NCBI GenBank assembly: GCA_947462335.1
Contig: OX381717.1
Coordinates: 50,883,523 to 50,947,522 of the forward strand
Source: Harmothoe impar
Lineage: Eukaryota > Annelida > Polychaeta > Phyllodocida > Polynoidae
Direction: 5' to 3'
Length of the DNA: 64,000 nt
Under the pieces are notes generated by a model. The model did not search any database. It worked only from the letters and a program-made list of their open reading frames with translations, and had not been told where the DNA came from. Below are positions 1-64,000 of the stretch, piece by piece. Numbering within the stretch: the first letter of the stretch is position 1; each line of letters opens with the position of its first letter. Made by a program: the position numbers and the translations under genes.

Positions 1-43
1 TTCCGCTGCCAACAAATCTATCAACGGATGTTCACTTGCTAAT

Positions 44-209
44 GCTAAAGGATATCTGTCACAAGCTCACAGCACCCATTTTCAAAATAAGAAACACTCT
101 GGGCATTTCATCTTCCATTTAGACAAATGTTTTTGTGCTCAATGCCAAAAGATACCTGTCACAAGCTGTTTTACATGAGTTGCCAGCAACCATATTCAAA
201 ATGCAAAAC
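44..209. repeat. Two imperfect ~100-bp tandem units
   Basis: Two copies of a unit containing a GATAYCTGTCACAAGCT core, followed by a stretch like CATTTTCAAAATAAGAAACACT, start near 50 and 148. The rest of each unit is diverged. No coding potential is visible. The first 860 bases otherwise hold only this repeat, a TIR element and AT-rich sequence, so earlier exons of the CARD gene must lie upstream of the window or be undetected here. Confidence 0.5.
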
Positions 210-214
210 ACTTG

Positions 215-671
215 TAGGGGTTGTGAAAGTATGACGCGAACACGGGTTCCAATTCGGTTTGAATGAAACAGGTTTTTATTCAGTCTCACGATCTCTTTAT
301 GTTCTCATACGAACACGGCCTCAAAGGTAGGATCCAATATCATACAGGTTATCAACGGACAAGGTTCGAAGTGTACAGGTAGCATTCTAGCTAGCTCGAA
401 GTCAGCAGAGCTGGATGATCTGGTCTTACCCCAGCGAAGCTGGTTCAAGAGCCAGAGAGTGGGCAACCTCTGCCTCTTATATACCCAGGATGCGGACCAA
501 GCAGTGTCGACGTGGCACTCCACCGGCTCGCCGTCTAGAGTGCCCAACTTGGCTCCGCTACCGGATAACCGAACAGGGACATGGCTTAGGCGTTGCCACC
601 TAGTGTTGAACTGAGGCCATTCCTGCCCTGACTCCACGAACCCATGTTTACACATATTATTCGTGCCCCTA
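215..671. mobile_element. Non-autonomous TIR element, hAT-like
   Basis: The ends are inverted: TAGGGG at 215 and CCCCTA ending at 671. Similarity between the arms continues inward for about 40 bases with mismatches (AACACGGGTTC on the left against AACATGGGTTC in the complement of the right). The flanking octamers AACACTTG (207-214) and CACACTTT (672-679) share six central bases, consistent with a decayed 8-bp target duplication. The TAGGGG end and 8-bp duplication are typical of hAT elements. No transposase is present; short ORFs inside look like chance. Confidence 0.5.
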
Positions 672-861
672 CACACTTTTTTCCATTATCATTATTTTTC
701 CATTTGGACTTTTTTTGTCACCAGTCCCAGATTACAGTAATATCTAGATATTCAATGTTTAAGGTCATACATTTTTTGGTCAAAGACAATACGGAACATG
801 ACATTGTGTTTTCAGATTGTGTAGATGTGCATTGAGTGATGCAATAGTTGATGATTTCCAG

Positions 862-2854
862 GTTTTTTTGCAAAAGAACAAAGTGATGTCAGATCTCAGG
901 TAGGTCGTGCCATAACTATGAACATAACCCTTATGTTTGCTTATCTTTAACTTCCCCTATCACTTCCTCAGGTGGTACTTGGCAACCTGTGTTGTAGCAA
1001 CCAGTGCCTCTTCCACCAACCCAAACACAACATGTTGGGCTGAGTCTAATAGTTTTTTTTCTCTAAAACATGTATCATTATTACAGAGTAGCATAAACGA
1101 TTACCATATCAGATGATACATCTGTGTCCCAGTCTTTGCAAAAACATGCGAACAGTGGCAATGTCCTCCTAAAAGGTCACCAGTCCAGCAGATTGCCAAC
1201 TGTAGCAGGACCGAATGTCCAGTCACATGTTGGGCTTTTCTGAACTAAAATAATTTAGTCTGGTTTCTAAACCTGAAATATATACTGTGTAAAACTATGT
1301 ATTTATCCTGATTTGGCCATAAATTATAACAATATTTATTGTAAATTACTGTTTTTTTTAGTTAGAACGTCTAAATCATCAAATGTGTTGGTATCTGGTC
1401 CTTGAGAAATGTAGCTGGTCCTGCAACCTTTGGAAATCTGCAGGACTAAATGTACTGTGGGGTGAAAAGGTTTTTGCAAAGACTGCAGTGTCCTGAAGTA
1501 ATGCTGGTCCAAACTGTGCAGATATTGAAGAAGTAACTAACAACATTTCTGTCCTTATATTCACAGTTTGTATGACTTCACCCTTACGGATTCTGGCTTC
1601 TCAAGACTACTGAAGTTCCTTTCTACACATGCAACTTTAGATGTCATTGAGTGAGTACCTTGTTCCTTTCCCAATCAGTTTAAAGCGAAAATCAGTATAG
1701 GTTTAGGTATATGTGACGAGTCATTTATTGCCAGCTTGGAGCGGTCTTAGGGGGTATAGTGAGGGAACAAAACCAACAATTAGCATGTGGTGGAGAAAAA
1801 CATTACTCCAGTCTTTGCGAAAACATGCAGGACAGTGGCAATGTCCTCCTAAAAGGTCACCAGTCCAGCAGATTGCCAACTGTAGCAGGACCGAATGTCC
1901 AGTCACATGTTGGGCTTTTCTGAACTAAAATAAATTGGTCTGGTTTCTAAACCTGAAATATATACTGTGTAAAACTATGTATTTATCCTGATTTGGCCAT
2001 AAATTACTCTTTTTTAGTTAGAATGCCTAAATCATCAGATATGTTGGTATCTGGTCCTTGAAAAATGTAGCCGGTCCTACAACCTTTGAAAATCAACCTT
2101 TGAGAATCTGCAGGACCAAATGTCCTGTGGGATGAAAAGGTTTTCGCAAAGACTGTTACTCTACACTAGCTATTATGGCCCATTTGAGTAATCATGACCA
2201 TGCGTCATTCCACGAGCCTATGTGACTTTTGTGTCATGAGGAAATGGACTAAGCCGACCTCTATACTAGATATATGCTGAGTTTCATGCTATTTCATATT
2301 ATTCAAATTCAATGGTTTATCATATAATACAAACAATTAATATTCCACCTCGATGGATTCCTCCTTTCTCACAAAGTATCAGACATCCGTTGGTCGAGGA
2401 TTGCATCAAACCCTTTATCAACCTCATCAAACAGACGCAGCTTATCACTGATATCAGGTAACTCTCTAAGAACAAGTTTAATCTCTATTGACATTGATAT
2501 TTATTTTGTTAGCCCTTAATACCAACTTTATCTATTAAATGATTTCGAACTTGATCATGTGCAATGCTTAAAATGATTTTATACTAAGCTCTAGACATAA
2601 GTACTTTTCATTGCATAAAGTATATGAGTTTTTAAGCCTTTTAGAGGAAACTAGGGTAAAGTTCAGAGTGTGGTACATGATTTAGAATGCATGTTAAAAA
2701 TTCACTGGGCAGTATCTGATAAAAATTATTTGTGGATATCCATGCTTAAACATACGTTTACATACCTTTCAATATGATAAACTTGTTTAAACATGTTCAC
2801 AGTTTTGCCGATTTCATGATATAATATATATATATAATATATATATATATATAT

Positions 2855-2931
<77 letters not shown>

Positions 2932-2932
2932 G

Positions 2933-2997
<65 letters not shown>

Positions 2998-5900
2998 CAT
3001 GAACCCAAAGTCCACGGCGACAGGATCCTGCGTTAAAATGGTATCGCGCCTCTGCCACCGCCATATTGCGTATATTTCGCCGTGGACGCCAGCAAAATAG
3101 CAGCAAAATGGAGGCGGCAAAGGTACGATACAGTTTTAACGCCGGATCCTGTTGTTGTGGATTTTAGGCTATAGATACATAGATACAGATAAATTAATGA
3201 AATGAAATAAGTTTCAATGTTGAAAAAATCTATTGAGAAATCATTGTTATACAGGTCTCATTGTGCTGATTCATGTAAATATGTTATTGCTATTTTACAG
3301 GTCTATTGACAAGGGTCCTGATACATGCCTCGAGATTAGGAAAAAGTGAGTAGATTGTCACTGATTGAAAGATAGTGTTATCTAGATCTATGATTGTAAT
3401 TAGGTAACATGATTATAATGGAATGATTCAGCAGTTACCACACAACTAGTAACTTAAGAAAATTAATGGTCAGATTGTTACACCGATTAGTTGTGAATTA
3501 CAAAGCATGATACTTATTCTATAAAGTGATAAAGCATTTACATTCATGAATAATAATCCTTTTTGTATCACAGAGGGGAACTACATCCATCCTACTACTA
3601 TGTGACAAAAAGTGAGTTGCTCTATCAATTGACCATCATAATTACTGCAAAATTACTGTTATTGGGGTTAGGTAACCACTTTTGGTGATGTCACAGGCTC
3701 TGAAATACTTGGGAAGTTTATTTCACTGGTATGAGGCTTTTATCAAAGCAATAGACTGCCCAAACAGGGAATATTATGCTGTTTTAAAATTGGAGATATT
3801 TATTATTATTTTCCTACTTAAATTGCTCTAAAACTGTTATAGCTATCGGATAACAATTGCAAGCCCATGTATAAAAAACTGAGGGCATCCCGAAAACAGT
3901 GCTATGTCTCGCAGTGGTCTTCACTTAATATTTATGTCATAGAACCATGTAGGACTTTAGATATACGCCATTTTACGCCATATTCACTGAACTGGGTCCC
4001 TAGAGATATAAACATAACATTGGTGACCTTTTTCAACCAAATAATTATTTCATCGTTTTTCACCCAAAAACGACTTTGACCTCGAAAAACAGTTTTGGAC
4101 CAAAAGCCAATGTCAACCAATAAAACGAGTTTTACCCAAAAACCGATTTTGATGATTTTGTCTTCAAAACCGATTTTGATGATGTTGACTCCGAAATCGA
4201 TTTTCACTGCAAAAAAAACACGATTTTCACTGCAAACCAATCTGCCAATTTTTACTGCAAAATCGATTTTAACTCCAAAAACGATTTTGGCTGCAAAACC
4301 AATTTTACTGAAAGGTCGAATTTGATTCAAAGGTCGTTTTGGGCCCCAAGGTCAGTGGGAACTGCCAATTAGACAAAAATATTCCAAGAGTGACAGTTTG
4401 CACGAGGAACTGTCAATAAGACAGAAATATTCCAGTATTGACAGTGTGAACTGTCAATAACAGAAATATTTTCCACTATTGACAGTTCAAACTGTCAATG
4501 GCATTTTTGATATAGGCCTGTAGATTTACTGCACACCATTATAGATCCTGATGATATATCTATAACATCATCTCAGGTGTTTTACCATACATTCAATATT
4601 TGGTACGTAGTCATTGTTTATACATTCATCTTTTTTACAGCAGGTGCCAACGTTAGTTTTGTTAAAGAACAAGACTACCTGCGGCAGAAAGTGAAGAGCC
4701 TAACCATACAGTGAGTATAACATAGTCAAATAAAATACATAATATATACTCAGAAAATGACCTGTGTTTTTCATTACTACATTGCCCGTTAAATCTTTCC
4801 ACTTGGATACAGGTTTATGAACCATGTTTTATATAATCAATATTCAAAGAGCAGCCTTAGATTGATTTTCAACCTTACTGCTATAAGTTTACTGTGTTCG
4901 ACCTAATAAGTGCCCTCCCCCTAAAAAGCGCCAACCCCCCTTTTCGGATCTTTTCCCCAGACATGTATGACATGGAGCCCCAGTGTGAAGACTCGGGTTG
5001 AGTAGGAGCCTTTTTGAAGCCACTGAGGTGTGCCAGTAGTCTATATAATACATCCATGGGGGGAGCGCTTATTAAAACGCATATTTGAGACCGATTTTTC
5101 TGCTCAAAATATTGAACTAGATAAGATAAAAAGTTAATATGTGTGAGATGTACATCGCAGTAACATACTGTGGTATTTCTACAGAAGTGCACCAGTAACT
5201 GGTGCCCTGAAACAAACTCCAAGACAAGCTGCTGCCCTCCCACAACAACCAGCACAAACTGCTGGTGCACGAGGTCTGAGGAGCGTAGGCCCATCAGATG
5301 AGTTCATAGCTATGTTGCAGAAGAACCGCACAAATCGTAATGATCAGATCAAGCCAAGTCAAGTAGCTGCTGCCCTGCCACAACAAGCAGCACGATCCGC
5401 TGCCCAGCCACAACCAGCAGCACGATCCGCTGCCCAGCCACAACAAGCAGCACGATCTGCTGCCCAGCCACAACAAGCAGCACGATCTGCTGCCCAGCCA
5501 CAACAAGCAGCCACACGATCTGCTGCTCTGCCACAACAAGCAGCACAAAGTCTGAGAAGCATCGCCTTGTCAGATGAGCTCAAAGCAGTGTTGAAGAAAA
5601 ACCGTATGAAGCTTGTCGATCTAATACAGCCGTGTCGTGTCCTGGACTACCTCAGACAGGAGGATACTCTATCTGAGGAGGAGGAAGCCGGAATTAAGGT
5701 AACAAAATGAACAGACAATGAGGTAAACAAAAATCGTTAAAAGGCCGATGATTGTTAAACATCGTTAAATTGTTGCTGAAAATAATAATCTCCTGAATGT
5801 TATCAAGACTATGTAATATTTACTATGTACTGTTAATGCTATTACATCCATGATAGTCAAATCCATTGGAAGGTCAGAGCTACACCCACTCGACGAAAAG

Positions 5901-7325
5901 ACGTTATTTTGCCCTGGATAAAACATTCTCTAAAGGATTGCAAAAACGTTTGCTTTTAACTTTTGTTTTACATAAAAACGTTGACTCCAAATAACGTAAA
6001 TAAACGTTTGTACAAGAACGTTTGTAATACAACCTTATCCCTATGTTAAATAACGTTTTCCAAGGGTCAAGATATCATTTTTTGATGATCAAAAAAACGT
6101 TTTTTTCTGCCCCAGAGGGCACCAAAATAGAGCATACAGGCATTAAGTATTTTTTTGGTTTTATTTGTTTTATTCTTTTTCCATTTTGTTAAATCATTAT
6201 ATTCTTCTGACCTGTTATTACTACTTGTTTTTCCTGATCATGCATACGCACAACCATCAGTTAGATTTCAAGCCATTCACTACCTTTAGTTGATGAACCT
6301 TTTGAGACAACAATCCGTTTGAACTAGTGTGGCTATATGTATTTTCTAAATCCAGTAAATAGGCATGTACAGGTATACTTCAATGCTAGACTGCATAAAT
6401 ATCATTCATCTCTCTGCTCCTTTATGAAAATGGTTTGATATGATATGTTGACAATACACTGATTAAATTAGTTGTGGTAATTATCATTGTGACCCTTTTA
6501 AAATTAAGATAACGTGGGCAGGCCCCAAAAGAATCCCATCGAAAGGATAGTGCTGCCTAACGTTTTCATACAAACATTTTTTGTACAAACCATTAGGAAA
6601 TGTTCAATAATGTGATGGATACAAACGATTTTGTCCAAACTATATGGACATGTTCAATGACAGTTTAGATACAAACGTTTTATTTTTGTCTAAACCAAAC
6701 AGACCTGTTAAATAACGTTTCTAATGCAAACATTCCCCTCTTAACCTTCTAGAAAGGTTAAATAACGTTTTAGATGACAAGGTTTGCATTATGAACTAAA
6801 TTGAAATGCTAAATAACGTTTTTAAACAAGCGTTCCCCTGTAAACCTTCTACAAACGTTTGCAGATTTTTATAAACCTTTTTATTGAGTGCGCAGCGCAT
6901 AGTACTTGATTAGTACACAATTTCTTCTTTGTGCTCAATGTGTAATCAAGTTCAACATATTCTACGTGTTTCTCAAAACCAACCATATCTTTTACATATA
7001 AATCCAATGCCAATATTTTATTACAATATTCCAGTGTGTACATATAAATGCGTGACAAGGTATCATAATCCCTAAATGAATTTTTTCAGGAAACTGCTGC
7101 TCCTTGGTCTTACAAACCAGTCAAGTTAAGCCACCGTATTACAATATGTTTGCATATTTTCAGTTGAACGCGACTCGTCATGACCAAGTTCGTAGGCTGT
7201 TGGATCTTCTGAACCGAAAGTCATGTCAAGACTATGAGAACTTCAAGCAAGGACTGATTGAATCTAAACAAACGCGTATCCATGATCTAATCACCCAGGC
7301 AGAACGTCAGGCAGGACTACGCTGA
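862..7325 (+). CDS. CARD-domain protein gene, 3' part (eight exons)
   Basis: I rebuilt exons 862-899, 1567-1650, 2383-2457, 3301-3345, 3574-3611, 4641-4710, 5185-5698 and 7164-7325. All have AG/GT borders and compatible phases, giving 341 residues to the TGA at 7323-7325. The last two exons encode a clear CARD death-fold: [20 protein letters not shown] is joined across a phase-0 intron to [20 protein letters not shown] and a final helix ending [14 protein letters not shown]. CARDs assemble innate-immune and apoptotic signalling complexes by CARD-CARD contacts. Before it lies a linker of five near-identical ten-residue repeats ([10 protein letters not shown] type) and, before that, a partial duplicate of CARD helix 1 ([12 protein letters not shown] against [12 protein letters not shown]). 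The six small exons encode about 116 residues that I do not recognise; faint LRR character ([18 protein letters not shown]) is possible. Exon 4641 has a NAGNAG acceptor (alternative start 4644). The 5' end is missing. CARD call strong; upstream exons moderate. Confidence 0.78.
1130..1485. mobile_element. MITE copy 1 (CAGTCTTTGC family)
   Basis: The terminal inverted repeats are CAGTCTTTGCAAAAAC and GTTTTTGCAAAGACTG. The flanking octamers CTGTGTCC and CAGTGTCC match at seven of eight positions, pointing to an 8-bp (hAT-like) target duplication. It lies in an intron of the CARD gene and is about 85-90 percent similar by eye to the copy at 1809-2155. Confidence 0.7.
1809..2155. mobile_element. 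MITE copy 2 (CAGTCTTTGC family)
   Basis: Second copy of the element at 1130, in the next intron of the CARD gene. TIRs are CAGTCTTTGCGAAAAC and GTTTTCGCAAAGACTG. TTACTC occurs directly outside both ends, a possible shortened target duplication. It contains a short internal duplication near 2075-2107 (CAACCTTTGARAATC). Confidence 0.7.
2820..2998. repeat. AT and GATA microsatellite
   Basis: An (AT)n stretch runs from about 2820 to 2900 and passes directly into about 24 GATA units to 2996. The Tyr/Ile-repeat ORFs on the minus strand here are translations of the microsatellite and are not genes. Confidence 0.95.
3001..3170. mobile_element. Fold-back MITE inserted in the GATA repeat
   Basis: Long imperfect inverted arms of about 50 bases: ACAGGATCCTGCGTTAAAA near 3020 and TTTTAACGCCGGATCCTGT near 3134-3152. 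Outside both ends are AGATACAT-type bases of the microsatellite, showing that the element landed inside the GATA tract and split it. Confidence 0.65.
4090..4330. repeat. Degenerate minisatellite (CGATTTT/CAAAA units)
   Basis: Repeated units of roughly 17-27 bases built on AAAACCGATTTTGATGA and CAAAATCGATTTTAACTCC variants. They give spurious open frames on both strands. The tract is intronic in the CARD gene. Confidence 0.7.
4370..4502. repeat. Inverted and tandem TTGACAGT/ACTGTCAA repeats
   Basis: Three units combine AACTGTCAATAAGACAGAAATATTCCA with TATTGACAGT, so ACTGTCAA and TTGACAGT alternate and can pair as several hairpins. No coding potential. Intronic. Confidence 0.6.
4893..5085. mobile_element. 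Decayed MITE (CGACCTAATAAGYGCCC family)
   Basis: The left end TTCGACCTAATAAGTGCCCT matches the left end of the intact element at 18181. The right end is recognisable only as GAGCGCTTATTA near 5065. Intronic in the CARD gene, immediately upstream of the proline/glutamine-rich exon. Confidence 0.5.
5379..5546 (+). repeat. 30-bp coding minisatellite in the CARD gene
   Basis: Five consecutive 30-bp units (CCACAACAAGCAGCACGATC core) encode ten-residue [14 protein letters not shown] repeats. The unit length is a multiple of three, so gain or loss of units would keep the frame. The near identity of the units suggests recent expansion or homogenisation and probable length polymorphism. Confidence 0.85.
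5890..6870. repeat. Dispersed AACGTTT-rich intronic repeat
   Basis: AACGTTT or AAACGTT occurs many times between 5910 and 6870. In 6550-6860 it forms loose tandem units of about 60-70 bases (TTAAATAACGTTT followed by ATGCAAACA or ACAAGCG and CCCCT). It fills most of the last intron of the CARD gene. It may be related to the AACGTT MITE family seen elsewhere in the window. Confidence 0.6.
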
Positions 7326-8900
7326 GACTTGTTATATCACCCGGTTATATCCAGTATTGTAAGTTCAGGGTATTATGTCACAAATAACATGTATCACTCA
7401 GGATATCCATGTATGTAATAGTAGCGTATCTGTTTAGTGCATGTTTTTAAGGAATGACACTATCTGTTTTGGTTGAATCTAATTTGATCAAATTTGATTT
7501 CAATGTATTAAGATTTACATATATTCAAAAGCAGAATGCTTTTATAATGTATATACCTATTGTGGATATCATGATATCTATTGCTTTGTTACGCAGCAGG
7601 AAGAATGTAAGCATTTGTACAATGACATGTTAAAACACAATTAATACAATAATTATCATGCTGGTGATTCCATTGTCAAAATATCTTCAGTGTCATATTC
7701 CTACATGTTATACTTTGATATGGTTCGATGCGGTTATGGCTAGTTATTCTTTCCTAGTTAGACATATAGAAATTCTGAAAAACTAACAATAATACAGCAT
7801 GGCACATGTGCATTTAAAACAATGGCAGCTCCCTGTGGTGGGTTGTGGTATGATAATATTGTATTTCTTTTCTAGATAGTTCACAGTACAGAATAGCCAT
7901 GGCAGAGTTGGACAACACAGTACAAATCGTAAATCTCCCAGTTTTAGATGTATGGTTTATCCTGAACCATACATGGTCTGGAACGATGGTGCTCCAGCTG
8001 ACTGCCGTAGACACAGCACTGAAAAAGTAAACTTGTCTCGAGACTCGTCAAAGTGACTATTATAAAATAAACGAGTCAAAGGTTGTTTAACCTATCAGGT
8101 TACCATCCCACGAATAGTATCTGGAGTTGGGAAATGTCGGCTTTTGGGCTGGCACATGCCAAGTGGGTCTTCTATCTCCAGCTAGAAGACCTGCTTGCTT
8201 ATCACTTGCATGAGTTTTTGACTTGTTTGTTTTATGACCGTCACTTTGAAGAGTCTGGAGACAAGTTTACTTTTTGAGTGAGACAGATGTAGAATGTATC
8301 AGAGAATCACAATGTGATGTCGCATGGTGTAGTGTATATATGAGGAGGGACATGTAACATAGACTGTAAATTAATGTAATATACTATTTATAATATGACC
8401 AAGATGCGATAGTACAGCGGTTACTTTATATGATAACATGCAAAATGTGTGTAAGTATTATCTTTGGCAGGAAAATCAACTCCCTCCAGTGAAGCTGAAT
8501 TTTAGCAATTCGGAGGGATTAGGACCCAACATGTCATATTCTCAATATGTGTTTGACATGTTAGATTTTACCAGATTTCAGCAGGAGACATACTCTTATG
8601 TGCTTCAACGGAAAAAAACAATTGGCACACCGGAAAACCTGCTTAATATTTCTGCACTGTTGAAGTAAAATTTCACCAATAAATGATCTTTACCGTATAT
8701 CACAGAATGTCTAAAAAACAAATGGACAGCAGTAGAGGTGGAGTCATTTCACACTAGAAACTAAGAGGAGAGATATCTGGAAAATTTTAATAAAGATGGA
8801 TCTTTTTTAAAGCTGATACTTTGTTCTCTTGTGAATGAGGAATTATTAGAAATCTAAACCAACAAAATAAATATGTTGGATAAAGATGTACAGAGTTTCC
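7326..8900 (+). other. 3' UTR and downstream region of CARD gene
   Basis: No convincing ORF. Possible polyadenylation signals AATAAA occur near 8066 and 8680. The short ORFs here lack family features. The transcript end cannot be fixed from sequence alone. Confidence 0.4.
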
Positions 8901-9398
8901 TTTATAACATTCCACAATGTAAATGCCTGCTTTCATAATTATGTCAAGAATGGTCGAGTATAAGCGTACGCTATACGCTATTTAGGCCCGTTGGTTATGT
9001 GCTGATGGAAATTAATTAGGGCTTATGGGTGAGGCCTCTCAATATTCAATGGGGGCTGAACAATGAAAAATCACGAGACCCAAAAAAATTAACATTACTA
9101 CATTGAGAGAGAAACAGCATGGCTCAATTGGCTAAACCCGACCATTTATAAATACATTGACCTTAGTGTAGCCTAAAACATGGCGAGGTTATCTATATAG
9201 GTGTGTTCACAGGAGGCCACCCATGGTTTCTATTGGCACAGGAAGGGGATGCCCCCTGGTGACTGAAGTTATCATTAACATCCTTAAAGGGACATTCTCA
9301 CCACTCGCACTTACCATAATATTATAGCAGACTAGAACAGTACTAGAACTGTGAGTGGGATACGCTCGGTGATTATGCCACTTTAACACACATTGTAA

Positions 9399-9498
9399 CC
9401 CAGCCAATAGAAAATACGTTATTTTACGTCAAAATAACGTTTTTAACGTTATATAACGTTTAATCACAAGAAGGAGCCATAGAGAAACGTAAGCTGGG
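9399..9498 (+). mobile_element. AACGTT MITE, short copy
   Basis: Begins CCCAGCCAATAG and ends AAGCTGGG, with the family core TACGTTATTTTACGTCAAA and the GGAGCCATAGAGAAACGT block. It lacks the second half of the longer copies at 44-46 kb. The surrounding 8.9-11.1 kb is otherwise non-coding and unremarkable. Confidence 0.6.
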
Positions 9499-10287
9499 CC
9501 ATCCTTTTCGTCTCACTGGGTGCAGTGAAATAGGTCGGCCCTGCAATCCACAAGTCACCATTGTGATCTGAGGGTCGTAGACGTAGAATATTTGAACCTG
9601 TTGAACATCGGCCACATTCTCGTGGACCCTTTGTCTATATGATACTAAGATTAATATAGCCCGTTGGGTCATGTCAACATGATTCAGACAGTATTGGAGT
9701 ACAGCAGTTAAATTCAGAAGATTCACACTGGATTTTTTTAATAGACCCAATGGATCACACTTGTGTCTAAGTGTGTTGCTTATACCCCTGGGGTCTTTTG
9801 CAGAAGAGATTTTGAAGATGGCCACATTGAGGATATGACGACCATATTGACGAGAAGGACCATCTAACCAGAGAGGTAGTCAGGGGGATAGATAAGATCC
9901 CTGTAAACACAAATACGTAGGTCAGTTTTAGAAAGGTTTGTGAACATCAAAACATGAAGGTTTACTTACGTTCAATGAACGTTTATGTCTGAATTACGTT
10001 TTTCTATGTCATTCAGATGTAATGTATGTTAAAATAAAACATAAATTCACATAAAATATACCCACATTCTATATAAAAAAACCTGCATTAACCATAGGTT
10101 TATATCATTGATATGAATTTACATTCACAAACAATATTCTTAAAGAGAACTGCCCTAATTATAAACCACCATTTCAATTTATATTAGCTGTGTTCAAGCT
10201 ATTTATTCCCCCCCTTTGGAATAACTTGATAGACACAGTATCCCCTGCACCAGGTATATACGTTTCTTCTTCTTCTTGCTTTTCACT

Positions 10288-10306
10288 CCGGTCCCGAAGG
10301 GACCGG
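10288..10306. other. Perfect 8-bp stem with GAA loop
   Basis: CCGGTCCC, then GAA, then GGGACCGG: a short GC-rich perfect hairpin in AT-rich sequence. It is preceded by CTTCTTCTTCTT. No tRNA or known RNA fold was recognised. Just downstream (10351-10400) the block AGATACAGGGAGGCTTTCTA is tandemly duplicated. Confidence 0.5.
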
Positions 10307-11137
10307 CAGGCGTATATCGCCGCTAAGGCTACGCCAAATATACGTTTTAGATACAGGGAGGCTTTCTATTTATTTTAGATACAGGGAGGCTTTCTATTTA
10401 TTTCCTTACCAGAGAAGTGGTGTCTATTAGGTAAAATGTTGTGATGCATTTATATATGCCAATGATTTGATATCCTCTCCTTTATATATGAATAGTCAAT
10501 GGTGTGCAGTTGATTGGAAATAAAATAAATTCAATATCATAAAAATTTTACCACTAGAATGTGGTAAATTTGCTAGAGTGTCATATGTTTCTCTACATAC
10601 TTAATTGTGCTGCCACCTTGTGTGACACTGGGGAGTTATAAACCCAATTGAAGTTGAGAAAATTCGAATTTTAACGTAGATTCATGTAGAAATGCTAGAA
10701 AAAATCAAACCATTGGTTGGAAGCAAACCTACACAAACCTCTCAGCTTCGTCGGAATTACGTAGTGTCTTTACAGGGATGGCATTGCAGAAGGCAGTCCG
10801 AATTATCACCCTACCCTTTAATCTTGTGTTTAATCTAATGCAGATATTATCAAAATAACCACTCCCATCTATAGAAAGTGACAGAAAGTTCCCTAATTCA
10901 ATGTCAAGGTTCTGCACTGGTGGTGCCCCCTGGTGGCTGAAAATGACACTAATCCCCGTAATGTTACGTTTTCCTACGTTGTGTCACAATTATGCTTATT
11001 AGATAGGAATATCTCTAAAACAAAGTAAGCTAGAGGATATTGGCATCTAAGATTGGACAGTGACCACCACCAGTATTCAGAGAGCCAGTATCCAAAAACT
11101 AGAGGTGGTACCTGCTTATAAAGGATATCACTGGAAA

Positions 11138-12732
11138 TAGGGTGTTCACTGGTCCCGTGAGTAGGGGTGAAAAGCGGGAGTCACTGTGACCTGTTTAGCC
11201 TGGGTGAGAGGAGTTGGCCTGGTTTTTGGGAGTTCCCCTGATAGGGGCCTGACAGATTTATAGCTCTATGGGTGAGCAGGTCATTCAAAGGTCTAAGATA
11301 GTTTTACTAATGGAATGTCAAGACACTAACACACATTGTAGTCTGTCCTGCATTTCTCTATGTGGATTACAGCCAGAACTATGAAGGTTTTGAGTTTGAT
11401 TGAATAGAATATGACATGAACATATAAATACAGAATAATGAGGGTGGGATATATGTGTAGGGAAACATTTTGTGGTTACAATGATGTGTGTTGAGTTCAA
11501 TTTGGCCCATTAGTTACTCCCATAATGAGTCATTAGTGAGTGTACCCCTGGTGCTGAGGCTGTACTAGCAGCATAGGCATAGGGTATAAAGAGAGGGGCT
11601 TTATACTACTGTTAGTAGTATAGGTCTACATGGGATTGTCTCTGTGTCTGGTACATGTACTATGATATAGAATATTCAACCTAATTAGTGTGCATACTCT
11701 CATAAACTTAGGCACACAACCACTTTTTTCCCAAATGATCACCCCCCCGTCTGACACCAAAATATGATGCTCTAGAGCGACAATTAGGGTCTTAACTACT
11801 AGAAGGATACATGCTAATTAGGTCTTATGTGGTATTTCATTACCTTATTTAACCTAATTAGCACAGGGTGTGATTAAAAAATATTCCTAGCACATGTGTA
11901 GTAGTTAAATTATTCCCCAAAGATATAGTCCTCCATGCCATTTCTACTCTAGAATTCTGCCAGAAAGAGGGATATGTGCTTATAAGGGCATGTGTGCTAA
12001 TTAGCCCAAATACAGACTCAATGATTAGATAACTTTATAGGTTTTAAATTGTAAACTGACTGGGAACATTCCACTCACCTTTTGACTGGTGTAATAGGTT
12101 CTACAAGCCATGTTCTATTATCAGATTATTCATAAAGCTCCCGACTCATTAACAATCCACTTAATTAGCCATATTTGTCTGCCATTTTGGAAAAATGATA
12201 TCTAATTAACTTGCAACTATTATTCAGTGCATGGGAGTTGTTATTTACATGAAAATCTTAAATTCATATCATCTATAACACTTGAAATGGATGATTAATT
12301 GGATTTTCATGGGTCTCGTTACTGATTTTCTATCAGTTGGCGGCCATCTTTGTCCGCCATATTGGATAAATCATATGCAAAACGTCATTGATTGAATAAA
12401 TTATGTCTAAGCTTTCTAGAAATGTATACTTTCGTAGGTGTATATGGCCATTATTATGTCTTAATTAAGTATTATCCTTCTTTTCTTGTGTAGATTATGC
12501 CAAAATGGTGCCATTTTTGCAAACCCGTTACAATAGAATCCTGCCTCCTCCAGGGCTAAATTCATTCACCAATTTATCACAGAATTTTGGGTTTTAATTG
12601 CAAATATCTCCGGAACGAGGAATGGTAGAAAGATGTGGTTTGTACCATGTTTTAAGTTGAAAGGAGGAGAATAAGATAGACACCTTAATATTTATCCAAG
12701 TCAATAAAGTCTATATGGCAGTGAACACCCTA
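11138..12732. mobile_element. 1.6-kb non-autonomous hAT-like element
   Basis: The left end TAGGGTGTTCACTG (11138) is the exact reverse complement of the right end CAGTGAACACCCTA (12719-12732). Directly outside, ACTGGAAA precedes the left end and CTGGAAAA follows the right end, so a 7-8 bp duplication CTGGAAA is present, as expected for hAT. Inside there is no ORF above about 60 codons and no transposase motif, so it would depend on a relative elsewhere. The interior is AT-rich with many CTAATTAG-type words. Confidence 0.75.
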
Positions 12733-14158
12733 CTGGAAAACTGATGACATTGATTTTATTTTTGAGCTTTTACCATGGAGGACCCTTTTCCCTCGACTGT
12801 CCACTTATTTTGCCATTGAACATGTAGCACTGCATTTATTTTGCCAACGATCAACAATGGTAATCAACAAGTGGTACACAAGGAAAAGGAGTTGTATTGT
12901 GGATTTTGGGGGCATTTCTCAAAATAAGAATAAAGAAATTGGGGGGGGGGATAACTTTCAGCCAATCAGGAAATAATTTCCATCGTAGGAAAATCCACCA
13001 ACCCCTCCCTAGGTAGTGATAAATGACTCGTCCCTAAAGAAATAAATCTTGCACTTCACACAAAAGGTTCCTCTGCAAATCGGTGACCCAGATCCCAGCT
13101 GCATATACAGCCTTACTTCGTCCCCAACTCCCAGCATGCCCTCTGATCAGCAATGAGAAGTGGACATCACACTTGAATTGGCCTCTACTAAGGCTTATCT
13201 CTCGTTCACAGTTCTCGTAAACCTTTGTTTATTTATCTGTGAAATTTGAGGTAAACCACCCCCTTTGCTAGATGAACACGGAAACACATGAGGTGACAAT
13301 TTTGCTAAATATGTCAAAGTTCATGGAATTGGCTTAGAAATACCCCTGATCTTCAAGCCCAAGGAGTTTCCTGGAGGAAAAGAGGCACAAGTATCACAAG
13401 ATATGTGGTAGTGAATTACCCCCTGAACACAAGTGACGTTCTATGTGGGTGTTTTTGAGTATATATTTATATATAACTGTATCTAATACACAAAGTGATT
13501 TAAGACCCCCCCACAGCGTTGGTGTATTTCACCATTTCATGATGGAGATAGCGGACTTGGGAATGTAGTTCAAATACAGTTGCATTGTTAAAAACGAATA
13601 GGACGCATCATATGGCCTATAGGATATATTTGATTAAACATGAGGGTCGGAAAAGCGAGAGGTTCTCATTTTGTTTGGTCCACCCCCAAATCCGCCACCC
13701 TGCTCCCTGTTAAAAAGTGACCAAACCCATAAGGGATGAAGTCAACCATGGCAAAACTGAGGTGTATGTATAGATAGGACTGTGCTCACTTAGATATGTC
13801 GCCGGTGTGAGGACAACACATCTACTCCTCTTGTGCATATGCTTGATGCACTTTATCGGTAGGTATCTATTCTTTTATGACATTAAACTACAGAGAAGTA
13901 ATCAGTTATAACATAGACGTACATGTATATTGATTCTGTGGTTATTAATATGTAAAATACAACAGTAAACAGGGAATTCCGGATCAGATAACAATAACAG
14001 AAACTGGATAAAAACGAGCCCTATATACATGCACGTGGTGGCTTTGTTAGTTATTGCCAGGTGGTTATTCTAATGGTGAACTGCTTCTAAGTAAGGTCCT
14101 GTTGGGTGTAGAGTGTGTTCTAGTTGCCATCGGGTTGTTCTGAAACCCCGCAATATTA

Positions 14159-14479
14159 GGCTGTGTCTCACAACTTGGGCCAATGTTTTGCCTATGACCG
14201 GGTGGCGTCTATGACCGGGTGGCGTCTATGACCGGGTGCCGTCTATGACCTCCTGAGAGAAAAAGGTTTATGTAGGGCAGGTGAAGATATATATGGATAT
14301 GTAACCACCGCCATTTTCTTTATTTTATCCCTTACATATCAAAGAAGAAATTTATTTTTTCTAAATCTTATATTTCAAGGTGGCCGGTCATAGACGGCAC
14401 CCGGTCATAGATGGCACCCGGTCATAGATGCCACCCGGTCATAGACAAAAACATTGGCCCAAGTTGGTGAGACTCAGCC
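14159..14479. mobile_element. MITE with long TIRs and subterminal repeats
   Basis: Inverted ends: GGCTGTGTCTCACAACTTGG on the left and CCAAGTTGGTGAGACTCAGCC-like on the right. Just inside, CTATGACCGGGTGGCGT is repeated about three times, mirrored on the right by CCGGTCATAG repeats. The paralogous place in unit B (about 18625) lacks the whole element, so insertion followed the duplication. Confidence 0.8.
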
Positions 14480-14543
14480 ATAACAGTTGGTCAGTTGATG
14501 CGCTTTATTAATTTTGTGCTATATTGAACCTATTGCTCATGAG

Positions 14544-14661
14544 GGCCACCGTCCACAGAGCATAAATCGGCCGTATATGGCCATTCTATATGTAATTTAC
14601 ATAGGGAATGTAGGGCAATTTTATCCATATGCGGCCGATTTATGCTCTGTGGACGGTGGCC
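14544..14661. mobile_element. Small MITE, nearly all TIR
   Basis: GGCCACCGTCCACAGAGCAT is repeated as its reverse complement at the right end, with further pairing of AAATCGGCCG; total length is 118 bp. Unit B has the uninterrupted sequence TTGCTCATAAAT at about 18672, which is the empty site. Confidence 0.85.
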
Positions 14662-15290
14662 ATAAATGCTTATAACATTTTAGTGAGTCTAGGCAAAGCA
14701 TTTATGCACTGGTCGGATTTTGTTGCAGTATTTGAATGCATAATTTCGATATGCAATTCCCAGTGAATTGACAAAAATTAATCATTTACAACAGACAAAA
14801 TCATTTGCAATTCGGATCATTTATCACTAATCTAAAGATAAGAGTGAAAAGAAAAAGTTTAGTGGGTCCTGATCTTGTCTTTTTTTCTACACAATGCTGC
14901 AAAAACTTGTCCTGGCTGACAAAACGGCTGATTTGGTCCTGAATCTCACATTCTCCAAACACATACACTGAAAAAGTTGGTTGCCATTTTTGTAGGTAGA
15001 CAGTAGATTCTGTGTAGCCTAAATAATTACTTTAAAAAAAAAGTGATCTGAACTAACTATAATTATGCCTCTTGAAAGATTGGCTAAATATAGCAAAGAA
15101 TTCCCTTGAAACAGCTAACCTGCCCCCCCCCCTCTCGCCCCATTCCAGTAACCCTGAACTCACACAGGGGTCGATTAGAACGTCTCTGCCACTTAATTGG
15201 ACTGTTACAGGCATTACCAACAGTGCTCCTTTTCTTCCTCACAGAGTTCACCAAATTCCATTATCTTTTCTTGGAGAATGTACCAAGAAA

Positions 15291-16800
15291 ATGAACACTA
15301 GGAGCCAAACTTATATCATTGCATGCTTGATCGTTCTAGCATTCATCTCCATAATTTACTATGTGTTCATAGCAGAAAAAAAACAACTTCTTATAACAAC
15401 ACCAACATTTATCATATATCAATATGAGCACAAGGTCTGGAGAAACCAAGAAATGTCAGAATATATCATTGGGAAACATTATGAGGAATTCAAACTGAAA
15501 ACTACAATAGACAAGCTCATACAACAGGTTCAACCCCAAAAGTTTGACTTCATCATCAATAACAAGACACTCTGTAGATCATCAGAAACACTGGAGTTTC
15601 TGCTGGTCATATATTCAGCACCAACACATTTCAAGGATCGGGATATTATTAGAAAGACATGGGGTCGGCAGAATCTACTCACTGGGTAAGTAACACACAT
15701 ACATATTGCTGTTGTTGAAAAGTATGCTTTGAAATCTATGTGGATCTTTTTGCCAAATAAAAAAACAATCTATCAATCAATGCCTTTATATCTATTCTGA
15801 GGCTGAGGTTGGTTAGGTGGTGTAGTAAAGGACTGTAGATGCAGGGAATAGGATTTAGGCATGGCTTCCCATGTTTCATACAGATGGGGTGACATCTACA
15901 GGGTATGTTGCATAGAGTACGTCACCATGTAACGTGGAGAGGGTTGTCAGACCATTTTACCTTGAATGGACCAAAACATTGAAATGCACACTGTTTGTCT
16001 CTCCATTTAAATTCAAGTTTATATACAAAAAATATTGCTTATGCATAAACTTAGAGCCCTAATAATTATTGTTATAATGTTACAGGCATACCTCAAGGAC
16101 TGTTTTCCTGCTTGGAGCAGTGGTGGATCCTGTGCTCCAGAAGAAAATCCTCAACGAGAGCAAGACCTACAGAGACATGGTGCAAGCAAACTTCATTGAC
16201 TCCTACCGCAATCTATCATTTAAAGGAATCAGTCAACTGCAGTGGATAAATGAATACTGCAGCAACGCACAGTATCTGGTCAAGGCAGATGATGACATGT
16301 ATGTGGACATCATCCAGGTGGTTAAGGCTATCCGGGTACTTTTTTCTATTCCACGGTTCATCTTAGGGTCTCTGATCCCACATTCACCGATCATAAGACG
16401 TGGTTACCCAAAGTGGAATGTGGAAAAGCATCTAATGCCTGCAAGTACAAACTATCTGCCCTACTATGATGGGTGGCTTTACATCTTGCCAGCTGCTGTT
16501 TTCTCAGACTTGTACCAGGCTGCAAAAATAACACCAGTATTTCACATTGACGATGTATACATAACAGGGCTCCTGGCTGGCCAACTTTCAAATATAGATT
16601 TTCTTGACTTTAAAGGAAAGATTCCGAAGGGTTCCTTCATGCCAGCACATCCTAAAATGGCTTGTGAGTGTGATGCATCCTGTAGACTTATATTATTTTG
16701 TAAACACTTGACTCAGCTTACTAGCTATGATAAGTACCTAATGGGGAAGCGTAAATTAGAAATAGCCACTCAGGAACTAGATTGTCTAATGTTATTGTAA
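15291..16800 (+). CDS. Beta-1,3-galactosyltransferase-like (GT31), two exons
   Basis: Exons 15291-15685 and 16086-16800 join at GTAAGT/ACAG in phase 2 and give 369 residues. The start at 15291 yields a type II membrane protein: a short cytoplasmic tail, then a signal-anchor (residues about 8-27, TYIIACLIVLAFISIIYYVF), as in Golgi glycosyltransferases. GT31 landmarks follow in order: RDIIRKTWG, FLLGAV, the YRDM-DFIDSYRNLSFK-like block, the metal-binding DDD at residues 200-202, YYDGWLYILP and DDVYITG at about 288-294 in place of the usual EDVYVG. A Cys-rich tail follows. The family transfers a sugar, usually galactose or GlcNAc, from UDP-sugar in the Golgi; the acceptor cannot be told from sequence. 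An in-frame upstream ATG exists at 15072, but its extension is Pro/Ser-rich and would bury the anchor. A decayed paralogue lies in unit B. Confidence 0.85.
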
Positions 16801-17240
16801 ACAAAAAGCTAGGAAAGAGACAAACTAAAATGGGAAGCAATTACCAGAGATAAGATGAACACAACCGATCAGAGGACTAGTGTGAGAGCCATCTTCCACT
16901 CTCCCAGCAGAGTCTGTTGTGGTTATTATGACATACTCGTAGGGTATCTACCACTAATGTTCCAACAAGAACTCATCAAGTTATTTATCATCGGATGTGT
17001 ATTTTCTGCCTGGAAAGAGGAAGGTAGAGAGTAACCTGAAAGTAACCTAGAGGCACAGTTTTTTTGTACTTTATAGGGCCCAGTTGATATTATTTCTGAT
17101 CTGCCCCACTAGAGGGGTCCAAATTGTTTTTACATTCCCCCCAGAAGGGTTCAAATTGTTTGTGGCTGACCCATGTGAGCTATAGTAATGTGCGGGTGTT
17201 TTCGGTAAAGAGGGATTTTTTTGCCCCCCCCCCCTCAAGA
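16801..17240. other. Intergenic region between duplication units
   Basis: No gene seen. It contains polypyrimidine and poly-C tracts and no recognisable transposon ends. Confidence 0.4.
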
Positions 17241-18180
17241 GGGTTCCAAATATTTTTGTTTGGTCCACCCCCTGCTCCCTGTTAAAAGTGACCAATTCAA
17301 ACTCTGAGGGATGAGGTCAACTGTGGCAAAATTGAGGCACTTAAATATCAGTATATAGCACTGACCTCACTCGGATATGTTGCCAGTGTCAGGATAACAC
17401 ATCTATTTCTCTTGTGTATATAATATAAATTATATGCATGCTGTATGTTATCGGTAGATGTTTATTCCTCTACAACATTAAGATCTGCAGAGAAGAAATC
17501 AATTATAACATAATATGTTTATTATAGACACACATGGTATATTGATGTGTGTGGTTATAAATGTGTAGAATGCAATAATATCCAGTGAATTCTAGATTTA
17601 AGAGCAACGACAAGAACCAGTTAAAAGTTGACAGATCACAAGTTGCCTGGACAATCTTGTTTTTTACCCATCTACAGCCACATTAAAGTTTGGTGACTGC
17701 TCCAGTATACTTTGGTTTAGCATGAACAGCAGATGCATTCATGCAACAGACCATGTATGCAAATGACTATTAAATGGCCACGAGTGTGTTTATACATAGG
17801 CCTATATGGCAGGTTTCACCTAATTCCCACAGAAAAACATCTAATTCTGAAAGTAGGCCACAGCCTGACTTTCAGAATAAGGTGCCTATTTCTATGTGTA
17901 TGTACCTACTTACACTGATTCAAGCGTCTTTTCGACAATTTATTTTCCAAACTTTGCTGGTACATTGTGCATATCTATTCCATTATACAGTGTCACAAAG
18001 ACGTGCTATCTAGTTTATACACAGCACGCTGATGTGATTTGGTTCTGTAGTTGAGGTCACACACTGTACAGTATATTATAGTGAAGCCAAGAATAGGTCA
18101 GAGAGGAGGCCCAGGGTGGCCGGTGAGGCGTTGCCAGCAGGGTCATCAGGTCGGGTTTTCAACCTCAGGTTGATTCTATG

Positions 18181-18368
18181 TACCGTATTCGACCTAATAA
18201 GCGCCCTGGGCACTTATAAAATTATTTTATAGCGTTTTAAGTACTTAAGAGTTAAATTGTTTCCAAAATCGGAACATGAATTGTGAGCCTTTGTTCTAGT
18301 CTAAAAATACTCCAAAAAGGGGAGGGGGCGCTTATTAGGGGAGGGCGCTTATTACGTCGAATACGGTA
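18181..18368. mobile_element. MITE (TACCGTATTCGACCTAATAAG family)
   Basis: Ends TACCGTATTCGACCTAATAA and the complementary TTATTACGTCGAATACGGTA-like terminus enclose 188 bp. GCGCTTATTAGG also repeats inside the right arm. Outside both ends lie AT-rich bases; a TA duplication is likely but not certain. A relic of the same family is at 4893. Confidence 0.75.
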
Positions 18369-18840
18369 ATTATTAGAAAAAACTTTATCAGCATCAGCAG
18401 GCAACATACAAAGAGCTCTCCACTGCAGGAAAATACTGAGCAACTATAGGCCTACTCATGTTTGGCTCAGAATGCTGGGAAAATCCAATGTTATCTCCAC
18501 ATCGAATACACTTTTGAATACACTTTCCTCCTTTGATTGTGCATTGTTTTGTAGGATTGTTCATGTACATGACAGAAGAAAAATATATACTTTTTCAGTT
18601 GCCATTAGGTTGTTCTGAAACCCTGCAGCTAAAGGTTGGTCAGTTGATGTGTATTATTTGGTTATATTGAACCTATTGCTCATAAATACTCATGATAAAC
18701 CGTTTTATATTATTGGGATAAGCATATTCACAATATAAAGTACATATCCTTGGAAGAACAAACGTTTAACGACAAGTGCAGAGTGGCGTGTGACCAAGTC
18801 CCAAGGTCAAGGGAACTTGCCCAGTTGCACCAAAGGTGCT

Positions 18841-18950
18841 ACCCAGTGGGCACAAAATTCAGTTCAACGTTGAATCAACATTGAATCAACATTGAATCAA
18901 CATTGACAATCATTTATCAATGTTGATTCAATGTTCTGTGCTCACTGGGT
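18841..18950. mobile_element. MITE (CCCAGTGGGCACA)
   Basis: Terminal inverted repeats ACCCAGTGGGCACA and TGTGCTCACTGGGT. The interior holds three or four copies of TTGAATCAACA followed by TGTTGATTCAA, so the whole 110 bp folds back on itself. Confidence 0.8.
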
Positions 18951-19246
18951 ATAGGGAAGATTCCCGAGACCGAGTGACTTGGTCAACAGGCTATTCTATT
19001 AGGCTCTAATATGTTATGGGGTGCTGCCATCTATTGGTACACATCATATCTAAATGGTAGGACAATCTTGTACTGGGCCTCTTTGTATAGTCTACTTTGG
19101 CCACTCCTCACAGTGTATTGTTAATTAATAAATTCATGGTTTGCGTATGTTTATAATCTTCATATCACAGTCTATGCATCTACCAAATCAGAATTATAAA
19201 TTTCTTATCTAAAATATGAAATAAATAAGATTCTTATCATAGCCAG

Positions 19247-19649
19247 TAATTTCTATTCCACGGTCAATCTTAGGGTCTCTAATCTCACAGTCATTTATCA
19301 TAAGAGATGATAACCCGGCAAAGTGGAATGTAGAAAAACAACTTATGCCTGGAAGTACAAAGTATCCAACCTACTACCAGGGGTGGATTTACATCTTGCT
19401 AAATGCAGTTTTCTCTGACTTGTATCAGGCTGCAATGATAACGCCAGTGTTTCACATTGATGATGATCTTGACTTTAAAGGACAGATTCCTGAGGGCACT
19501 TTTATACCAGCCCATCCTAAAATGGCTTGTGAGTGTGATGCATCCTGTAGACTTACATTATTTTGTTAACACTTGACTGAGCTTACTGGCTATGATAAGA
19601 ATCTAATGGCGAAGCGTAAATTAGAAATAGTCACTCAGGAACTGGATTG
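19247..19649 (+). pseudogene. Galactosyltransferase-like pseudogene (unit B)
   Basis: Homologous to the second exon of the gene at 15291, beginning at TTTCTATTCCACGG. It lacks the membrane anchor, exon 1 and the DDD metal motif. An in-frame deletion of about 45 bases removes the DDVYITG block, and TGTTAA makes a stop at 19567-19569 where the intact copy reads TGTAAA. A DNA transposon with a nested retrotransposon interrupts it at the TA at 19650; the remaining 3' homology resumes at 35531. It is therefore not a functional enzyme gene. Confidence 0.85.
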
Positions 19650-20129
19650 TACACTGATAATAAAACCTATAGTCAGTACTGACTATACCATCATATTTTG
19701 ACCCCCGTAGTCAGATGATTACATATGTTAGTCGCATATTATTCATAAAGATAGTCAGGAGTGACTATATGTGGATCACACAAATTGATGATGTCACAGG
19801 AATGTGTGCACAGGAAACTGTTAGGATTCAAAATTGAATGCTCAACTGACTTCAGGTAGGCACCTCCTATTCTAAATAAATCACTCCTTTACACATATCC
19901 CTGTGTGTTAGATCTTGTGTTAATGTTGAGCATGCTTACTTAAGACATCATAGAACACATGCATTCTCAAGTTTGATTGAAGTATCATGTGATTTTGTTC
20001 AAATTCTGATCATGTGACTGTGGATCTCTAGGCTTCAAGACTAGAATACACAGAAGTTGACTGGGTAGTGTGCTAGGCATATGGCCCATGCTCATTTACT
20101 TCATCCAATGATGCTAGGACAGGTACCTC

Positions 20130-21150
20130 CAAACATCTACGCCCAGACATCTACCCCTGGACATCTACCCCCTGGGAATCTACCCACTAGGACATAAAAG
20201 TCCAGGGAATGAATGTCCTAGGGGATAGAAGTCCTTGGGGGGTAGATGTCCTAGGGGAGGATGTCCTAAGCATGCTAAACATTACCACAACATTAACACC
20301 CAGACTTCTACCCCTTAATATCTACCCCCGGACATCTATCCCCTGGACTTTTACCCCCTTACAACTCTACCCCCTAAGTTATCAATCCCCTTGGACATTA
20401 ACCCCCTTTATCCTCTAGGATTTCTACCCCTGGGGACATCAACCCCTCCAAATGCCCATAATGAATCATATCATGTGGAGGGGGTAGATTTCTCCAGGGA
20501 CATCGGACATCTATCCCTGGACATCTACCCCCTGGGAATCTACCCCAGGACTTTTATCCCCTTGGGCACCTATTCCCTGAATGTTTACCCTCTTAGGACT
20601 CTACCCCCTAGGAAATCCACCTGCTTGGACACCTACCCCCAGACATCTACCCCCTAAGACATCCACCCCCTGGGATATCCACATGCCCATAATTATGGTT
20701 GAGTCATATCATGTGGAGGGGGTAGATTTCTCCAGGGACATCTGACATCTACCCCTGGACATCTACCCCATGGGAATCTACCCCTTTGACATCTACCCCC
20801 TAGGATTTTATCCCCTTGGAAATCTATTGCCTTAGGACTCTACCCTGTAGGACATCCACCCCCTTGGATGCCTACCCCATAACATCTACCCCCTGGACAT
20901 CTACCCCTAGGACATCTACCCCCAGGACTTTCATCCCCCTGGACATCCATTCCCTGGAGTTTAACCCCCTTATGACTTTTACCCCTAGGATATCCATCCA
21001 CTGGACTTTAACCTCCTTCTTCTAGAACTTCTACCCCCTAGGACATCTATCCCCTTGGATGTCTACTACCTTTACCCTCTAGGACTTCTACCCCTGGAGA
21101 CATCAACCCCCTCCACATGCCCATATGGTTGAGTCATATGTGGAAGGGGT
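20130..21150. repeat. GGACATCTACCCC minisatellite with inverted start
   Basis: About 1 kb of degenerate 17-20 base units around GGACATCTACCCCCT. At 20205-20275 the units are in the opposite orientation (GGGGTAGATGTCCTAGGGG), so part of the array is inverted. A larger block (ATCATGTGGAGGGGGTAGAT) recurs near 20469, 20709 and, diverged, 21128, suggesting a higher-order repeat of about 240 bases. Pro/Thr-rich ORFs here are artefacts. Confidence 0.85.
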
Positions 21151-21601
21151 AGATTATATCTACACTATATCTATTAGTCATAGTGACAAACTTAGAGCAT
21201 GAAAGCATTAAATTCATAGTCACTTGACTATATATCCCAAATTACCCGAGTTAATGCTTGACTATAGGTTGACTATATGACTAACTTACGTTAGACATAG
21301 TTGACTAACTAAGTATAGCCTTTTTTGCTACGTTCACGCGACTATTGATGGATTCACCCAATGAGGGGCAGTTACTGGATGTAGCCTACGCTCGCGCAGC
21401 GCTTTTATAGCAGTTTCCTGAGTCCTGGGAACCCTAACCCTATTTTGCTAGTGCGCCACACCAGCATAAAACGTCATAGCACAGGGAAAACAACTGTATT
21501 ACCCTGCAAACGCAAAGGACGGAGACAACGACAGAATTTTCTACTGAGACTCCGGGCAGAAGGAAACGCACCCGCCATTTTGACAATCGAACAAGGTCAT
21601 C

Positions 21602-24600
21602 ATGCCGGGAAACCCACGACACAGTAAATCCACTGCCTCTCCACGCAAGAAAGGTAAAGTTGGCACCCCTAGTCCTAGGAGAACCAGATCGGGTAAGAAA
21701 AATGGAGAAATTAATGTTCAGCGACAAGAAAATACCCAATTGAACGTTTTGGATCATGCCAAATTCTCCCAACCCACACCCACTCCCAAGGGGAAACGAT
21801 ATGAGGTCGCGCATGCGCAGGGACAAAACAAAGGAGCAGAAAGTTGGGACCAAAATCTTGAACCCGAGAGCTCTCAGTCCGTTTCGGAGAGCCCATCGAG
21901 CAAATACCGCAACTCAGTAGACAGTAAACACCTTAGGGGAGACGGTGTCACGCCCGAAAATACCGACTCTGCCCGCACAGCTGTGTTAAATGAAGGAAAA
22001 GACAATTACGCTACGCCAAAATCCCAACACCGGATGCCAAAACAACACAATGCCGCCATATTGGATCCCGCAGAGCAAGACGAGATCTCAGAGGAGACTG
22101 TTTTTTGTGATATCTCCCTACATGCACCGCGCCTCCCTCCGATGGTGGCCGAGCCCTCTACGGAAAGTACCGAACCAAGCGAAGGGGACGCCATTTCTCT
22201 CCACCACAACAGCACATCGAACACGCCCGACGGGGCGAGTTTACAAACACAAAATAAGGTAAACAGATCGCTTCAAATTACTTCCAGCCCTCCCGGTGGG
22301 GATGCAGGACAATACAGTAGTCATATTTCGGTCAACCAAAACGTAAATATAAACCAAATACAAGACGGTTTCCTTGCAATGTTAAATCGTAAATCCGACT
22401 CGGAGAAAGAAACCCTCACTCCACAGTCCTCCTCCGCGGAGTCCGCGCTAGGAAATGAATACACAACGATTGTACAAATGAATGTTACTAATGCTACTTC
22501 AGTTTCTCTTTCATCAAATGTCAAAGGTACCAACCATCCCGATGGGGAGTTTCCCGGTGGGGAATGGGTGTCAAAGAGCAGTCCCGACGGGGACTCAACA
22601 CTACCTGATGTACATACTGACAGCTACTCTACGAACGGGGACAGGACAGCGTCACAACCGCCAACATGCACTACACTGGGGGATGTCCATGCATGCTCGT
22701 CACAACCGCCAACATGCACTACACTGGGGGATGTCCATGCATGCTCATCTCAAGGCTTGACACCAGGCGAGGACCAATTGACGGGTAAGCTAGCATATAA
22801 TGAAGAGGGCAAAATTAATGGAGCACTTCATGTAAACCACAGCTCAGCCACACTAGATGGGAATAGCCCCATAAAAAGCCCCGTCACAAGTAGTTTCTAT
22901 GTGCATAAAAATGATGATAATGACTCTGGCCTGGATGCCAAATCGGACGTAGATGACAGTGACAATGAAAATGAACCAGGCAAGGTAGCACAGCAAGTCC
23001 AACTAAGGCACAAATTAGGTTTTAAAGAAATGCAAGATGTTCTGCTTGATCTCTCCCAGCAAGTCTCACCCAATGTAGAACAGGAGGAGAGGGACGTTCA
23101 AAACCACGACCCAGCCAGCAGTGTTGCCCAGAATACTCAGGAGTGGATAGAAGATAGCCCAGTCCCAATATCCACGCAGGAGGTAACTATCCAGAGCTCA
23201 ATACACTCACCAGGACACCTTCATTCAGCGCAATCTCATCAGGAGGGAGATAACACCGAATACATCCCGGCCTTTTGCTACCCACTAGATAGTCTTGACT
23301 TGAACAGTTCTGGTTATATGGGTGTGGAGGAAGCGGAATATGCACACGCTCACAACATAATGGGAACGGAACAAGCTGGGGACATGTCACTGGGACTGTA
23401 CATAGAACCCACTCCTGTCCAGCCCATCGCCAACACACTCAACTGCAACTCACCTCAGGGACGGGCAGACGATACTGACACACATGAATTGACTACACTT
23501 GAGTCAACTCTGGCGGGCACACAACAAAATGTGACAGTGCTACGGAACAAGGAGACAGATTATATGGGCTCTTTTACCTCGCACAACCTACAACTTGAGC
23601 AGGAGAAAGCAGAGAAAACGGGCCTAAAACCGGCTTCCATGCCACAGGGAAACTCAAATGCATACACACAAGACAGCACACGCAGCACCTCCTATGACTC
23701 CTCACAATATGCGCAGTTGAGCCATACGCAGAACTACTCACCCGATCAACATCAACATCACCACTCCCAAAGCCTGCTTGACAGTGAAGGATCAACAGTA
23801 GAAGAACTACTGTCGGGGGACCTGAAAGAGATGCAACATCACACCAATGATTGGTCGATAATTGATGACTCATATATTACTCCACAAAGAGAAAGAGAAG
23901 AAGGAAATGAGACCAAGCAGCGGACCTCAGAGAACAAAAATAAATCGACCCTATCAGCGATTGATGTAGCAATAGGATTATCCATGGGCCAACTACTTAG
24001 CAAAATGGACAAGCTGAACTCCAGGATGACGGACCTGGCCACAGACACTAAGAACAGAGCTCAGACCATGGAAGGAGGGATCAAGACAACCATAGTAGAC
24101 CAACTGCAGCCCATATCACAAAGCATTAATGAAATAAAGCAGCTGGCGGAAAATAACAGAGTAAAACTACAAGACCTGGATGGGAAGATAGCGGAGAATG
24201 AAGTAGAGATCAATAAACTGGGTGTACTGGCAACAGATCAGAAAAGAAAGATGGTCACAGTGGAGAACACATCTGTAGATGCTGCCTACAGGGTGTCTAA
24301 ACTTGCCACAGTCATGAGGAACATAACCAGCATGTTTGGTGAAAGATGTGATAATCTAGACACGACCAATATAACCAGCCAAGAAGAACTGAAGAACCTA
24401 ACACAGCAGCTACAACAGAAATCTATCCTAATAGACGGACTCACAACAGAAGTAGCTGCCCTAACAGAAATTACCAAGAAGAAAGCTGACAACGGAGCAA
24501 CAAATGATGACAGTGCTGTATTAAGGAAAATTGCTGTCATAAACAATAAGTTGGATGAGCAAGAAGACAAGATGAGAAGACTCATGGAAGAGAACAGATT

Positions 24601-26695
24601 ACTAGAGGAGAAATTAGGAAGAGCGCACAACGAGAGAAGAGGGAAAAGAGACGCGACCACAAGGCCTGCTACATCACCAGACTACAGCAGAGAATCCACA
24701 TATGTGGAGAGTGAGTACAAGGATGCCCTCACAGACCAAAGGCCAAAAATATTTGACAAACCCCATATAGACAGGAATCTGGTTGTAACAGACCTTCCGG
24801 AAACTGCAAGAGATGATCTGTATAGGCGCATCTTTGAGATGGCGAGAGACACGTACACACCGCTGCTCAATCGTGACATCATCCACATCCATCGAATGAG
24901 GCACCCCAAAACCCCGAGAAATCCATTCTCCACAACACCAATCAGAATATGCTTCAGCAATTACAGGGCAAGGCACAGATTCCTTGAAAATGCTTCTAAG
25001 AGACTACAGATTACAGGATCTAAAACCAAAGTGCAGGTAGAACAAACAAGAGAGAACATAAAGAAAATAAAGCAACTTCAATTCATTGCAGCGTTCAACG
25101 GGAAGCAAGGTCTGGAGACAGCGGTTGGCACCACTGAAATAAGAATAGGTGACACCTTCTACAGCACAAAGGATATTGATAATATACCACAGATGCTACT
25201 ACCCCCCACACTGAGGAAGAAAGGTGAGAGCATGGAAGTAGACATCCCAAGCAAGCCAAGTAACTCAACAGAAGAGAGGCAAAGGAAACAAGCGGAAGGG
25301 AGATACAGCAGGCTTCTAGAAGAGGCACTATCCCTGGAAAAAACAGGAAGAGAGAGCACTTCTACTCGCAATGACAGAAAGGAAGCACAAAAAGAGGCCC
25401 CAGCACACAAAGAAAGAACCAATGAGGTGAAGAGACAATACCACACCTCAAATGCAGAAATACCAGTCCTACCAATTTTACCCACAGACACCATAGTTGA
25501 AGTGTTAGAACCGAACGCAACCGACCCGAACCTCGTGCTCATATCTGCATCCGGTACAGTGCCGCGACCTTCAGAGACAGCAACGTTTCCCAAAAATGCA
25601 AGAAACATCACGGAATACAACAACACTGTTCAGAGACACGAAAAAACTGGCTCTTCAGACACAGTAAGTATTAGAGAAACTGAAGATCTAATACTATATT
25701 CCGGGGAAAGAGCCTTTCTTAGTAATTTTGCAAGAACTCCAATCACCTACAAAACGGAAGAGGGAGTGGAAAGGCGCTTTGTAAGTGTTGAACAAGCATA
25801 TGCATACTCGAAGGCAGTTTTTGCTAAAGACAAAGGCAGGCAACGTAGCTTATTAACTGAAGAAAGACCCACAAAAATAAAAGAGATCAGTGGGGAAATC
25901 CAGATAGAGAACCTGGGGAAGTGGCTCACCATCAGGGAAATCTTGATGTATGATTTGCTAAAGATAAAATTCACAACTCACACCGAACATGGCCAAGCCC
26001 TCACAGCCTCATACCCAAAGAAGCTGGTGGAGAGCACTTATAATCGGGAATGGGGCGGGGGTGAACCAATTTGGAGTGTAAAATATAACGATTTATCCTA
26101 TTCAGGTAACAATCTGCATGGTCGACTCCTGAACAAGACAAGGGACTACCTGAGACATCTTCACAACCCAGGCCCAGAACTCACACCACACACAAAGACG
26201 GTGGAAGGGACAAAAGATGAGACAGAACAGAGAGAAGAAATAGATGTGTACAAAAAAGACAGCACACCGGGTGTACAAACAGGTAGAAAATCAGAGGTAA
26301 ACTGGAGGGAAGCAAGGGAAGCAAGAAGCCCACCCAAGCGTGACCACTACCGAGGACACAGATCCAGGGACCACAGAGATCTCAGACACGTCAGGGACTT
26401 TGGAAGAGACACTAGTCACAGGAGAAGGTACAGGTCACACAGCCGAGAAACAAAGCATAGAACCTCAAGCCACTCAGAGAAAGACCGACACAGCAGAAGG
26501 TCTGAGAGGGAAGCAGGGCACAGAGACAGAAGGAGATCTAGCAGCAGAAATTGGAGAGAGACTGCGGACATAGTGTTCAGGAGTACTACCCATAATAAGA
26601 GTGAGGGTAGAACCCCACCAAAATACAGGGACTTCCAGAAATTTGACAGAGACAGAGGTAAACAGAACTACACTGTACTTGGCAGGAAGACATAA
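21602..26695 (+). CDS. E1 ORF1: coiled coil, RRM-like and NADAR domains
   Basis: 1697 residues. Residues 1-790 are low-complexity and Ser/Thr/Gln-rich, with an exact 16-residue tandem duplication (22653-22748). Residues about 795-1015 are heptad-like coiled coil. Residues about 1045-1205 resemble the L1 ORF1p RRM plus C-terminal RNA-binding module (NLVVTDLPE, IHIHRMRHP, PIRICFSNYRARHRFLE). Residues about 1360-1520 are a NADAR/YbiA-like domain, with landmarks FLSNF, SVEQAYAYSKA, LVEST followed by WGGG, and GNNLHGRLLN. Residues about 1580-1655 are Arg/Ser/His/Asp-rich, like SR-type tails. The likely role is an RNA-binding, oligomerising chaperone of the element RNA, with an added NADAR activity. 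NADAR proteins are reported to act on ADP-ribosylated guanine or riboflavin intermediates; activity here is untested. The stop codon abuts the ORF2 ATG (TAAATG). Confidence 0.85.
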   Translation: MPGNPRHSKSTASPRKKGKVGTPSPRRTRSGKKNGEINVQRQENTQLNVLDHAKFSQPTPTPKGKRYEVAHAQGQNKGAESWDQNLEPESSQSVSESPSSKYRNSVDSKHLRGDGVTPENTDSARTAVLNEGKDNYATPKSQHRMPKQHNAAILDPAEQDEISEETVFCDISLHAPRLPPMVAEPSTESTEPSEGDAISLHHNSTSNTPDGASLQTQNKVNRSLQITSSPPGGDAGQYSSHISVNQNVNINQIQDGFLAMLNRKSDSEKETLTPQSSSAESALGNEYTTIVQMNVTNATSVSLSSNVKGTNHPDGEFPGGEWVSKSSPDGDSTLPDVHTDSYSTNGDRTASQPPTCTTLGDVHACSSQPPTCTTLGDVHACSSQGLTPGEDQLTGKLAYNEEGKINGALHVNHSSATLDGNSPIKSPVTSSFYVHKNDDNDSGLDAKSDVDDSDNENEPGKVAQQVQLRHKLGFKEMQDVLLDLSQQVSPNVEQEERDVQNHDPASSVAQNTQEWIEDSPVPISTQEVTIQSSIHSPGHLHSAQSHQEGDNTEYIPAFCYPLDSLDLNSSGYMGVEEAEYAHAHNIMGTEQAGDMSLGLYIEPTPVQPIANTLNCNSPQGRADDTDTHELTTLESTLAGTQQNVTVLRNKETDYMGSFTSHNLQLEQEKAEKTGLKPASMPQGNSNAYTQDSTRSTSYDSSQYAQLSHTQNYSPDQHQHHHSQSLLDSEGSTVEELLSGDLKEMQHHTNDWSIIDDSYITPQREREEGNETKQRTSENKNKSTLSAIDVAIGLSMGQLLSKMDKLNSRMTDLATDTKNRAQTMEGGIKTTIVDQLQPISQSINEIKQLAENNRVKLQDLDGKIAENEVEINKLGVLATDQKRKMVTVENTSVDAAYRVSKLATVMRNITSMFGERCDNLDTTNITSQEELKNLTQQLQQKSILIDGLTTEVAALTEITKKKADNGATNDDSAVLRKIAVINNKLDEQEDKMRRLMEENRLLEEKLGRAHNERRGKRDATTRPATSPDYSRESTYVESEYKDALTDQRPKIFDKPHIDRNLVVTDLPETARDDLYRRIFEMARDTYTPLLNRDIIHIHRMRHPKTPRNPFSTTPIRICFSNYRARHRFLENASKRLQITGSKTKVQVEQTRENIKKIKQLQFIAAFNGKQGLETAVGTTEIRIGDTFYSTKDIDNIPQMLLPPTLRKKGESMEVDIPSKPSNSTEERQRKQAEGRYSRLLEEALSLEKTGRESTSTRNDRKEAQKEAPAHKERTNEVKRQYHTSNAEIPVLPILPTDTIVEVLEPNATDPNLVLISASGTVPRPSETATFPKNARNITEYNNTVQRHEKTGSSDTVSIRETEDLILYSGERAFLSNFARTPITYKTEEGVERRFVSVEQAYAYSKAVFAKDKGRQRSLLTEERPTKIKEISGEIQIENLGKWLTIREILMYDLLKIKFTTHTEHGQALTASYPKKLVESTYNREWGGGEPIWSVKYNDLSYSGNNLHGRLLNKTRDYLRHLHNPGPELTPHTKTVEGTKDETEQREEIDVYKKDSTPGVQTGRKSEVNWREAREARSPPKRDHYRGHRSRDHRDLRHVRDFGRDTSHRRRYRSHSRETKHRTSSHSEKDRHSRRSEREAGHRDRRRSSSRNWRETADIVFRSTTHNKSEGRTPPKYRDFQKFDRDRGKQNYTVLGRKT
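22653..22748 (+). repeat. 48-bp exact tandem duplication inside ORF1
   Basis: Two essentially identical 48-bp units encode SQPPTCTTLGDVHACS twice. The length is a multiple of three, so the frame is kept. The identity implies a recent duplication. Confidence 0.9.
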
Positions 26696-29200
26696 ATGAA
26701 CGCTCACGACATGGATCCCTCAAATGATACAGAATGGTACGGATCGGAAATGCCCATGGACCAAGAAATTGAACACTGCCTTATTTTATCTGATGGGAGG
26801 GTGACGAAAGAAGTACATGACAAAATAATCGGCACGCTAGACTTGAAGCTGGACACCAGATCACAAGAAGGAGCCAGGCTGCATGATTATGAGTGGATGC
26901 TAACGGAAGGTGAGCTGTCAACAAACACATACAACACTGTCATCATATGCCTTGGTATATTTGATATCCTCGGGGAGTATGAGGGAGCCCCTCTCTTCCG
27001 AAGAGATGAGGACTGGGTGTCTGCACACATAATGGATCGTTTTCACAGATTAAAGCAGAGCATTTTAACAGGGTCACCAAAAGCAAACGTACTGATAGCC
27101 ACCATTTTCTCTGCTGAGCTACAAAAAATTCCCACAGGAATCTACAGGGAAGGGGATCAAGAAAAATTGCATGACATCTTACAAAGAATCAACATAGAAA
27201 TCGGCCAGTTAGGGCATCATGCTGGACTTAGCATCCCCCATTTTGAGGCCCTGATCAGGGATAATAAGGCCAAAAAGAAAATTGGCAAATCTGATTACAG
27301 GTACCGGGCTCTTGAAGATGGCCTTTTCCCAAATGCAGCTTTAGGCCAGCAACTAGCCAATAAACTAATCAAGGCAATCCGCAAAATGAGAAGCGCAGTG
27401 CAAGAAAACCAATTGGCACCCCCTCCCCCCACACAAGACGAAGCTACGGAACAAGTTTATGTGCCAGACTGGACTGTAGAAAATGGCAGCGGGGAAAATT
27501 GGGATATAGAGCTGATGGATCAGGCCGAAAAGGCAGACACAGAGTCAGACGTGTATAGACAGAAGCACACAACCTGCGCAATATACCAACAACAGGATGG
27601 AGTCAAGTACAAAGCTGACGCACACCAACACTGGGAACAGGAGGAAACTTGGGAAAATGAAACAACCAGATGGGAAGAAGCAAAATCAGACTCCCTGCAG
27701 TACGCACATGGTAAAGCAAAGGATCTAACATGGGAGCAGACATATCAAGAGGGGCACATATCTCTGCAGCAAGACGTGTCATTCTCAGATGACATGGTAG
27801 AACAGCAGGGCGTATACCACCACACAAACAGGGAGCAGGAGTGTGGAGGATTGGAGCAGCGCACTACAGGACCATACAGTCAGAGCTCAGAGTACATTAA
27901 CTCCACCCCAAGAAGACACCACTGGGCTAAATCACCTGATGAGAATGACATGAGCCGAGAAGTCAGCGAAGGGAAGCGCTTTAAAATCCCAGCGCATGAA
28001 AGAAACCTGATAATAATAACCCAAAATGACAGTTCCACCTCCTCCGAGGATGAACAGACAGGCCCAAAAGTTACAAGTGTTTTCAGCAGGCTCCAAGGGT
28101 ATAATAATCCACAGCAGGATGCACTGGAATGGGAACCAAAGGTCATAGAGCAGGAAACAAGCATTACTCAAAGCACAGGGAAACAAAACACAAGTGAGAG
28201 TGTCCCCAAAAAACTGCACAACGAGACAAAGATGGGAGTTAAACCTGATCAAAAGATGACAGCATCCCGCCGAAATGCCACAAGCACAAACAGACCCCAC
28301 ACAGATAGGTCTAGTCCTGAAGAATGCATCAAGAAGCATGGTGTTTCAGAAAAGAAAGGGAAAATAGAAATCTTGAAGACAAACTGTGCACCGAAGACAG
28401 TAATCCATAGAAGGAAAAGAAAGGAAATAAGGAAGAAGGAAAGCAAGAATGGTAGGAAGAAATTTGACAGAATAGATTGCCCCAGCTCCACTGAGGACGA
28501 AGACAACGGAACCTCATCCTCACCTGATACCAGGGATTCCTCACCCTCCAGCACCTCCAGCTCATCTACCTCATCTAGCTCATCCAGATCCAGATCATCT
28601 GAACAGACCGAAAAGTCAGACCGGTATAACACATGTAGGTCAAGAAACTGTAGCAGCACTGACAGTGACTCACACAGTAGGGGTCCTGAAATAAAAAACA
28701 AAAGGACACAAAGCAGACTGCCCAGGAACCAAACAAGAGAAAGAAAGGACGACGTCACAACAGAACAGAACCAGCATGGGAAGGAATATAATCCTGGGAC
28801 AGTATGCTCGGCTATCAGGGACGTAAACTCGCCATACTACTTGCACTCCTGTACCGGTACTACATACTTAGAGCAGCTACTTCAAAAGCACCCTGAAATG
28901 ACCATAAAAGAATGGCTCGGGAAAAGTGTAGAAAGTACAATGGAACTCTTCCAAGAGGAAGAGCAAGGAGGATGGATACATAAGTCACGCCTGGAAAGAA
29001 AAGAATGGGTCAGAGAGTATCCTTTAAAAGCGGCAGCAGCCACCCTACATATGATCTGTGACAAGGAACCAAGAAGAAACATCACCAAGAGCACAGTAGT
29101 AAAAGATAAAGGGGGGAAAACAGGACTGATTGTCACAATAACAAGTCTACCAACCTACATGAAGAAAATGTGCAAAACCTACCCCATCATCAAGGGGTGA
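26696..29200 (+). CDS. E1 ORF2: SGNH-like domain protein with novel C-terminus
   Basis: 834 residues, starting directly after the ORF1 stop. Residues about 25-230 have the order of an SGNH/GDSL hydrolase: LILSDGR where block I (GDS) belongs, a hydrophobic strand with GIFD (87-90) at the GxND block, and DGLFPN near the C-terminal end where DxxH is expected. The nucleophile Ser context and the His are not canonical, so catalysis is doubtful. CR1/L2-type elements often carry an esterase domain in ORF1; here it is a separate ORF. Residues about 597-641 form a Ser-rich tract. The last 135 residues (about 698-834) look folded (DVNSPYYLHSCTGTTYLEQL, IKEWLGKSVESTMELFQEEE) and match no family I recognise. 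E2's ORF2 lacks this extension. Confidence 0.7.
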   Translation: MNAHDMDPSNDTEWYGSEMPMDQEIEHCLILSDGRVTKEVHDKIIGTLDLKLDTRSQEGARLHDYEWMLTEGELSTNTYNTVIICLGIFDILGEYEGAPLFRRDEDWVSAHIMDRFHRLKQSILTGSPKANVLIATIFSAELQKIPTGIYREGDQEKLHDILQRINIEIGQLGHHAGLSIPHFEALIRDNKAKKKIGKSDYRYRALEDGLFPNAALGQQLANKLIKAIRKMRSAVQENQLAPPPPTQDEATEQVYVPDWTVENGSGENWDIELMDQAEKADTESDVYRQKHTTCAIYQQQDGVKYKADAHQHWEQEETWENETTRWEEAKSDSLQYAHGKAKDLTWEQTYQEGHISLQQDVSFSDDMVEQQGVYHHTNREQECGGLEQRTTGPYSQSSEYINSTPRRHHWAKSPDENDMSREVSEGKRFKIPAHERNLIIITQNDSSTSSEDEQTGPKVTSVFSRLQGYNNPQQDALEWEPKVIEQETSITQSTGKQNTSESVPKKLHNETKMGVKPDQKMTASRRNATSTNRPHTDRSSPEECIKKHGVSEKKGKIEILKTNCAPKTVIHRRKRKEIRKKESKNGRKKFDRIDCPSSTEDEDNGTSSSPDTRDSSPSSTSSSSTSSSSSRSRSSEQTEKSDRYNTCRSRNCSSTDSDSHSRGPEIKNKRTQSRLPRNQTRERKDDVTTEQNQHGKEYNPGTVCSAIRDVNSPYYLHSCTGTTYLEQLLQKHPEMTIKEWLGKSVESTMELFQEEEQGGWIHKSRLERKEWVREYPLKAAAATLHMICDKEPRRNITKSTVVKDKGGKTGLIVTITSLPTYMKKMCKTYPIIKG

Positions 29201-31951
29201 ATTGCAGAATTCAAGACTAAAGGGAAGACTTGTCATGCACTTTTAGTCTCCCCTGTATCATCAGTAAAAATTTCTAGCTCTTATAAATTGATAAGATACA
29301 GATTCTCTTAAAAATCAGGTTCTCAATCTTTTTAGGTTTTCAAATTATAGGGAAAATTCTTATTTTTGGCTCCCCTCTACATAAGTAAAAAACTTTAATT
29401 ATGGAAAAAGCTAAAACTTACAGGTTTTTCTAAAACAAGTCACACTCTCAATTTTATTAGACAAATTTATATCTGGAGCCCCCAAAGCGTGGCTGCATTA
29501 CTTGCATAAACAAAAATGGGCTGAAGGTAATACATATAGAAGCTGTATAATCCCCTATCTCTATACCGGTAGATCAACAAAAGCCTTTTTCTACCTCAGC
29601 GCCTACTGATATATTAAATGAATCAATGTTACTCGGTACTATAACGGCCTATTAAAATCATTATATATTACTATAGCTTTGTACACAGACCCTCATTCAC
29701 GAGTATGGGAAAGTAAATTACCTGAACTAAATGTTTTTACATAAAAAAGAAGCTACCGTATTAATGTACAAAACCCTCTTCCTATATGTTTTTAGATATG
29801 TGATGTAAAGCTCGACGGAGCTCAAGGTGTCGCGTGATGCATGATGGTGAAAAGCTCGGCGGAGCTAACATGCCACGTAATGCATCATGATGGAAAGCTC
29901 GGCGGAGCTTACAACTAAAAACCAGAGTAATACATTAAGAACACTAGCTCGATGGAGCTTAAAACATGAGGTACTAGACTATCCACATTCACAGCCACAA
30001 ACTGACGCTTGAAGTACCTGCTGGACACAAGTAGTACCTTTGGTTGGCATATGTAAAAAATGTACATCTGACATGGCTGTAACGTGGGACATGAGCAGCT
30101 CGGCGGAGCAGCCCAAAGTATACTGAGGATACCGGTACACCAAGTATTATCCGTATCTTTTACTCATACAGCTAGGAAGACACCTAACCACAGGACATGC
30201 AGTACTGAGCCAGAATAAGAACTGAATTGGGCTTGGGTTGAAGGCAGATGAGCAGCTCGGGGGAGCAGCTCGTCCTGGGCTACAACAAAAAATTGGTAAC
30301 AGAGTGCAGATATAAACTCAACACCAGGATAACACAAAGACACTCCGGTATGGTATGGTGGGGAGGGGTGAGCAGCTCGACGGAGCAGCTCGCCCTGAGC
30401 TGTAGCGTAACGGGACAAGGGACAGGGAGTTTATAGAAACACAATACCAGACCGGCAGGAAGAAAGTACGGCCTCCCTGGCTGCGCTGGAGTCGTTTCGT
30501 CTCAACCGCCCTCTGAGCAGCTCGGTGGAGCAGCTTAAGAGCTATGCTGTGAGTCTATTTGTGGTTCGGAGACATACGCAATAAGAGTTTCTACAGCACC
30601 CCAGCCCACCTCAGTAGCTCGATGGAGTAGCTGGGTGGGAATGCAGAGCCTTACCAACCTGATGTAGCAGCTGGTGTAGCATGTATGTCGTCTCATGTCT
30701 GTGTCCCAAACTGGGTGGGAATGCAGAGCCTTACCAACCTGATGTAGCAGCTGGTGTAGCATGTATGTCGTCTCATGTCTGTGTCCCAAACTGTAACTGC
30801 ACCCGCGACAAGATGACCTGCTCGGGGAGCAGCTCGGTACAGCAACACATATGTATCAAAGTATCTGAGCAGCTAGTTGAAGCAGCCCTGGGGTAAGCAG
30901 AATGCAGAACAGCGCTGAGTGCAGGGCCCATGTGCCATAGTGACAAGACAGGGATGCAAGTAGGGTAGAGGGCAGCTCGATGGAGCAGCTATGTGTGATG
31001 TGAGGCACGAGTACTACTTGGGAAACTTTGCTCGATCAGCTGTGCTTGAGGTGGGTTTCCACATACAGAGGAACGATTTGTGTGTAATACCCTACAACAA
31101 AATGCACCCAGAATGGAACCCCACCACACACGGAACGACCCAAACTACAATATACATTAACTGGACAGCTCGCTGGAGCTTTTTTGGAGCTTTTTCTCAT
31201 GCATGTTTAAGTGTAATGTTTTTTCCAATTCTGTATGAAATTTTGTGGTTGAATCAAACTGGGTCTTTTTTGCTAAAGGGATAGCTGATGAACTAGTATG
31301 ACCAAATTTAGGAGAGTATTATTATTATTACATGACATGATTTTTCATAGAATGAAGATAAATGTTTTGTGTTGAATAGATGCTGTCATAAACTAAACAT
31401 GAATTGATATGAATCATAAAATGAGATTTCTTCACGTGGTATGTATATATTCTCAATCTATGGCATAGAGCCTGTACAAATTAACTGATCGTTCAATATA
31501 AATCAATCCAGGTTGAATAAAGTTATAAATTTCCAAAATCGTTTAGCAAATGTTTTATTGATTGTGAGACATTCCTATCAGAACTACATACTAAACTAAT
31601 ACACATCAGGGCAAGGCGCACGCCCCTCATACTATTCATATATAGATACAGTAATTAAAAACATGAACTAATTATATATACATTAATTCAGATAGGGTTC
31701 ACCAGGTTTTAGGGCTGTAACATAAGCCACAATATATCAAAAAACTATATTCTCAATGGAACCGACGAGGTATCCTTTGAGGAATCGCAGAGGTGGGAAT
31801 AAGCCAGATTTCAAAAATAATCACTGTGTCTGGCTGTCATATATATATCTTTGTTTACACATCGAAAGTTTTACACTAGGTATCATCGGGGTTGGGAACA
31901 AGGGAATTTACCTAAATGATATAAGTCCCATTGTCGGGAAACAAAATCTAG
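29201..31951 (+). other. E1 inter-ORF spacer with hairpin repeat cluster
   Basis: 2.75 kb without a credible ORF between ORF2 and ORF3. It contains about twelve copies of a GCTCGNNGGAGC motif (29.8-31.2 kb, listed separately) and an exact 80-bp tandem duplication (30631-30710 and 30711-30790). The last 700 bases are AT-rich. Such a long spacer is unusual in a non-LTR element; it may hold a promoter, an internal ribosome entry element or an RNA packaging signal for ORF3 expression. This is inference. Confidence 0.6.
29809..31180 (+). repeat. Twelve short hairpins AGCTCGNNGGAGCT
   Basis: Copies start near 29809, 29853, 29896, 29946, 30097, 30254, 30374, 30519, 30616, 30820, 30973 and 31167. 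The stem GCTC/GAGC, or AGCTC/GAGCT, is kept, while the central two bases vary (AC, GC, AT, GG, GT, CT). Conservation of pairing with a changing loop centre looks like selection or spread of a structural unit. Copies 5-11 often carry an extra AGCAGCTC arm. Confidence 0.8.
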
Positions 31952-34843
31952 ATGTTAAATAAAGAGAAATTCCGAGTACCCAACATGAAGGGTTTTACTG
32001 TTGCACACATGAACTGTAGAAGCATTAACCTAAAAATGGAGGAGATTGTGCCTACGTTTAATAACTGTGACTTCATTGGCTTGACCGAATCGTGGCTTCA
32101 CCAAAAATATGACAAAGCGCTACTACAGTGGCCTGGTAAAAAGTATTTTAGACTAGACCGTGATGGTAATGCAGGAGGAGTTATCTGTTATATGACGGAT
32201 AGAGTATACAAATATGCGTCAGTAGACTGGAACACCAGCATGATATTAGACGACATAGAGTGCTTATCAATCGATGTTGACATACCCCAAAATAGGAAAA
32301 TGACATTCTTAACTGTATATAAACCTCCCGGCGGGGATCCTACAAAGTTTGTTAATCATTTGAAAAAACTTTACAAGAAGAAAAGAGAAAATTGGTACAT
32401 TGGCGATTTTAACATAAATTTCATGGACAACAAAAATGGTCACACTGAATATATTAAAAGCTTCTGTAAAGATTACAACCTCAAATGGCTATTCAGCACG
32501 GTCACCAGACCAAATCCAGAAAACAAATTGTATGGTACATGCATTGATAACATTCTAACAAATTGCAAATATATAATGCATCATGAGGTGGCCCCTATCC
32601 TAATTAGCGACCACTATCCGGTCTTCGCATGCCGCAAAAAAGCTAGAAATCCTAAAGATAGCGTTACATATACTCGTCGTACATATAAGAACTACAACAA
32701 AGATACTTTTAATGATTTCCTGCTTGCCCAAAACTGGGACTTATTGTACACGGCCACTGATGTAGATGAAAAATGGAATTTCATGATAAAAGTAATCAAG
32801 GAATTCCTAGACATACACTGCCCCATAAGAACAGTACGGTATAGGGATTATAAGTCGATCTGGATGGATGAAGACACAAAAAAGGTGATACTAGAAAGAA
32901 ATAACTATGTCAGGAATTTCATTATCTCACATAGGATACAGGATTTCAGAAAAGCTCAGAGTCTTCGGTGTAGAATAAATAAGATGGTCAGGCAGGCTAA
33001 AGGTAAATACATCAAAGACAAACTAAACCTGTATCGTAATGATGCTCGAAAGTTTTGGGCTCAAATGAATTCATTTTTTAAAGAGCCAAAGTCCCACCCT
33101 CCACCAGCTTTAATAGATAAAGTAAGTGGAGAGGCAGTGGAAAATAATGCTGAGTACATTAATGATTATTTTAGTGACATTGGTAAAAATCTCTTCGCAA
33201 AAAAGAATATACAAGTGGCTGATTTTATTGATCCTGATGAGGATTCCTACACCCAAAGTGATAACAACATTCCTGCTTTCCCTGAAGATTCACTGCTGAA
33301 GGTGATAAGTAACATAGACGTGACCAAACCTTCGGGCATCCGAGACATCAGCACCAACACTATGAAAGATGCCATGACAATCTGTGTCAAACAGTTCAAG
33401 CATGTAATGGACTTCTCCATGATGTCTGCATCGCTGCCGGAAGAGTGGAAGGTAGCCACAATCACCCCCCTCCCCAAAAGTGGAGATCTGAAGAACGTTA
33501 CAAACTGGCGACCGATCTCCATCTTACCCATCACCAGTAAGATTATGGGGAAGCTTGTCCAGACGCATCTTGTAAAGTACTATGAAGACTGTGGGTTCCT
33601 CTCCAAAGCACAGTACGGTTTTCGGAAAGGTTACAGCACCGCGGAGGCCATTTACGATTTCAGTAATGACTTGTTCAGGGCTAGGAATGATCACAAATAC
33701 ACAGTCGCGGTTTTTATAGATGTCCGGAAGGCTTTTGACTGCGTCAGTCACTCGCTCCTCCTGCAACTTCTGGCTGATGCTCAAATAAATAGAACCCTGC
33801 TGCTGTGGATCCATGCATATTTGAAGAGGAGATCCCAACGGACGAAGGTGGAGGATGAAACGTCAGCACTGCGCGACGTACAGTTCGGGGTACCCCAGGG
33901 GTCCGTACTGGGCCCAGTCCTGTTCATCACCTTCGTAAATTCCATCTTGAACACACCTGAAATGGCAAGCATAAAAATGTATGCAGACGATATAGTTCTC
34001 TATTCGTCATCCAGATACCCAGCAGTGGCACTAAGAAATCTACAGCAAGACGTAAATAAAATTCATGAGAAATGTAATAGCCTAGGACTGACAATAAACC
34101 ACGATAAGACCAAGATGGTATGGTACTGCGCAACACATAATTTTAAACATTGTAGAAATAGGGTTCTGATAATAGGCGACCAAAGGATAACTGAGGTACA
34201 GAATTTCACATATCTAGGAGCAGCTATCGACAGCTCCCTCAGTATGGACACTTTCATAAAGAACTGCGCACGCACTACAGATTACCTGGCTTTCAAATTT
34301 GGTCGGTTGAGAGATTTCATGAGCGAAGAAGACGCCACCATCCTCTTCAAGCAGTCTATCATGCCTTACTTCGACTACTGCGGCTTCCTCATCGACTGTG
34401 GAACAGCGGATAACATTAAACACCTGCAAACAATACAAAACAGGATGTTACGCTGTATCAAGAAGGTGAGAGTATGGGAAAGATCCGTCGAGGTACTACA
34501 TGATCTATGTGAGGTCCCGCTACAGGTACCAAGAAGAAGAGAAATGCTGATGTCCATGATCTATTCCAAATATAACAAGGACCCCCCTCCAGCTACCCGC
34601 CGCAGAACACGAGGAGACTACAAGCGAAATTACAACATTCCATTTCCTAATACAACTAAATTTAAGAAAAGCCCGCTATATAGAGGTCTAGCACTATGGA
34701 ATAAGCTACCACTGCAGATACAGGAGGCTGAAAAGAAGTTATCTTTTAAAGGGAAAATAAAGGCATGGTATAAGACCAACATGAAAGGACGAAAACTGGT
34801 GGCGGAAAATAAGATAAGGAACAGAAGAATCAGGAGAATTTGA
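31952..34843 (+). CDS. E1 ORF3: APE endonuclease and reverse transcriptase
   Basis: 963 residues. The N-terminal endonuclease/exonuclease/phosphatase fold shows MNCRSI, LTESW, GDFNINF (about 151) and SDHYP (about 220), the catalytic order of APE-type retrotransposon nucleases that nick the target. The RT follows: FIDVRKAFD (about 588), FGVPQGSVLGPVLF (about 645) and MYADD (about 677), with all three catalytic aspartates present. The C-terminus has SPLYRGLALWNKLP, shared with the E2 and E3 proteins. No RNase H or zinc-knuckle domain was seen. The frame is undamaged, so the enzyme may be active. The ATG at 31952 overlaps the end of a short upstream frame (31756-31962). Confidence 0.95.
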   Translation: MLNKEKFRVPNMKGFTVAHMNCRSINLKMEEIVPTFNNCDFIGLTESWLHQKYDKALLQWPGKKYFRLDRDGNAGGVICYMTDRVYKYASVDWNTSMILDDIECLSIDVDIPQNRKMTFLTVYKPPGGDPTKFVNHLKKLYKKKRENWYIGDFNINFMDNKNGHTEYIKSFCKDYNLKWLFSTVTRPNPENKLYGTCIDNILTNCKYIMHHEVAPILISDHYPVFACRKKARNPKDSVTYTRRTYKNYNKDTFNDFLLAQNWDLLYTATDVDEKWNFMIKVIKEFLDIHCPIRTVRYRDYKSIWMDEDTKKVILERNNYVRNFIISHRIQDFRKAQSLRCRINKMVRQAKGKYIKDKLNLYRNDARKFWAQMNSFFKEPKSHPPPALIDKVSGEAVENNAEYINDYFSDIGKNLFAKKNIQVADFIDPDEDSYTQSDNNIPAFPEDSLLKVISNIDVTKPSGIRDISTNTMKDAMTICVKQFKHVMDFSMMSASLPEEWKVATITPLPKSGDLKNVTNWRPISILPITSKIMGKLVQTHLVKYYEDCGFLSKAQYGFRKGYSTAEAIYDFSNDLFRARNDHKYTVAVFIDVRKAFDCVSHSLLLQLLADAQINRTLLLWIHAYLKRRSQRTKVEDETSALRDVQFGVPQGSVLGPVLFITFVNSILNTPEMASIKMYADDIVLYSSSRYPAVALRNLQQDVNKIHEKCNSLGLTINHDKTKMVWYCATHNFKHCRNRVLIIGDQRITEVQNFTYLGAAIDSSLSMDTFIKNCARTTDYLAFKFGRLRDFMSEEDATILFKQSIMPYFDYCGFLIDCGTADNIKHLQTIQNRMLRCIKKVRVWERSVEVLHDLCEVPLQVPRRREMLMSMIYSKYNKDPPPATRRRTRGDYKRNYNIPFPNTTKFKKSPLYRGLALWNKLPLQIQEAEKKLSFKGKIKAWYKTNMKGRKLVAENKIRNRRIRRI

Positions 34844-35487
34844 ACCTGAACAGAATTGTAACATTAATCCCGGCGGGGAAGCAAACTAAACACAAAATGA
34901 CTTGGAACTGCCCGGTGGGGCAAAACACCAAAGAAGGAAGGCCATAAATGAAGGAAGCAAATCAAAAAGCGAAGGATAGTCCCTGAAATGGACTGAGATG
35001 CAAACTGCAGAACAATGTGTAACAGAACTGGAATTGTATGATTCTTAACTAATTAGTAGGGAGTTAAAAATTCTTTACTTCTTCATGCATACGTAAATAC
35101 CCATTATGTAAATAATTATATATATGAACTCTTTTATGTTAAGTTACATTTGACAGTCTGCAAAATTGCAGCGAAACATCTTCTCCGGCCCAAGTACAAG
35201 GATTTACTAGTGAGATTAATATAACATGCAGCCAGATGCCAAGGAACTCTACGAATGAACAAAGCCAAAGTAACCAAAAACTCTAAAATAAAATGTACAT
35301 ACCTGTGACACATACCTTAAGCTGCAAGGCTCTACCTACAAGAAAGGAGTAGAAACAAAGAAGTAGAAACTTATGCTCAAATCACTATGTCCTAGTATTT
35401 AAGTTGGAAAGACAAAAATGACGAAAGGAAAAACACGAGTGAAATAAAAGCTGGTGACGTATCATCAAAAAAAAAAAAAAAAAAAAA
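34844..35487 (+). other. E1 3' UTR and poly(A) tail
   Basis: About 620 bases of non-coding sequence, then AATAAA at 35443-35448 and an uninterrupted run of 21 A at 35467-35487. The spacing of about 18 bases from signal to tail is what a normally polyadenylated transcript would leave. Confidence 0.85.
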
Positions 35488-35530
35488 GTCCGTAGTGACT
35501 AACATATCCAGGTCCATTATTATCAGTGTA

Positions 35531-35612
35531 TAAAAGTTATTGCAAGTGAAAAGACAGAAAAAGACAAACTAAAACAGGATGCAATTACTAGAGATAAGAT
35601 GCACAAGCAATC
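35531..35612 (+). pseudogene. 3' remnant of unit B galactosyltransferase copy
   Basis: AAGACAAACTAAAACAGGAT and AGAGATAAGATGCACAA align with the sequence just after the stop codon of the intact gene (16820-16860). This shows that the intervening 15.9 kb is inserted DNA. Confidence 0.8.
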
Positions 35613-36880
35613 AGTAGAGTCTTTAAAAATGATTTTTCATTGATATTATCCCTTACCTTGTGGTTAAAATACAAAGCAAGTACCTTGGTGAGAATCAAAA
35701 AATTATTTAAAAAAAAAAGAAACCGCAACCTGGATTCATTAGTGTAGAGTTAGGCGTTGGGAAAATTCACACATTCTAAGAATTATTATTCGCTGTTTTC
35801 AAACCATTGCTTAAGTAAGTATTGGGTAATGTCCTATGATACGTCCTCTTTCAAGAAAGCAGAGTTCTCTGCCTTGGGAAAGTGCCTCAAATCCAACATG
35901 GCCGCCTTTAAAGTGAGTCAATCGAAGCAGTAATCACAATTAATCACTATTAACCATGTAATGAATGATAGCTCTATCGATATTAGTAGTGAATATATAT
36001 ACATCAGCATTTCCTTAATGATTAACCACATGTTGTATTAATCCTTTTTGTATTTGTAAATTTATAAGACATGAACGCAAATTTGGACAAGATGTAGCGC
36101 TTTATTATCCAAAGAGTCTATATGCTGCACACTGATTGGACAAGAGGAGCTGAGGTCGTAATCGTTATAGTTTTATGACCGAATAATTAACCTTCTTGCT
36201 GCGATCATCAATGATTGTTAGTATATGCACACATGTGATTTATCGCTAATTCATCACGTTTTTAAATGGTTTAGTGATGTACATAGTCTTAGTAAATTCT
36301 CAGGAATAAAATACGAATTAGGATTTATGTCTCTTTCCTCATTCATTAATGCATGTATGACTGCTTAACAACATGCCTGAAGTTGTTGCTGATCCTACAG
36401 GTTCTTAACCATCAGAGCTGGATTAGATGACATGAACCACTGCATCAGTGTTTTCTATAACACACATGTATAAGGCAAGTATGGCCATCTTGTTAAATGG
36501 ATACAATTTACGAGAACGGCCATGCAAGTGATAGTCATCTCAGCATAGAACGAGGGTATTGGTGGATTACATAGTTCACAGATCTGATTGATGACAAAAT
36601 TCAAATCCATACTTTAAAATCTACAGAGCAATGAGCAATGAATACATAAATATAACCTCAAAATCCTGCCTCTAATATTATACACTATTTGAAAGATAAT
36701 TGTCTTGTGAATCTCCTGATATGAGATATCTGTTTACAAACATATTCTGCTAAAACCAACATGAATATAACTTTATTATGAAAAAGTCACCCTTTCTTGA
36801 TGCATGGGCCTATAGTAATCTATGAGTGTAGAGCATATTCCCAATGCTTCATAAAGGATGGGACCTAGATATCCAGGTTC
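35613..36880. other. Non-coding region
   Basis: AT-rich, with no gene or transposon ends recognised. The 3' UTR of the minus-strand Ig receptor gene probably occupies the right part, but no polyadenylation site could be fixed. Confidence 0.4.
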
Positions 36881-36882
36881 GT

Positions 36883-39800
36883 TCACACAGACGTCTCTTT
36901 GTTTGCCACCACAGTCTCCACGTCCCCAAGGTTACCTACATGTGAAGAAAGAGACTTGATACATCATCTAAATAAATACTATCTTAGGTTTGATGAAGCC
37001 CTAGGTCAGTCATACATGAGATCTACACAGAGAAAAATGTGAGCGTCAGCTGGACTCTCCCCAGGGTCAAGCACTGCCTGACTCAGGTAGGAGAGTCTTC
37101 TGGACTTTCACTCCATTAATGGACAGTCAGGCTGAGCCTCCTTTGATAGTCCCATAAAGTTACTCCCTTTTGAGAGTCAGCCTGATCTTTGAATGACAGT
37201 CAGGCAAGACAAATCTTCATACCAGGGTCAGCCTGACTTTCTTTCCACAGTCAGGCAATGTCTGACTCCGGGATGAGGGTCAGTTAGCCTGAGCCTTCTT
37301 TGTTTGCTACCAGGTGGGGACACAATACAGTATTGAGTTTAATGGTAGGATATACATGACACCATTCTTGTGGATTCGGAAATAATATATATTAAGATCC
37401 TGAGATCACCTCTGACATATGTTGGTACATGTATCTCCATGTTGTTACATACCTAACTGACTTGTAGTCTGTGATAGCAGACCCTTGTATGTTCAGGACA
37501 ACAATATCATTTTGTATGAGATTTCTTTATAAGTGTCAGGGAGGCCATATACATCTTTTAAAACATTTCCCCCCAATGCAAATAAGCAACTAGTCTTACT
37601 GTACAAAGAAGAGTTGAGCTATGTCTGACTTTCATTGTGGCAAAGGTTCAGCATTGCTAGTCTCACATCAGTATGTGAGTCCAGCTTGGCTTGACTCTCG
37701 ATAACCAGAGTCTGGCATCGCTGTACTCTCGCACTAGGGAAAGTCCAGCATTACCGGACTACCCTTAATGCGAAAGTCAGGCAGTGCTGAACTTTCATTA
37801 ACAAGGGTCCAGCACTGTCTGACTCTCGTTGTAATGAAGGTCAGGCAGTGCTGGACTCTTGTTTTGATGAAGGTCAGGCAGTGCTGGACTCTCTCTACAG
37901 TCAAAGTCAGCTTGACTCTCACATGAGGGTGCTTTTGGCGACATAGGCCTGACTATGGCATGTGAGTCCAGCTGACTCTCATATTTCTCTCTGTGTACTT
38001 TTGCATCCAGATAGCACGATAGGTGTATGCAGGTATGTCACTGTCACCAAAAGCACTGTCACCTGAAAGCCATGACCAGGCAGTGCCCGACTTTCAGATG
38101 AGAGTGCTTTTGGCGACAGTGACGCTCACTTTTCTGAGGGTGTGGCTTACTTCGCACTGCCTGACGCTCAGAAGGTTGTACTTTCGGCGACAGTAACTAC
38201 CACATTTCTATGTGTGTCGTCATCATGTATCACAGTGCCCCATGCCTAATCCCACCATTGCTTACTATGCAGCTATGCTGAACTATATCGCAAGTAGCTG
38301 GAGGCCAATGAACAGAGACACGTTAGAAACGCTAGAAAATAGTCTATTTTTGATTTGAAAAATCACAATATCAAATATATGTATGTAAAAACGTTTACAC
38401 AAAGGAAGTATTATTCAGAAACCATTTATGACCGGTTCACCATAGTTAAACATCGTCTTTGTACAATATCCGTATACAACCTTTAGAAACTTATGAAAGG
38501 TGTGTTCCGCTTGCGTTTCCCATTTCGCAGAGAGTTTCCTATACCCACATCGCAATGTTAATTTCTGAACCGACCCTGGCCAACGATATTTCTTGGTTAG
38601 CAGAAATAGAATCAGTGAAATCCAGAATTTAGAATGGAAGTATGAAACAACTTACCCATAGACTTGCTCTTGACACCGACAGGGACGAGGTAGAAGGCGG
38701 AGGATCCCCTCCTCTGATAGCAGCCATACACAGGGTTGTCTGCACAAAGGGAGGAATCATTTTGTTATTAGCGGTTGTCTAAACAAAACTAGTAGGAAGC
38801 ATTTTGTCATTGGTGAATTGGATAAAAAAAAGATAAAAACGCATAGTATCTTTTTAGAATGCAATAAGCTTGCAAATAAAAGTGTATGGCATAAAGCTTA
38901 ATGATAATTAGATAGGGCCTACTATATGTAACTTTGTAAGTTTCTAAAGTACCCCGTCCAGATTCTTCTCCCCACCCGCCTCTAATGGCACAACCCCATT
39001 TCGTCGTAATACTCTTTTTGCGAAAAGAAAAGTGCAAATTTCTCAGCTGTAGCCATCAGGACCACAAAAATGCAAGGTTTATAGATTATAGATTAAGTTG
39101 GTAAATTAGGTAGCCGGTGAGGTTATCTTATTGACATTATGCCACGAGAGTGCAGCACAAGCGACATAGTGTAATGCAGTTTCTTTCTGACATAGGCCCT
39201 ACACCAGGTTCCTGCACAGACTCTTGCAGCAATTCCCTTTAAGTTGGGTGCAAGGAGAATCAAACAGAGTAACTGCTTACTGAAAGACTGACCAGAGAGG
39301 TACAAGGAGAATCAAACAGAGTAGCTGCTTACTGAAGGACTGACCAGAGAGGATGTCCATGCTTTGTGCCCTCATCCTCATCCTACTGTCACAGGTCACT
39401 GGGTGCTCGTCCTCCTCCATACCGCCGACAGCACCCTCCTCACACACCCGACCGACTTCTGGGTCTGGATATTAAAGAGGACATCATAAAGTTAAATGTG
39501 TGAATACAAGTACCATAAACAATATGTTAGCCCCTCCTCACCTGTACTGTTTCTTGTGCAGGAATAACATGGGGAATTGATATAGAGTTAAGTAGATTAA
39601 ATAATATTATTCAAACTGGCTCCTGCACCAGCATTGAAATATTTTCAAACCTAATCAAATCCTATGATTCTCATGAGAAAATCATTTAAAATGTCGCTAT
39701 ACTTCTCTCTTTTACATGAAGTTGTATACATAATTCATGATTCATTATTTCAAATATACTTTGGCCTGCCACATTTTAGGATAAAGTGCCATTTGAAAAA

Positions 39801-42800
39801 TATGATCTTTATTATTTGTCTAACCTGTAGCCTGGTTCACGGTCTCTCTGTTCAGTGTCCGTGCTATCCTCAGTATCTCGTAGTCAGTAGCAATGTCCTC
39901 CTCTTTGGAAATAATTATATTTATTTAACACTGGATTCATGTTTCAATACGTTAATGTTCTGAATTTGCCGAGCGTGAATATTTATTGAATGAAATATCG
40001 ATTGTAGCATACCAACATAATGGTTTCTCATCAACTATTTCCAATGATACAATCTGATATATATAACTTATACAAATGATATTATATATTGGATACATAA
40101 ATTTAATTTGATGAATAATCTGGAAAATTTTAAAGCAGAAATTATATTTTATGTATATACTTTATAAAAGATACTTTAATATGAGCATTAAAAACTGTCA
40201 GTGAGGGTTTCACTGTTCACTGCTATCTGTTGCGAGAATGCCTAATATGAGGGTACAGATATGGCCATTATTACAAAGTTCCCTAATCAGGGATACCCTA
40301 CCCTCTTGGGTTGGCAGTGGTGGTCCAACCTCAGCAGTGACGTCACGACAGTAGGTTACCATGGCTACAATAAGGACCGCAACCATCCCAGAACACCCCA
40401 GCAACACATACACAACGATCTCACCGCGCGAGGCTGAGGGCAAATGTATAATATATTATATGTCTGTCTTTTTTTTATCATCACTTGAACATTTTGTACT
40501 TTAAAAAATAAGGAGAAAACAGTACAATGTGATGATAAAGGGGTGCCTCCACCAACGACCGTCCATCCGTCCATCCATAAAATCCATACAAAAAAGCAGG
40601 GAAATTGATGTTTTTCATGGACGGACGGACAAAACCCACTTCCACCAAGATCTGTCTGTCCATTCCGTCCATCAATGCGTCCAGTTTTTGGTCAAAAACT
40701 GGATGGATTGATGGACGGAATGGACGGAGGGATTCCGTCCATCAATCCGTCCATCAATCCGTCCATTCCGTCCATCACAGATGGGCCTACATGACTAGAA
40801 AATGGACGGATTCTGTTGAAAAATGGATGGACGGAAATATCAAAAAAGTTTGATATTCCTGTCCGTCCATTCTGTCCATCAATCCGTCCATCAATCCGTA
40901 CAGTTTTTCACCACAAACTGGACAGATTGATGGACGGTCCTTGGTGGAAGTGGGTATATCAGTCCATCAAATCCGTCCAGATACCTGCTTTTTTGAACGG
41001 ATTTTATGGACGGACGGATGGACGGTCGTTGGTGGAGGCACCCTTTAATATGTGCACCGTCTGGTCAAAAATACATTAATTTTCCTTCAAAGTACTCAAC
41101 CATCCATTTATTTTACAGGGATTCTAAGACTATTATAGTTAGACTATCGAACAACAATAAGATTCCCTTTCAAGTCTGCTTTAAAAAGACTGACTATAAA
41201 TCAATCCGCTAGTATCAAACAATTTAAAAAGATCGTCCCCAATCTCGAAATCTGCTTTAAACTACTTTGTATCAAACTTGAATAGATTTATCCCAAAACG
41301 TTAGCGTTGTCCTAGGTACTTTGCATCGTTCTCAGCCCAATGGTCAAAAGAAATATGAATGGTCCCGAGCTACTTGTTCAAACATTGAATTTTGAAAATT
41401 AAATTAAAATCAGTGGGCCATAGAAAAAAATAACTGTTAATCGATGAGCAATAGTAGTAAAAGTAAATAATAGAGTCTGTTTAAACTGACCCATAACATC
41501 CGTCAGATTATTTGCCTATTATTAAAAGTAATTTTAACATTATTAAGGTTCCGTGCATCTTTTAGAGTTTTGGATCATATTCCTATGGTTCCTATATTTA
41601 CAACATCATAAGCTACTGAAAGATCCCTATGCTGTGAGAGAAGGGGGGGGGGATGCCACAACAAAGACACCTGGTGGTGAAATTTCGAACTAAAGGACAC
41701 AAGTCTTGGTCTCCAGCTCAGCATACCTTAGGGAAATCCAAATTACAGTAATATTACAGCATGTGGCTATCAAACAATGTTACAACAATATTAAATACAC
41801 TCCCCTCTTTGTGTCTGATACGTTGGAATGTCTATGCATGAGAAAGGAGAATTCAACTGGTTCAGTTGACATTGTGTTTTTTTTAGATCAGTAATTATCT
41901 AACTTTGAGCAGTTGATACACATCGTTGTGTTGAGGTCTATTGAACCTGTTATAACTAATAAGCATAATGGATCATGATACATGATAAGTCCCTGCTGTG
42001 AGAGTGACCATTTACCGCCCTCTCTTGCATTAATGCATCTCTTTCACTCCAGGGGGCAAGCCTGTTCAGTGGCAGAATCCGCCAGCAGGATCAGGCTGGG
42101 ATCTTTTGTGGGTCATAGTACTCGCGTTCCCAAAACCTTCTGAAGGAAGGCTCTGGTAGCTGCCAAATGACCTTGAACTTGGGATTTTGCTAGGTTTGGG
42201 CAATCCCTCCTGGTAGCTTGGAACCAGCAACAGGAACCGGAAATGGAACCAGAAAGTATGATGGTAAAACTACCATCATACATTCTGGTTCCTGTTTGCT
42301 GGTTCCAAGCTACCAGCAGGGATTGTCCAAACCTAACAAAATCCCAAGTTCAAGGTCATTTAGCAGCTACCAGAGCCTTCCTTCGGATATGCCCCAGCCC
42401 CAACAAGTGAAATATGGCAGAGAGGTATCAATGTAGTTGGCATTTGTATGTATTTTTTTATTTGAAGCCATTTAATAAAGAAATGAAGCTTTTGCCTAGC
42501 CCATTGAATACGGCCGCATTGTATGTAATGGGGGGGGGGGCATTAAATACAGCCCTTCCTATAATTAAGGTGGATCGCTACTTGTTGGAAATGAACCCAC
42601 TACGGGGGTCTCTGCGCATGCAGCTTAAAAGTATCAGAATGTGCCCATATTGCACACTTTCATACATAAACGAGTTCCCCTTATCATATTCAAGAATTAG
42701 GCATTTTATGGGACTTTTAATATTTGATATATTTGTAACAGATGTTATTTCCTATTTTTGACATAAATTAGTACACTGGCATTATTTACCACTGAATCTT

Positions 42801-44609
42801 CTCAGAAATACTATAGAGCATATTAAGTTGCTTAAAACAACCAAGGTTATTCAATATAAGGACGCTTAAGGGCCAGATTCTGATGATATTACCCATTATA
42901 CAATGCTCTGAATATGAAATCCAGTCCGTTTTTGCATTATTTTTTAACTTCAAAGACCAAAAAATCTAAAAATATGCGTGGGACCCCCTATCAAAATTAC
43001 TTTTATATGTTAGCAAATGATCTGAACTATTTTTTGAGAGAGTTTAAAAATATTCCGTTAATTTTGAATACAATTTTTAGCCAATAAGGCTACAAAATAA
43101 TGACAATTTATTCCTACTCTTTCCTGAAACATCACATTTTTACCCAGAATGCCATGCCGTACAACTGTAACATTATTTTTGCAGTAAAGTGGAACATATA
43201 GGCGTTTTACATTGCTGTGCATAATGGTTGATATGAAAAAAAACACGAAGTTTTCACAATTTTTTCAAATTTTTAGAAATAAATGAAAATACTTTAAATT
43301 TTTAAAATTCGATATTTCAAAAATTAGCTCGGGACCCCCATTTTTCTTTTCATTTATCATGTCAGTATGATTTAAACTGCCTCTAGAAAAAAAAGAGAAA
43401 TCTTACCTGTGACTGATAACCTGACAGTCCAGGTGTCAGTGGCACTGTCATTGTCATACCTCACCAGATGACAGCTGTACCACCCACTCTGCCCCATGGC
43501 AGCTGAGGGCAGGAACAGCTCCCCTGTGAGGTACTCAGCTACTGTGTACCCCTCCAGGGCAGGTCTCCAGGTGCCATCCAGGGTCCAGTTGGCCAGGGTA
43601 GACCTCTGGCCGCCATGCTGGGGAGTGAAGCTCCAGGTCACCATGCAGTCTGGAGGGGTGGTTATCGGGGGTTTACCAGGCTGGAGGCAGGGTAGTAAGA
43701 CAGAGTTACCTGTTGGATAGATAGGACAACATTTATTGACCCTTTTAATAATGCTGCATATTGCTATGATGCATTATTTAGGCCCTTGGTCGTTATGATA
43801 AATGAATGCAGCCCTTTATTGTGGGAGTTCATTTACCAGGGCTGCAATATTTCAGGCATTACAAAAGCAAAACTGTAAAATCTAGAGGTATTTTATATGG
43901 TGTTTCTTGATGCAGAAAACGATGGTCTGATAAAATGTGGCCTTCTATATTTTGGATGCAAAAGAACGTTTCCTATGCAACATTAGCATCTTTTGTCAAG
44001 GGAACTGTTCGATTTTGTCTAAATGAGAGAAAATGGTCCCCTTAAAAAATGCAGGGCATGAAGTATAGCATTTTCATTTTCGTATTCGTACATCAGGTCA
44101 TGTTCAAGACCTACACCCTACCCCAGCTAACAGAATTTCTTTACGTCAAAATAAGATTTTTGACGGTATAAACGTACGTTTTCCCACAGTAAGGAGCCAC
44201 AGAGAAACGTTATATAAAGTTATATTACGTTTTTTGTTTACTGGGACTAGGGTATGTTTCGCTCAAGATGTATCATTTTAATGATCCTGACACTATTGAC
44301 CTTTGATAAGCAAACCCTGCCCCTGCGATACCCTTCTCAGCCTGGTCAATGTTGTAACAAGAATTATGCATTTGAAGTCAGATATGATGCACGTGAGTAG
44401 CTGCATATGATTAACAGATCATACCAACACAGAATGTCTCGTGAACAGTATTCGAGAATTAACGTTGCAAGAGATAATAATTTTATTATGAATAATAAAT
44501 AAATAAATTGTAAGTAGGTACCTTTAGACACCACAACCAAGGCTGTTGCTGAATCTGATATTGTCCGCAGCATTAGAACTACCCATAGATGTAACAAGGG
44601 TCTCTCCAT
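36883..44609 (-). CDS. Single-V-domain Ig receptor, seven exons, PDZ-ligand tail
   Basis: Minus-strand exons 44522-44609, 43407-43709, 40302-40433, 39825-39902, 39345-39464, 38656-38739 and 36883-36935 all join in phase 1 and give 285 residues. Exon 1 encodes a signal peptide (MERPLLHLWVVLML). Exon 2 is one V-type Ig domain: Cys37 in NSVLLPC, Trp55 in VTW and Cys109 in SGWYSC, with possible N-glycosylation at Asn70 and Asn116. Exon 3 has a membrane segment (residues about 136-159, IVVYVLLGCSGMVAVLIVAM). The cytoplasmic tail of about 125 residues has DYEIL (Tyr182), NPVY (Tyr245) and FYLVPV (Tyr257), candidate SH2/PTB docking sites. It ends KETSV, a class I PDZ ligand. It is a cell-surface receptor or adhesion protein; ligand unknown. 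Introns carry several MITEs. The exon chain is inferred from splice signals and phase only. Confidence 0.8.
37025..37996. mobile_element. TIR element filled with GTCAGGCAGTGCTGGACT repeats
   Basis: Inverted ends of about 35 bases: ACACAGAGAAAAATGTGAG on the left and the complement of CATATTTCTCTCTGTGT on the right, followed inward by GTCAGCTGGACTC in both. The interior is a degenerate array of AGTCAGGCAGTGCTGGACTC in both orientations. It lies in the last intron of the Ig receptor gene. Confidence 0.7.
38039..38121. repeat. Inverted repeat related to neighbouring TIR element
   Basis: CACTGTCACCAAAAGCACT pairs with AGTGCTTTTGGCGACAGTG, with CTGAAAG/CTTTCAG inside. GGGTGCTTTTGGCGACA also occurs at 37926, so the motif is dispersed. 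Confidence 0.65.
39251..39352. repeat. 52-bp tandem duplication spanning a splice donor
   Basis: CAAGGAGAATCAAACAGAGT and the following bases to CCAGAGAGG occur at 39251 and again at 39303 with two or three differences. The second copy contains the donor site and the last coding bases of the 39345-39464 exon; the first copy therefore holds a decoy donor (ACTGACCAGAGAGG on the plus strand) 52 bases downstream in the transcript. Confidence 0.8.
40535..41047. mobile_element. TIR element rich in GTCCGTCC/GGACGGAC
   Basis: Left TAAAGGGGTGCCTCCACCAA and right TTGGTGGAGGCACCCTTTA are inverse ends. The arms continue through CGACCGTCCATCCGTCCAT and a TAAAATCC stretch for about 65 bases. The interior is a patchwork of GTCCGTCC and GGACGGAC blocks with several smaller palindromes. 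It lies in the intron between the Ig and membrane exons. Confidence 0.8.
42140..42386. repeat. ~120-bp near-perfect inverted repeat with tiny loop
   Basis: The arms start GAAGGAAGGCTCTGGTAGCT on the left and end AGCTACCAGAGCCTTCCTTC on the right. They meet at TATGATGGTA-AAAC-TACCATCATA, leaving a four-base loop. Only a few mismatches and short indels interrupt the stem. This is either a fold-back transposon or, if transcribed, a long hairpin RNA precursor. It is intronic in the Ig receptor gene, on either strand. Confidence 0.85.
44122..44245 (+). mobile_element. AACGTT MITE copy
   Basis: CCCAGCTAACA start, TTTACGTCAAAATAA core, AAGGAGCCACAGAGAAACGT block, and GTTTTTTGTTTACTGGG end. Diverged copy, in intron 1 of the Ig receptor gene. 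Confidence 0.75.
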
Positions 44610-44928
44610 CTCCCATCTATACTGATGTCGCTACTGCAGTCCTACAAACACAAGAGGTATCAGGACCACTAAATCTGGAAATTTGGATATTGTCATTTTA
44701 TCTCTTTTTCTTCCCTCTGAATGGTCGTGACATGGGTAGTTGCAGTTTGCAGTGTTTACAAATAAGGGTATGTGTATAACTAGTCATGTTGCATGTGATC
44801 AGTTATCTTAGTTATCAGCTGTTAACATTAATACCTTTTATCATTGTTCATTGTATAGAAGATTAGTGTAGATCATAGGGGCACTGCACTGAGTACTTCC
44901 TATATAGACACAGCGCACTGGAAAGGGA

Positions 44929-45076
44929 CCAGTAAACAAAAACATTGTACAACATTTTATAACGTTATATAATGTTTTATAACGTTTCTCTAAGGCTCCT
45001 TGCTATTGCATACCGTTATATAACGTTTTAAAACGTTATTTTGACGTAAAATATTGTTTCTTTTTGTTAGCTGGTG
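44929..45076 (-). mobile_element. AACGTT MITE copy, reverse orientation
   Basis: Reads CCAGTAAACAAAAAC on the plus strand and ends TTGTTAGCTGG. The core TTATAACGTTATATAATG and AACGTTATTTTGACGTAAAA match the family in reverse complement. Upstream of the Ig receptor gene. Confidence 0.75.
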
Positions 45077-45194
45077 GGGGGGGCACTCCATGGCTAGCTC
45101 AGTCGTCAAACACATGCGTAACATTGTCCACTTCAGGAGCCAAATGGCATGCTCCAATATGTTCCACTTGACGTTTTCATACATCAAATATCAC

Positions 45195-45325
45195 CCCAGC
45201 TAACATATAAAAACATTATTTTATGTCAAAATAATGTTTTAAAACTTTATATAACGTTATGCCATAGTAAAGAGCCTTAGCAAAAAGCTATACAATGTTA
45301 TAATAACGGCTTTTTGTTCAATTGG
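45195..45325 (+). mobile_element. AACGTT MITE copy, decayed
   Basis: CCCAGCTAACATATAAAAAC start, TTTATGTCAAAATAATGTTT core, and a TTTTTGTTCAATTGGA end that has lost the ACTGGG terminus. Confidence 0.65.
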
Positions 45326-45689
45326 ACTATCTATCTATTTCCAATTTGAGGTTCATTGGATCCTTCCTTAAAAATGTTTGCAGTAACAGTTCAAAATTTA
45401 AGTTTACTGATTTGAGGCTTCATGGACAGCCCAATATCAAGTCAATTAGCATAGATTTCTCTATTATCCTACATTGACATGCCTCTAGCATGTATCAGAC
45501 TCAGGTCTTCTTGGTGTGGAAGTAACATTGACTATGCATTGTAGTGGTGTTAGAGTATTATGACATATTCTTAGCCATGTTGAGTTGAAGAGCAAACAGG
45601 TGAGTAGACAATGTTACACATGTGTTTGACATCAGGGCGGGCCGTGGCATGGTCCTCCCCTGGGTTAGCATTTTCTTCTTCGGGAGGGT

Positions 45690-45870
45690 CGGGTCTTGGG
45701 AGGGGGGGAGGGGGTCATGGTCATCCAGGGAGACAGTAACCCTGGGGTTCATCACGGGTTCAGTTGTGTAGGGCCAATTGCAATTGTCTTGGGGCCAGTT
45801 ATGAGTGGTTGGAGGGCTACTTGGGCCATTGGTCTTGGGGCCAGTTGTCTGGGTTGGGGAGGGAGCTTCT
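45690..45870 (+). repeat. Degenerate TTGGGGCCAGTTGT repeats
   Basis: CTTGGGGCCAGTTATGAG, CTTGGGGCCAGTTGTCTGG and related words recur within a G-rich stretch (GGGAGGGGGGGAGGGGG at 45699). The Gly-rich ORF here is low-complexity and not supported as a gene. Confidence 0.5.
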
Positions 45871-46007
45871 CCCAGCTAACAAGAAAACGTTATTTTACGT
45901 CAAAATAACGTTTTAAAACTATATATAACTTTATGGCATAGTGAGGAACATTAGAGAAACGTATTATAACGTTATAAAATGTTGTATAGCGTTTTTTGTT
46001 TACTGGG
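45871..46007 (+). mobile_element. AACGTT MITE, best-preserved copy
   Basis: CCCAGCTAACAAGAAAACGT start, TTATTTTACGTCAAAATAAC core and GTTTTTTGTTTACTGGG end, 137 bp. The interior AACGTT/TATAACG words are self-complementary, so the element is a chain of small palindromes. Confidence 0.8.
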
Positions 46008-46129
46008 CTCCAGCGAGTTGTCCGGGGTGCCATAGTCATTCTTGGTCAATTATCCTAGGGACAATTGTCACCTTAGTTATTTTAGTTGTGGAGAGACAGA
46101 AAAAACAGGAATATTGATGCAATAATGGC

Positions 46130-49100
46130 TGATTTATTTTTATTTTGCAATGTGTATTTATTTCATAAATGATCTTCAAAATACAACAACAATCAAAAAT
46201 GGCATGTGAAATATCATGATATAAATCATAAAATATAGTCACATAGTAGGGTCTTATGCCTAAAGCTATTGGCTAATACAACAGAACTTAATATAATATA
46301 GGTCGATGACCATGACCATTACCGTAATCATTTTCATTATCTCATATCCGACAGATCACATTTGGTGCAGTAATATATTATTAGGTTATATTACATTATA
46401 TGCAGAAATGTAACAGCACTTCAATAGTATCCCTGACACACAATCATATTGACAAAGCATTTCTCTCGTAATTGAGAGAGGTGTTCCAAACACATAGAAT
46501 ATTTGCCTGAAAAGGCCCAATTATGGACATATAATATAGGTACATTGCCATTAAATATCGGCTGATGACATGATGTGGCGGTTTGACTGCAACAGTAACA
46601 AGCACATGATGTGATTATAAGAAAGATATGGTGACCTGTATAGGCAATATGTAGAGTGCTTTACCAGACAGTAAATCAGTACAGTCACTTTTTCCTGGTG
46701 GCCTCACTCTTGAGTCTCACCAGTTTCAGGGTCTCCAGTTTAAAAGCGTTTTTAGAGGTTATTAATCTACAGGCAGGTGGCAGATTGTTCCACATGTCTA
46801 TAGCTCGATACAGAGGGCTTTTTCTATAGCTTAGTTTTACATCAGCCAGGTAGATCAGCTTTAGTGTGTTAGCTGATCTGGTGGCCATATGTAATGGGTT
46901 GTTCTGCTCAGTTAACAATCCCATCGACTTAGCACAGAGATCATCACAGTGGATATACTTATGAACAAGCATCAATAGTTGCAAGTCAAAGCGTACATCT
47001 ACATAATCGACTTTACACACTTTATGGAGATCCGCAACCGGATGCTTCATATTAGTAAGTAGGCAGACCCGTAGGCCCCTATTCTGGACATACTGGAGCT
47101 TTTTACTGATTTTGCTGGTAAGTCCATTATAAAGCAGACCACAATATTCAATCACGGGAAGCACTGTCTGTATATATATTAATATAGCTGTTTTCTGGGG
47201 CATCATTTTCCGAATTTTGCTTAGTAAGAAGATGCGATGGTTAGCAGTACTTATGGTTTTGTTTACACTTTTGATAAAATTTAGCTTATTGTCTATGATG
47301 ATGCCTAAATATTCATATTCATCTTTTACAGTCAGTGTATGTCCTCCCATCTTTATGACGGGTAGAACAGTACTAGAACTATTGAACATTACTACTTCAG
47401 TTTTCTTGGTGTTAATGGAAAGGCCACTTGTACTAAACCAGTTATAAATGCGATGCGCATCATATTGGAGGAGATTCTCAGCAATCAAAGACGATTTATG
47501 GTTTACATAAAATACAACGTCGTCCGCGTACATAGAAACAGAGCAGTGTTTTACCACATTAGGCATGCTATTAATGAAACAAATGAACAGGAGGGGCCCC
47601 AATATGGACCCCTGGGGTACCCCAAAGTTTATCTTCCTATGGTCGGATAGGCTACCATTACATAGTACTCTCTGCCCACGGTTCTGCAAGTAAGAGTGAA
47701 ACCAGTTGGTGTACACCTTGGGGATGCCTAGATTTTCCAATCTATGCAATAATTCGCCATGGTGTATTGAATCAAACGCCTTTCTGACGTCCAGGAAGCA
47801 GGCAGCCACAGTCTCCCCCCGGTCTTTGGCCCTGTAAAGATCATTGACCACAGAGAAGACTGCGTCACCCGTCCCCCTGGACGCCCTGAAACCAAATTGG
47901 CAAGGGGTGATTTTGTTGTTTGACTCAAGCCAGTTGTATACCCTGGTGTACACCACTCTCTCCATGATCTTGCTGGGGACGGGGAGCAGAGATATTGGTC
48001 GCCAATTACCTATGTCTCTAAGGTCACCAGATTTTGGTAGGGGCACTACCTTTGCACAAGACCATGCTACCGGAAAAGCAACCTTTTCCAGGCATAGGTT
48101 AATAAGGGAGGTTAGCTGAGGGGCCATAATGAGGAGTGCGTCCTTCAACACTCTTGCAGAGATGTTGTCTATTCCACTTGATTTGTGTGTTTGTATATCT
48201 CTGATGGTGGATAGCACTTCCTCATATGGCACCTCATCATTATGGGTTAGTACAGAGACATGGTTAGCTAGAGAGCTGGGGGGCTTGTACGTGCTGACCT
48301 TGGGGGTCGCCCCAAGCCCATTGAACAGGGTTTCACCAACAGTAGAGAAATATTCATTAATATAACCAGGGACTCTATCACCACGTAATTCCTCACCAGT
48401 GTGATGATAATCTAGGACAATTTGTGGATTGGCTTGATCCAGGTTACCTAAAAGGATGTTTATTTGTCGCCAGAATTTTGTTGGGTTTTCCGAATATTGG
48501 CCTAATTTGTCATAGAAATATTGATTTTTGGCATATTCACATTGTTTGTTAATTATATTGCGCAGCTCTTGCGCTCTTAGAAGTAGGGGTTTATTGTGAG
48601 CTCTATTAAGGCAGTATTCGTACATATTTTGATTACGCTCATATATTGATTCCAGAATTTCTTTACTTAGCCAGGGTTTATTGTAGTCTTTGAAGGTTAT
48701 ATCCTTTATGGGGCAGTACTCATCCAGGTACGCCTCAATATGGGACAGCATGATGGACCATTTGACATTAACGTCGTCCTCTCTATGAAAGGCGTCCCAG
48801 TTAATGGACAGGATATAATCCTCAAAGTCAATTCGGTCATAGTGTCTATATGATTGACCGGTTATTGATCTGGTAATAGGCTTTACATGGTATAATTTAC
48901 GAGTGGCAAAGGTAGCTAGATGGTCAGATAGGTATGTAGGAAGCACACCACTATTTGACACTATAGGGCAGGTGGTTGCCATAAGATCTATGCAAGTGCC
49001 CCCCGGTGCAGTGGGGTTAGGGTTGGGACGAGTTATTTCATAGATCAAATTATTGAAGGGTAAACCAGCCATACACTTATTGTACAGCTTAGTTTTCCAG

Positions 49101-49620
49101 TCATCAGTGGCCAGCAGGTCAATGTTGACATCGCCCATGATCCATATCTCTCGACCCTCCAGTAGGGGGCTCTTGCAGGTATCCAAAAGCAACCTTATGC
49201 ACTGGGCACATATGCCATTAGGTGGCCGGTAGACATGGATTACAGATAGTAGTCTGTGCTTTGGCTGTGTCACATTAATCACCTGGATTTCAATATCCTT
49301 GGTTGATTGACTTAAACCAGTTACTAGTGTACAGAATTCAGCAAGGGTGTTCTTAATGTAGCAGATAAGGCCGCCACCGGTTTTATCTACCACACAATCC
49401 ATTCTTATCGTTTGATAGTCAGGGATGAACACCTTGCTTGTAGGCAGTTCTTTGTGTAGCCAGGTTTCACTAACACAAATCATGTCAAATAGTTTTACAA
49501 GTTTACTTAGACCAACCATTTTGAGTAGCATGCTCCTGATATTGATATGTCCCAGTTTTAGGCCCTTCATTCCCATAAAGTCTTCCACTTTTACAGGCAT
49601 AATGTGATTTTAAATTTTAC
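46130..49620 (-). mobile_element. E3: non-LTR retrotransposon, 5'-truncated copy
   Basis: Minus-strand copy with one intact ORF (46685-49600) and about 550 bases of 3' UTR. The 3' end is judged from shared sequence with a short fragment at 50393-50466. It lacks poly(A); the last bases read like TTGCAAAATAAAAATAAATC. No ORF1 or ORF2 lies upstream, so the copy is probably 5'-truncated just before ORF3, or belongs to a one-ORF family. No target duplication was resolved. Confidence 0.75.
46685..49600 (-). CDS. E3 endonuclease and reverse transcriptase
   Basis: 971 residues. APE-type endonuclease first: HINIRS, VSETWLH, IMGDVNIDLL (about 155) and YLSDHLATF. Then RT: FLDVRKAFD, FGVPQGSILGPLLF and MYADD (about 691). 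The C-terminal SPLYRAIDMWNNLPP motif is the same as in E1 and E2. The frame has no stops or shifts, so the copy is recent or constrained even though upstream ORFs are absent. It nicks the target DNA and copies the element RNA in the nucleus. It is closer in style to CR1/L2-like elements than to L1 or RTE, but this needs an RT tree. Confidence 0.95.
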   Translation of the reverse strand: MPVKVEDFMGMKGLKLGHINIRSMLLKMVGLSKLVKLFDMICVSETWLHKELPTSKVFIPDYQTIRMDCVVDKTGGGLICYIKNTLAEFCTLVTGLSQSTKDIEIQVINVTQPKHRLLSVIHVYRPPNGICAQCIRLLLDTCKSPLLEGREIWIMGDVNIDLLATDDWKTKLYNKCMAGLPFNNLIYEITRPNPNPTAPGGTCIDLMATTCPIVSNSGVLPTYLSDHLATFATRKLYHVKPITRSITGQSYRHYDRIDFEDYILSINWDAFHREDDVNVKWSIMLSHIEAYLDEYCPIKDITFKDYNKPWLSKEILESIYERNQNMYEYCLNRAHNKPLLLRAQELRNIINKQCEYAKNQYFYDKLGQYSENPTKFWRQINILLGNLDQANPQIVLDYHHTGEELRGDRVPGYINEYFSTVGETLFNGLGATPKVSTYKPPSSLANHVSVLTHNDEVPYEEVLSTIRDIQTHKSSGIDNISARVLKDALLIMAPQLTSLINLCLEKVAFPVAWSCAKVVPLPKSGDLRDIGNWRPISLLPVPSKIMERVVYTRVYNWLESNNKITPCQFGFRASRGTGDAVFSVVNDLYRAKDRGETVAACFLDVRKAFDSIHHGELLHRLENLGIPKVYTNWFHSYLQNRGQRVLCNGSLSDHRKINFGVPQGSILGPLLFICFINSMPNVVKHCSVSMYADDVVFYVNHKSSLIAENLLQYDAHRIYNWFSTSGLSINTKKTEVVMFNSSSTVLPVIKMGGHTLTVKDEYEYLGIIIDNKLNFIKSVNKTISTANHRIFLLSKIRKMMPQKTAILIYIQTVLPVIEYCGLLYNGLTSKISKKLQYVQNRGLRVCLLTNMKHPVADLHKVCKVDYVDVRFDLQLLMLVHKYIHCDDLCAKSMGLLTEQNNPLHMATRSANTLKLIYLADVKLSYRKSPLYRAIDMWNNLPPACRLITSKNAFKLETLKLVRLKSEATRKK

Positions 49621-49789
49621 TTTGTGTGGTCGGTTTTGAGCCATTGTATATATTGATTGTGTCAAGGAACCAAGATGCATATATCGTCTTAAATCTAATG
49701 TGAGAAAAGTGCACAAAAGTGATCTAAGTGTGATCACGAGAATGAGCGAACATACAAACCAGGTGTACCCACACGGGGCAGTATTGATA

Positions 49790-49885
49790 ATTGGGGAAGC
49801 ACGAGTGAGCTATATCGCTAGATAATGAATGAGGCGAAGCCGAGTTCATTATTAAGACGATATAGCGAACGAGTGCTTTCCCAAT
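49790..49885. mobile_element. Fold-back MITE
   Basis: ATTGGGGAAGCACGAGTGAG on the left pairs with TCGTGCTT/CACTCG-like sequence ending CTTTCCCAAT on the right. GCTATATCG and ATAATGAA also pair inward, around a GAGGCGAAGCCGAG centre. Palindromic over about 96 bases. Confidence 0.75.
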
Positions 49886-50392
49886 CAGTCCTTAATGCGT
49901 TTATACCACTATTTCCTCAAATATATGAGAATTTAACGTATTAGGCCTACCTTTTTCAATTGTCCATTTTGTCTCGCGGATCGACTGCCAGACTCGCTGA
50001 GCGCCATGCTTCTCCCAGCAGTACCAAAATACGTAGTGAATAACATCCAAATATGGGGAAATTAGACCATGACAAGCGTAATCCTTCAATCCAGTACATG
50101 TTTATGCCTCCTTCTTGATGATCCCGTGCAGTATTAGCCTTTTAATTGCGTAAAATCCTCATATTTCGACATTTTGCGAAGGCCGCCAGCCTGGTAAGAG
50201 TTGTAAACAGCGGGACGCGTGTGATCACGTGACCGACTGACGCAACCAACATAGCGAATTCGAGAGATCAATCCGCCCTATGAGTGTTGTTCTCGGAAGA
50301 AATCGCCCTACACCCGCATACAAACACCCGCCCCGACTAACTATGACAATGACAATGATAATGAAAATTATGGATCCCTCGAGAGGCTTTTT

Positions 50393-50466
50393 GATTTTGT
50401 AATGCGTATTTATTCATCCAATGATTTTCAAAATACAACAATCAAAAATTACATGTGAACTATATG
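50393..50466 (-). mobile_element. 3'-end fragment of the E3 family
   Basis: TTTTCAAAATACAACAATCA, then AAAAATTACATGTGAA, aligns with the E3 3' UTR at about 46146-46212 with a few substitutions. Its outer end (TGTAATGCGTATTTATT) corresponds to E3's TGCAATGTGTATTTATTT, marking the family's 3' terminus. A severely 5'-truncated insertion. Confidence 0.7.
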
Positions 50467-50746
50467 GCGTACATATCCAATTTGTCACAATGTTTAGGGA
50501 CTAGTGCCCTTCACTTAGTGCTTATACATGCTGGGATAACAATGTTATCCATATTATATGGGTCGGATCTAAAAATGATGCAGATCTGGGGGTACTCATG
50601 GGCAAAACACAAAATTCAAAATTTCACTAAACAACTTTATTTTTTTTTAAAGGGTAGCATCTTGGCTCCCTGAGACCACTGTGGAACTCTGTTTTGCCCA
50701 AGAATGCAGTTTCTATTAACTGTCAACCACATGCTACCATAATCTT

Positions 50747-52596
50747 GAGGCGTCTGTGACATTAATGAAGAGTGCACTGCAGCAATCTCTTTTAAAGTGA
50801 CCTAGGACCTCCAAATTTTGTCTGCTATTTGGCTGATCATGTACCATTATTACTGGGAATTTTCAAAGCTTTAGGTCGCAAATTAAAAAAATGGTGGCAC
50901 TTTCAATTATGTGGAAATAAGAAAAATCCAAAGCAGTTTGTAACACTTTACCAACTTTAGCCTAGTTTCCTCAAACTTGCTCGGTTTACCATCAAAATAG
51001 CTGTGTAATATCTTCAATATGTCTAGTTCCCAAAATATTAATCCTTAGATAATGGTATTGGACCATCTGGCCACACCAGTCATTGCAATGTGGTGTTGAA
51101 TACTCTATTAACGTCACAGACGCCTCGAGACTCATAGCAATTCCCTAGAATCATCATAGAATCATCTCAAGTGTTCAGAACATGTTTAAAACTTACAAAC
51201 AAATACAAAACAGGTTACTGAACTATTTAATGCCAATATACGATGAGACATACCACTCTTAAATTATGCACTCAGTCTTTGAAAATTTAAAAAGTTACAT
51301 TTTCATCAGTTTTCACAACACAATCTGTGTAGCCATGTTAATAGAAATTCAACATCACAATGACATTTTTCCATCTCTTATCTGTAAGGCAAACCTTCTT
51401 ACAGTCATTTAAAACAATAATAATGACTATACCAGACCTCAGAGGTAAATACCAGCTGTCTGTGTGAGACCTATGCAAGAATTCATTAACGTCACAGACG
51501 CCTCATGTAGATATCATACATCATTAAGCACTTGAAACATAAAGTTTCTACTACGGCCAAAGCACCTTACTCATACTATAGATATATGATAGGGGCATGT
51601 TGTATTAAAATATTGGGAGGCTGGGTGCAGGAGTACTAGTCAATTCCTTCAATTATAGAATAATGAGGCGTCTTTGATGGAAATTAAATGGCCTTAAAAT
51701 GTAGATAAACTTTGAAAAATAAAAGGGTTTCTTGTATTATTTGGGTTCAGATTATTAGATTAGATGCCCCTAAAGCATGTGGTAAACTTACAGCATTCAA
51801 TTCAATTAAGTAGTCCATGTATAGCAGACATTCAATTTTTCTCTGAGGCGTCTGTGACAAAAACTCATGAATGCATAAAATGACATGAAATTGCCAGAAA
51901 AAAGCACAGCCGGGTAAATGTAGCAGCCTAAAATGATGAAGGGGGGTGTGCAGATGGTACATAAATCATAGAATATTATGCTTGGATGGCCTTTTGGAAG
52001 ATGGTACTATAACTCCTGACGAAATTTCATAGATTTTCAAGAACTGGTTCTAAAAGTGCCAACAGTATAAGTATAATCAAATTGGTTCATAGAAAAAACT
52101 ACACACAAGAGTAGAGGAACATCTATTCTACCCATTAAAGTCAGTGTATACCACTAGGGACCCATATTTCATGGGCCAAGACCAATTTGTATATACACGC
52201 ATTACTGTCACAGACGCCTCCGTTACTGTCACAGACGCCTCACTGGTATACAAATACAGCATCCACAAGGTACAGAGGGTATTTATCAATGAAAAAGCTG
52301 TTGACAATCCATCAACATATCCATATAAGGGTAATAGATACAAAAAGATTTGAATGAAAACATGAATATATGCTTGAGAGGGTATAAGGTGTTAAGTGTC
52401 TGTGACTGTTTTACAGAATTTGTTCTGGAAGTGCCCAAAATATAACCTTAATCACATGGGATCGTAACAAAACTACACAGAGGGGATGAGGAACATCTAT
52501 TTTATTCTTTTCAGTTGATATTTACCACCAGTGACCCATATTTCATGTGCTAGGACCAATTTTCCTTGTCCTTTCATTACTGTCACAGACGCCTCA
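50747..52596. repeat. Satellite with alternating 20-bp motif, left block
   Basis: The motif GTCACAGACGCCTC occurs plus-strand at 51113, 51491, 52207, 52228 and 52582, and minus-strand at 50747, 51845 and, degenerate, 51665 and about 52387. Spacing is about 170-190 or 360-380 bases. The intervening sequence is also repeated: 52034-52206 aligns with 52410-52581, and 52242-52400 aligns with 60333-60500. So this is a tandem array of about 370-bp units, each with inverted motif pairs. The MITE-like pairing could also mean nested TIR elements. Confidence 0.8.
52577..52596 (+). repeat. Left 20-bp target-site duplication of E2
   Basis: TTACTGTCACAGACGCCTCA, identical to 60314-60333. It is itself the satellite motif, so a pre-existing tandem motif is an alternative explanation. 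Confidence 0.75.
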
Positions 52597-52903
52597 GATA
52601 ACCATGGCGGATTACGAGTGACCACCTGTAAGAGCTCTCCCGATGTATAGACGTTGCTAGTGGACGGATACCTGTTAGGTCATATTTAACCTGCAATTAT
52701 TGTATCTAAAGACTCTGAGCCTGGACTAAAGACCTCTTGAAAGCATCTAATCTTACCAAATGTGAGTTTGAGGTGTTTTTCTTCTACGTATGCACACCGT
52801 GTGTGAGGCTTACCGGCTACGTTCCGCTTGAGTCGCCCGCTGCTACCTGGACTCTGTGTTATATAATTGAACCACCGGGTCAGTTTGCGGACGCAAATCA
52901 ACA

Positions 52904-55483
52904 ATGGCTGAATATGGTCGGGGCGGTCACGACGGTGGTCATCACAGATTCAACCCAGAGGATGACTATATCTACTACGGTCGTCAGGACGATGGTCAAT
53001 GTCTGGATGACTATGGACATGTGAGTAGAAATGAGGGACCACGCCTTGGTTCTTTGACTGATAAAACTCTCTGGCCTAGTGTGAGGGAACAGTATGGTGG
53101 CAACATGAATGGCGGCAGGGACCAGTCACGGGATAGGAAGCGTCTTAGACAACCGAGTGATGAGTCTCCTCCTACCTGTGCCCCAAATGGTCGTCAATAT
53201 AACAAGCCACCGCCGAAAAGAGTATTTACTAATAGTAATTATGGGTCTGATCTGACATATGACTCAAATAACAATGGCTATATGCCTTCTAAGCCTAGGA
53301 ATGTCACTGCTATGGGTGATCCAATGCAACGTGGTTTTGAGGATCTCAAAGCAACAATGCAGGGCTCATTTGACAAGGTGAATTTGAAAATTGACAGAAA
53401 TACTGATGCCATGCAGGGCAGGATCAATTCACTTGACAAGAAATTTAGTGCAGCACATGCTGAAACTAAGAATGAAATTGAGTCACTCCGAGGCCTAGTC
53501 CTACGTAATAAGTCTGATATTGCTAAGGGCATAGCTCATACAAACTACAATAGTGGTGATGCTGACAAGTCTGACCAAAATCAGGGTGACAGATTCTTCT
53601 CCCCCCGACGATTTAATATACTAATTGAGGGTCTGGAGGAAGGTACTGACACTCAGCCTCACGAGGATGTGCTAACATTCCTTGCAAACCTGAACTTTGA
53701 TATTGATCCACAGGAACTGAGACTGGTAAAAAGGTTAAATAGGCAGAATGGAGGTGATGATGGTTCCCCCCGTCCACTACTGGTGTGCTTTGCAACGGCA
53801 TGGAGACGAGATGAGTGTCTTCGTTTAAAGCTGACCCTCATCAAAAATCCGGGCCGATACCGTAATGTGTACATCAATGCGGATGAAGATGTATCTACAC
53901 GTCGAGTTAAACGTGTTATACGGAACATTGCACGACACTGCAGAATGAATGAGGATTGTATGGTCCAACTGAAGGGTACCAACATTGTGATAAATGGTGA
54001 CACTTATGATGGCTACCAGATTAATACCATTCCTGACAGATGGAAACCACATGATCTACGGTTTGGGAATATAAATCGTGAACTATTCTCCAGCGATGAG
54101 GCAACTGGTCGTGGCAGGGATATACTTCGTGGTGGGGCTAGAGTACGCTTCCATGATGGTAGTGGTGGTAGTACTCACGGCCCCCATGGTGCTTCCCATG
54201 ATCGACAAGGTGTATCGAGACACGGTCAGCATGACAGGAGGAGGAATGAAGAAGACCTTCAGCCACATGGCCGGGCAGTACAGCGTGACAGGTCTATGAA
54301 TATTAAATCAACATATGTATCCAGAGGTGATGCTGACCTACACTGGCGTACATCACCGAGGAGTACCCCCTCTACATCTGGTTCTGCATACAATGACAAT
54401 GACGGTAATATGCTCCCAATCAATAAAATTGCTGAGTTTGAAAAGGAGAGATCTCTAAAAAACTTTAGTACATCGACTCCCATCACGGCTAGTAGTAGTA
54501 GGCCTACCTATGTTGATCTGAAAGAGGGTGATGATGGTGCATGGGACATGGGATCTTTTGAGAAACAGCCTTCAATCCATATACCATCTGTGACCCCTGA
54601 CTCAACACGCGCTACCGTGGTGCCGAAATCAGGTCAGGCTGGAATATCCAAAGCTGCTAAACGAGGTAGACCTAAGAAAAATACCTCCAAAACCAAGCAA
54701 GTTCTATCTATTAAAGAAAGGATTGCTCAAGCAATTGAAATTGCCAAAGGTGGACCCCTGAACATGAGAAGGACACCATCAGGTATTGTTTTCAATGGTG
54801 CGAGGAGTTTCCTGTCCAATTTCCATCCTTGCTTAATAGTGCATAATAAACAGGAATTCCACAGCAGTGAACAATTGTACCAATATGAACGTTGTATGTA
54901 TAATGATGATGCTGATAGAGCCTCTGAGGTGTTAGACACTGTAACTGGCTATCAAGCAAAGAGAGCTGCTGAAGGTTTAGATGAGAAACCTGATTGGGAG
55001 GAGGATCGTGTACCGGTAATGAGGATGAGCCTCAACAAGAAATACATTCAGAACCCAATCAAGAAGAGGGCACTGTCTGATACACGTAATATTGACTTGA
55101 TTGAGTCTACTATGGACCCTTTCTGGGGGGCCAAAGCCAAGTTTGACAGTAAATTATTTGATAACGGCAACTACAAAGGACGTAATGTCCTCGGTAAACT
55201 ACTGATGGAGGTGCGCCACTCGCTACGTGACTCTACCATAGTGAACGCGGTGACTGGCAAGGCGCCAAACAACGCTGAAGATCTGGTGGAGAGCGGTGCG
55301 GCGTCCCGGGTAACGCGTAGCATGGGGGCGGAGAGTGAGAATGCGAGTCTCGCCGTGCCCGAGAGTTCAAACGTGAATCAGGACGGGATTGCAAATGGCG
55401 AAGATGAATCAACTTTGTGTGCCGATCGGGCATCATTATCACCGGAATCATCGATCGAGGGCATCTGTAGCAACAATGGCTAG
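52904..55483 (+). CDS. E2 ORF1: coiled coil, RRM-like and NADAR domains
   Basis: 859 residues. Residues 1-135 are Asp/Arg/Gly/Asn-rich. About 138-205 is heptad-like coiled coil. About 237-380 is an L1 ORF1p-like RRM and C-terminal module (FNILIEGLEEGTD, LRLVKRLNR, RPLLVCFATAWRRDECLRLK, VYINADEDVSTRRVKRVIRN). A Ser/Gly/His-rich linker follows. About 627-775 is a NADAR domain: GARSFLSNFHP, FHSSEQLYQYERC, LIESTMDPFWGAKAKFD and GRNVLGKLLMEVRHSL. The Asp before WG, typical of the family, is kept here (in E1 it is not). Order and content match E1 ORF1 despite low sequence identity. Its stop (TAG 55481-55483) overlaps the ORF2 start by eight bases (ATGGCTAG), suggesting termination-reinitiation. Confidence 0.88.
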   Translation: MAEYGRGGHDGGHHRFNPEDDYIYYGRQDDGQCLDDYGHVSRNEGPRLGSLTDKTLWPSVREQYGGNMNGGRDQSRDRKRLRQPSDESPPTCAPNGRQYNKPPPKRVFTNSNYGSDLTYDSNNNGYMPSKPRNVTAMGDPMQRGFEDLKATMQGSFDKVNLKIDRNTDAMQGRINSLDKKFSAAHAETKNEIESLRGLVLRNKSDIAKGIAHTNYNSGDADKSDQNQGDRFFSPRRFNILIEGLEEGTDTQPHEDVLTFLANLNFDIDPQELRLVKRLNRQNGGDDGSPRPLLVCFATAWRRDECLRLKLTLIKNPGRYRNVYINADEDVSTRRVKRVIRNIARHCRMNEDCMVQLKGTNIVINGDTYDGYQINTIPDRWKPHDLRFGNINRELFSSDEATGRGRDILRGGARVRFHDGSGGSTHGPHGASHDRQGVSRHGQHDRRRNEEDLQPHGRAVQRDRSMNIKSTYVSRGDADLHWRTSPRSTPSTSGSAYNDNDGNMLPINKIAEFEKERSLKNFSTSTPITASSSRPTYVDLKEGDDGAWDMGSFEKQPSIHIPSVTPDSTRATVVPKSGQAGISKAAKRGRPKKNTSKTKQVLSIKERIAQAIEIAKGGPLNMRRTPSGIVFNGARSFLSNFHPCLIVHNKQEFHSSEQLYQYERCMYNDDADRASEVLDTVTGYQAKRAAEGLDEKPDWEEDRVPVMRMSLNKKYIQNPIKKRALSDTRNIDLIESTMDPFWGAKAKFDSKLFDNGNYKGRNVLGKLLMEVRHSLRDSTIVNAVTGKAPNNAEDLVESGAASRVTRSMGAESENASLAVPESSNVNQDGIANGEDESTLCADRASLSPESSIEGICSNNG

Positions 55484-56165
55484 CTCGGTAACGTCAATAC
55501 CCATGACGGGAAAACGTGTCTTGATGGCTGGCGATGACAGGTTGTTTTTTCTTGATGAATTCATGAATGAAGCAACCCGCGACTCGTATAAGATTCGGTG
55601 CATGCCTTCAGCGAAGGTCAAGGACGTAGCTGATTTGTTGTCAGCACATCTTCTCGACTGTACGTATGACGTTGTGATCGTCTCTGCAGGTGTAAACAAC
55701 ATTGCTAATATCATCTATGGTAATCAAAGACGTGGCACTAAACGCAGTCTGTCTTTGGTGACTACTGATATCGACATCGCGGTGTCTTCATTGATGTGTG
55801 AATATATAGATCTTGTGACACGTATCAGGACAATCGACAATAATGTTGAAGTATTGATTCCGACTGTCAACAGTATTTGCATGGCGCAGGCTAACACTGA
55901 TGATGACTATAGCCTCCAGCCTATAAGCCACCCACACCAAACGATTTGTGAGATGATTTTTGAGACATTGAATCGATCAATTGTGGGCTACAATCAGCAT
56001 CGTGGGTCTAACACTCCCCGTGTGGACTTATGCTTCCAAGGACTCAACCATCACAATCGCTGGGTCCATAAATACCATAGGCTCCATGACGGTGTGAGGA
56101 CTATATATGAGGATATGCGTCGTGTGGCACTGTGTCTGCAGTCTGGTGTTGAATGTTTGGATTGA
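55476..56165 (+). CDS. E2 ORF2: SGNH-like domain protein
   Basis: 229 residues from the ATG at 55476, chosen because it overlaps the ORF1 stop and directly precedes the conserved strand; an in-frame ATG at 55389 would add 29 residues translated from the ORF1 overlap. SGNH-like order: KRVLMAGDDR (block I, with Asp21 where the nucleophile Ser of GDS would be), VIVSAGVNNI (block III, residues about 67-76) and QGLNHHNRWVH with DGV near the end. The degenerate nucleophile matches the situation in E1 ORF2 and argues for a binding rather than an esterase role. It is expressed downstream of ORF1 as a small separate protein. Confidence 0.75.
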   Translation: MASSVTSIPMTGKRVLMAGDDRLFFLDEFMNEATRDSYKIRCMPSAKVKDVADLLSAHLLDCTYDVVIVSAGVNNIANIIYGNQRRGTKRSLSLVTTDIDIAVSSLMCEYIDLVTRIRTIDNNVEVLIPTVNSICMAQANTDDDYSLQPISHPHQTICEMIFETLNRSIVGYNQHRGSNTPRVDLCFQGLNHHNRWVHKYHRLHDGVRTIYEDMRRVALCLQSGVECLD

Positions 56166-56900
56166 TTCTATTTAGGTAAAAGGAATAGCAGTGTGTTTCT
56201 AGAGGTAAATTACTATGATTATAAATTATACAATATATGGGACCTTGTATTATTTCTTCAATTTTTTTCTATGTTCCAAATTAACTATGGAATAATACCG
56301 ATTGATAACTAAACATACATTGGTTGATTTACTTTACCGGTAACATATCCAGATATCAAGTCTTAGTGTACATGTGTTGTGATGGGTAGAGCACTGTGAT
56401 ACATCGATGTAAATCAATGGCTATGTTTGTTCGTATAGAAGTGGTGTGTACGTTAAATATTAGAAATGTTGGTGAAAGAAAGTGAGTCTAGTGAATCATG
56501 TTGTTATTATTTGAACTGTTCTTTTTGATGATGTTAGTATGGCCTGATAGGCAACTGGAATGTCCACCTGAATTATTTAATTAATGGATTCATATTGATG
56601 TGTTCATCGGGGAGCCAGCTGAATGAAAATTGTTTGTATTAGCGTTTATTGTTGTTTTTCTCCTATTTTGTAACCTAGATATTTTCTGGGACATTGATGT
56701 GGGTCGGGAGATTAGTATCTGTAATCTAGATTGAACCTAGAGTGACACAATGAATTATCGTGACGCCGCTCTGTACTCAGTGCCTTGTATTCCAACGCCT
56801 GAGAACTTCATGTTTAGTTGCACATTTTGTTTAAGGTTTGTTTCTTGTTGTATTTTGGGCATGATAGACACTGAAGAGAGACTGGGCTGGGGTCTTAGGA
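56166..56900 (+). other. E2 spacer between ORF2 and ORF3
   Basis: 735 bases, AT-rich, with no ORF and no counterpart of the GCTCGNNGGAGC hairpins of E1. How ORF3 is translated is not evident from the sequence. Confidence 0.5.
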
Positions 56901-59765
56901 TTGGTAATGTCTTATATAGATTATAATCAATTGGTCCAACATAGAGGACTGCGTCTAATTAGTTTCAATGCCCAGAGTCTGCGTAGCAAAATAGACCGAC
57001 TCAGGAAACTTAACTTGGATGTTGATCACATAAGTATTTCTGAATCTTGGTTGGATGCTTCGGACCCGGACTGGGCTGTGGACCTGACAGGGATGCACCT
57101 TTTTAGGAATGATAGGCTTAATGCTGAACGTAAGAGTGGGGGCGTTGCCTGTTATGTCCCTGATGTGTATCTCCCTTTCACCACTGTTCGTGATGACCTG
57201 TCCTGTATGGACAATGATTTAGAATGTTTGGCCATTGAGACTAAATATCCTGGACATAAATTTAGAATTATTCTGACTGTTTATCGTCCGCCGAAAAATT
57301 CAAATGTAAATCGTGGATACTCAAAATTACAGAAATTGTTGAAAAATCACCAACTTAGAAACAGAGAGGTGTGGGTGCTAGGTGACCTAAATGTAGATAG
57401 TAGTCATCGCAACAGTGCCAAATGTAGGACTATGTTTAAGTTTCTGAAAAGTGCAAAGTTGAAATATTACCAGACAAAGTCTACTTACTTTCACAGATAT
57501 GGCAAGTCTACCCTGGACCATTGCTATACTAATTGTGTTCATGTGGACAGGTTGGGACTGATTAATGACATGTTCGGGGACCATGTTCCTGTATATGTCG
57601 TTAAAAAGCAGGCATCTGTGGTGAAAATCAAGGAGACAAAAAAGGTGACTGGTAGAATATATAAGCACTATAAGTTTGATGATACCAAATCTTTTGTGAA
57701 CGATATGGATTGGAGATTGGCTGAAATGAGGTCGGCTCTGGATTGTGTTGAATTTATTACTTCAGGTCTAACTGCATATTTAGACACGAATCATCCTATC
57801 AAAACTTTCATTGTGACTACTCACGGTCCTGATGGCTTCTCCCCAGCTGTGGAACGCCTGATACAAAGAAAGAAACGGTATTTAAAACGTTCTCGTAAAA
57901 TAAGACCAGGTGTGGTGAATGATCATATAGATACTGTTAGGTTACTTGATAGACAAATACGTTTGTTGTTGGTGAAAAACTGTAAAAACAACATTAAGGA
58001 CAAGTTGAACCGATTTGGAGATGACCCAAAAAGGTTCTGGGCTGAAGTTAATACGGTTTGGCGTGGTCCCAAGAAGGTTACTCCAATGAAATTGGTTGGC
58101 GATGACGGTGTCTGTATTGCTGCTAATAATCAATCTGATTTGGTAAACAATTATTACAGTGGAATAGGCGCTAAGTTAGCGTCTGTTTTCCCAACCAACC
58201 CAGGTGTTACACAACTGACGAGTGATGATGTGATCTTGGATAGACCTTGTTTCCATCTAGTCAACGTCACACTTGAGCAGTCTATGAAGTTGGCAGCCAA
58301 GATCAAAACTAACAAATCCTCCTGTATTACTAACATTAGGACTTGTGTACTCAAAGATACTTTTCTGGTTAAGCCCGATCTGCTGAAAAAATTAATTAAT
58401 TTGTCTTTTGATGATGGTTTTTTCCCCTGCACTTTGAAAAGTGCAGTGGTAATACCGCTGCCAAAGGGTGGTGATCTGACCAAGGTGACCAACTGGCGCC
58501 CTGTTAGCCAGCTAAGCCTATACTCCAAACTAATAGAGAAGGCAGTGCATGGTCAGCTAATGTCATACCTCCTACGGCATGGAATTATTAATGATAGTCA
58601 ATTTGGTTTTATGCCAGGAAGATGTACTGGTGATGCAGTGTTTGGCCTAGTCCAGGATTTGTTTACTAGTAGGAACAGGGGGGAGGTGGCGGCTGTTGTC
58701 TTCCTCGATCTGAGGAAGGCTTTTGACACAGTCGACCACCTCCTACTCATAAATGAATTATGCAAAATTGGTTGTGACGATGAAAGTCTGTTGTGGTTCA
58801 AAAGCTATCTTGAAGGTCGGAGTCAATGTACAATAGTGGATGGGGTTATTTCTAGTGCCCGGAGTATTAATTGCGGAGTACCCCAAGGGTCGGTGCTAGG
58901 ACCCCTCCTTTTCAATATATATATTAATAGTGTAGTTACGTGTCTCCAACATGCATCATACTTTATGTATGCAGATGACCTGGCGATAGCAGTGAGCAAC
59001 AAGGACCCAGATATGGTATGTGCCCTTATACAAGAAGATCTAGATCGTGTAAGCGAGTGGTGTGTAAAATATAAATTGACTGTGAATTCAGACAAGACTC
59101 ATGTACTCTGGAGTCATTCGGATAATGACCCAAGGTGTGGAGGCGTCCGTGATATTACTCTATCTGGCAAGAGGCTACATGTTGTTAACTCTTTCAACTA
59201 CTTGGGTGTGTCAATTGATAGCGGACTGTCCTTTTCTGTACATTGTGGGAAATATATTAATTCGGTCAGAGCTAAGTTGACACACCTACGTAGGCTAAAG
59301 AAGTATATGGGTTTTGACTTAGCACTCTTATTATATAAGCAGATGGTTCTTCCCTGCTTGGAGTACTGTGACTTTGCGCTGGAATGTGGCCCTGATGATT
59401 CTGTCAAATATCTTCAGACCTTGCAGAACCATTGTCTGCGTTGTTGTCTGGGAGTCATTGATCCCAGGGCAATTAGTATAGATGATCTGCACGGTGAATG
59501 CTCCTTGGAGAGACTGGCTACTAGAAGAGCTAATAATCTACTTGGTATGATGTATAAGTATAGCAGGAAACCTGATGTACTAGTGGTGCCGAACAGGGTG
59601 CTTCGAAGTAATGCTAAGTTGCTGATCAGGGTTCAACGACCCAAGAGTCAGCTGTATAGGGATAGTCCCCTTTATAGAGGTGTGGCCCTATGGGACAAAC
59701 TGCTACCTGAAGAGCAATATATCGAGACTTATGCTCTCTTTATGAGCAAGATAAAGACCCGGTAA
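56901..59765 (+). CDS. E2 ORF3: APE endonuclease and reverse transcriptase
   Basis: 954 residues. Endonuclease landmarks: FNAQSLRSKI, ISESWLD, VLGDLNVDSS (about 160) and FGDHVPVY (about 227). RT landmarks: FLDLRKAFDTVDH (about 601), CGVPQGSVLGPLLF and MYADD (about 690), then SPLYRGVALWDKLLP near the C-terminus. No RNase H domain. The ATG at 56901 has a second ATG three codons on; either could be used. The endonuclease would be the determinant of the apparent insertion into the satellite motif. Intact and probably functional. Confidence 0.95.
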   Translation: MVMSYIDYNQLVQHRGLRLISFNAQSLRSKIDRLRKLNLDVDHISISESWLDASDPDWAVDLTGMHLFRNDRLNAERKSGGVACYVPDVYLPFTTVRDDLSCMDNDLECLAIETKYPGHKFRIILTVYRPPKNSNVNRGYSKLQKLLKNHQLRNREVWVLGDLNVDSSHRNSAKCRTMFKFLKSAKLKYYQTKSTYFHRYGKSTLDHCYTNCVHVDRLGLINDMFGDHVPVYVVKKQASVVKIKETKKVTGRIYKHYKFDDTKSFVNDMDWRLAEMRSALDCVEFITSGLTAYLDTNHPIKTFIVTTHGPDGFSPAVERLIQRKKRYLKRSRKIRPGVVNDHIDTVRLLDRQIRLLLVKNCKNNIKDKLNRFGDDPKRFWAEVNTVWRGPKKVTPMKLVGDDGVCIAANNQSDLVNNYYSGIGAKLASVFPTNPGVTQLTSDDVILDRPCFHLVNVTLEQSMKLAAKIKTNKSSCITNIRTCVLKDTFLVKPDLLKKLINLSFDDGFFPCTLKSAVVIPLPKGGDLTKVTNWRPVSQLSLYSKLIEKAVHGQLMSYLLRHGIINDSQFGFMPGRCTGDAVFGLVQDLFTSRNRGEVAAVVFLDLRKAFDTVDHLLLINELCKIGCDDESLLWFKSYLEGRSQCTIVDGVISSARSINCGVPQGSVLGPLLFNIYINSVVTCLQHASYFMYADDLAIAVSNKDPDMVCALIQEDLDRVSEWCVKYKLTVNSDKTHVLWSHSDNDPRCGGVRDITLSGKRLHVVNSFNYLGVSIDSGLSFSVHCGKYINSVRAKLTHLRRLKKYMGFDLALLLYKQMVLPCLEYCDFALECGPDDSVKYLQTLQNHCLRCCLGVIDPRAISIDDLHGECSLERLATRRANNLLGMMYKYSRKPDVLVVPNRVLRSNAKLLIRVQRPKSQLYRDSPLYRGVALWDKLLPEEQYIETYALFMSKIKTR

Positions 59766-60313
59766 TAACATCTATGACGCTGTGACTGTATGGTAGGACT
59801 ATATCAAATGCCTTGTTACCATACATCTTAAATTACTGGGCTACTAGTAGAGTATAACTTTGTATGTGTTGGACTGATGCTATCTGAAATGTTGTTGTAA
59901 TATGGACTGAATATGTAACTAACATATGGAGGTGGCTACTTTGTTCATTGCATATGTCTTGAGCTGATCTCCCTGTATGGTGGTGATCCCTCCTTATTCC
60001 CGGACGTGACAATGTTGATATTACCCTACGTGGAAAGCCAGTGATGTACAATGACTCCTGTGTGGTGTCTTTAGATCCAGATATTTATGTACCACTCTAG
60101 TTGTGATCTATCAGCTTTGCTGCCCTAGCATTATTTGTATTTTCTATAAAATGAAAATTGTGTTTTCTGTGTATCGTGCCTGCAAGCGGTCGATATTTGT
60201 ATAGCTATCGTTATTACCTGTATTACTGTGCATTGATATTGGCTTATTTTGAGAGACGTGGTGTAATTCTGCGGAAATTTGTCCAATAAAAATATTTCCA
60301 AACTCAAACTCAG

Positions 60314-60677
60314 TTACTGTCACAGACGCCTCACCCGTACACAAAAACAGCAAACGCAATACATATGGGGTACTTATCAATGCAAATGCTGTTGATGATC
60401 CATCAACAAGACCCAATAGGTATTATAGGGTCCAAGAATTTAAAATAAAAGCATAAATATAAGCTGGAGAGGGTAACATGTATTGAGGCGTCTGTGACAG
60501 TAACTCAAGTTCTAATACACTATATTGCACATACGGGAGAGAAAAAGTGGGCATGACTCAAATTTTTTTTAGCCATGAGCACACCAATTGGGAGGCTCTA
60601 GATTGCGGGTAGTAAGGATATTTAGTGAATACTATTAATAAAGATATAGGCCCTTTTATTACTGTCACAGACGCCTC
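60314..60677. repeat. Satellite with 20-bp motif, right block
   Basis: Continuation of the array beyond E2. Motif plus-strand at 60319 and 60664, minus-strand at 60485, spaced about 170-180 bases. 60333-60480 aligns with 52242-52390 (CAAATACAGC/CAAAAACAGC, GTATTTATCAATG/GTACTTATCAATG, CCATCAACA). The first 20 bases (60314-60333) are the right copy of the E2 duplication. Confidence 0.8.
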
Positions 60678-61250
60678 CAAAACATGTAGTTGCTACACTT
60701 GAAGGTCACTGTTGAAAAATTTGTGCGGGATATGAAAGTGTAACGAACTGATTTGTTCACATAACATATGTATGTAGCTACTAGGAAATGCTGTTTAGTG
60801 ATAGTTTTTGATGTCTCAGTTGACATGAGGGCCTTGTAAAACATGGATAATTTGCTAAAAATCATGGATTTTAGCCATTTTTCAACTTTGGAGGCTCATA
60901 AATCAGCGAAAAATCATCGTAAATGCAAAATTTTAATTTTTTCTGAAAGCCTAGAGTCTGCCCTCTTATGAAAAATCAACAAAGACCATACTGGTGTATG
61001 TATTTTTATTCTGTGGCTGTTGCAAAGCAGAAACATCCCCAAAACCCAGATCAGCATCTTTATTCGATCTGAGCCATATGCTTATTAGTATGCGATCGGC
61101 ATCATAGTGATACATGATAATATATGTTTTATGAATGACTCGGTGTAATTATGTATGCAGAATACTAACATGAATTCTCGATTACTTGACTCACGCCCTA
61201 CGAACACATCACAATCCTCTGTATGAGGATTTTGGCTTAAAATGGACATG
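60678..61250. other. Non-coding region
   Basis: AT-rich, with no gene or transposon terminus recognised between the satellite and the Crypton-like relic. Confidence 0.4.
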
Positions 61251-61254
61251 CAAG

Positions 61255-61393
61255 TATTATGCGTGAATCGGCCTTCGTCTTCAATCCTGATGATGATATG
61301 ATGTTCCCTCCAGACCCACCCCCACCCAAAAGGTTTGCCACTGCCGAGGAGGCAGTTTTCCGTGTTAATTTGTACTAAATGGAAAAAAAATCT
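61255..61393 (+). pseudogene. Inverted fragment of the Crypton-like first exon
   Basis: The plus strand matches the 3' half of the minus-strand exon at 63512-63869 (FNPDDDMMFPPDPPPPKRFA region). About 80 bases are deleted after GAGGAGGC, and the donor is changed (CCGTGTTAATTTGTACTAA instead of CCGTGGTAAGTTGTACTAA). It continues a little into the intron. Non-functional. Confidence 0.8.
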
Positions 61394-62817
61394 ATCTTAT
61401 ATAACAAAGAGTAACAATTTTTTTAACAAATAGAACAATGTCTCAAAAGGGACTATATGATTTAATTATATGTAGAGATCAATATTATTGTCTCTTTTAT
61501 GAAAAAAATGACAAAATTGTCGATCCGAGGTGACAGTCACTTGAAATATAATTCTCACTTCATAGTGACAGTGACCTGGCAGTTATGGAATGACACGTTT
61601 GAGAAGAGCGTAGTGCTCGAAGGGGTTACATTATTTATCTTCACTTGTTTGTTGTCTTGTAGGCCAACGGTAGCCTCTTGGGGGGCGACTCGTGGCAGCA
61701 CAGGCCCGACTCGTGGCAGAGGGGCCACCCCTGCCAGAGCATGTGACATGTCATGCCTCTTTGCATCGGGAGTGGTGCTGTAGATGTCGATCAAAGATTC
61801 AATTTTATGCCCCGTGATGGCCATGATGTCACTGGGCTTGATCCCCTGGTCACGGAGAGTCGTGACGCATGTCGCCCTGACACAGTGATTTGTTTAGATT
61901 CGGGAGAGTTTCGCCAGCTGCGAGATCGTAGGCATGAATTTCCCTATGGGGTTAACCCCCATTGGACTTTTGATGTACCATACGGTTGACAGTCGATAGT
62001 TCTTCTTTTTTGTCGTTTGGAAGAACTGAGGTAAATCGGGATGTAGTTTCGACAAGTAGAGCTTCAAGGACCTAAGAGGACAATTCGGACCTCCTGTCGC
62101 ATACATACGCTGGTCATGTTCAGCTCTATTCGTTTGGGACCCCCCCCCAAGTGATTCTTCTCGGCGGGATTAAAGGACAGACTAGCGTACTCGTGGCCGT
62201 CTTTGTCTTTGTGAAACACTATGTGCTCTTTCTTAAGCTCCCGTAGGCCTTCTCTGGCCCGCCTTCCGAAATGGAGGCAGAGCTCTTAGTAGACCTTATG
62301 CTGCAACTTGGTGGGGTCGTCATGAGATAAGGTGCGGGACTCATACAGCAGCTTCTTATCCGCTTCCGTTATCGGCTGATAACTTTTCGATTTATCGAGA
62401 CCGTCCTTCTTGTTCTTCTTTATGTGCCCCGTCAACACGTTATTGGCTCCGAGGAAAGCGGGACCGCTCTTGATGTTCAGCTGTCTGTTGTGGGGGGTCC
62501 CTGTCAGCTGTCGATGAAGCCCATCCCGTATGCTCAGCAGGGACTTTTTCTGATACTCTTTCCCATCCTTCATGCGGACCTCCGCATAAAATCTCTTGAG
62601 CAGCTGAGATAGTCTTTCTTCCGCCAGTTGTTCGAATTCCGGAGATTCTCGCACTTTAATGAGCCACTCTGAAATGAAATAATAGACAAATATCATATTT
62701 GTGATCTGATTTATGTGATTTCGAGGAATACTTATTAATTGGCATGATATGAAAAACGTCTGTATTGTAAACGATCTATTAGTGCCAAATAAAAATCTAA
62801 ACTCAGAACTCATATTG

Positions 62818-63062
62818 GCAAGGACAAAGACACAAGCTCTACTTGTCGAAACTACATCCCGATTTACCTCAGTTCTTCCAAACGACAAAAAAGAACTATC
62901 GACTGTCGACCGTATGGTACATCAAAAGTCCAATGGGGGTTAACCCCATAGGGAAATTCAAGCCTACGATCTCGCAGCTGGCGAAACTCTCCCGAATCTA
63001 CACGAATCACTGTGTCAGGGCGACATGCGTCACGACTCTCCATGAAAAGGAGATCAAGTCCA
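62818..63062 (+). pseudogene. Inverted partial copy of the recombinase core
   Basis: The plus strand encodes SKLHPDLPQFFQTTKK through RIYTNHCVRATCVTTL, an inverted duplicate of 62080-61850. It lacks the GH and Tyr region; after VTTL the sequence becomes unrelated. It keeps Tyr codon TAC where the minus-strand copy has TAA. It sits inside the intron of the minus-strand gene. Confidence 0.8.
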
Positions 63063-63128
63063 GTGACGGCACTTATATTCCATATAACTTTTTTTCAAAT
63101 CGAGACATATTTCAATTACTCTTTCGGT

Positions 63129-63413
63129 AGGGCCAAAATAAAAAAAAGGTTGGTTTCCGGTAACATGGTCTGGCAAAGCAGACCCGGCCAGTCGGATTTT
63201 TTGAATTTTTTAAATTTTATTTTTTTGCTAGTCACCTTTTAAGAGCCTGGTTCTAGAGTTTTCCCCGCAAAATCCTTAATAATTGTCCGATTTACAAACC
63301 GTAAAAAACGGAAAATAACAAATTTTTCTAGAAATAAAAAAAAATAGGGGGACCCCGCACTGTTTTGCTAGACCCGGTCGGGTGACCGAAAACAAAACTT
63401 ATATTTTATTTGG
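63129..63413. mobile_element. MITE with ~50-bp degenerate TIRs
   Basis: Left TAGGGCCAAAATAAAA, then GGTTTCCGGT and GTCTGGCAAAGCAG; the complement of the right end reads TAGGCCAAATAAAA, TTTTCGGT and GTCTAGCAAAACAG. Intronic in the recombinase relic, next to the inverted copy. Confidence 0.6.
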
Positions 63414-64000
63414 CCTAGTCTTGGTAGACCACGGAAAATCAGGAAATCATTGTCATAGTCATTGTCATTGGTTCATACGGTAAATAAAAAAAAGAAATTA
63501 GTACAACTTACCACGGAAAATATGGCTCCCCCATCGGGTCTGCTTGTGGGTGTTGTCGGCCTTGGCCCCCATTTCAAAATTTACCAGGTCAGCCTCCTCG
63601 GCAGTGGCGAACCTTTTGGGTGGGGGTGGGTCTGGAGGGAACATCATATCATCATCAGGATTGAAGGCAATGGCCGATTCACGCATATTACGTGCATGTT
63701 CGAGTATTTCTCGGCCATCAGAGAGCAGATTTATCGCATATTCAAATGCTCCAGTCATCATTACCCTATTGATTAGACCAGCTAACCATTTGTTTCCACG
63801 CAGAACATCAACAAATTGACCGGGTTTATAGCTTGGTCGCAGGGGAATGTTGTCCATCTTGGTGCCCATTTTGAAAGAAATGTATTGGATAAAATTAGGT
63901 CAAGCAACGTAACTAGGAACCCTGGGCTGAATTCATGTATACTACGTTAAAATATAGGAATTTTTTATTGGTAGGGCTTGGTTTCGCTATTAAATAGAGC

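Follow-up and report, generated by a model that had tools for sequence, protein, structure and literature searches.

A conserved NADAR domain in ORF1 of two divergent LINE-type retrotransposons of the annelid Harmothoe impar

Two LINE-type elements with a NADAR-bearing ORF1

The window, a 64-kb stretch of the Harmothoe impar genome (contig OX381717.1), contains two elements, E1 and E2, which are non-LTR (LINE-type) retrotransposons as judged by their endonuclease and reverse transcriptase (EN-RT) ORFs. A third EN-RT ORF, E3, lies between them on the opposite strand. The features are:

21602-26695, + strand: E1 ORF1, an open frame of 1697 aa
24752-25225, + strand: predicted RRM/CTD-like module of E1 (ORF1 residues 1051-1208), placed by alignment with the E2 module
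25709-26155, + strand: E1 NADAR domain (ORF1 residues 1370-1518); PF08719, E = 6.8e-16, 59.4 bits; PDB 8bau, E = 6.1e-6 by sequence
26696-29200, + strand: E1 ORF2, 834 aa, N-terminal part SGNH-like
29810-31179, + strand: E1 hairpin array in the ORF2-ORF3 interval, 11 short motifs GCTC-GNNG-GAGC
31952-34843, + strand: E1 EN-RT ORF (ORF3), 963 aa; RVT_1, E = 1.5e-36
35467-35487, + strand: A-run seen in the sequence, probable 3' end of E1
46685-49600, - strand: E3, third EN-RT ORF, 971 aa
52577-52596, + strand: possible target-site duplication left of E2, TTACTGTCACAGACGCCTCA, identical to 60314-60333
52904-55483, + strand: E2 ORF1, an open frame of 859 aa
53600-54049, + strand: predicted RRM/CTD-like module of E2 (ORF1 residues 233-382); low-confidence model of order b-a-b-b-a-b
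54803-55228, + strand: E2 NADAR domain (ORF1 residues 634-775); PF08719, E = 4.1e-23, 82.9 bits
55476-56165, + strand: E2 ORF2, 229 aa from the ATG at 55476, SGNH-like
56901-59765, + strand: E2 EN-RT ORF, 954 aa counted from a TTG; RVT_1, E = 5.8e-39
60314-60333, + strand: possible target-site duplication of E2, right copy, identical to the left copy

An earlier note, made from the sequence alone, had placed the two ORF1s at these positions, and the order it gave, ORF1 with a NADAR domain, then ORF2, then the EN-RT ORF, holds in E1 and E2. In both elements the ORF1 stop adjoins the ORF2 start, as a TAA-ATG junction in E1 and as a ATGGCTAG overlap in E2. E1 is a putative single element of 14 kb, not a proven one, with a gap of 2.75 kb between ORF2 and ORF3, and inspection of its flanks gave no convincing target-site duplication. 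Allowing at most one mismatch, the hairpin motif occurs 12 times in the window (0.81 expected), with 11 of the matches in the E1 array and all on the + strand. The 20-bp identical flanks of E2 are also a local repeat, with eight more copies (up to three mismatches) in the window, all near E2. On the strand of E3 no ORF of at least 100 aa precedes the EN-RT ORF up to position 52700, and E3 has no ORF1 in the window. Rfam gave zero matches at the gathering threshold across the 64 kb. Matches to a galactosyltransferase family (PF01762, E = 3.7e-33) and, below the cut-off, to an Ig V-set (E = 1.2e-4) fit an animal host.

The EN-RT ORFs of E1, E2 and E3 are of one broad kind, with pairwise identities of 30-32% over their full length. 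Pfam endonuclease families matched the third ORFs at E = 1.2e-5 and 0.0027, both below the cut-off, and a three-row EN-RT profile matched human L1 ORF2p over positions 14-768 (E = 5.2e-28). Among the matches listed in a PDB search with the EN-RT, the only LINE proteins were L1 and R2. At 954-971 aa these ORFs are short, and the motif at their end is of the SPLYR..W..LP type, which we take to be CR1/L2-like rather than Tx1-like. The earlier note had held that joint descent of E1 and E2 was visible only in motifs, which proved too cautious: BLASTP aligns the two NADAR domains with E = 4e-12 (27% identity) and the two EN-RTs with E = 1.7e-142 (31% identity over 962 columns). Within ORF1, BLASTP between the elements finds only the NADAR domain, plus about 40 residues before it in one direction.

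The NADAR domain and its active site

The matches to PF08719 are strong in both ORF1 proteins, well above the gathering score of 35.1, and the YbiA/NADAR fold is present, as shown for E2. The lack of any profile or structural match, which the earlier note had named as evidence against its assignment, did not occur. The riboflavin N-glycosidase equivalog TIGR02464, with a threshold of 73.7 bits, scores 79.7 in E2 and 69.4 in E1, above and under the threshold respectively.

Using the residue numbering of 8bau (PMC11543638), E43, K50 and E125 correspond to E1397, K1404 and E1477 in E1 and to E656, R663 and E734 in E2. E43, K75, W89, R93, E125 and W133 are present in both elements. The K50 position is lysine in E1 and arginine in E2; the K95R mutant of the E. 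coli C7 NADAR, with arginine at that place, is reported to retain hydrolysis in vitro, with its rescue of cells from the toxin gone (PMC11543638). The D130 position is asparagine in E1 and aspartate in E2. R79, the pyrophosphate binder of 8bau, is replaced by glycine in E1 and glutamate in E2, and both elements have lost the adenosine-side residues Y84 and D86. On these residues, the NADAR of E1 and E2 is apparently an intact enzyme domain with a near-complete active site.

The remainder of ORF1 and the SGNH-like ORF2

Upstream of the NADAR domain, the RRM-like module claimed in the earlier note is weakly supported. The alignment of the E1 and E2 modules was equalled by 6 of 1,000 shuffles, and the AlphaFold model of the E2 module has the strand-helix order given above, with a mean pLDDT of only 51.6. 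In Foldseek the central domain of human LINE-1 ORF1p (2w7a) had the highest probability listed for this model (0.75), ranking third with E = 0.31, and nothing was found at E = 0.001. Against the module, the Pfam scan gave no RRM, L1-ORF1 or PF02994 match in either ORF1. PDB sequence searches returned nothing for the E1 RRM region, with a query starting inside the module, and only an unrelated chain (E = 0.087) for that of E2. The claimed coiled coil had a similar outcome: a heptad score of our own making marks a heptad-rich stretch before the NADAR domain, equalled by 6 of 300 (E1) and 13 of 300 (E2) shuffles, but the best heptad window of the whole E2 ORF1 lies elsewhere, at residue 331. Taken together, the shuffle-tested alignment and the model give weak evidence that ORF1p may bind RNA through an RRM/CTD-like module.

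The assignment of ORF2 as SGNH-like is likewise tentative. Lipase_GDSL_2 is the top family for the N-terminal part in both elements, at scores far under the cut-off (E = 0.072 in E1, 0.013 in E2), and the E1-E2 alignment of this part was equalled by 8 of 1,000 shuffles. For the whole of E1 ORF2 the only family listed was Sulfotransfer_3 (E = 0.011), at the far end. What we take to be the usual SGNH Ser and His motifs look lost in both elements. In 20 further NADAR regions of the genome (described below) an ORF2 stretch matching that of E1 or E2 at E = 0.001 occurs in three (L105, L107 and L110), and some ORF of at least 130 aa stands between the NADAR ORF and the RT in 13; that of L097 reads like an endonuclease, that of L111 is of low complexity and that of L096 is without recognised content. 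Pfam on seven ORF2 relatives gave GDSL in one (L105, E = 0.0099, below the cut-off) and not in the other six, of which L102 gave DUF707 (E = 0.067). By eye, a GDS motif can be read in L105, L107 and L112, with DGxH also in L105 and L112. The ORF2 enzyme may therefore have been active at first, its catalytic residues having been lost in E1 and E2.

Spread in the Harmothoe impar genome

The genome searched comprises 1.51 Gb in 736 contigs. A NADAR family search gave 3,484 first-look candidates, a figure that is not a count of confirmed domains, and when 150 of these were scored all 150 exceeded the cut-off and none had an internal stop. Twenty 10-kb stretches around scored hits, every one on the + strand, were hand-picked to cover a range of scores and ORF lengths. 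An EN-RT-like ORF follows the NADAR ORF on the same strand in 18 of them, including a weak RT match in L097 (26% over 272 aa); none was seen downstream within the 10-kb stretches of L100 and L109. The RT palm was recovered in 17 of the 20. Four more loci, L089-L092, have an EN-like ORF downstream of the NADAR on the same strand. The four top-scoring hits, L085-L088, are short frames that look like solo host-type NADAR genes, L085 less surely so because an RT-like fragment precedes it. The sample was drawn by NADAR and not by RT, from the top of a score-ranked list, and therefore favours conserved copies; it says that NADAR ORFs are LINE ORFs (18/20), not that every related RT carries a NADAR.

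A NADAR ORF lies upstream of RTs about 50% identical to that of E3 (L096, L105 and L111), and E3 may therefore be a truncated member of the NADAR-bearing kind. Searching the genome DNA with the E2 domain recovered the query plus 19 further matches, 64-77% identical to it. By tblastn the domain can be read in all 19, and 18 of these are stop-free, the exception being L122; in L129-L131 the readable part spans 109-154 of 172 residues. E656 is present in all 18 rows that cover it and E734 in 19 of 19. The earlier note had also named absence of the domain from other full-length copies of both families as evidence against its reading. Addressed from the NADAR side only, this check leaves the interpretation of the note partly supported: the domain is kept in the E2-type matches, and E3 is without an ORF1 in the window.

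Purifying selection and descent with the reverse transcriptase

To E1, E2 and the 20 regions we added L089-L092, giving 26 LINE NADAR rows, some of them near copies and two of them (L100 and L109) with no RT seen. Median NADAR identity among the 19 LINE rows compared is 28%. E43, W89 and E125 are each kept in 26/26 rows. Glutamate at position 125 marks the YbiA subfamily according to PMC11543638, and the mark of the DarT1-linked NADAR antitoxins, aspartate at this position, is absent. K50 is lysine in 25 rows and arginine in one, K75 lysine in 25 and glutamine in one; D130 is aspartate in 19/26 and W133 tryptophan in 21/26. The R93 position holds R or K in 14 of 26. At R79 the residues are D (9), E (6), K (4), R (3), G (2), S (1) and M (1), so that the position is acidic in 15 rows and R/K in seven, whereas the four solo-type genes keep R/K.

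The earlier note had inferred selection from the conserved core, and this is borne out by dN/dS and residue conservation. Where 56 non-LINE rows are invariant to at least 95%, E1 and E2 agree in 17 of 25 columns, compared with 22 of 105 elsewhere (Fisher p = 1.3e-5), in an alignment from which columns filled in fewer than 45 of the 56 rows were dropped and in which the W133 region is partly misaligned for E1. Near copies with dS of 0.10-0.27 gave NADAR dN/dS of 0.07-0.15. Two near-copy pairs lack synonymous changes and differ by one other change, so that no ratio can be formed; two pairs with dS above 2 gave 0.18 and 0.20, and the remaining listed pairs were unmeasurable. Comparing E2 with L114-L118 gave 0.06-0.11, and with the stop-bearing L122 0.11; these values are rough because dS is 1.8-2.1, and for 13 more E2 kin dS is beyond measure. 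Three pairs of E2 kin with dS of 0.05-1.5 gave 0.12-0.13. Read from these ratios and from the kept residues, long-term purifying selection on the NADAR domain is shown.

Pairwise distances of NADAR and RT are closely correlated (Mantel r = 0.918, 19 rows, 0 of 5,000 permutations as high), from which we take joint descent of the domain and the RT to be shown. Nearest kin also match between the two proteins, E1 going with L107/L108 and E2 with L110. Identity between the RTs beside these domains falls as low as 33%.

Origin of the domain

Outside this genome, a large protein database returned four proteins among 63 candidates for the E2 domain alone. It returned nothing at E = 0.001 for E2 ORF1 residues 600-790 (380 candidates) or E1 ORF1 residues 1090-1540 (6,764 candidates). 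From the sequence preceding the NADAR, three of the four proteins (P0001, P0002 and P0004) look like LINE ORF1 C-termini, the NADAR following closely after a CTD-like end. The P0001 N-terminus aligns to the E2 module with 0 of 1,000 shuffles as good and to the E1 module with 11 of 1,000; for P0004 against the E2 module the figure is 28 of 1,000.

A recent phage or bacterial origin was considered and rejected: of 83 NADAR loci from viruses and bacteria (80 retained out of 107, plus three), all of them scanned, none matched the E1-E3 RTs or ORF2s at E = 0.001. An RT search in viral contigs confirmed none of 47 stretches, and a further search gave two loci, both on contigs already in the 107-locus set. 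Bacterial- and phage-type rows split from eukaryotic ones in three trees (support 95/96, 98/95 and 100/99), which are midpoint-rooted only, have several long branches and contain few solo NADARs of eukaryotes. In all three the LINE NADARs fall beside that of Phytophthora, and in the last also beside the solo genes of their own genome, the 100/99 branch there parting these rows from 15 bacterial- and phage-type rows. The five LINE-type rows of the first tree (85 rows) do not form one clade, its well-supported branches forcing two changes; in the second, a 27-row tree of every fourth locus, a single LINE-type clade was not rejected (p = 0.57). The last, a 48-row tree with a simpler model and P0004 left out, placed P0001 and P0002 with the own-genome solo genes and Phytophthora (95/92). 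These two proteins are nearer the solo genes than the other LINE rows are and are perhaps of the kind reported from the oyster. These trees suggest that the domain may derive from eukaryotic members of the family and not, by recent transfer, from bacteria or phages.

A possible role in erasing ADP-ribose

We propose that the ORF1p of E1 and E2 carries, near its C-terminal end, a working NADAR glycohydrolase that erases ADP-ribose from the guanine of the element, and give this reading, taken together with a eukaryotic source of the domain, a probability of about 0.5. ORF1p would coat the element RNA through its RRM/CTD-like module, and so put the NADAR on the RNA and the nascent cDNA. There the domain would free guanine of ADP-ribose, or of a related N-linked ribosyl adduct, which if left would block translation or reverse transcription. 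Were the mark laid down by a host or environmental ADP-ribosyltransferase, the NADAR would act as a repair or counter-defence module, and a retroelement in a host with guanine ADP-ribosylation would gain by erasing it. Beyond the conserved active site, we infer every step of this chain. The earlier note's suggestion of such a function fits the kept active site and the published guanine chemistry: NADARs are reported to take ADP-ribose off guanine in both DNA and RNA (PMC11543638, PMC11833690), and for guanosine on RNA they were the only tested hydrolases to reverse the modification, the human macrodomain and ARH enzymes tested having failed (PMC11833690). Guanine-N2 DNA ADP-ribosylating activity is reported from six edible clams (PMC11209040).

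The changes at R79 and R93 and the loss of Y84 and D86 mean that the ADP part may be bound differently, and the acid common at R79 is the strongest sign that the substrate may differ from the known one. An active enzyme might then serve a small N-riboside, such as a riboflavin intermediate, a free ADP-ribose derivative or a signalling nucleotide, for example to blunt an NAD-based immune signal. TIGR02464, passed by E2 and neared by E1, and the altered pyrophosphate side of the pocket favour such a target, as does a viral survey that proposes low-molecular targets for phage NADARs (PMC9503650). The same survey, however, assigns macromolecular targets to the NADARs of eukaryotic RNA viruses, and fusion to a probably RNA-binding ORF1p also favours a nucleic acid, so that we consider a small-molecule substrate rather unlikely. 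A benefit to the whole cell rather than to element nucleic acid, through addiction or mutualism, would follow if the domain countered a toxin of the ADP-ribosyltransferase type, made by the host or by its parasites. Bacterial NADARs do serve as antitoxins to DarT1 and YarT (PMC11125620), and the clam activity (PMC11209040) is in keeping with this; against it stands the YbiA-type Glu at E125 in place of the Asp of DarT1-linked NADARs, yet the YarT antitoxin is itself of YbiA type (PMC11125620). Such a role seems to us very improbable.

The distal-ribose acids E43 and E125, kept in every LINE row, bear on whether the domain needs to cut at all. With little or no catalysis it could bind ADP-ribosylated RNA, DNA or protein and steer the particle, for instance to PARP-marked breaks for target-primed reverse transcription. 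The binding-side residues unlike those of 8bau would suit this, and ORF1p roles are mostly binding; ZAP, a PARP-family protein, reportedly restricts human LINE-1. Keeping both acids would nevertheless be unexpected in a pure reader, which we regard as unlikely. The domain could also be a folding or protein-contact module with an incidental pocket. Nothing specific speaks for this, although the SGNH-like ORF2, which seems catalytically dead by the motifs we presume, suggests that dead enzyme folds are tolerated in these elements. The conserved residues cluster in the pocket and at positions invariant across the family, which argues against it and leaves it very improbable.

What NADARs do physiologically in eukaryotes, including animals, is described in the field as unclear (PMC11125620). 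E1 and E2 offer a NADAR with an obvious substrate in cis, their own RNA or cDNA, and under selection beside RTs as divergent as those above. They raise the testable question of whether transposon nucleic acid is tagged with ADP-ribose by animals, and whether transposons remove the tag. That a whole animal LINE assemblage carries a de-ADP-ribosylase as a standing counter-defence is a tentative extension that we think doubtful. If true, animal immunity against transposons would include guanine ADP-ribosylation in RNA or cDNA as a layer so far unrecognised, and animal NADAR evolution would be driven largely by an arms race between LINEs and hosts.

Comparison with known systems

The previously studied NADARs of Phytophthora nicotianae (PDB 8bau) and E. 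coli (YbiA, PDB 2b3w) are neither of them part of a retroelement protein, and E1 and E2 differ from 8bau at R79 and the adenine-side residues. Compared with the Tx1 families of Crassostrea gigas, the EN-RT ORFs of E1-E3 are 954-971 aa with an ending we take to be CR1/L2-like. The earlier note had left open whether the architecture had been described, and part of it has. Several of these oyster Tx1 LINE families, like E1 and E2, are reported to carry a NADAR-like domain in ORF1, with a suggested role in processing the RNA intermediate (PMC12477816). The oyster domains were divergent matches to a Repbase query; the relevant parts of that account hold no analysis of active site, selection, copy number or co-descent with the RT (PMC12477816). 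The same paper describes Gypsy elements of Ectocarpus with a NADAR, for which a possible bacterial source is suggested (PMC12477816); these are likewise retroelements, but are LTR elements with the domain in Pol, and the LINE rows here group with eukaryotic NADARs. This was the only relevant paper among the matches listed for NADAR in retroelements, in a search with most subscription papers and preprints outside its scope. The word NADAR is absent from the main text of a bivalve transposable element paper (PMC10294476).

A survey of ORF1 in 448 elements of the Jockey superfamily lists RRM, CCHC, PHD, Tnp22, esterase, leucine-zipper and zinc-finger domains, and no NADAR (PMC4120745). With the LINE-1-like (Tnp22) ORF1 of L2/CR1 lineages described there, E1 and E2 would share the plan of coiled coil, RRM and CTD if the weak evidence presented here holds. 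Zebrafish ZfL2-1, with its SGNH esterase ORF1, is a parallel case of an enzyme domain added to a LINE particle protein (PMC3905857). The enzyme is a different one, and the SGNH-like protein of E1 and E2 is a separate ORF2 that looks inactive. Within the literature searched, the kind is therefore known in outline; what is new is the assemblage and how large it is, together with the evidence on active site, selection and joint descent with the RT.

Surroundings of E1 and E2

The retrotransposon E1, which carries a NADAR domain in its ORF1, lies close to duplicated pieces of a galactosyltransferase gene and directly downstream of a repeat-rich region.

16078-16797 and 19243-19566: galactosyltransferase gene pieces, duplicated
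20124-21017: dense irregular tandem repeats, immediately upstream of E1

The likeness of the second galactosyltransferase copy to the first breaks off at 19650 and picks up again at 35533, placing E1 inside a 15.9-kb stretch (19650-35530) that interrupts this similarity. Both borders of the stretch carry a 14-bp inverted repeat, TACACTGATAATAA (19650-19663 and 35517-35530), which could be due to chance, because its BLAST E value is 0.024. The tandem repeat units are mostly 14-17 bp long, as in ACATCTACCCCCTGG.

The second NADAR-bearing element, E2, sits among copies of a different repeat.

50746-52596 and 60314-60678, both orientations: dispersed 20-bp motif TTACTGTCACAGACGCCTCA, around E2

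Allowing up to three mismatches we counted 10 copies, and two identical copies flank the element. The motif looks like the ends of a small DNA transposon. Further fragments were observed at 61558-63899 on the minus strand, with a weak match to QRICH1 (E 0.0015, below the cut-off). They contain a GHK..SL..Y stretch, which we take to resemble a tyrosine recombinase, and may perhaps represent a Crypton-type element.

A hairpin array within E1

In E1, an array of short hairpins occupies part of the spacer that separates ORF2 from ORF3.

29810-31179, + strand: hairpin motif array GCTC-GNNG-GAGC

All 11 copies are on the plus strand, ten exact and one with a single mismatch, against a chance expectation of 0.81 over the whole window, and the constancy of the stem is partly built in because the search pattern frees only two loop bases. 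A looser scan returned two more copies, each with two mismatches. On the RNA the array may perhaps be bound by protein or serve in ribosome entry.

NADAR relatives in the same genome

The top matches of the family search in this genome, among 150 scored loci, were four solo-type NADAR frames (L085-L088). Contig C21 carries three of these frames in a span of less than 27 kb. All four keep Arg or Lys at position 79 (numbering of the Phytophthora structure 8bau), and they are candidate host NADARs.

At three other loci, L105, L107 and L112, the ORF between the NADAR ORF and the reverse transcriptase carries a GDS motif, accompanied in L105 and L112 by DGxH (both motifs read by eye). In contrast to these GDS-bearing ORFs, ORF2 of both E1 and E2 looks degenerate.
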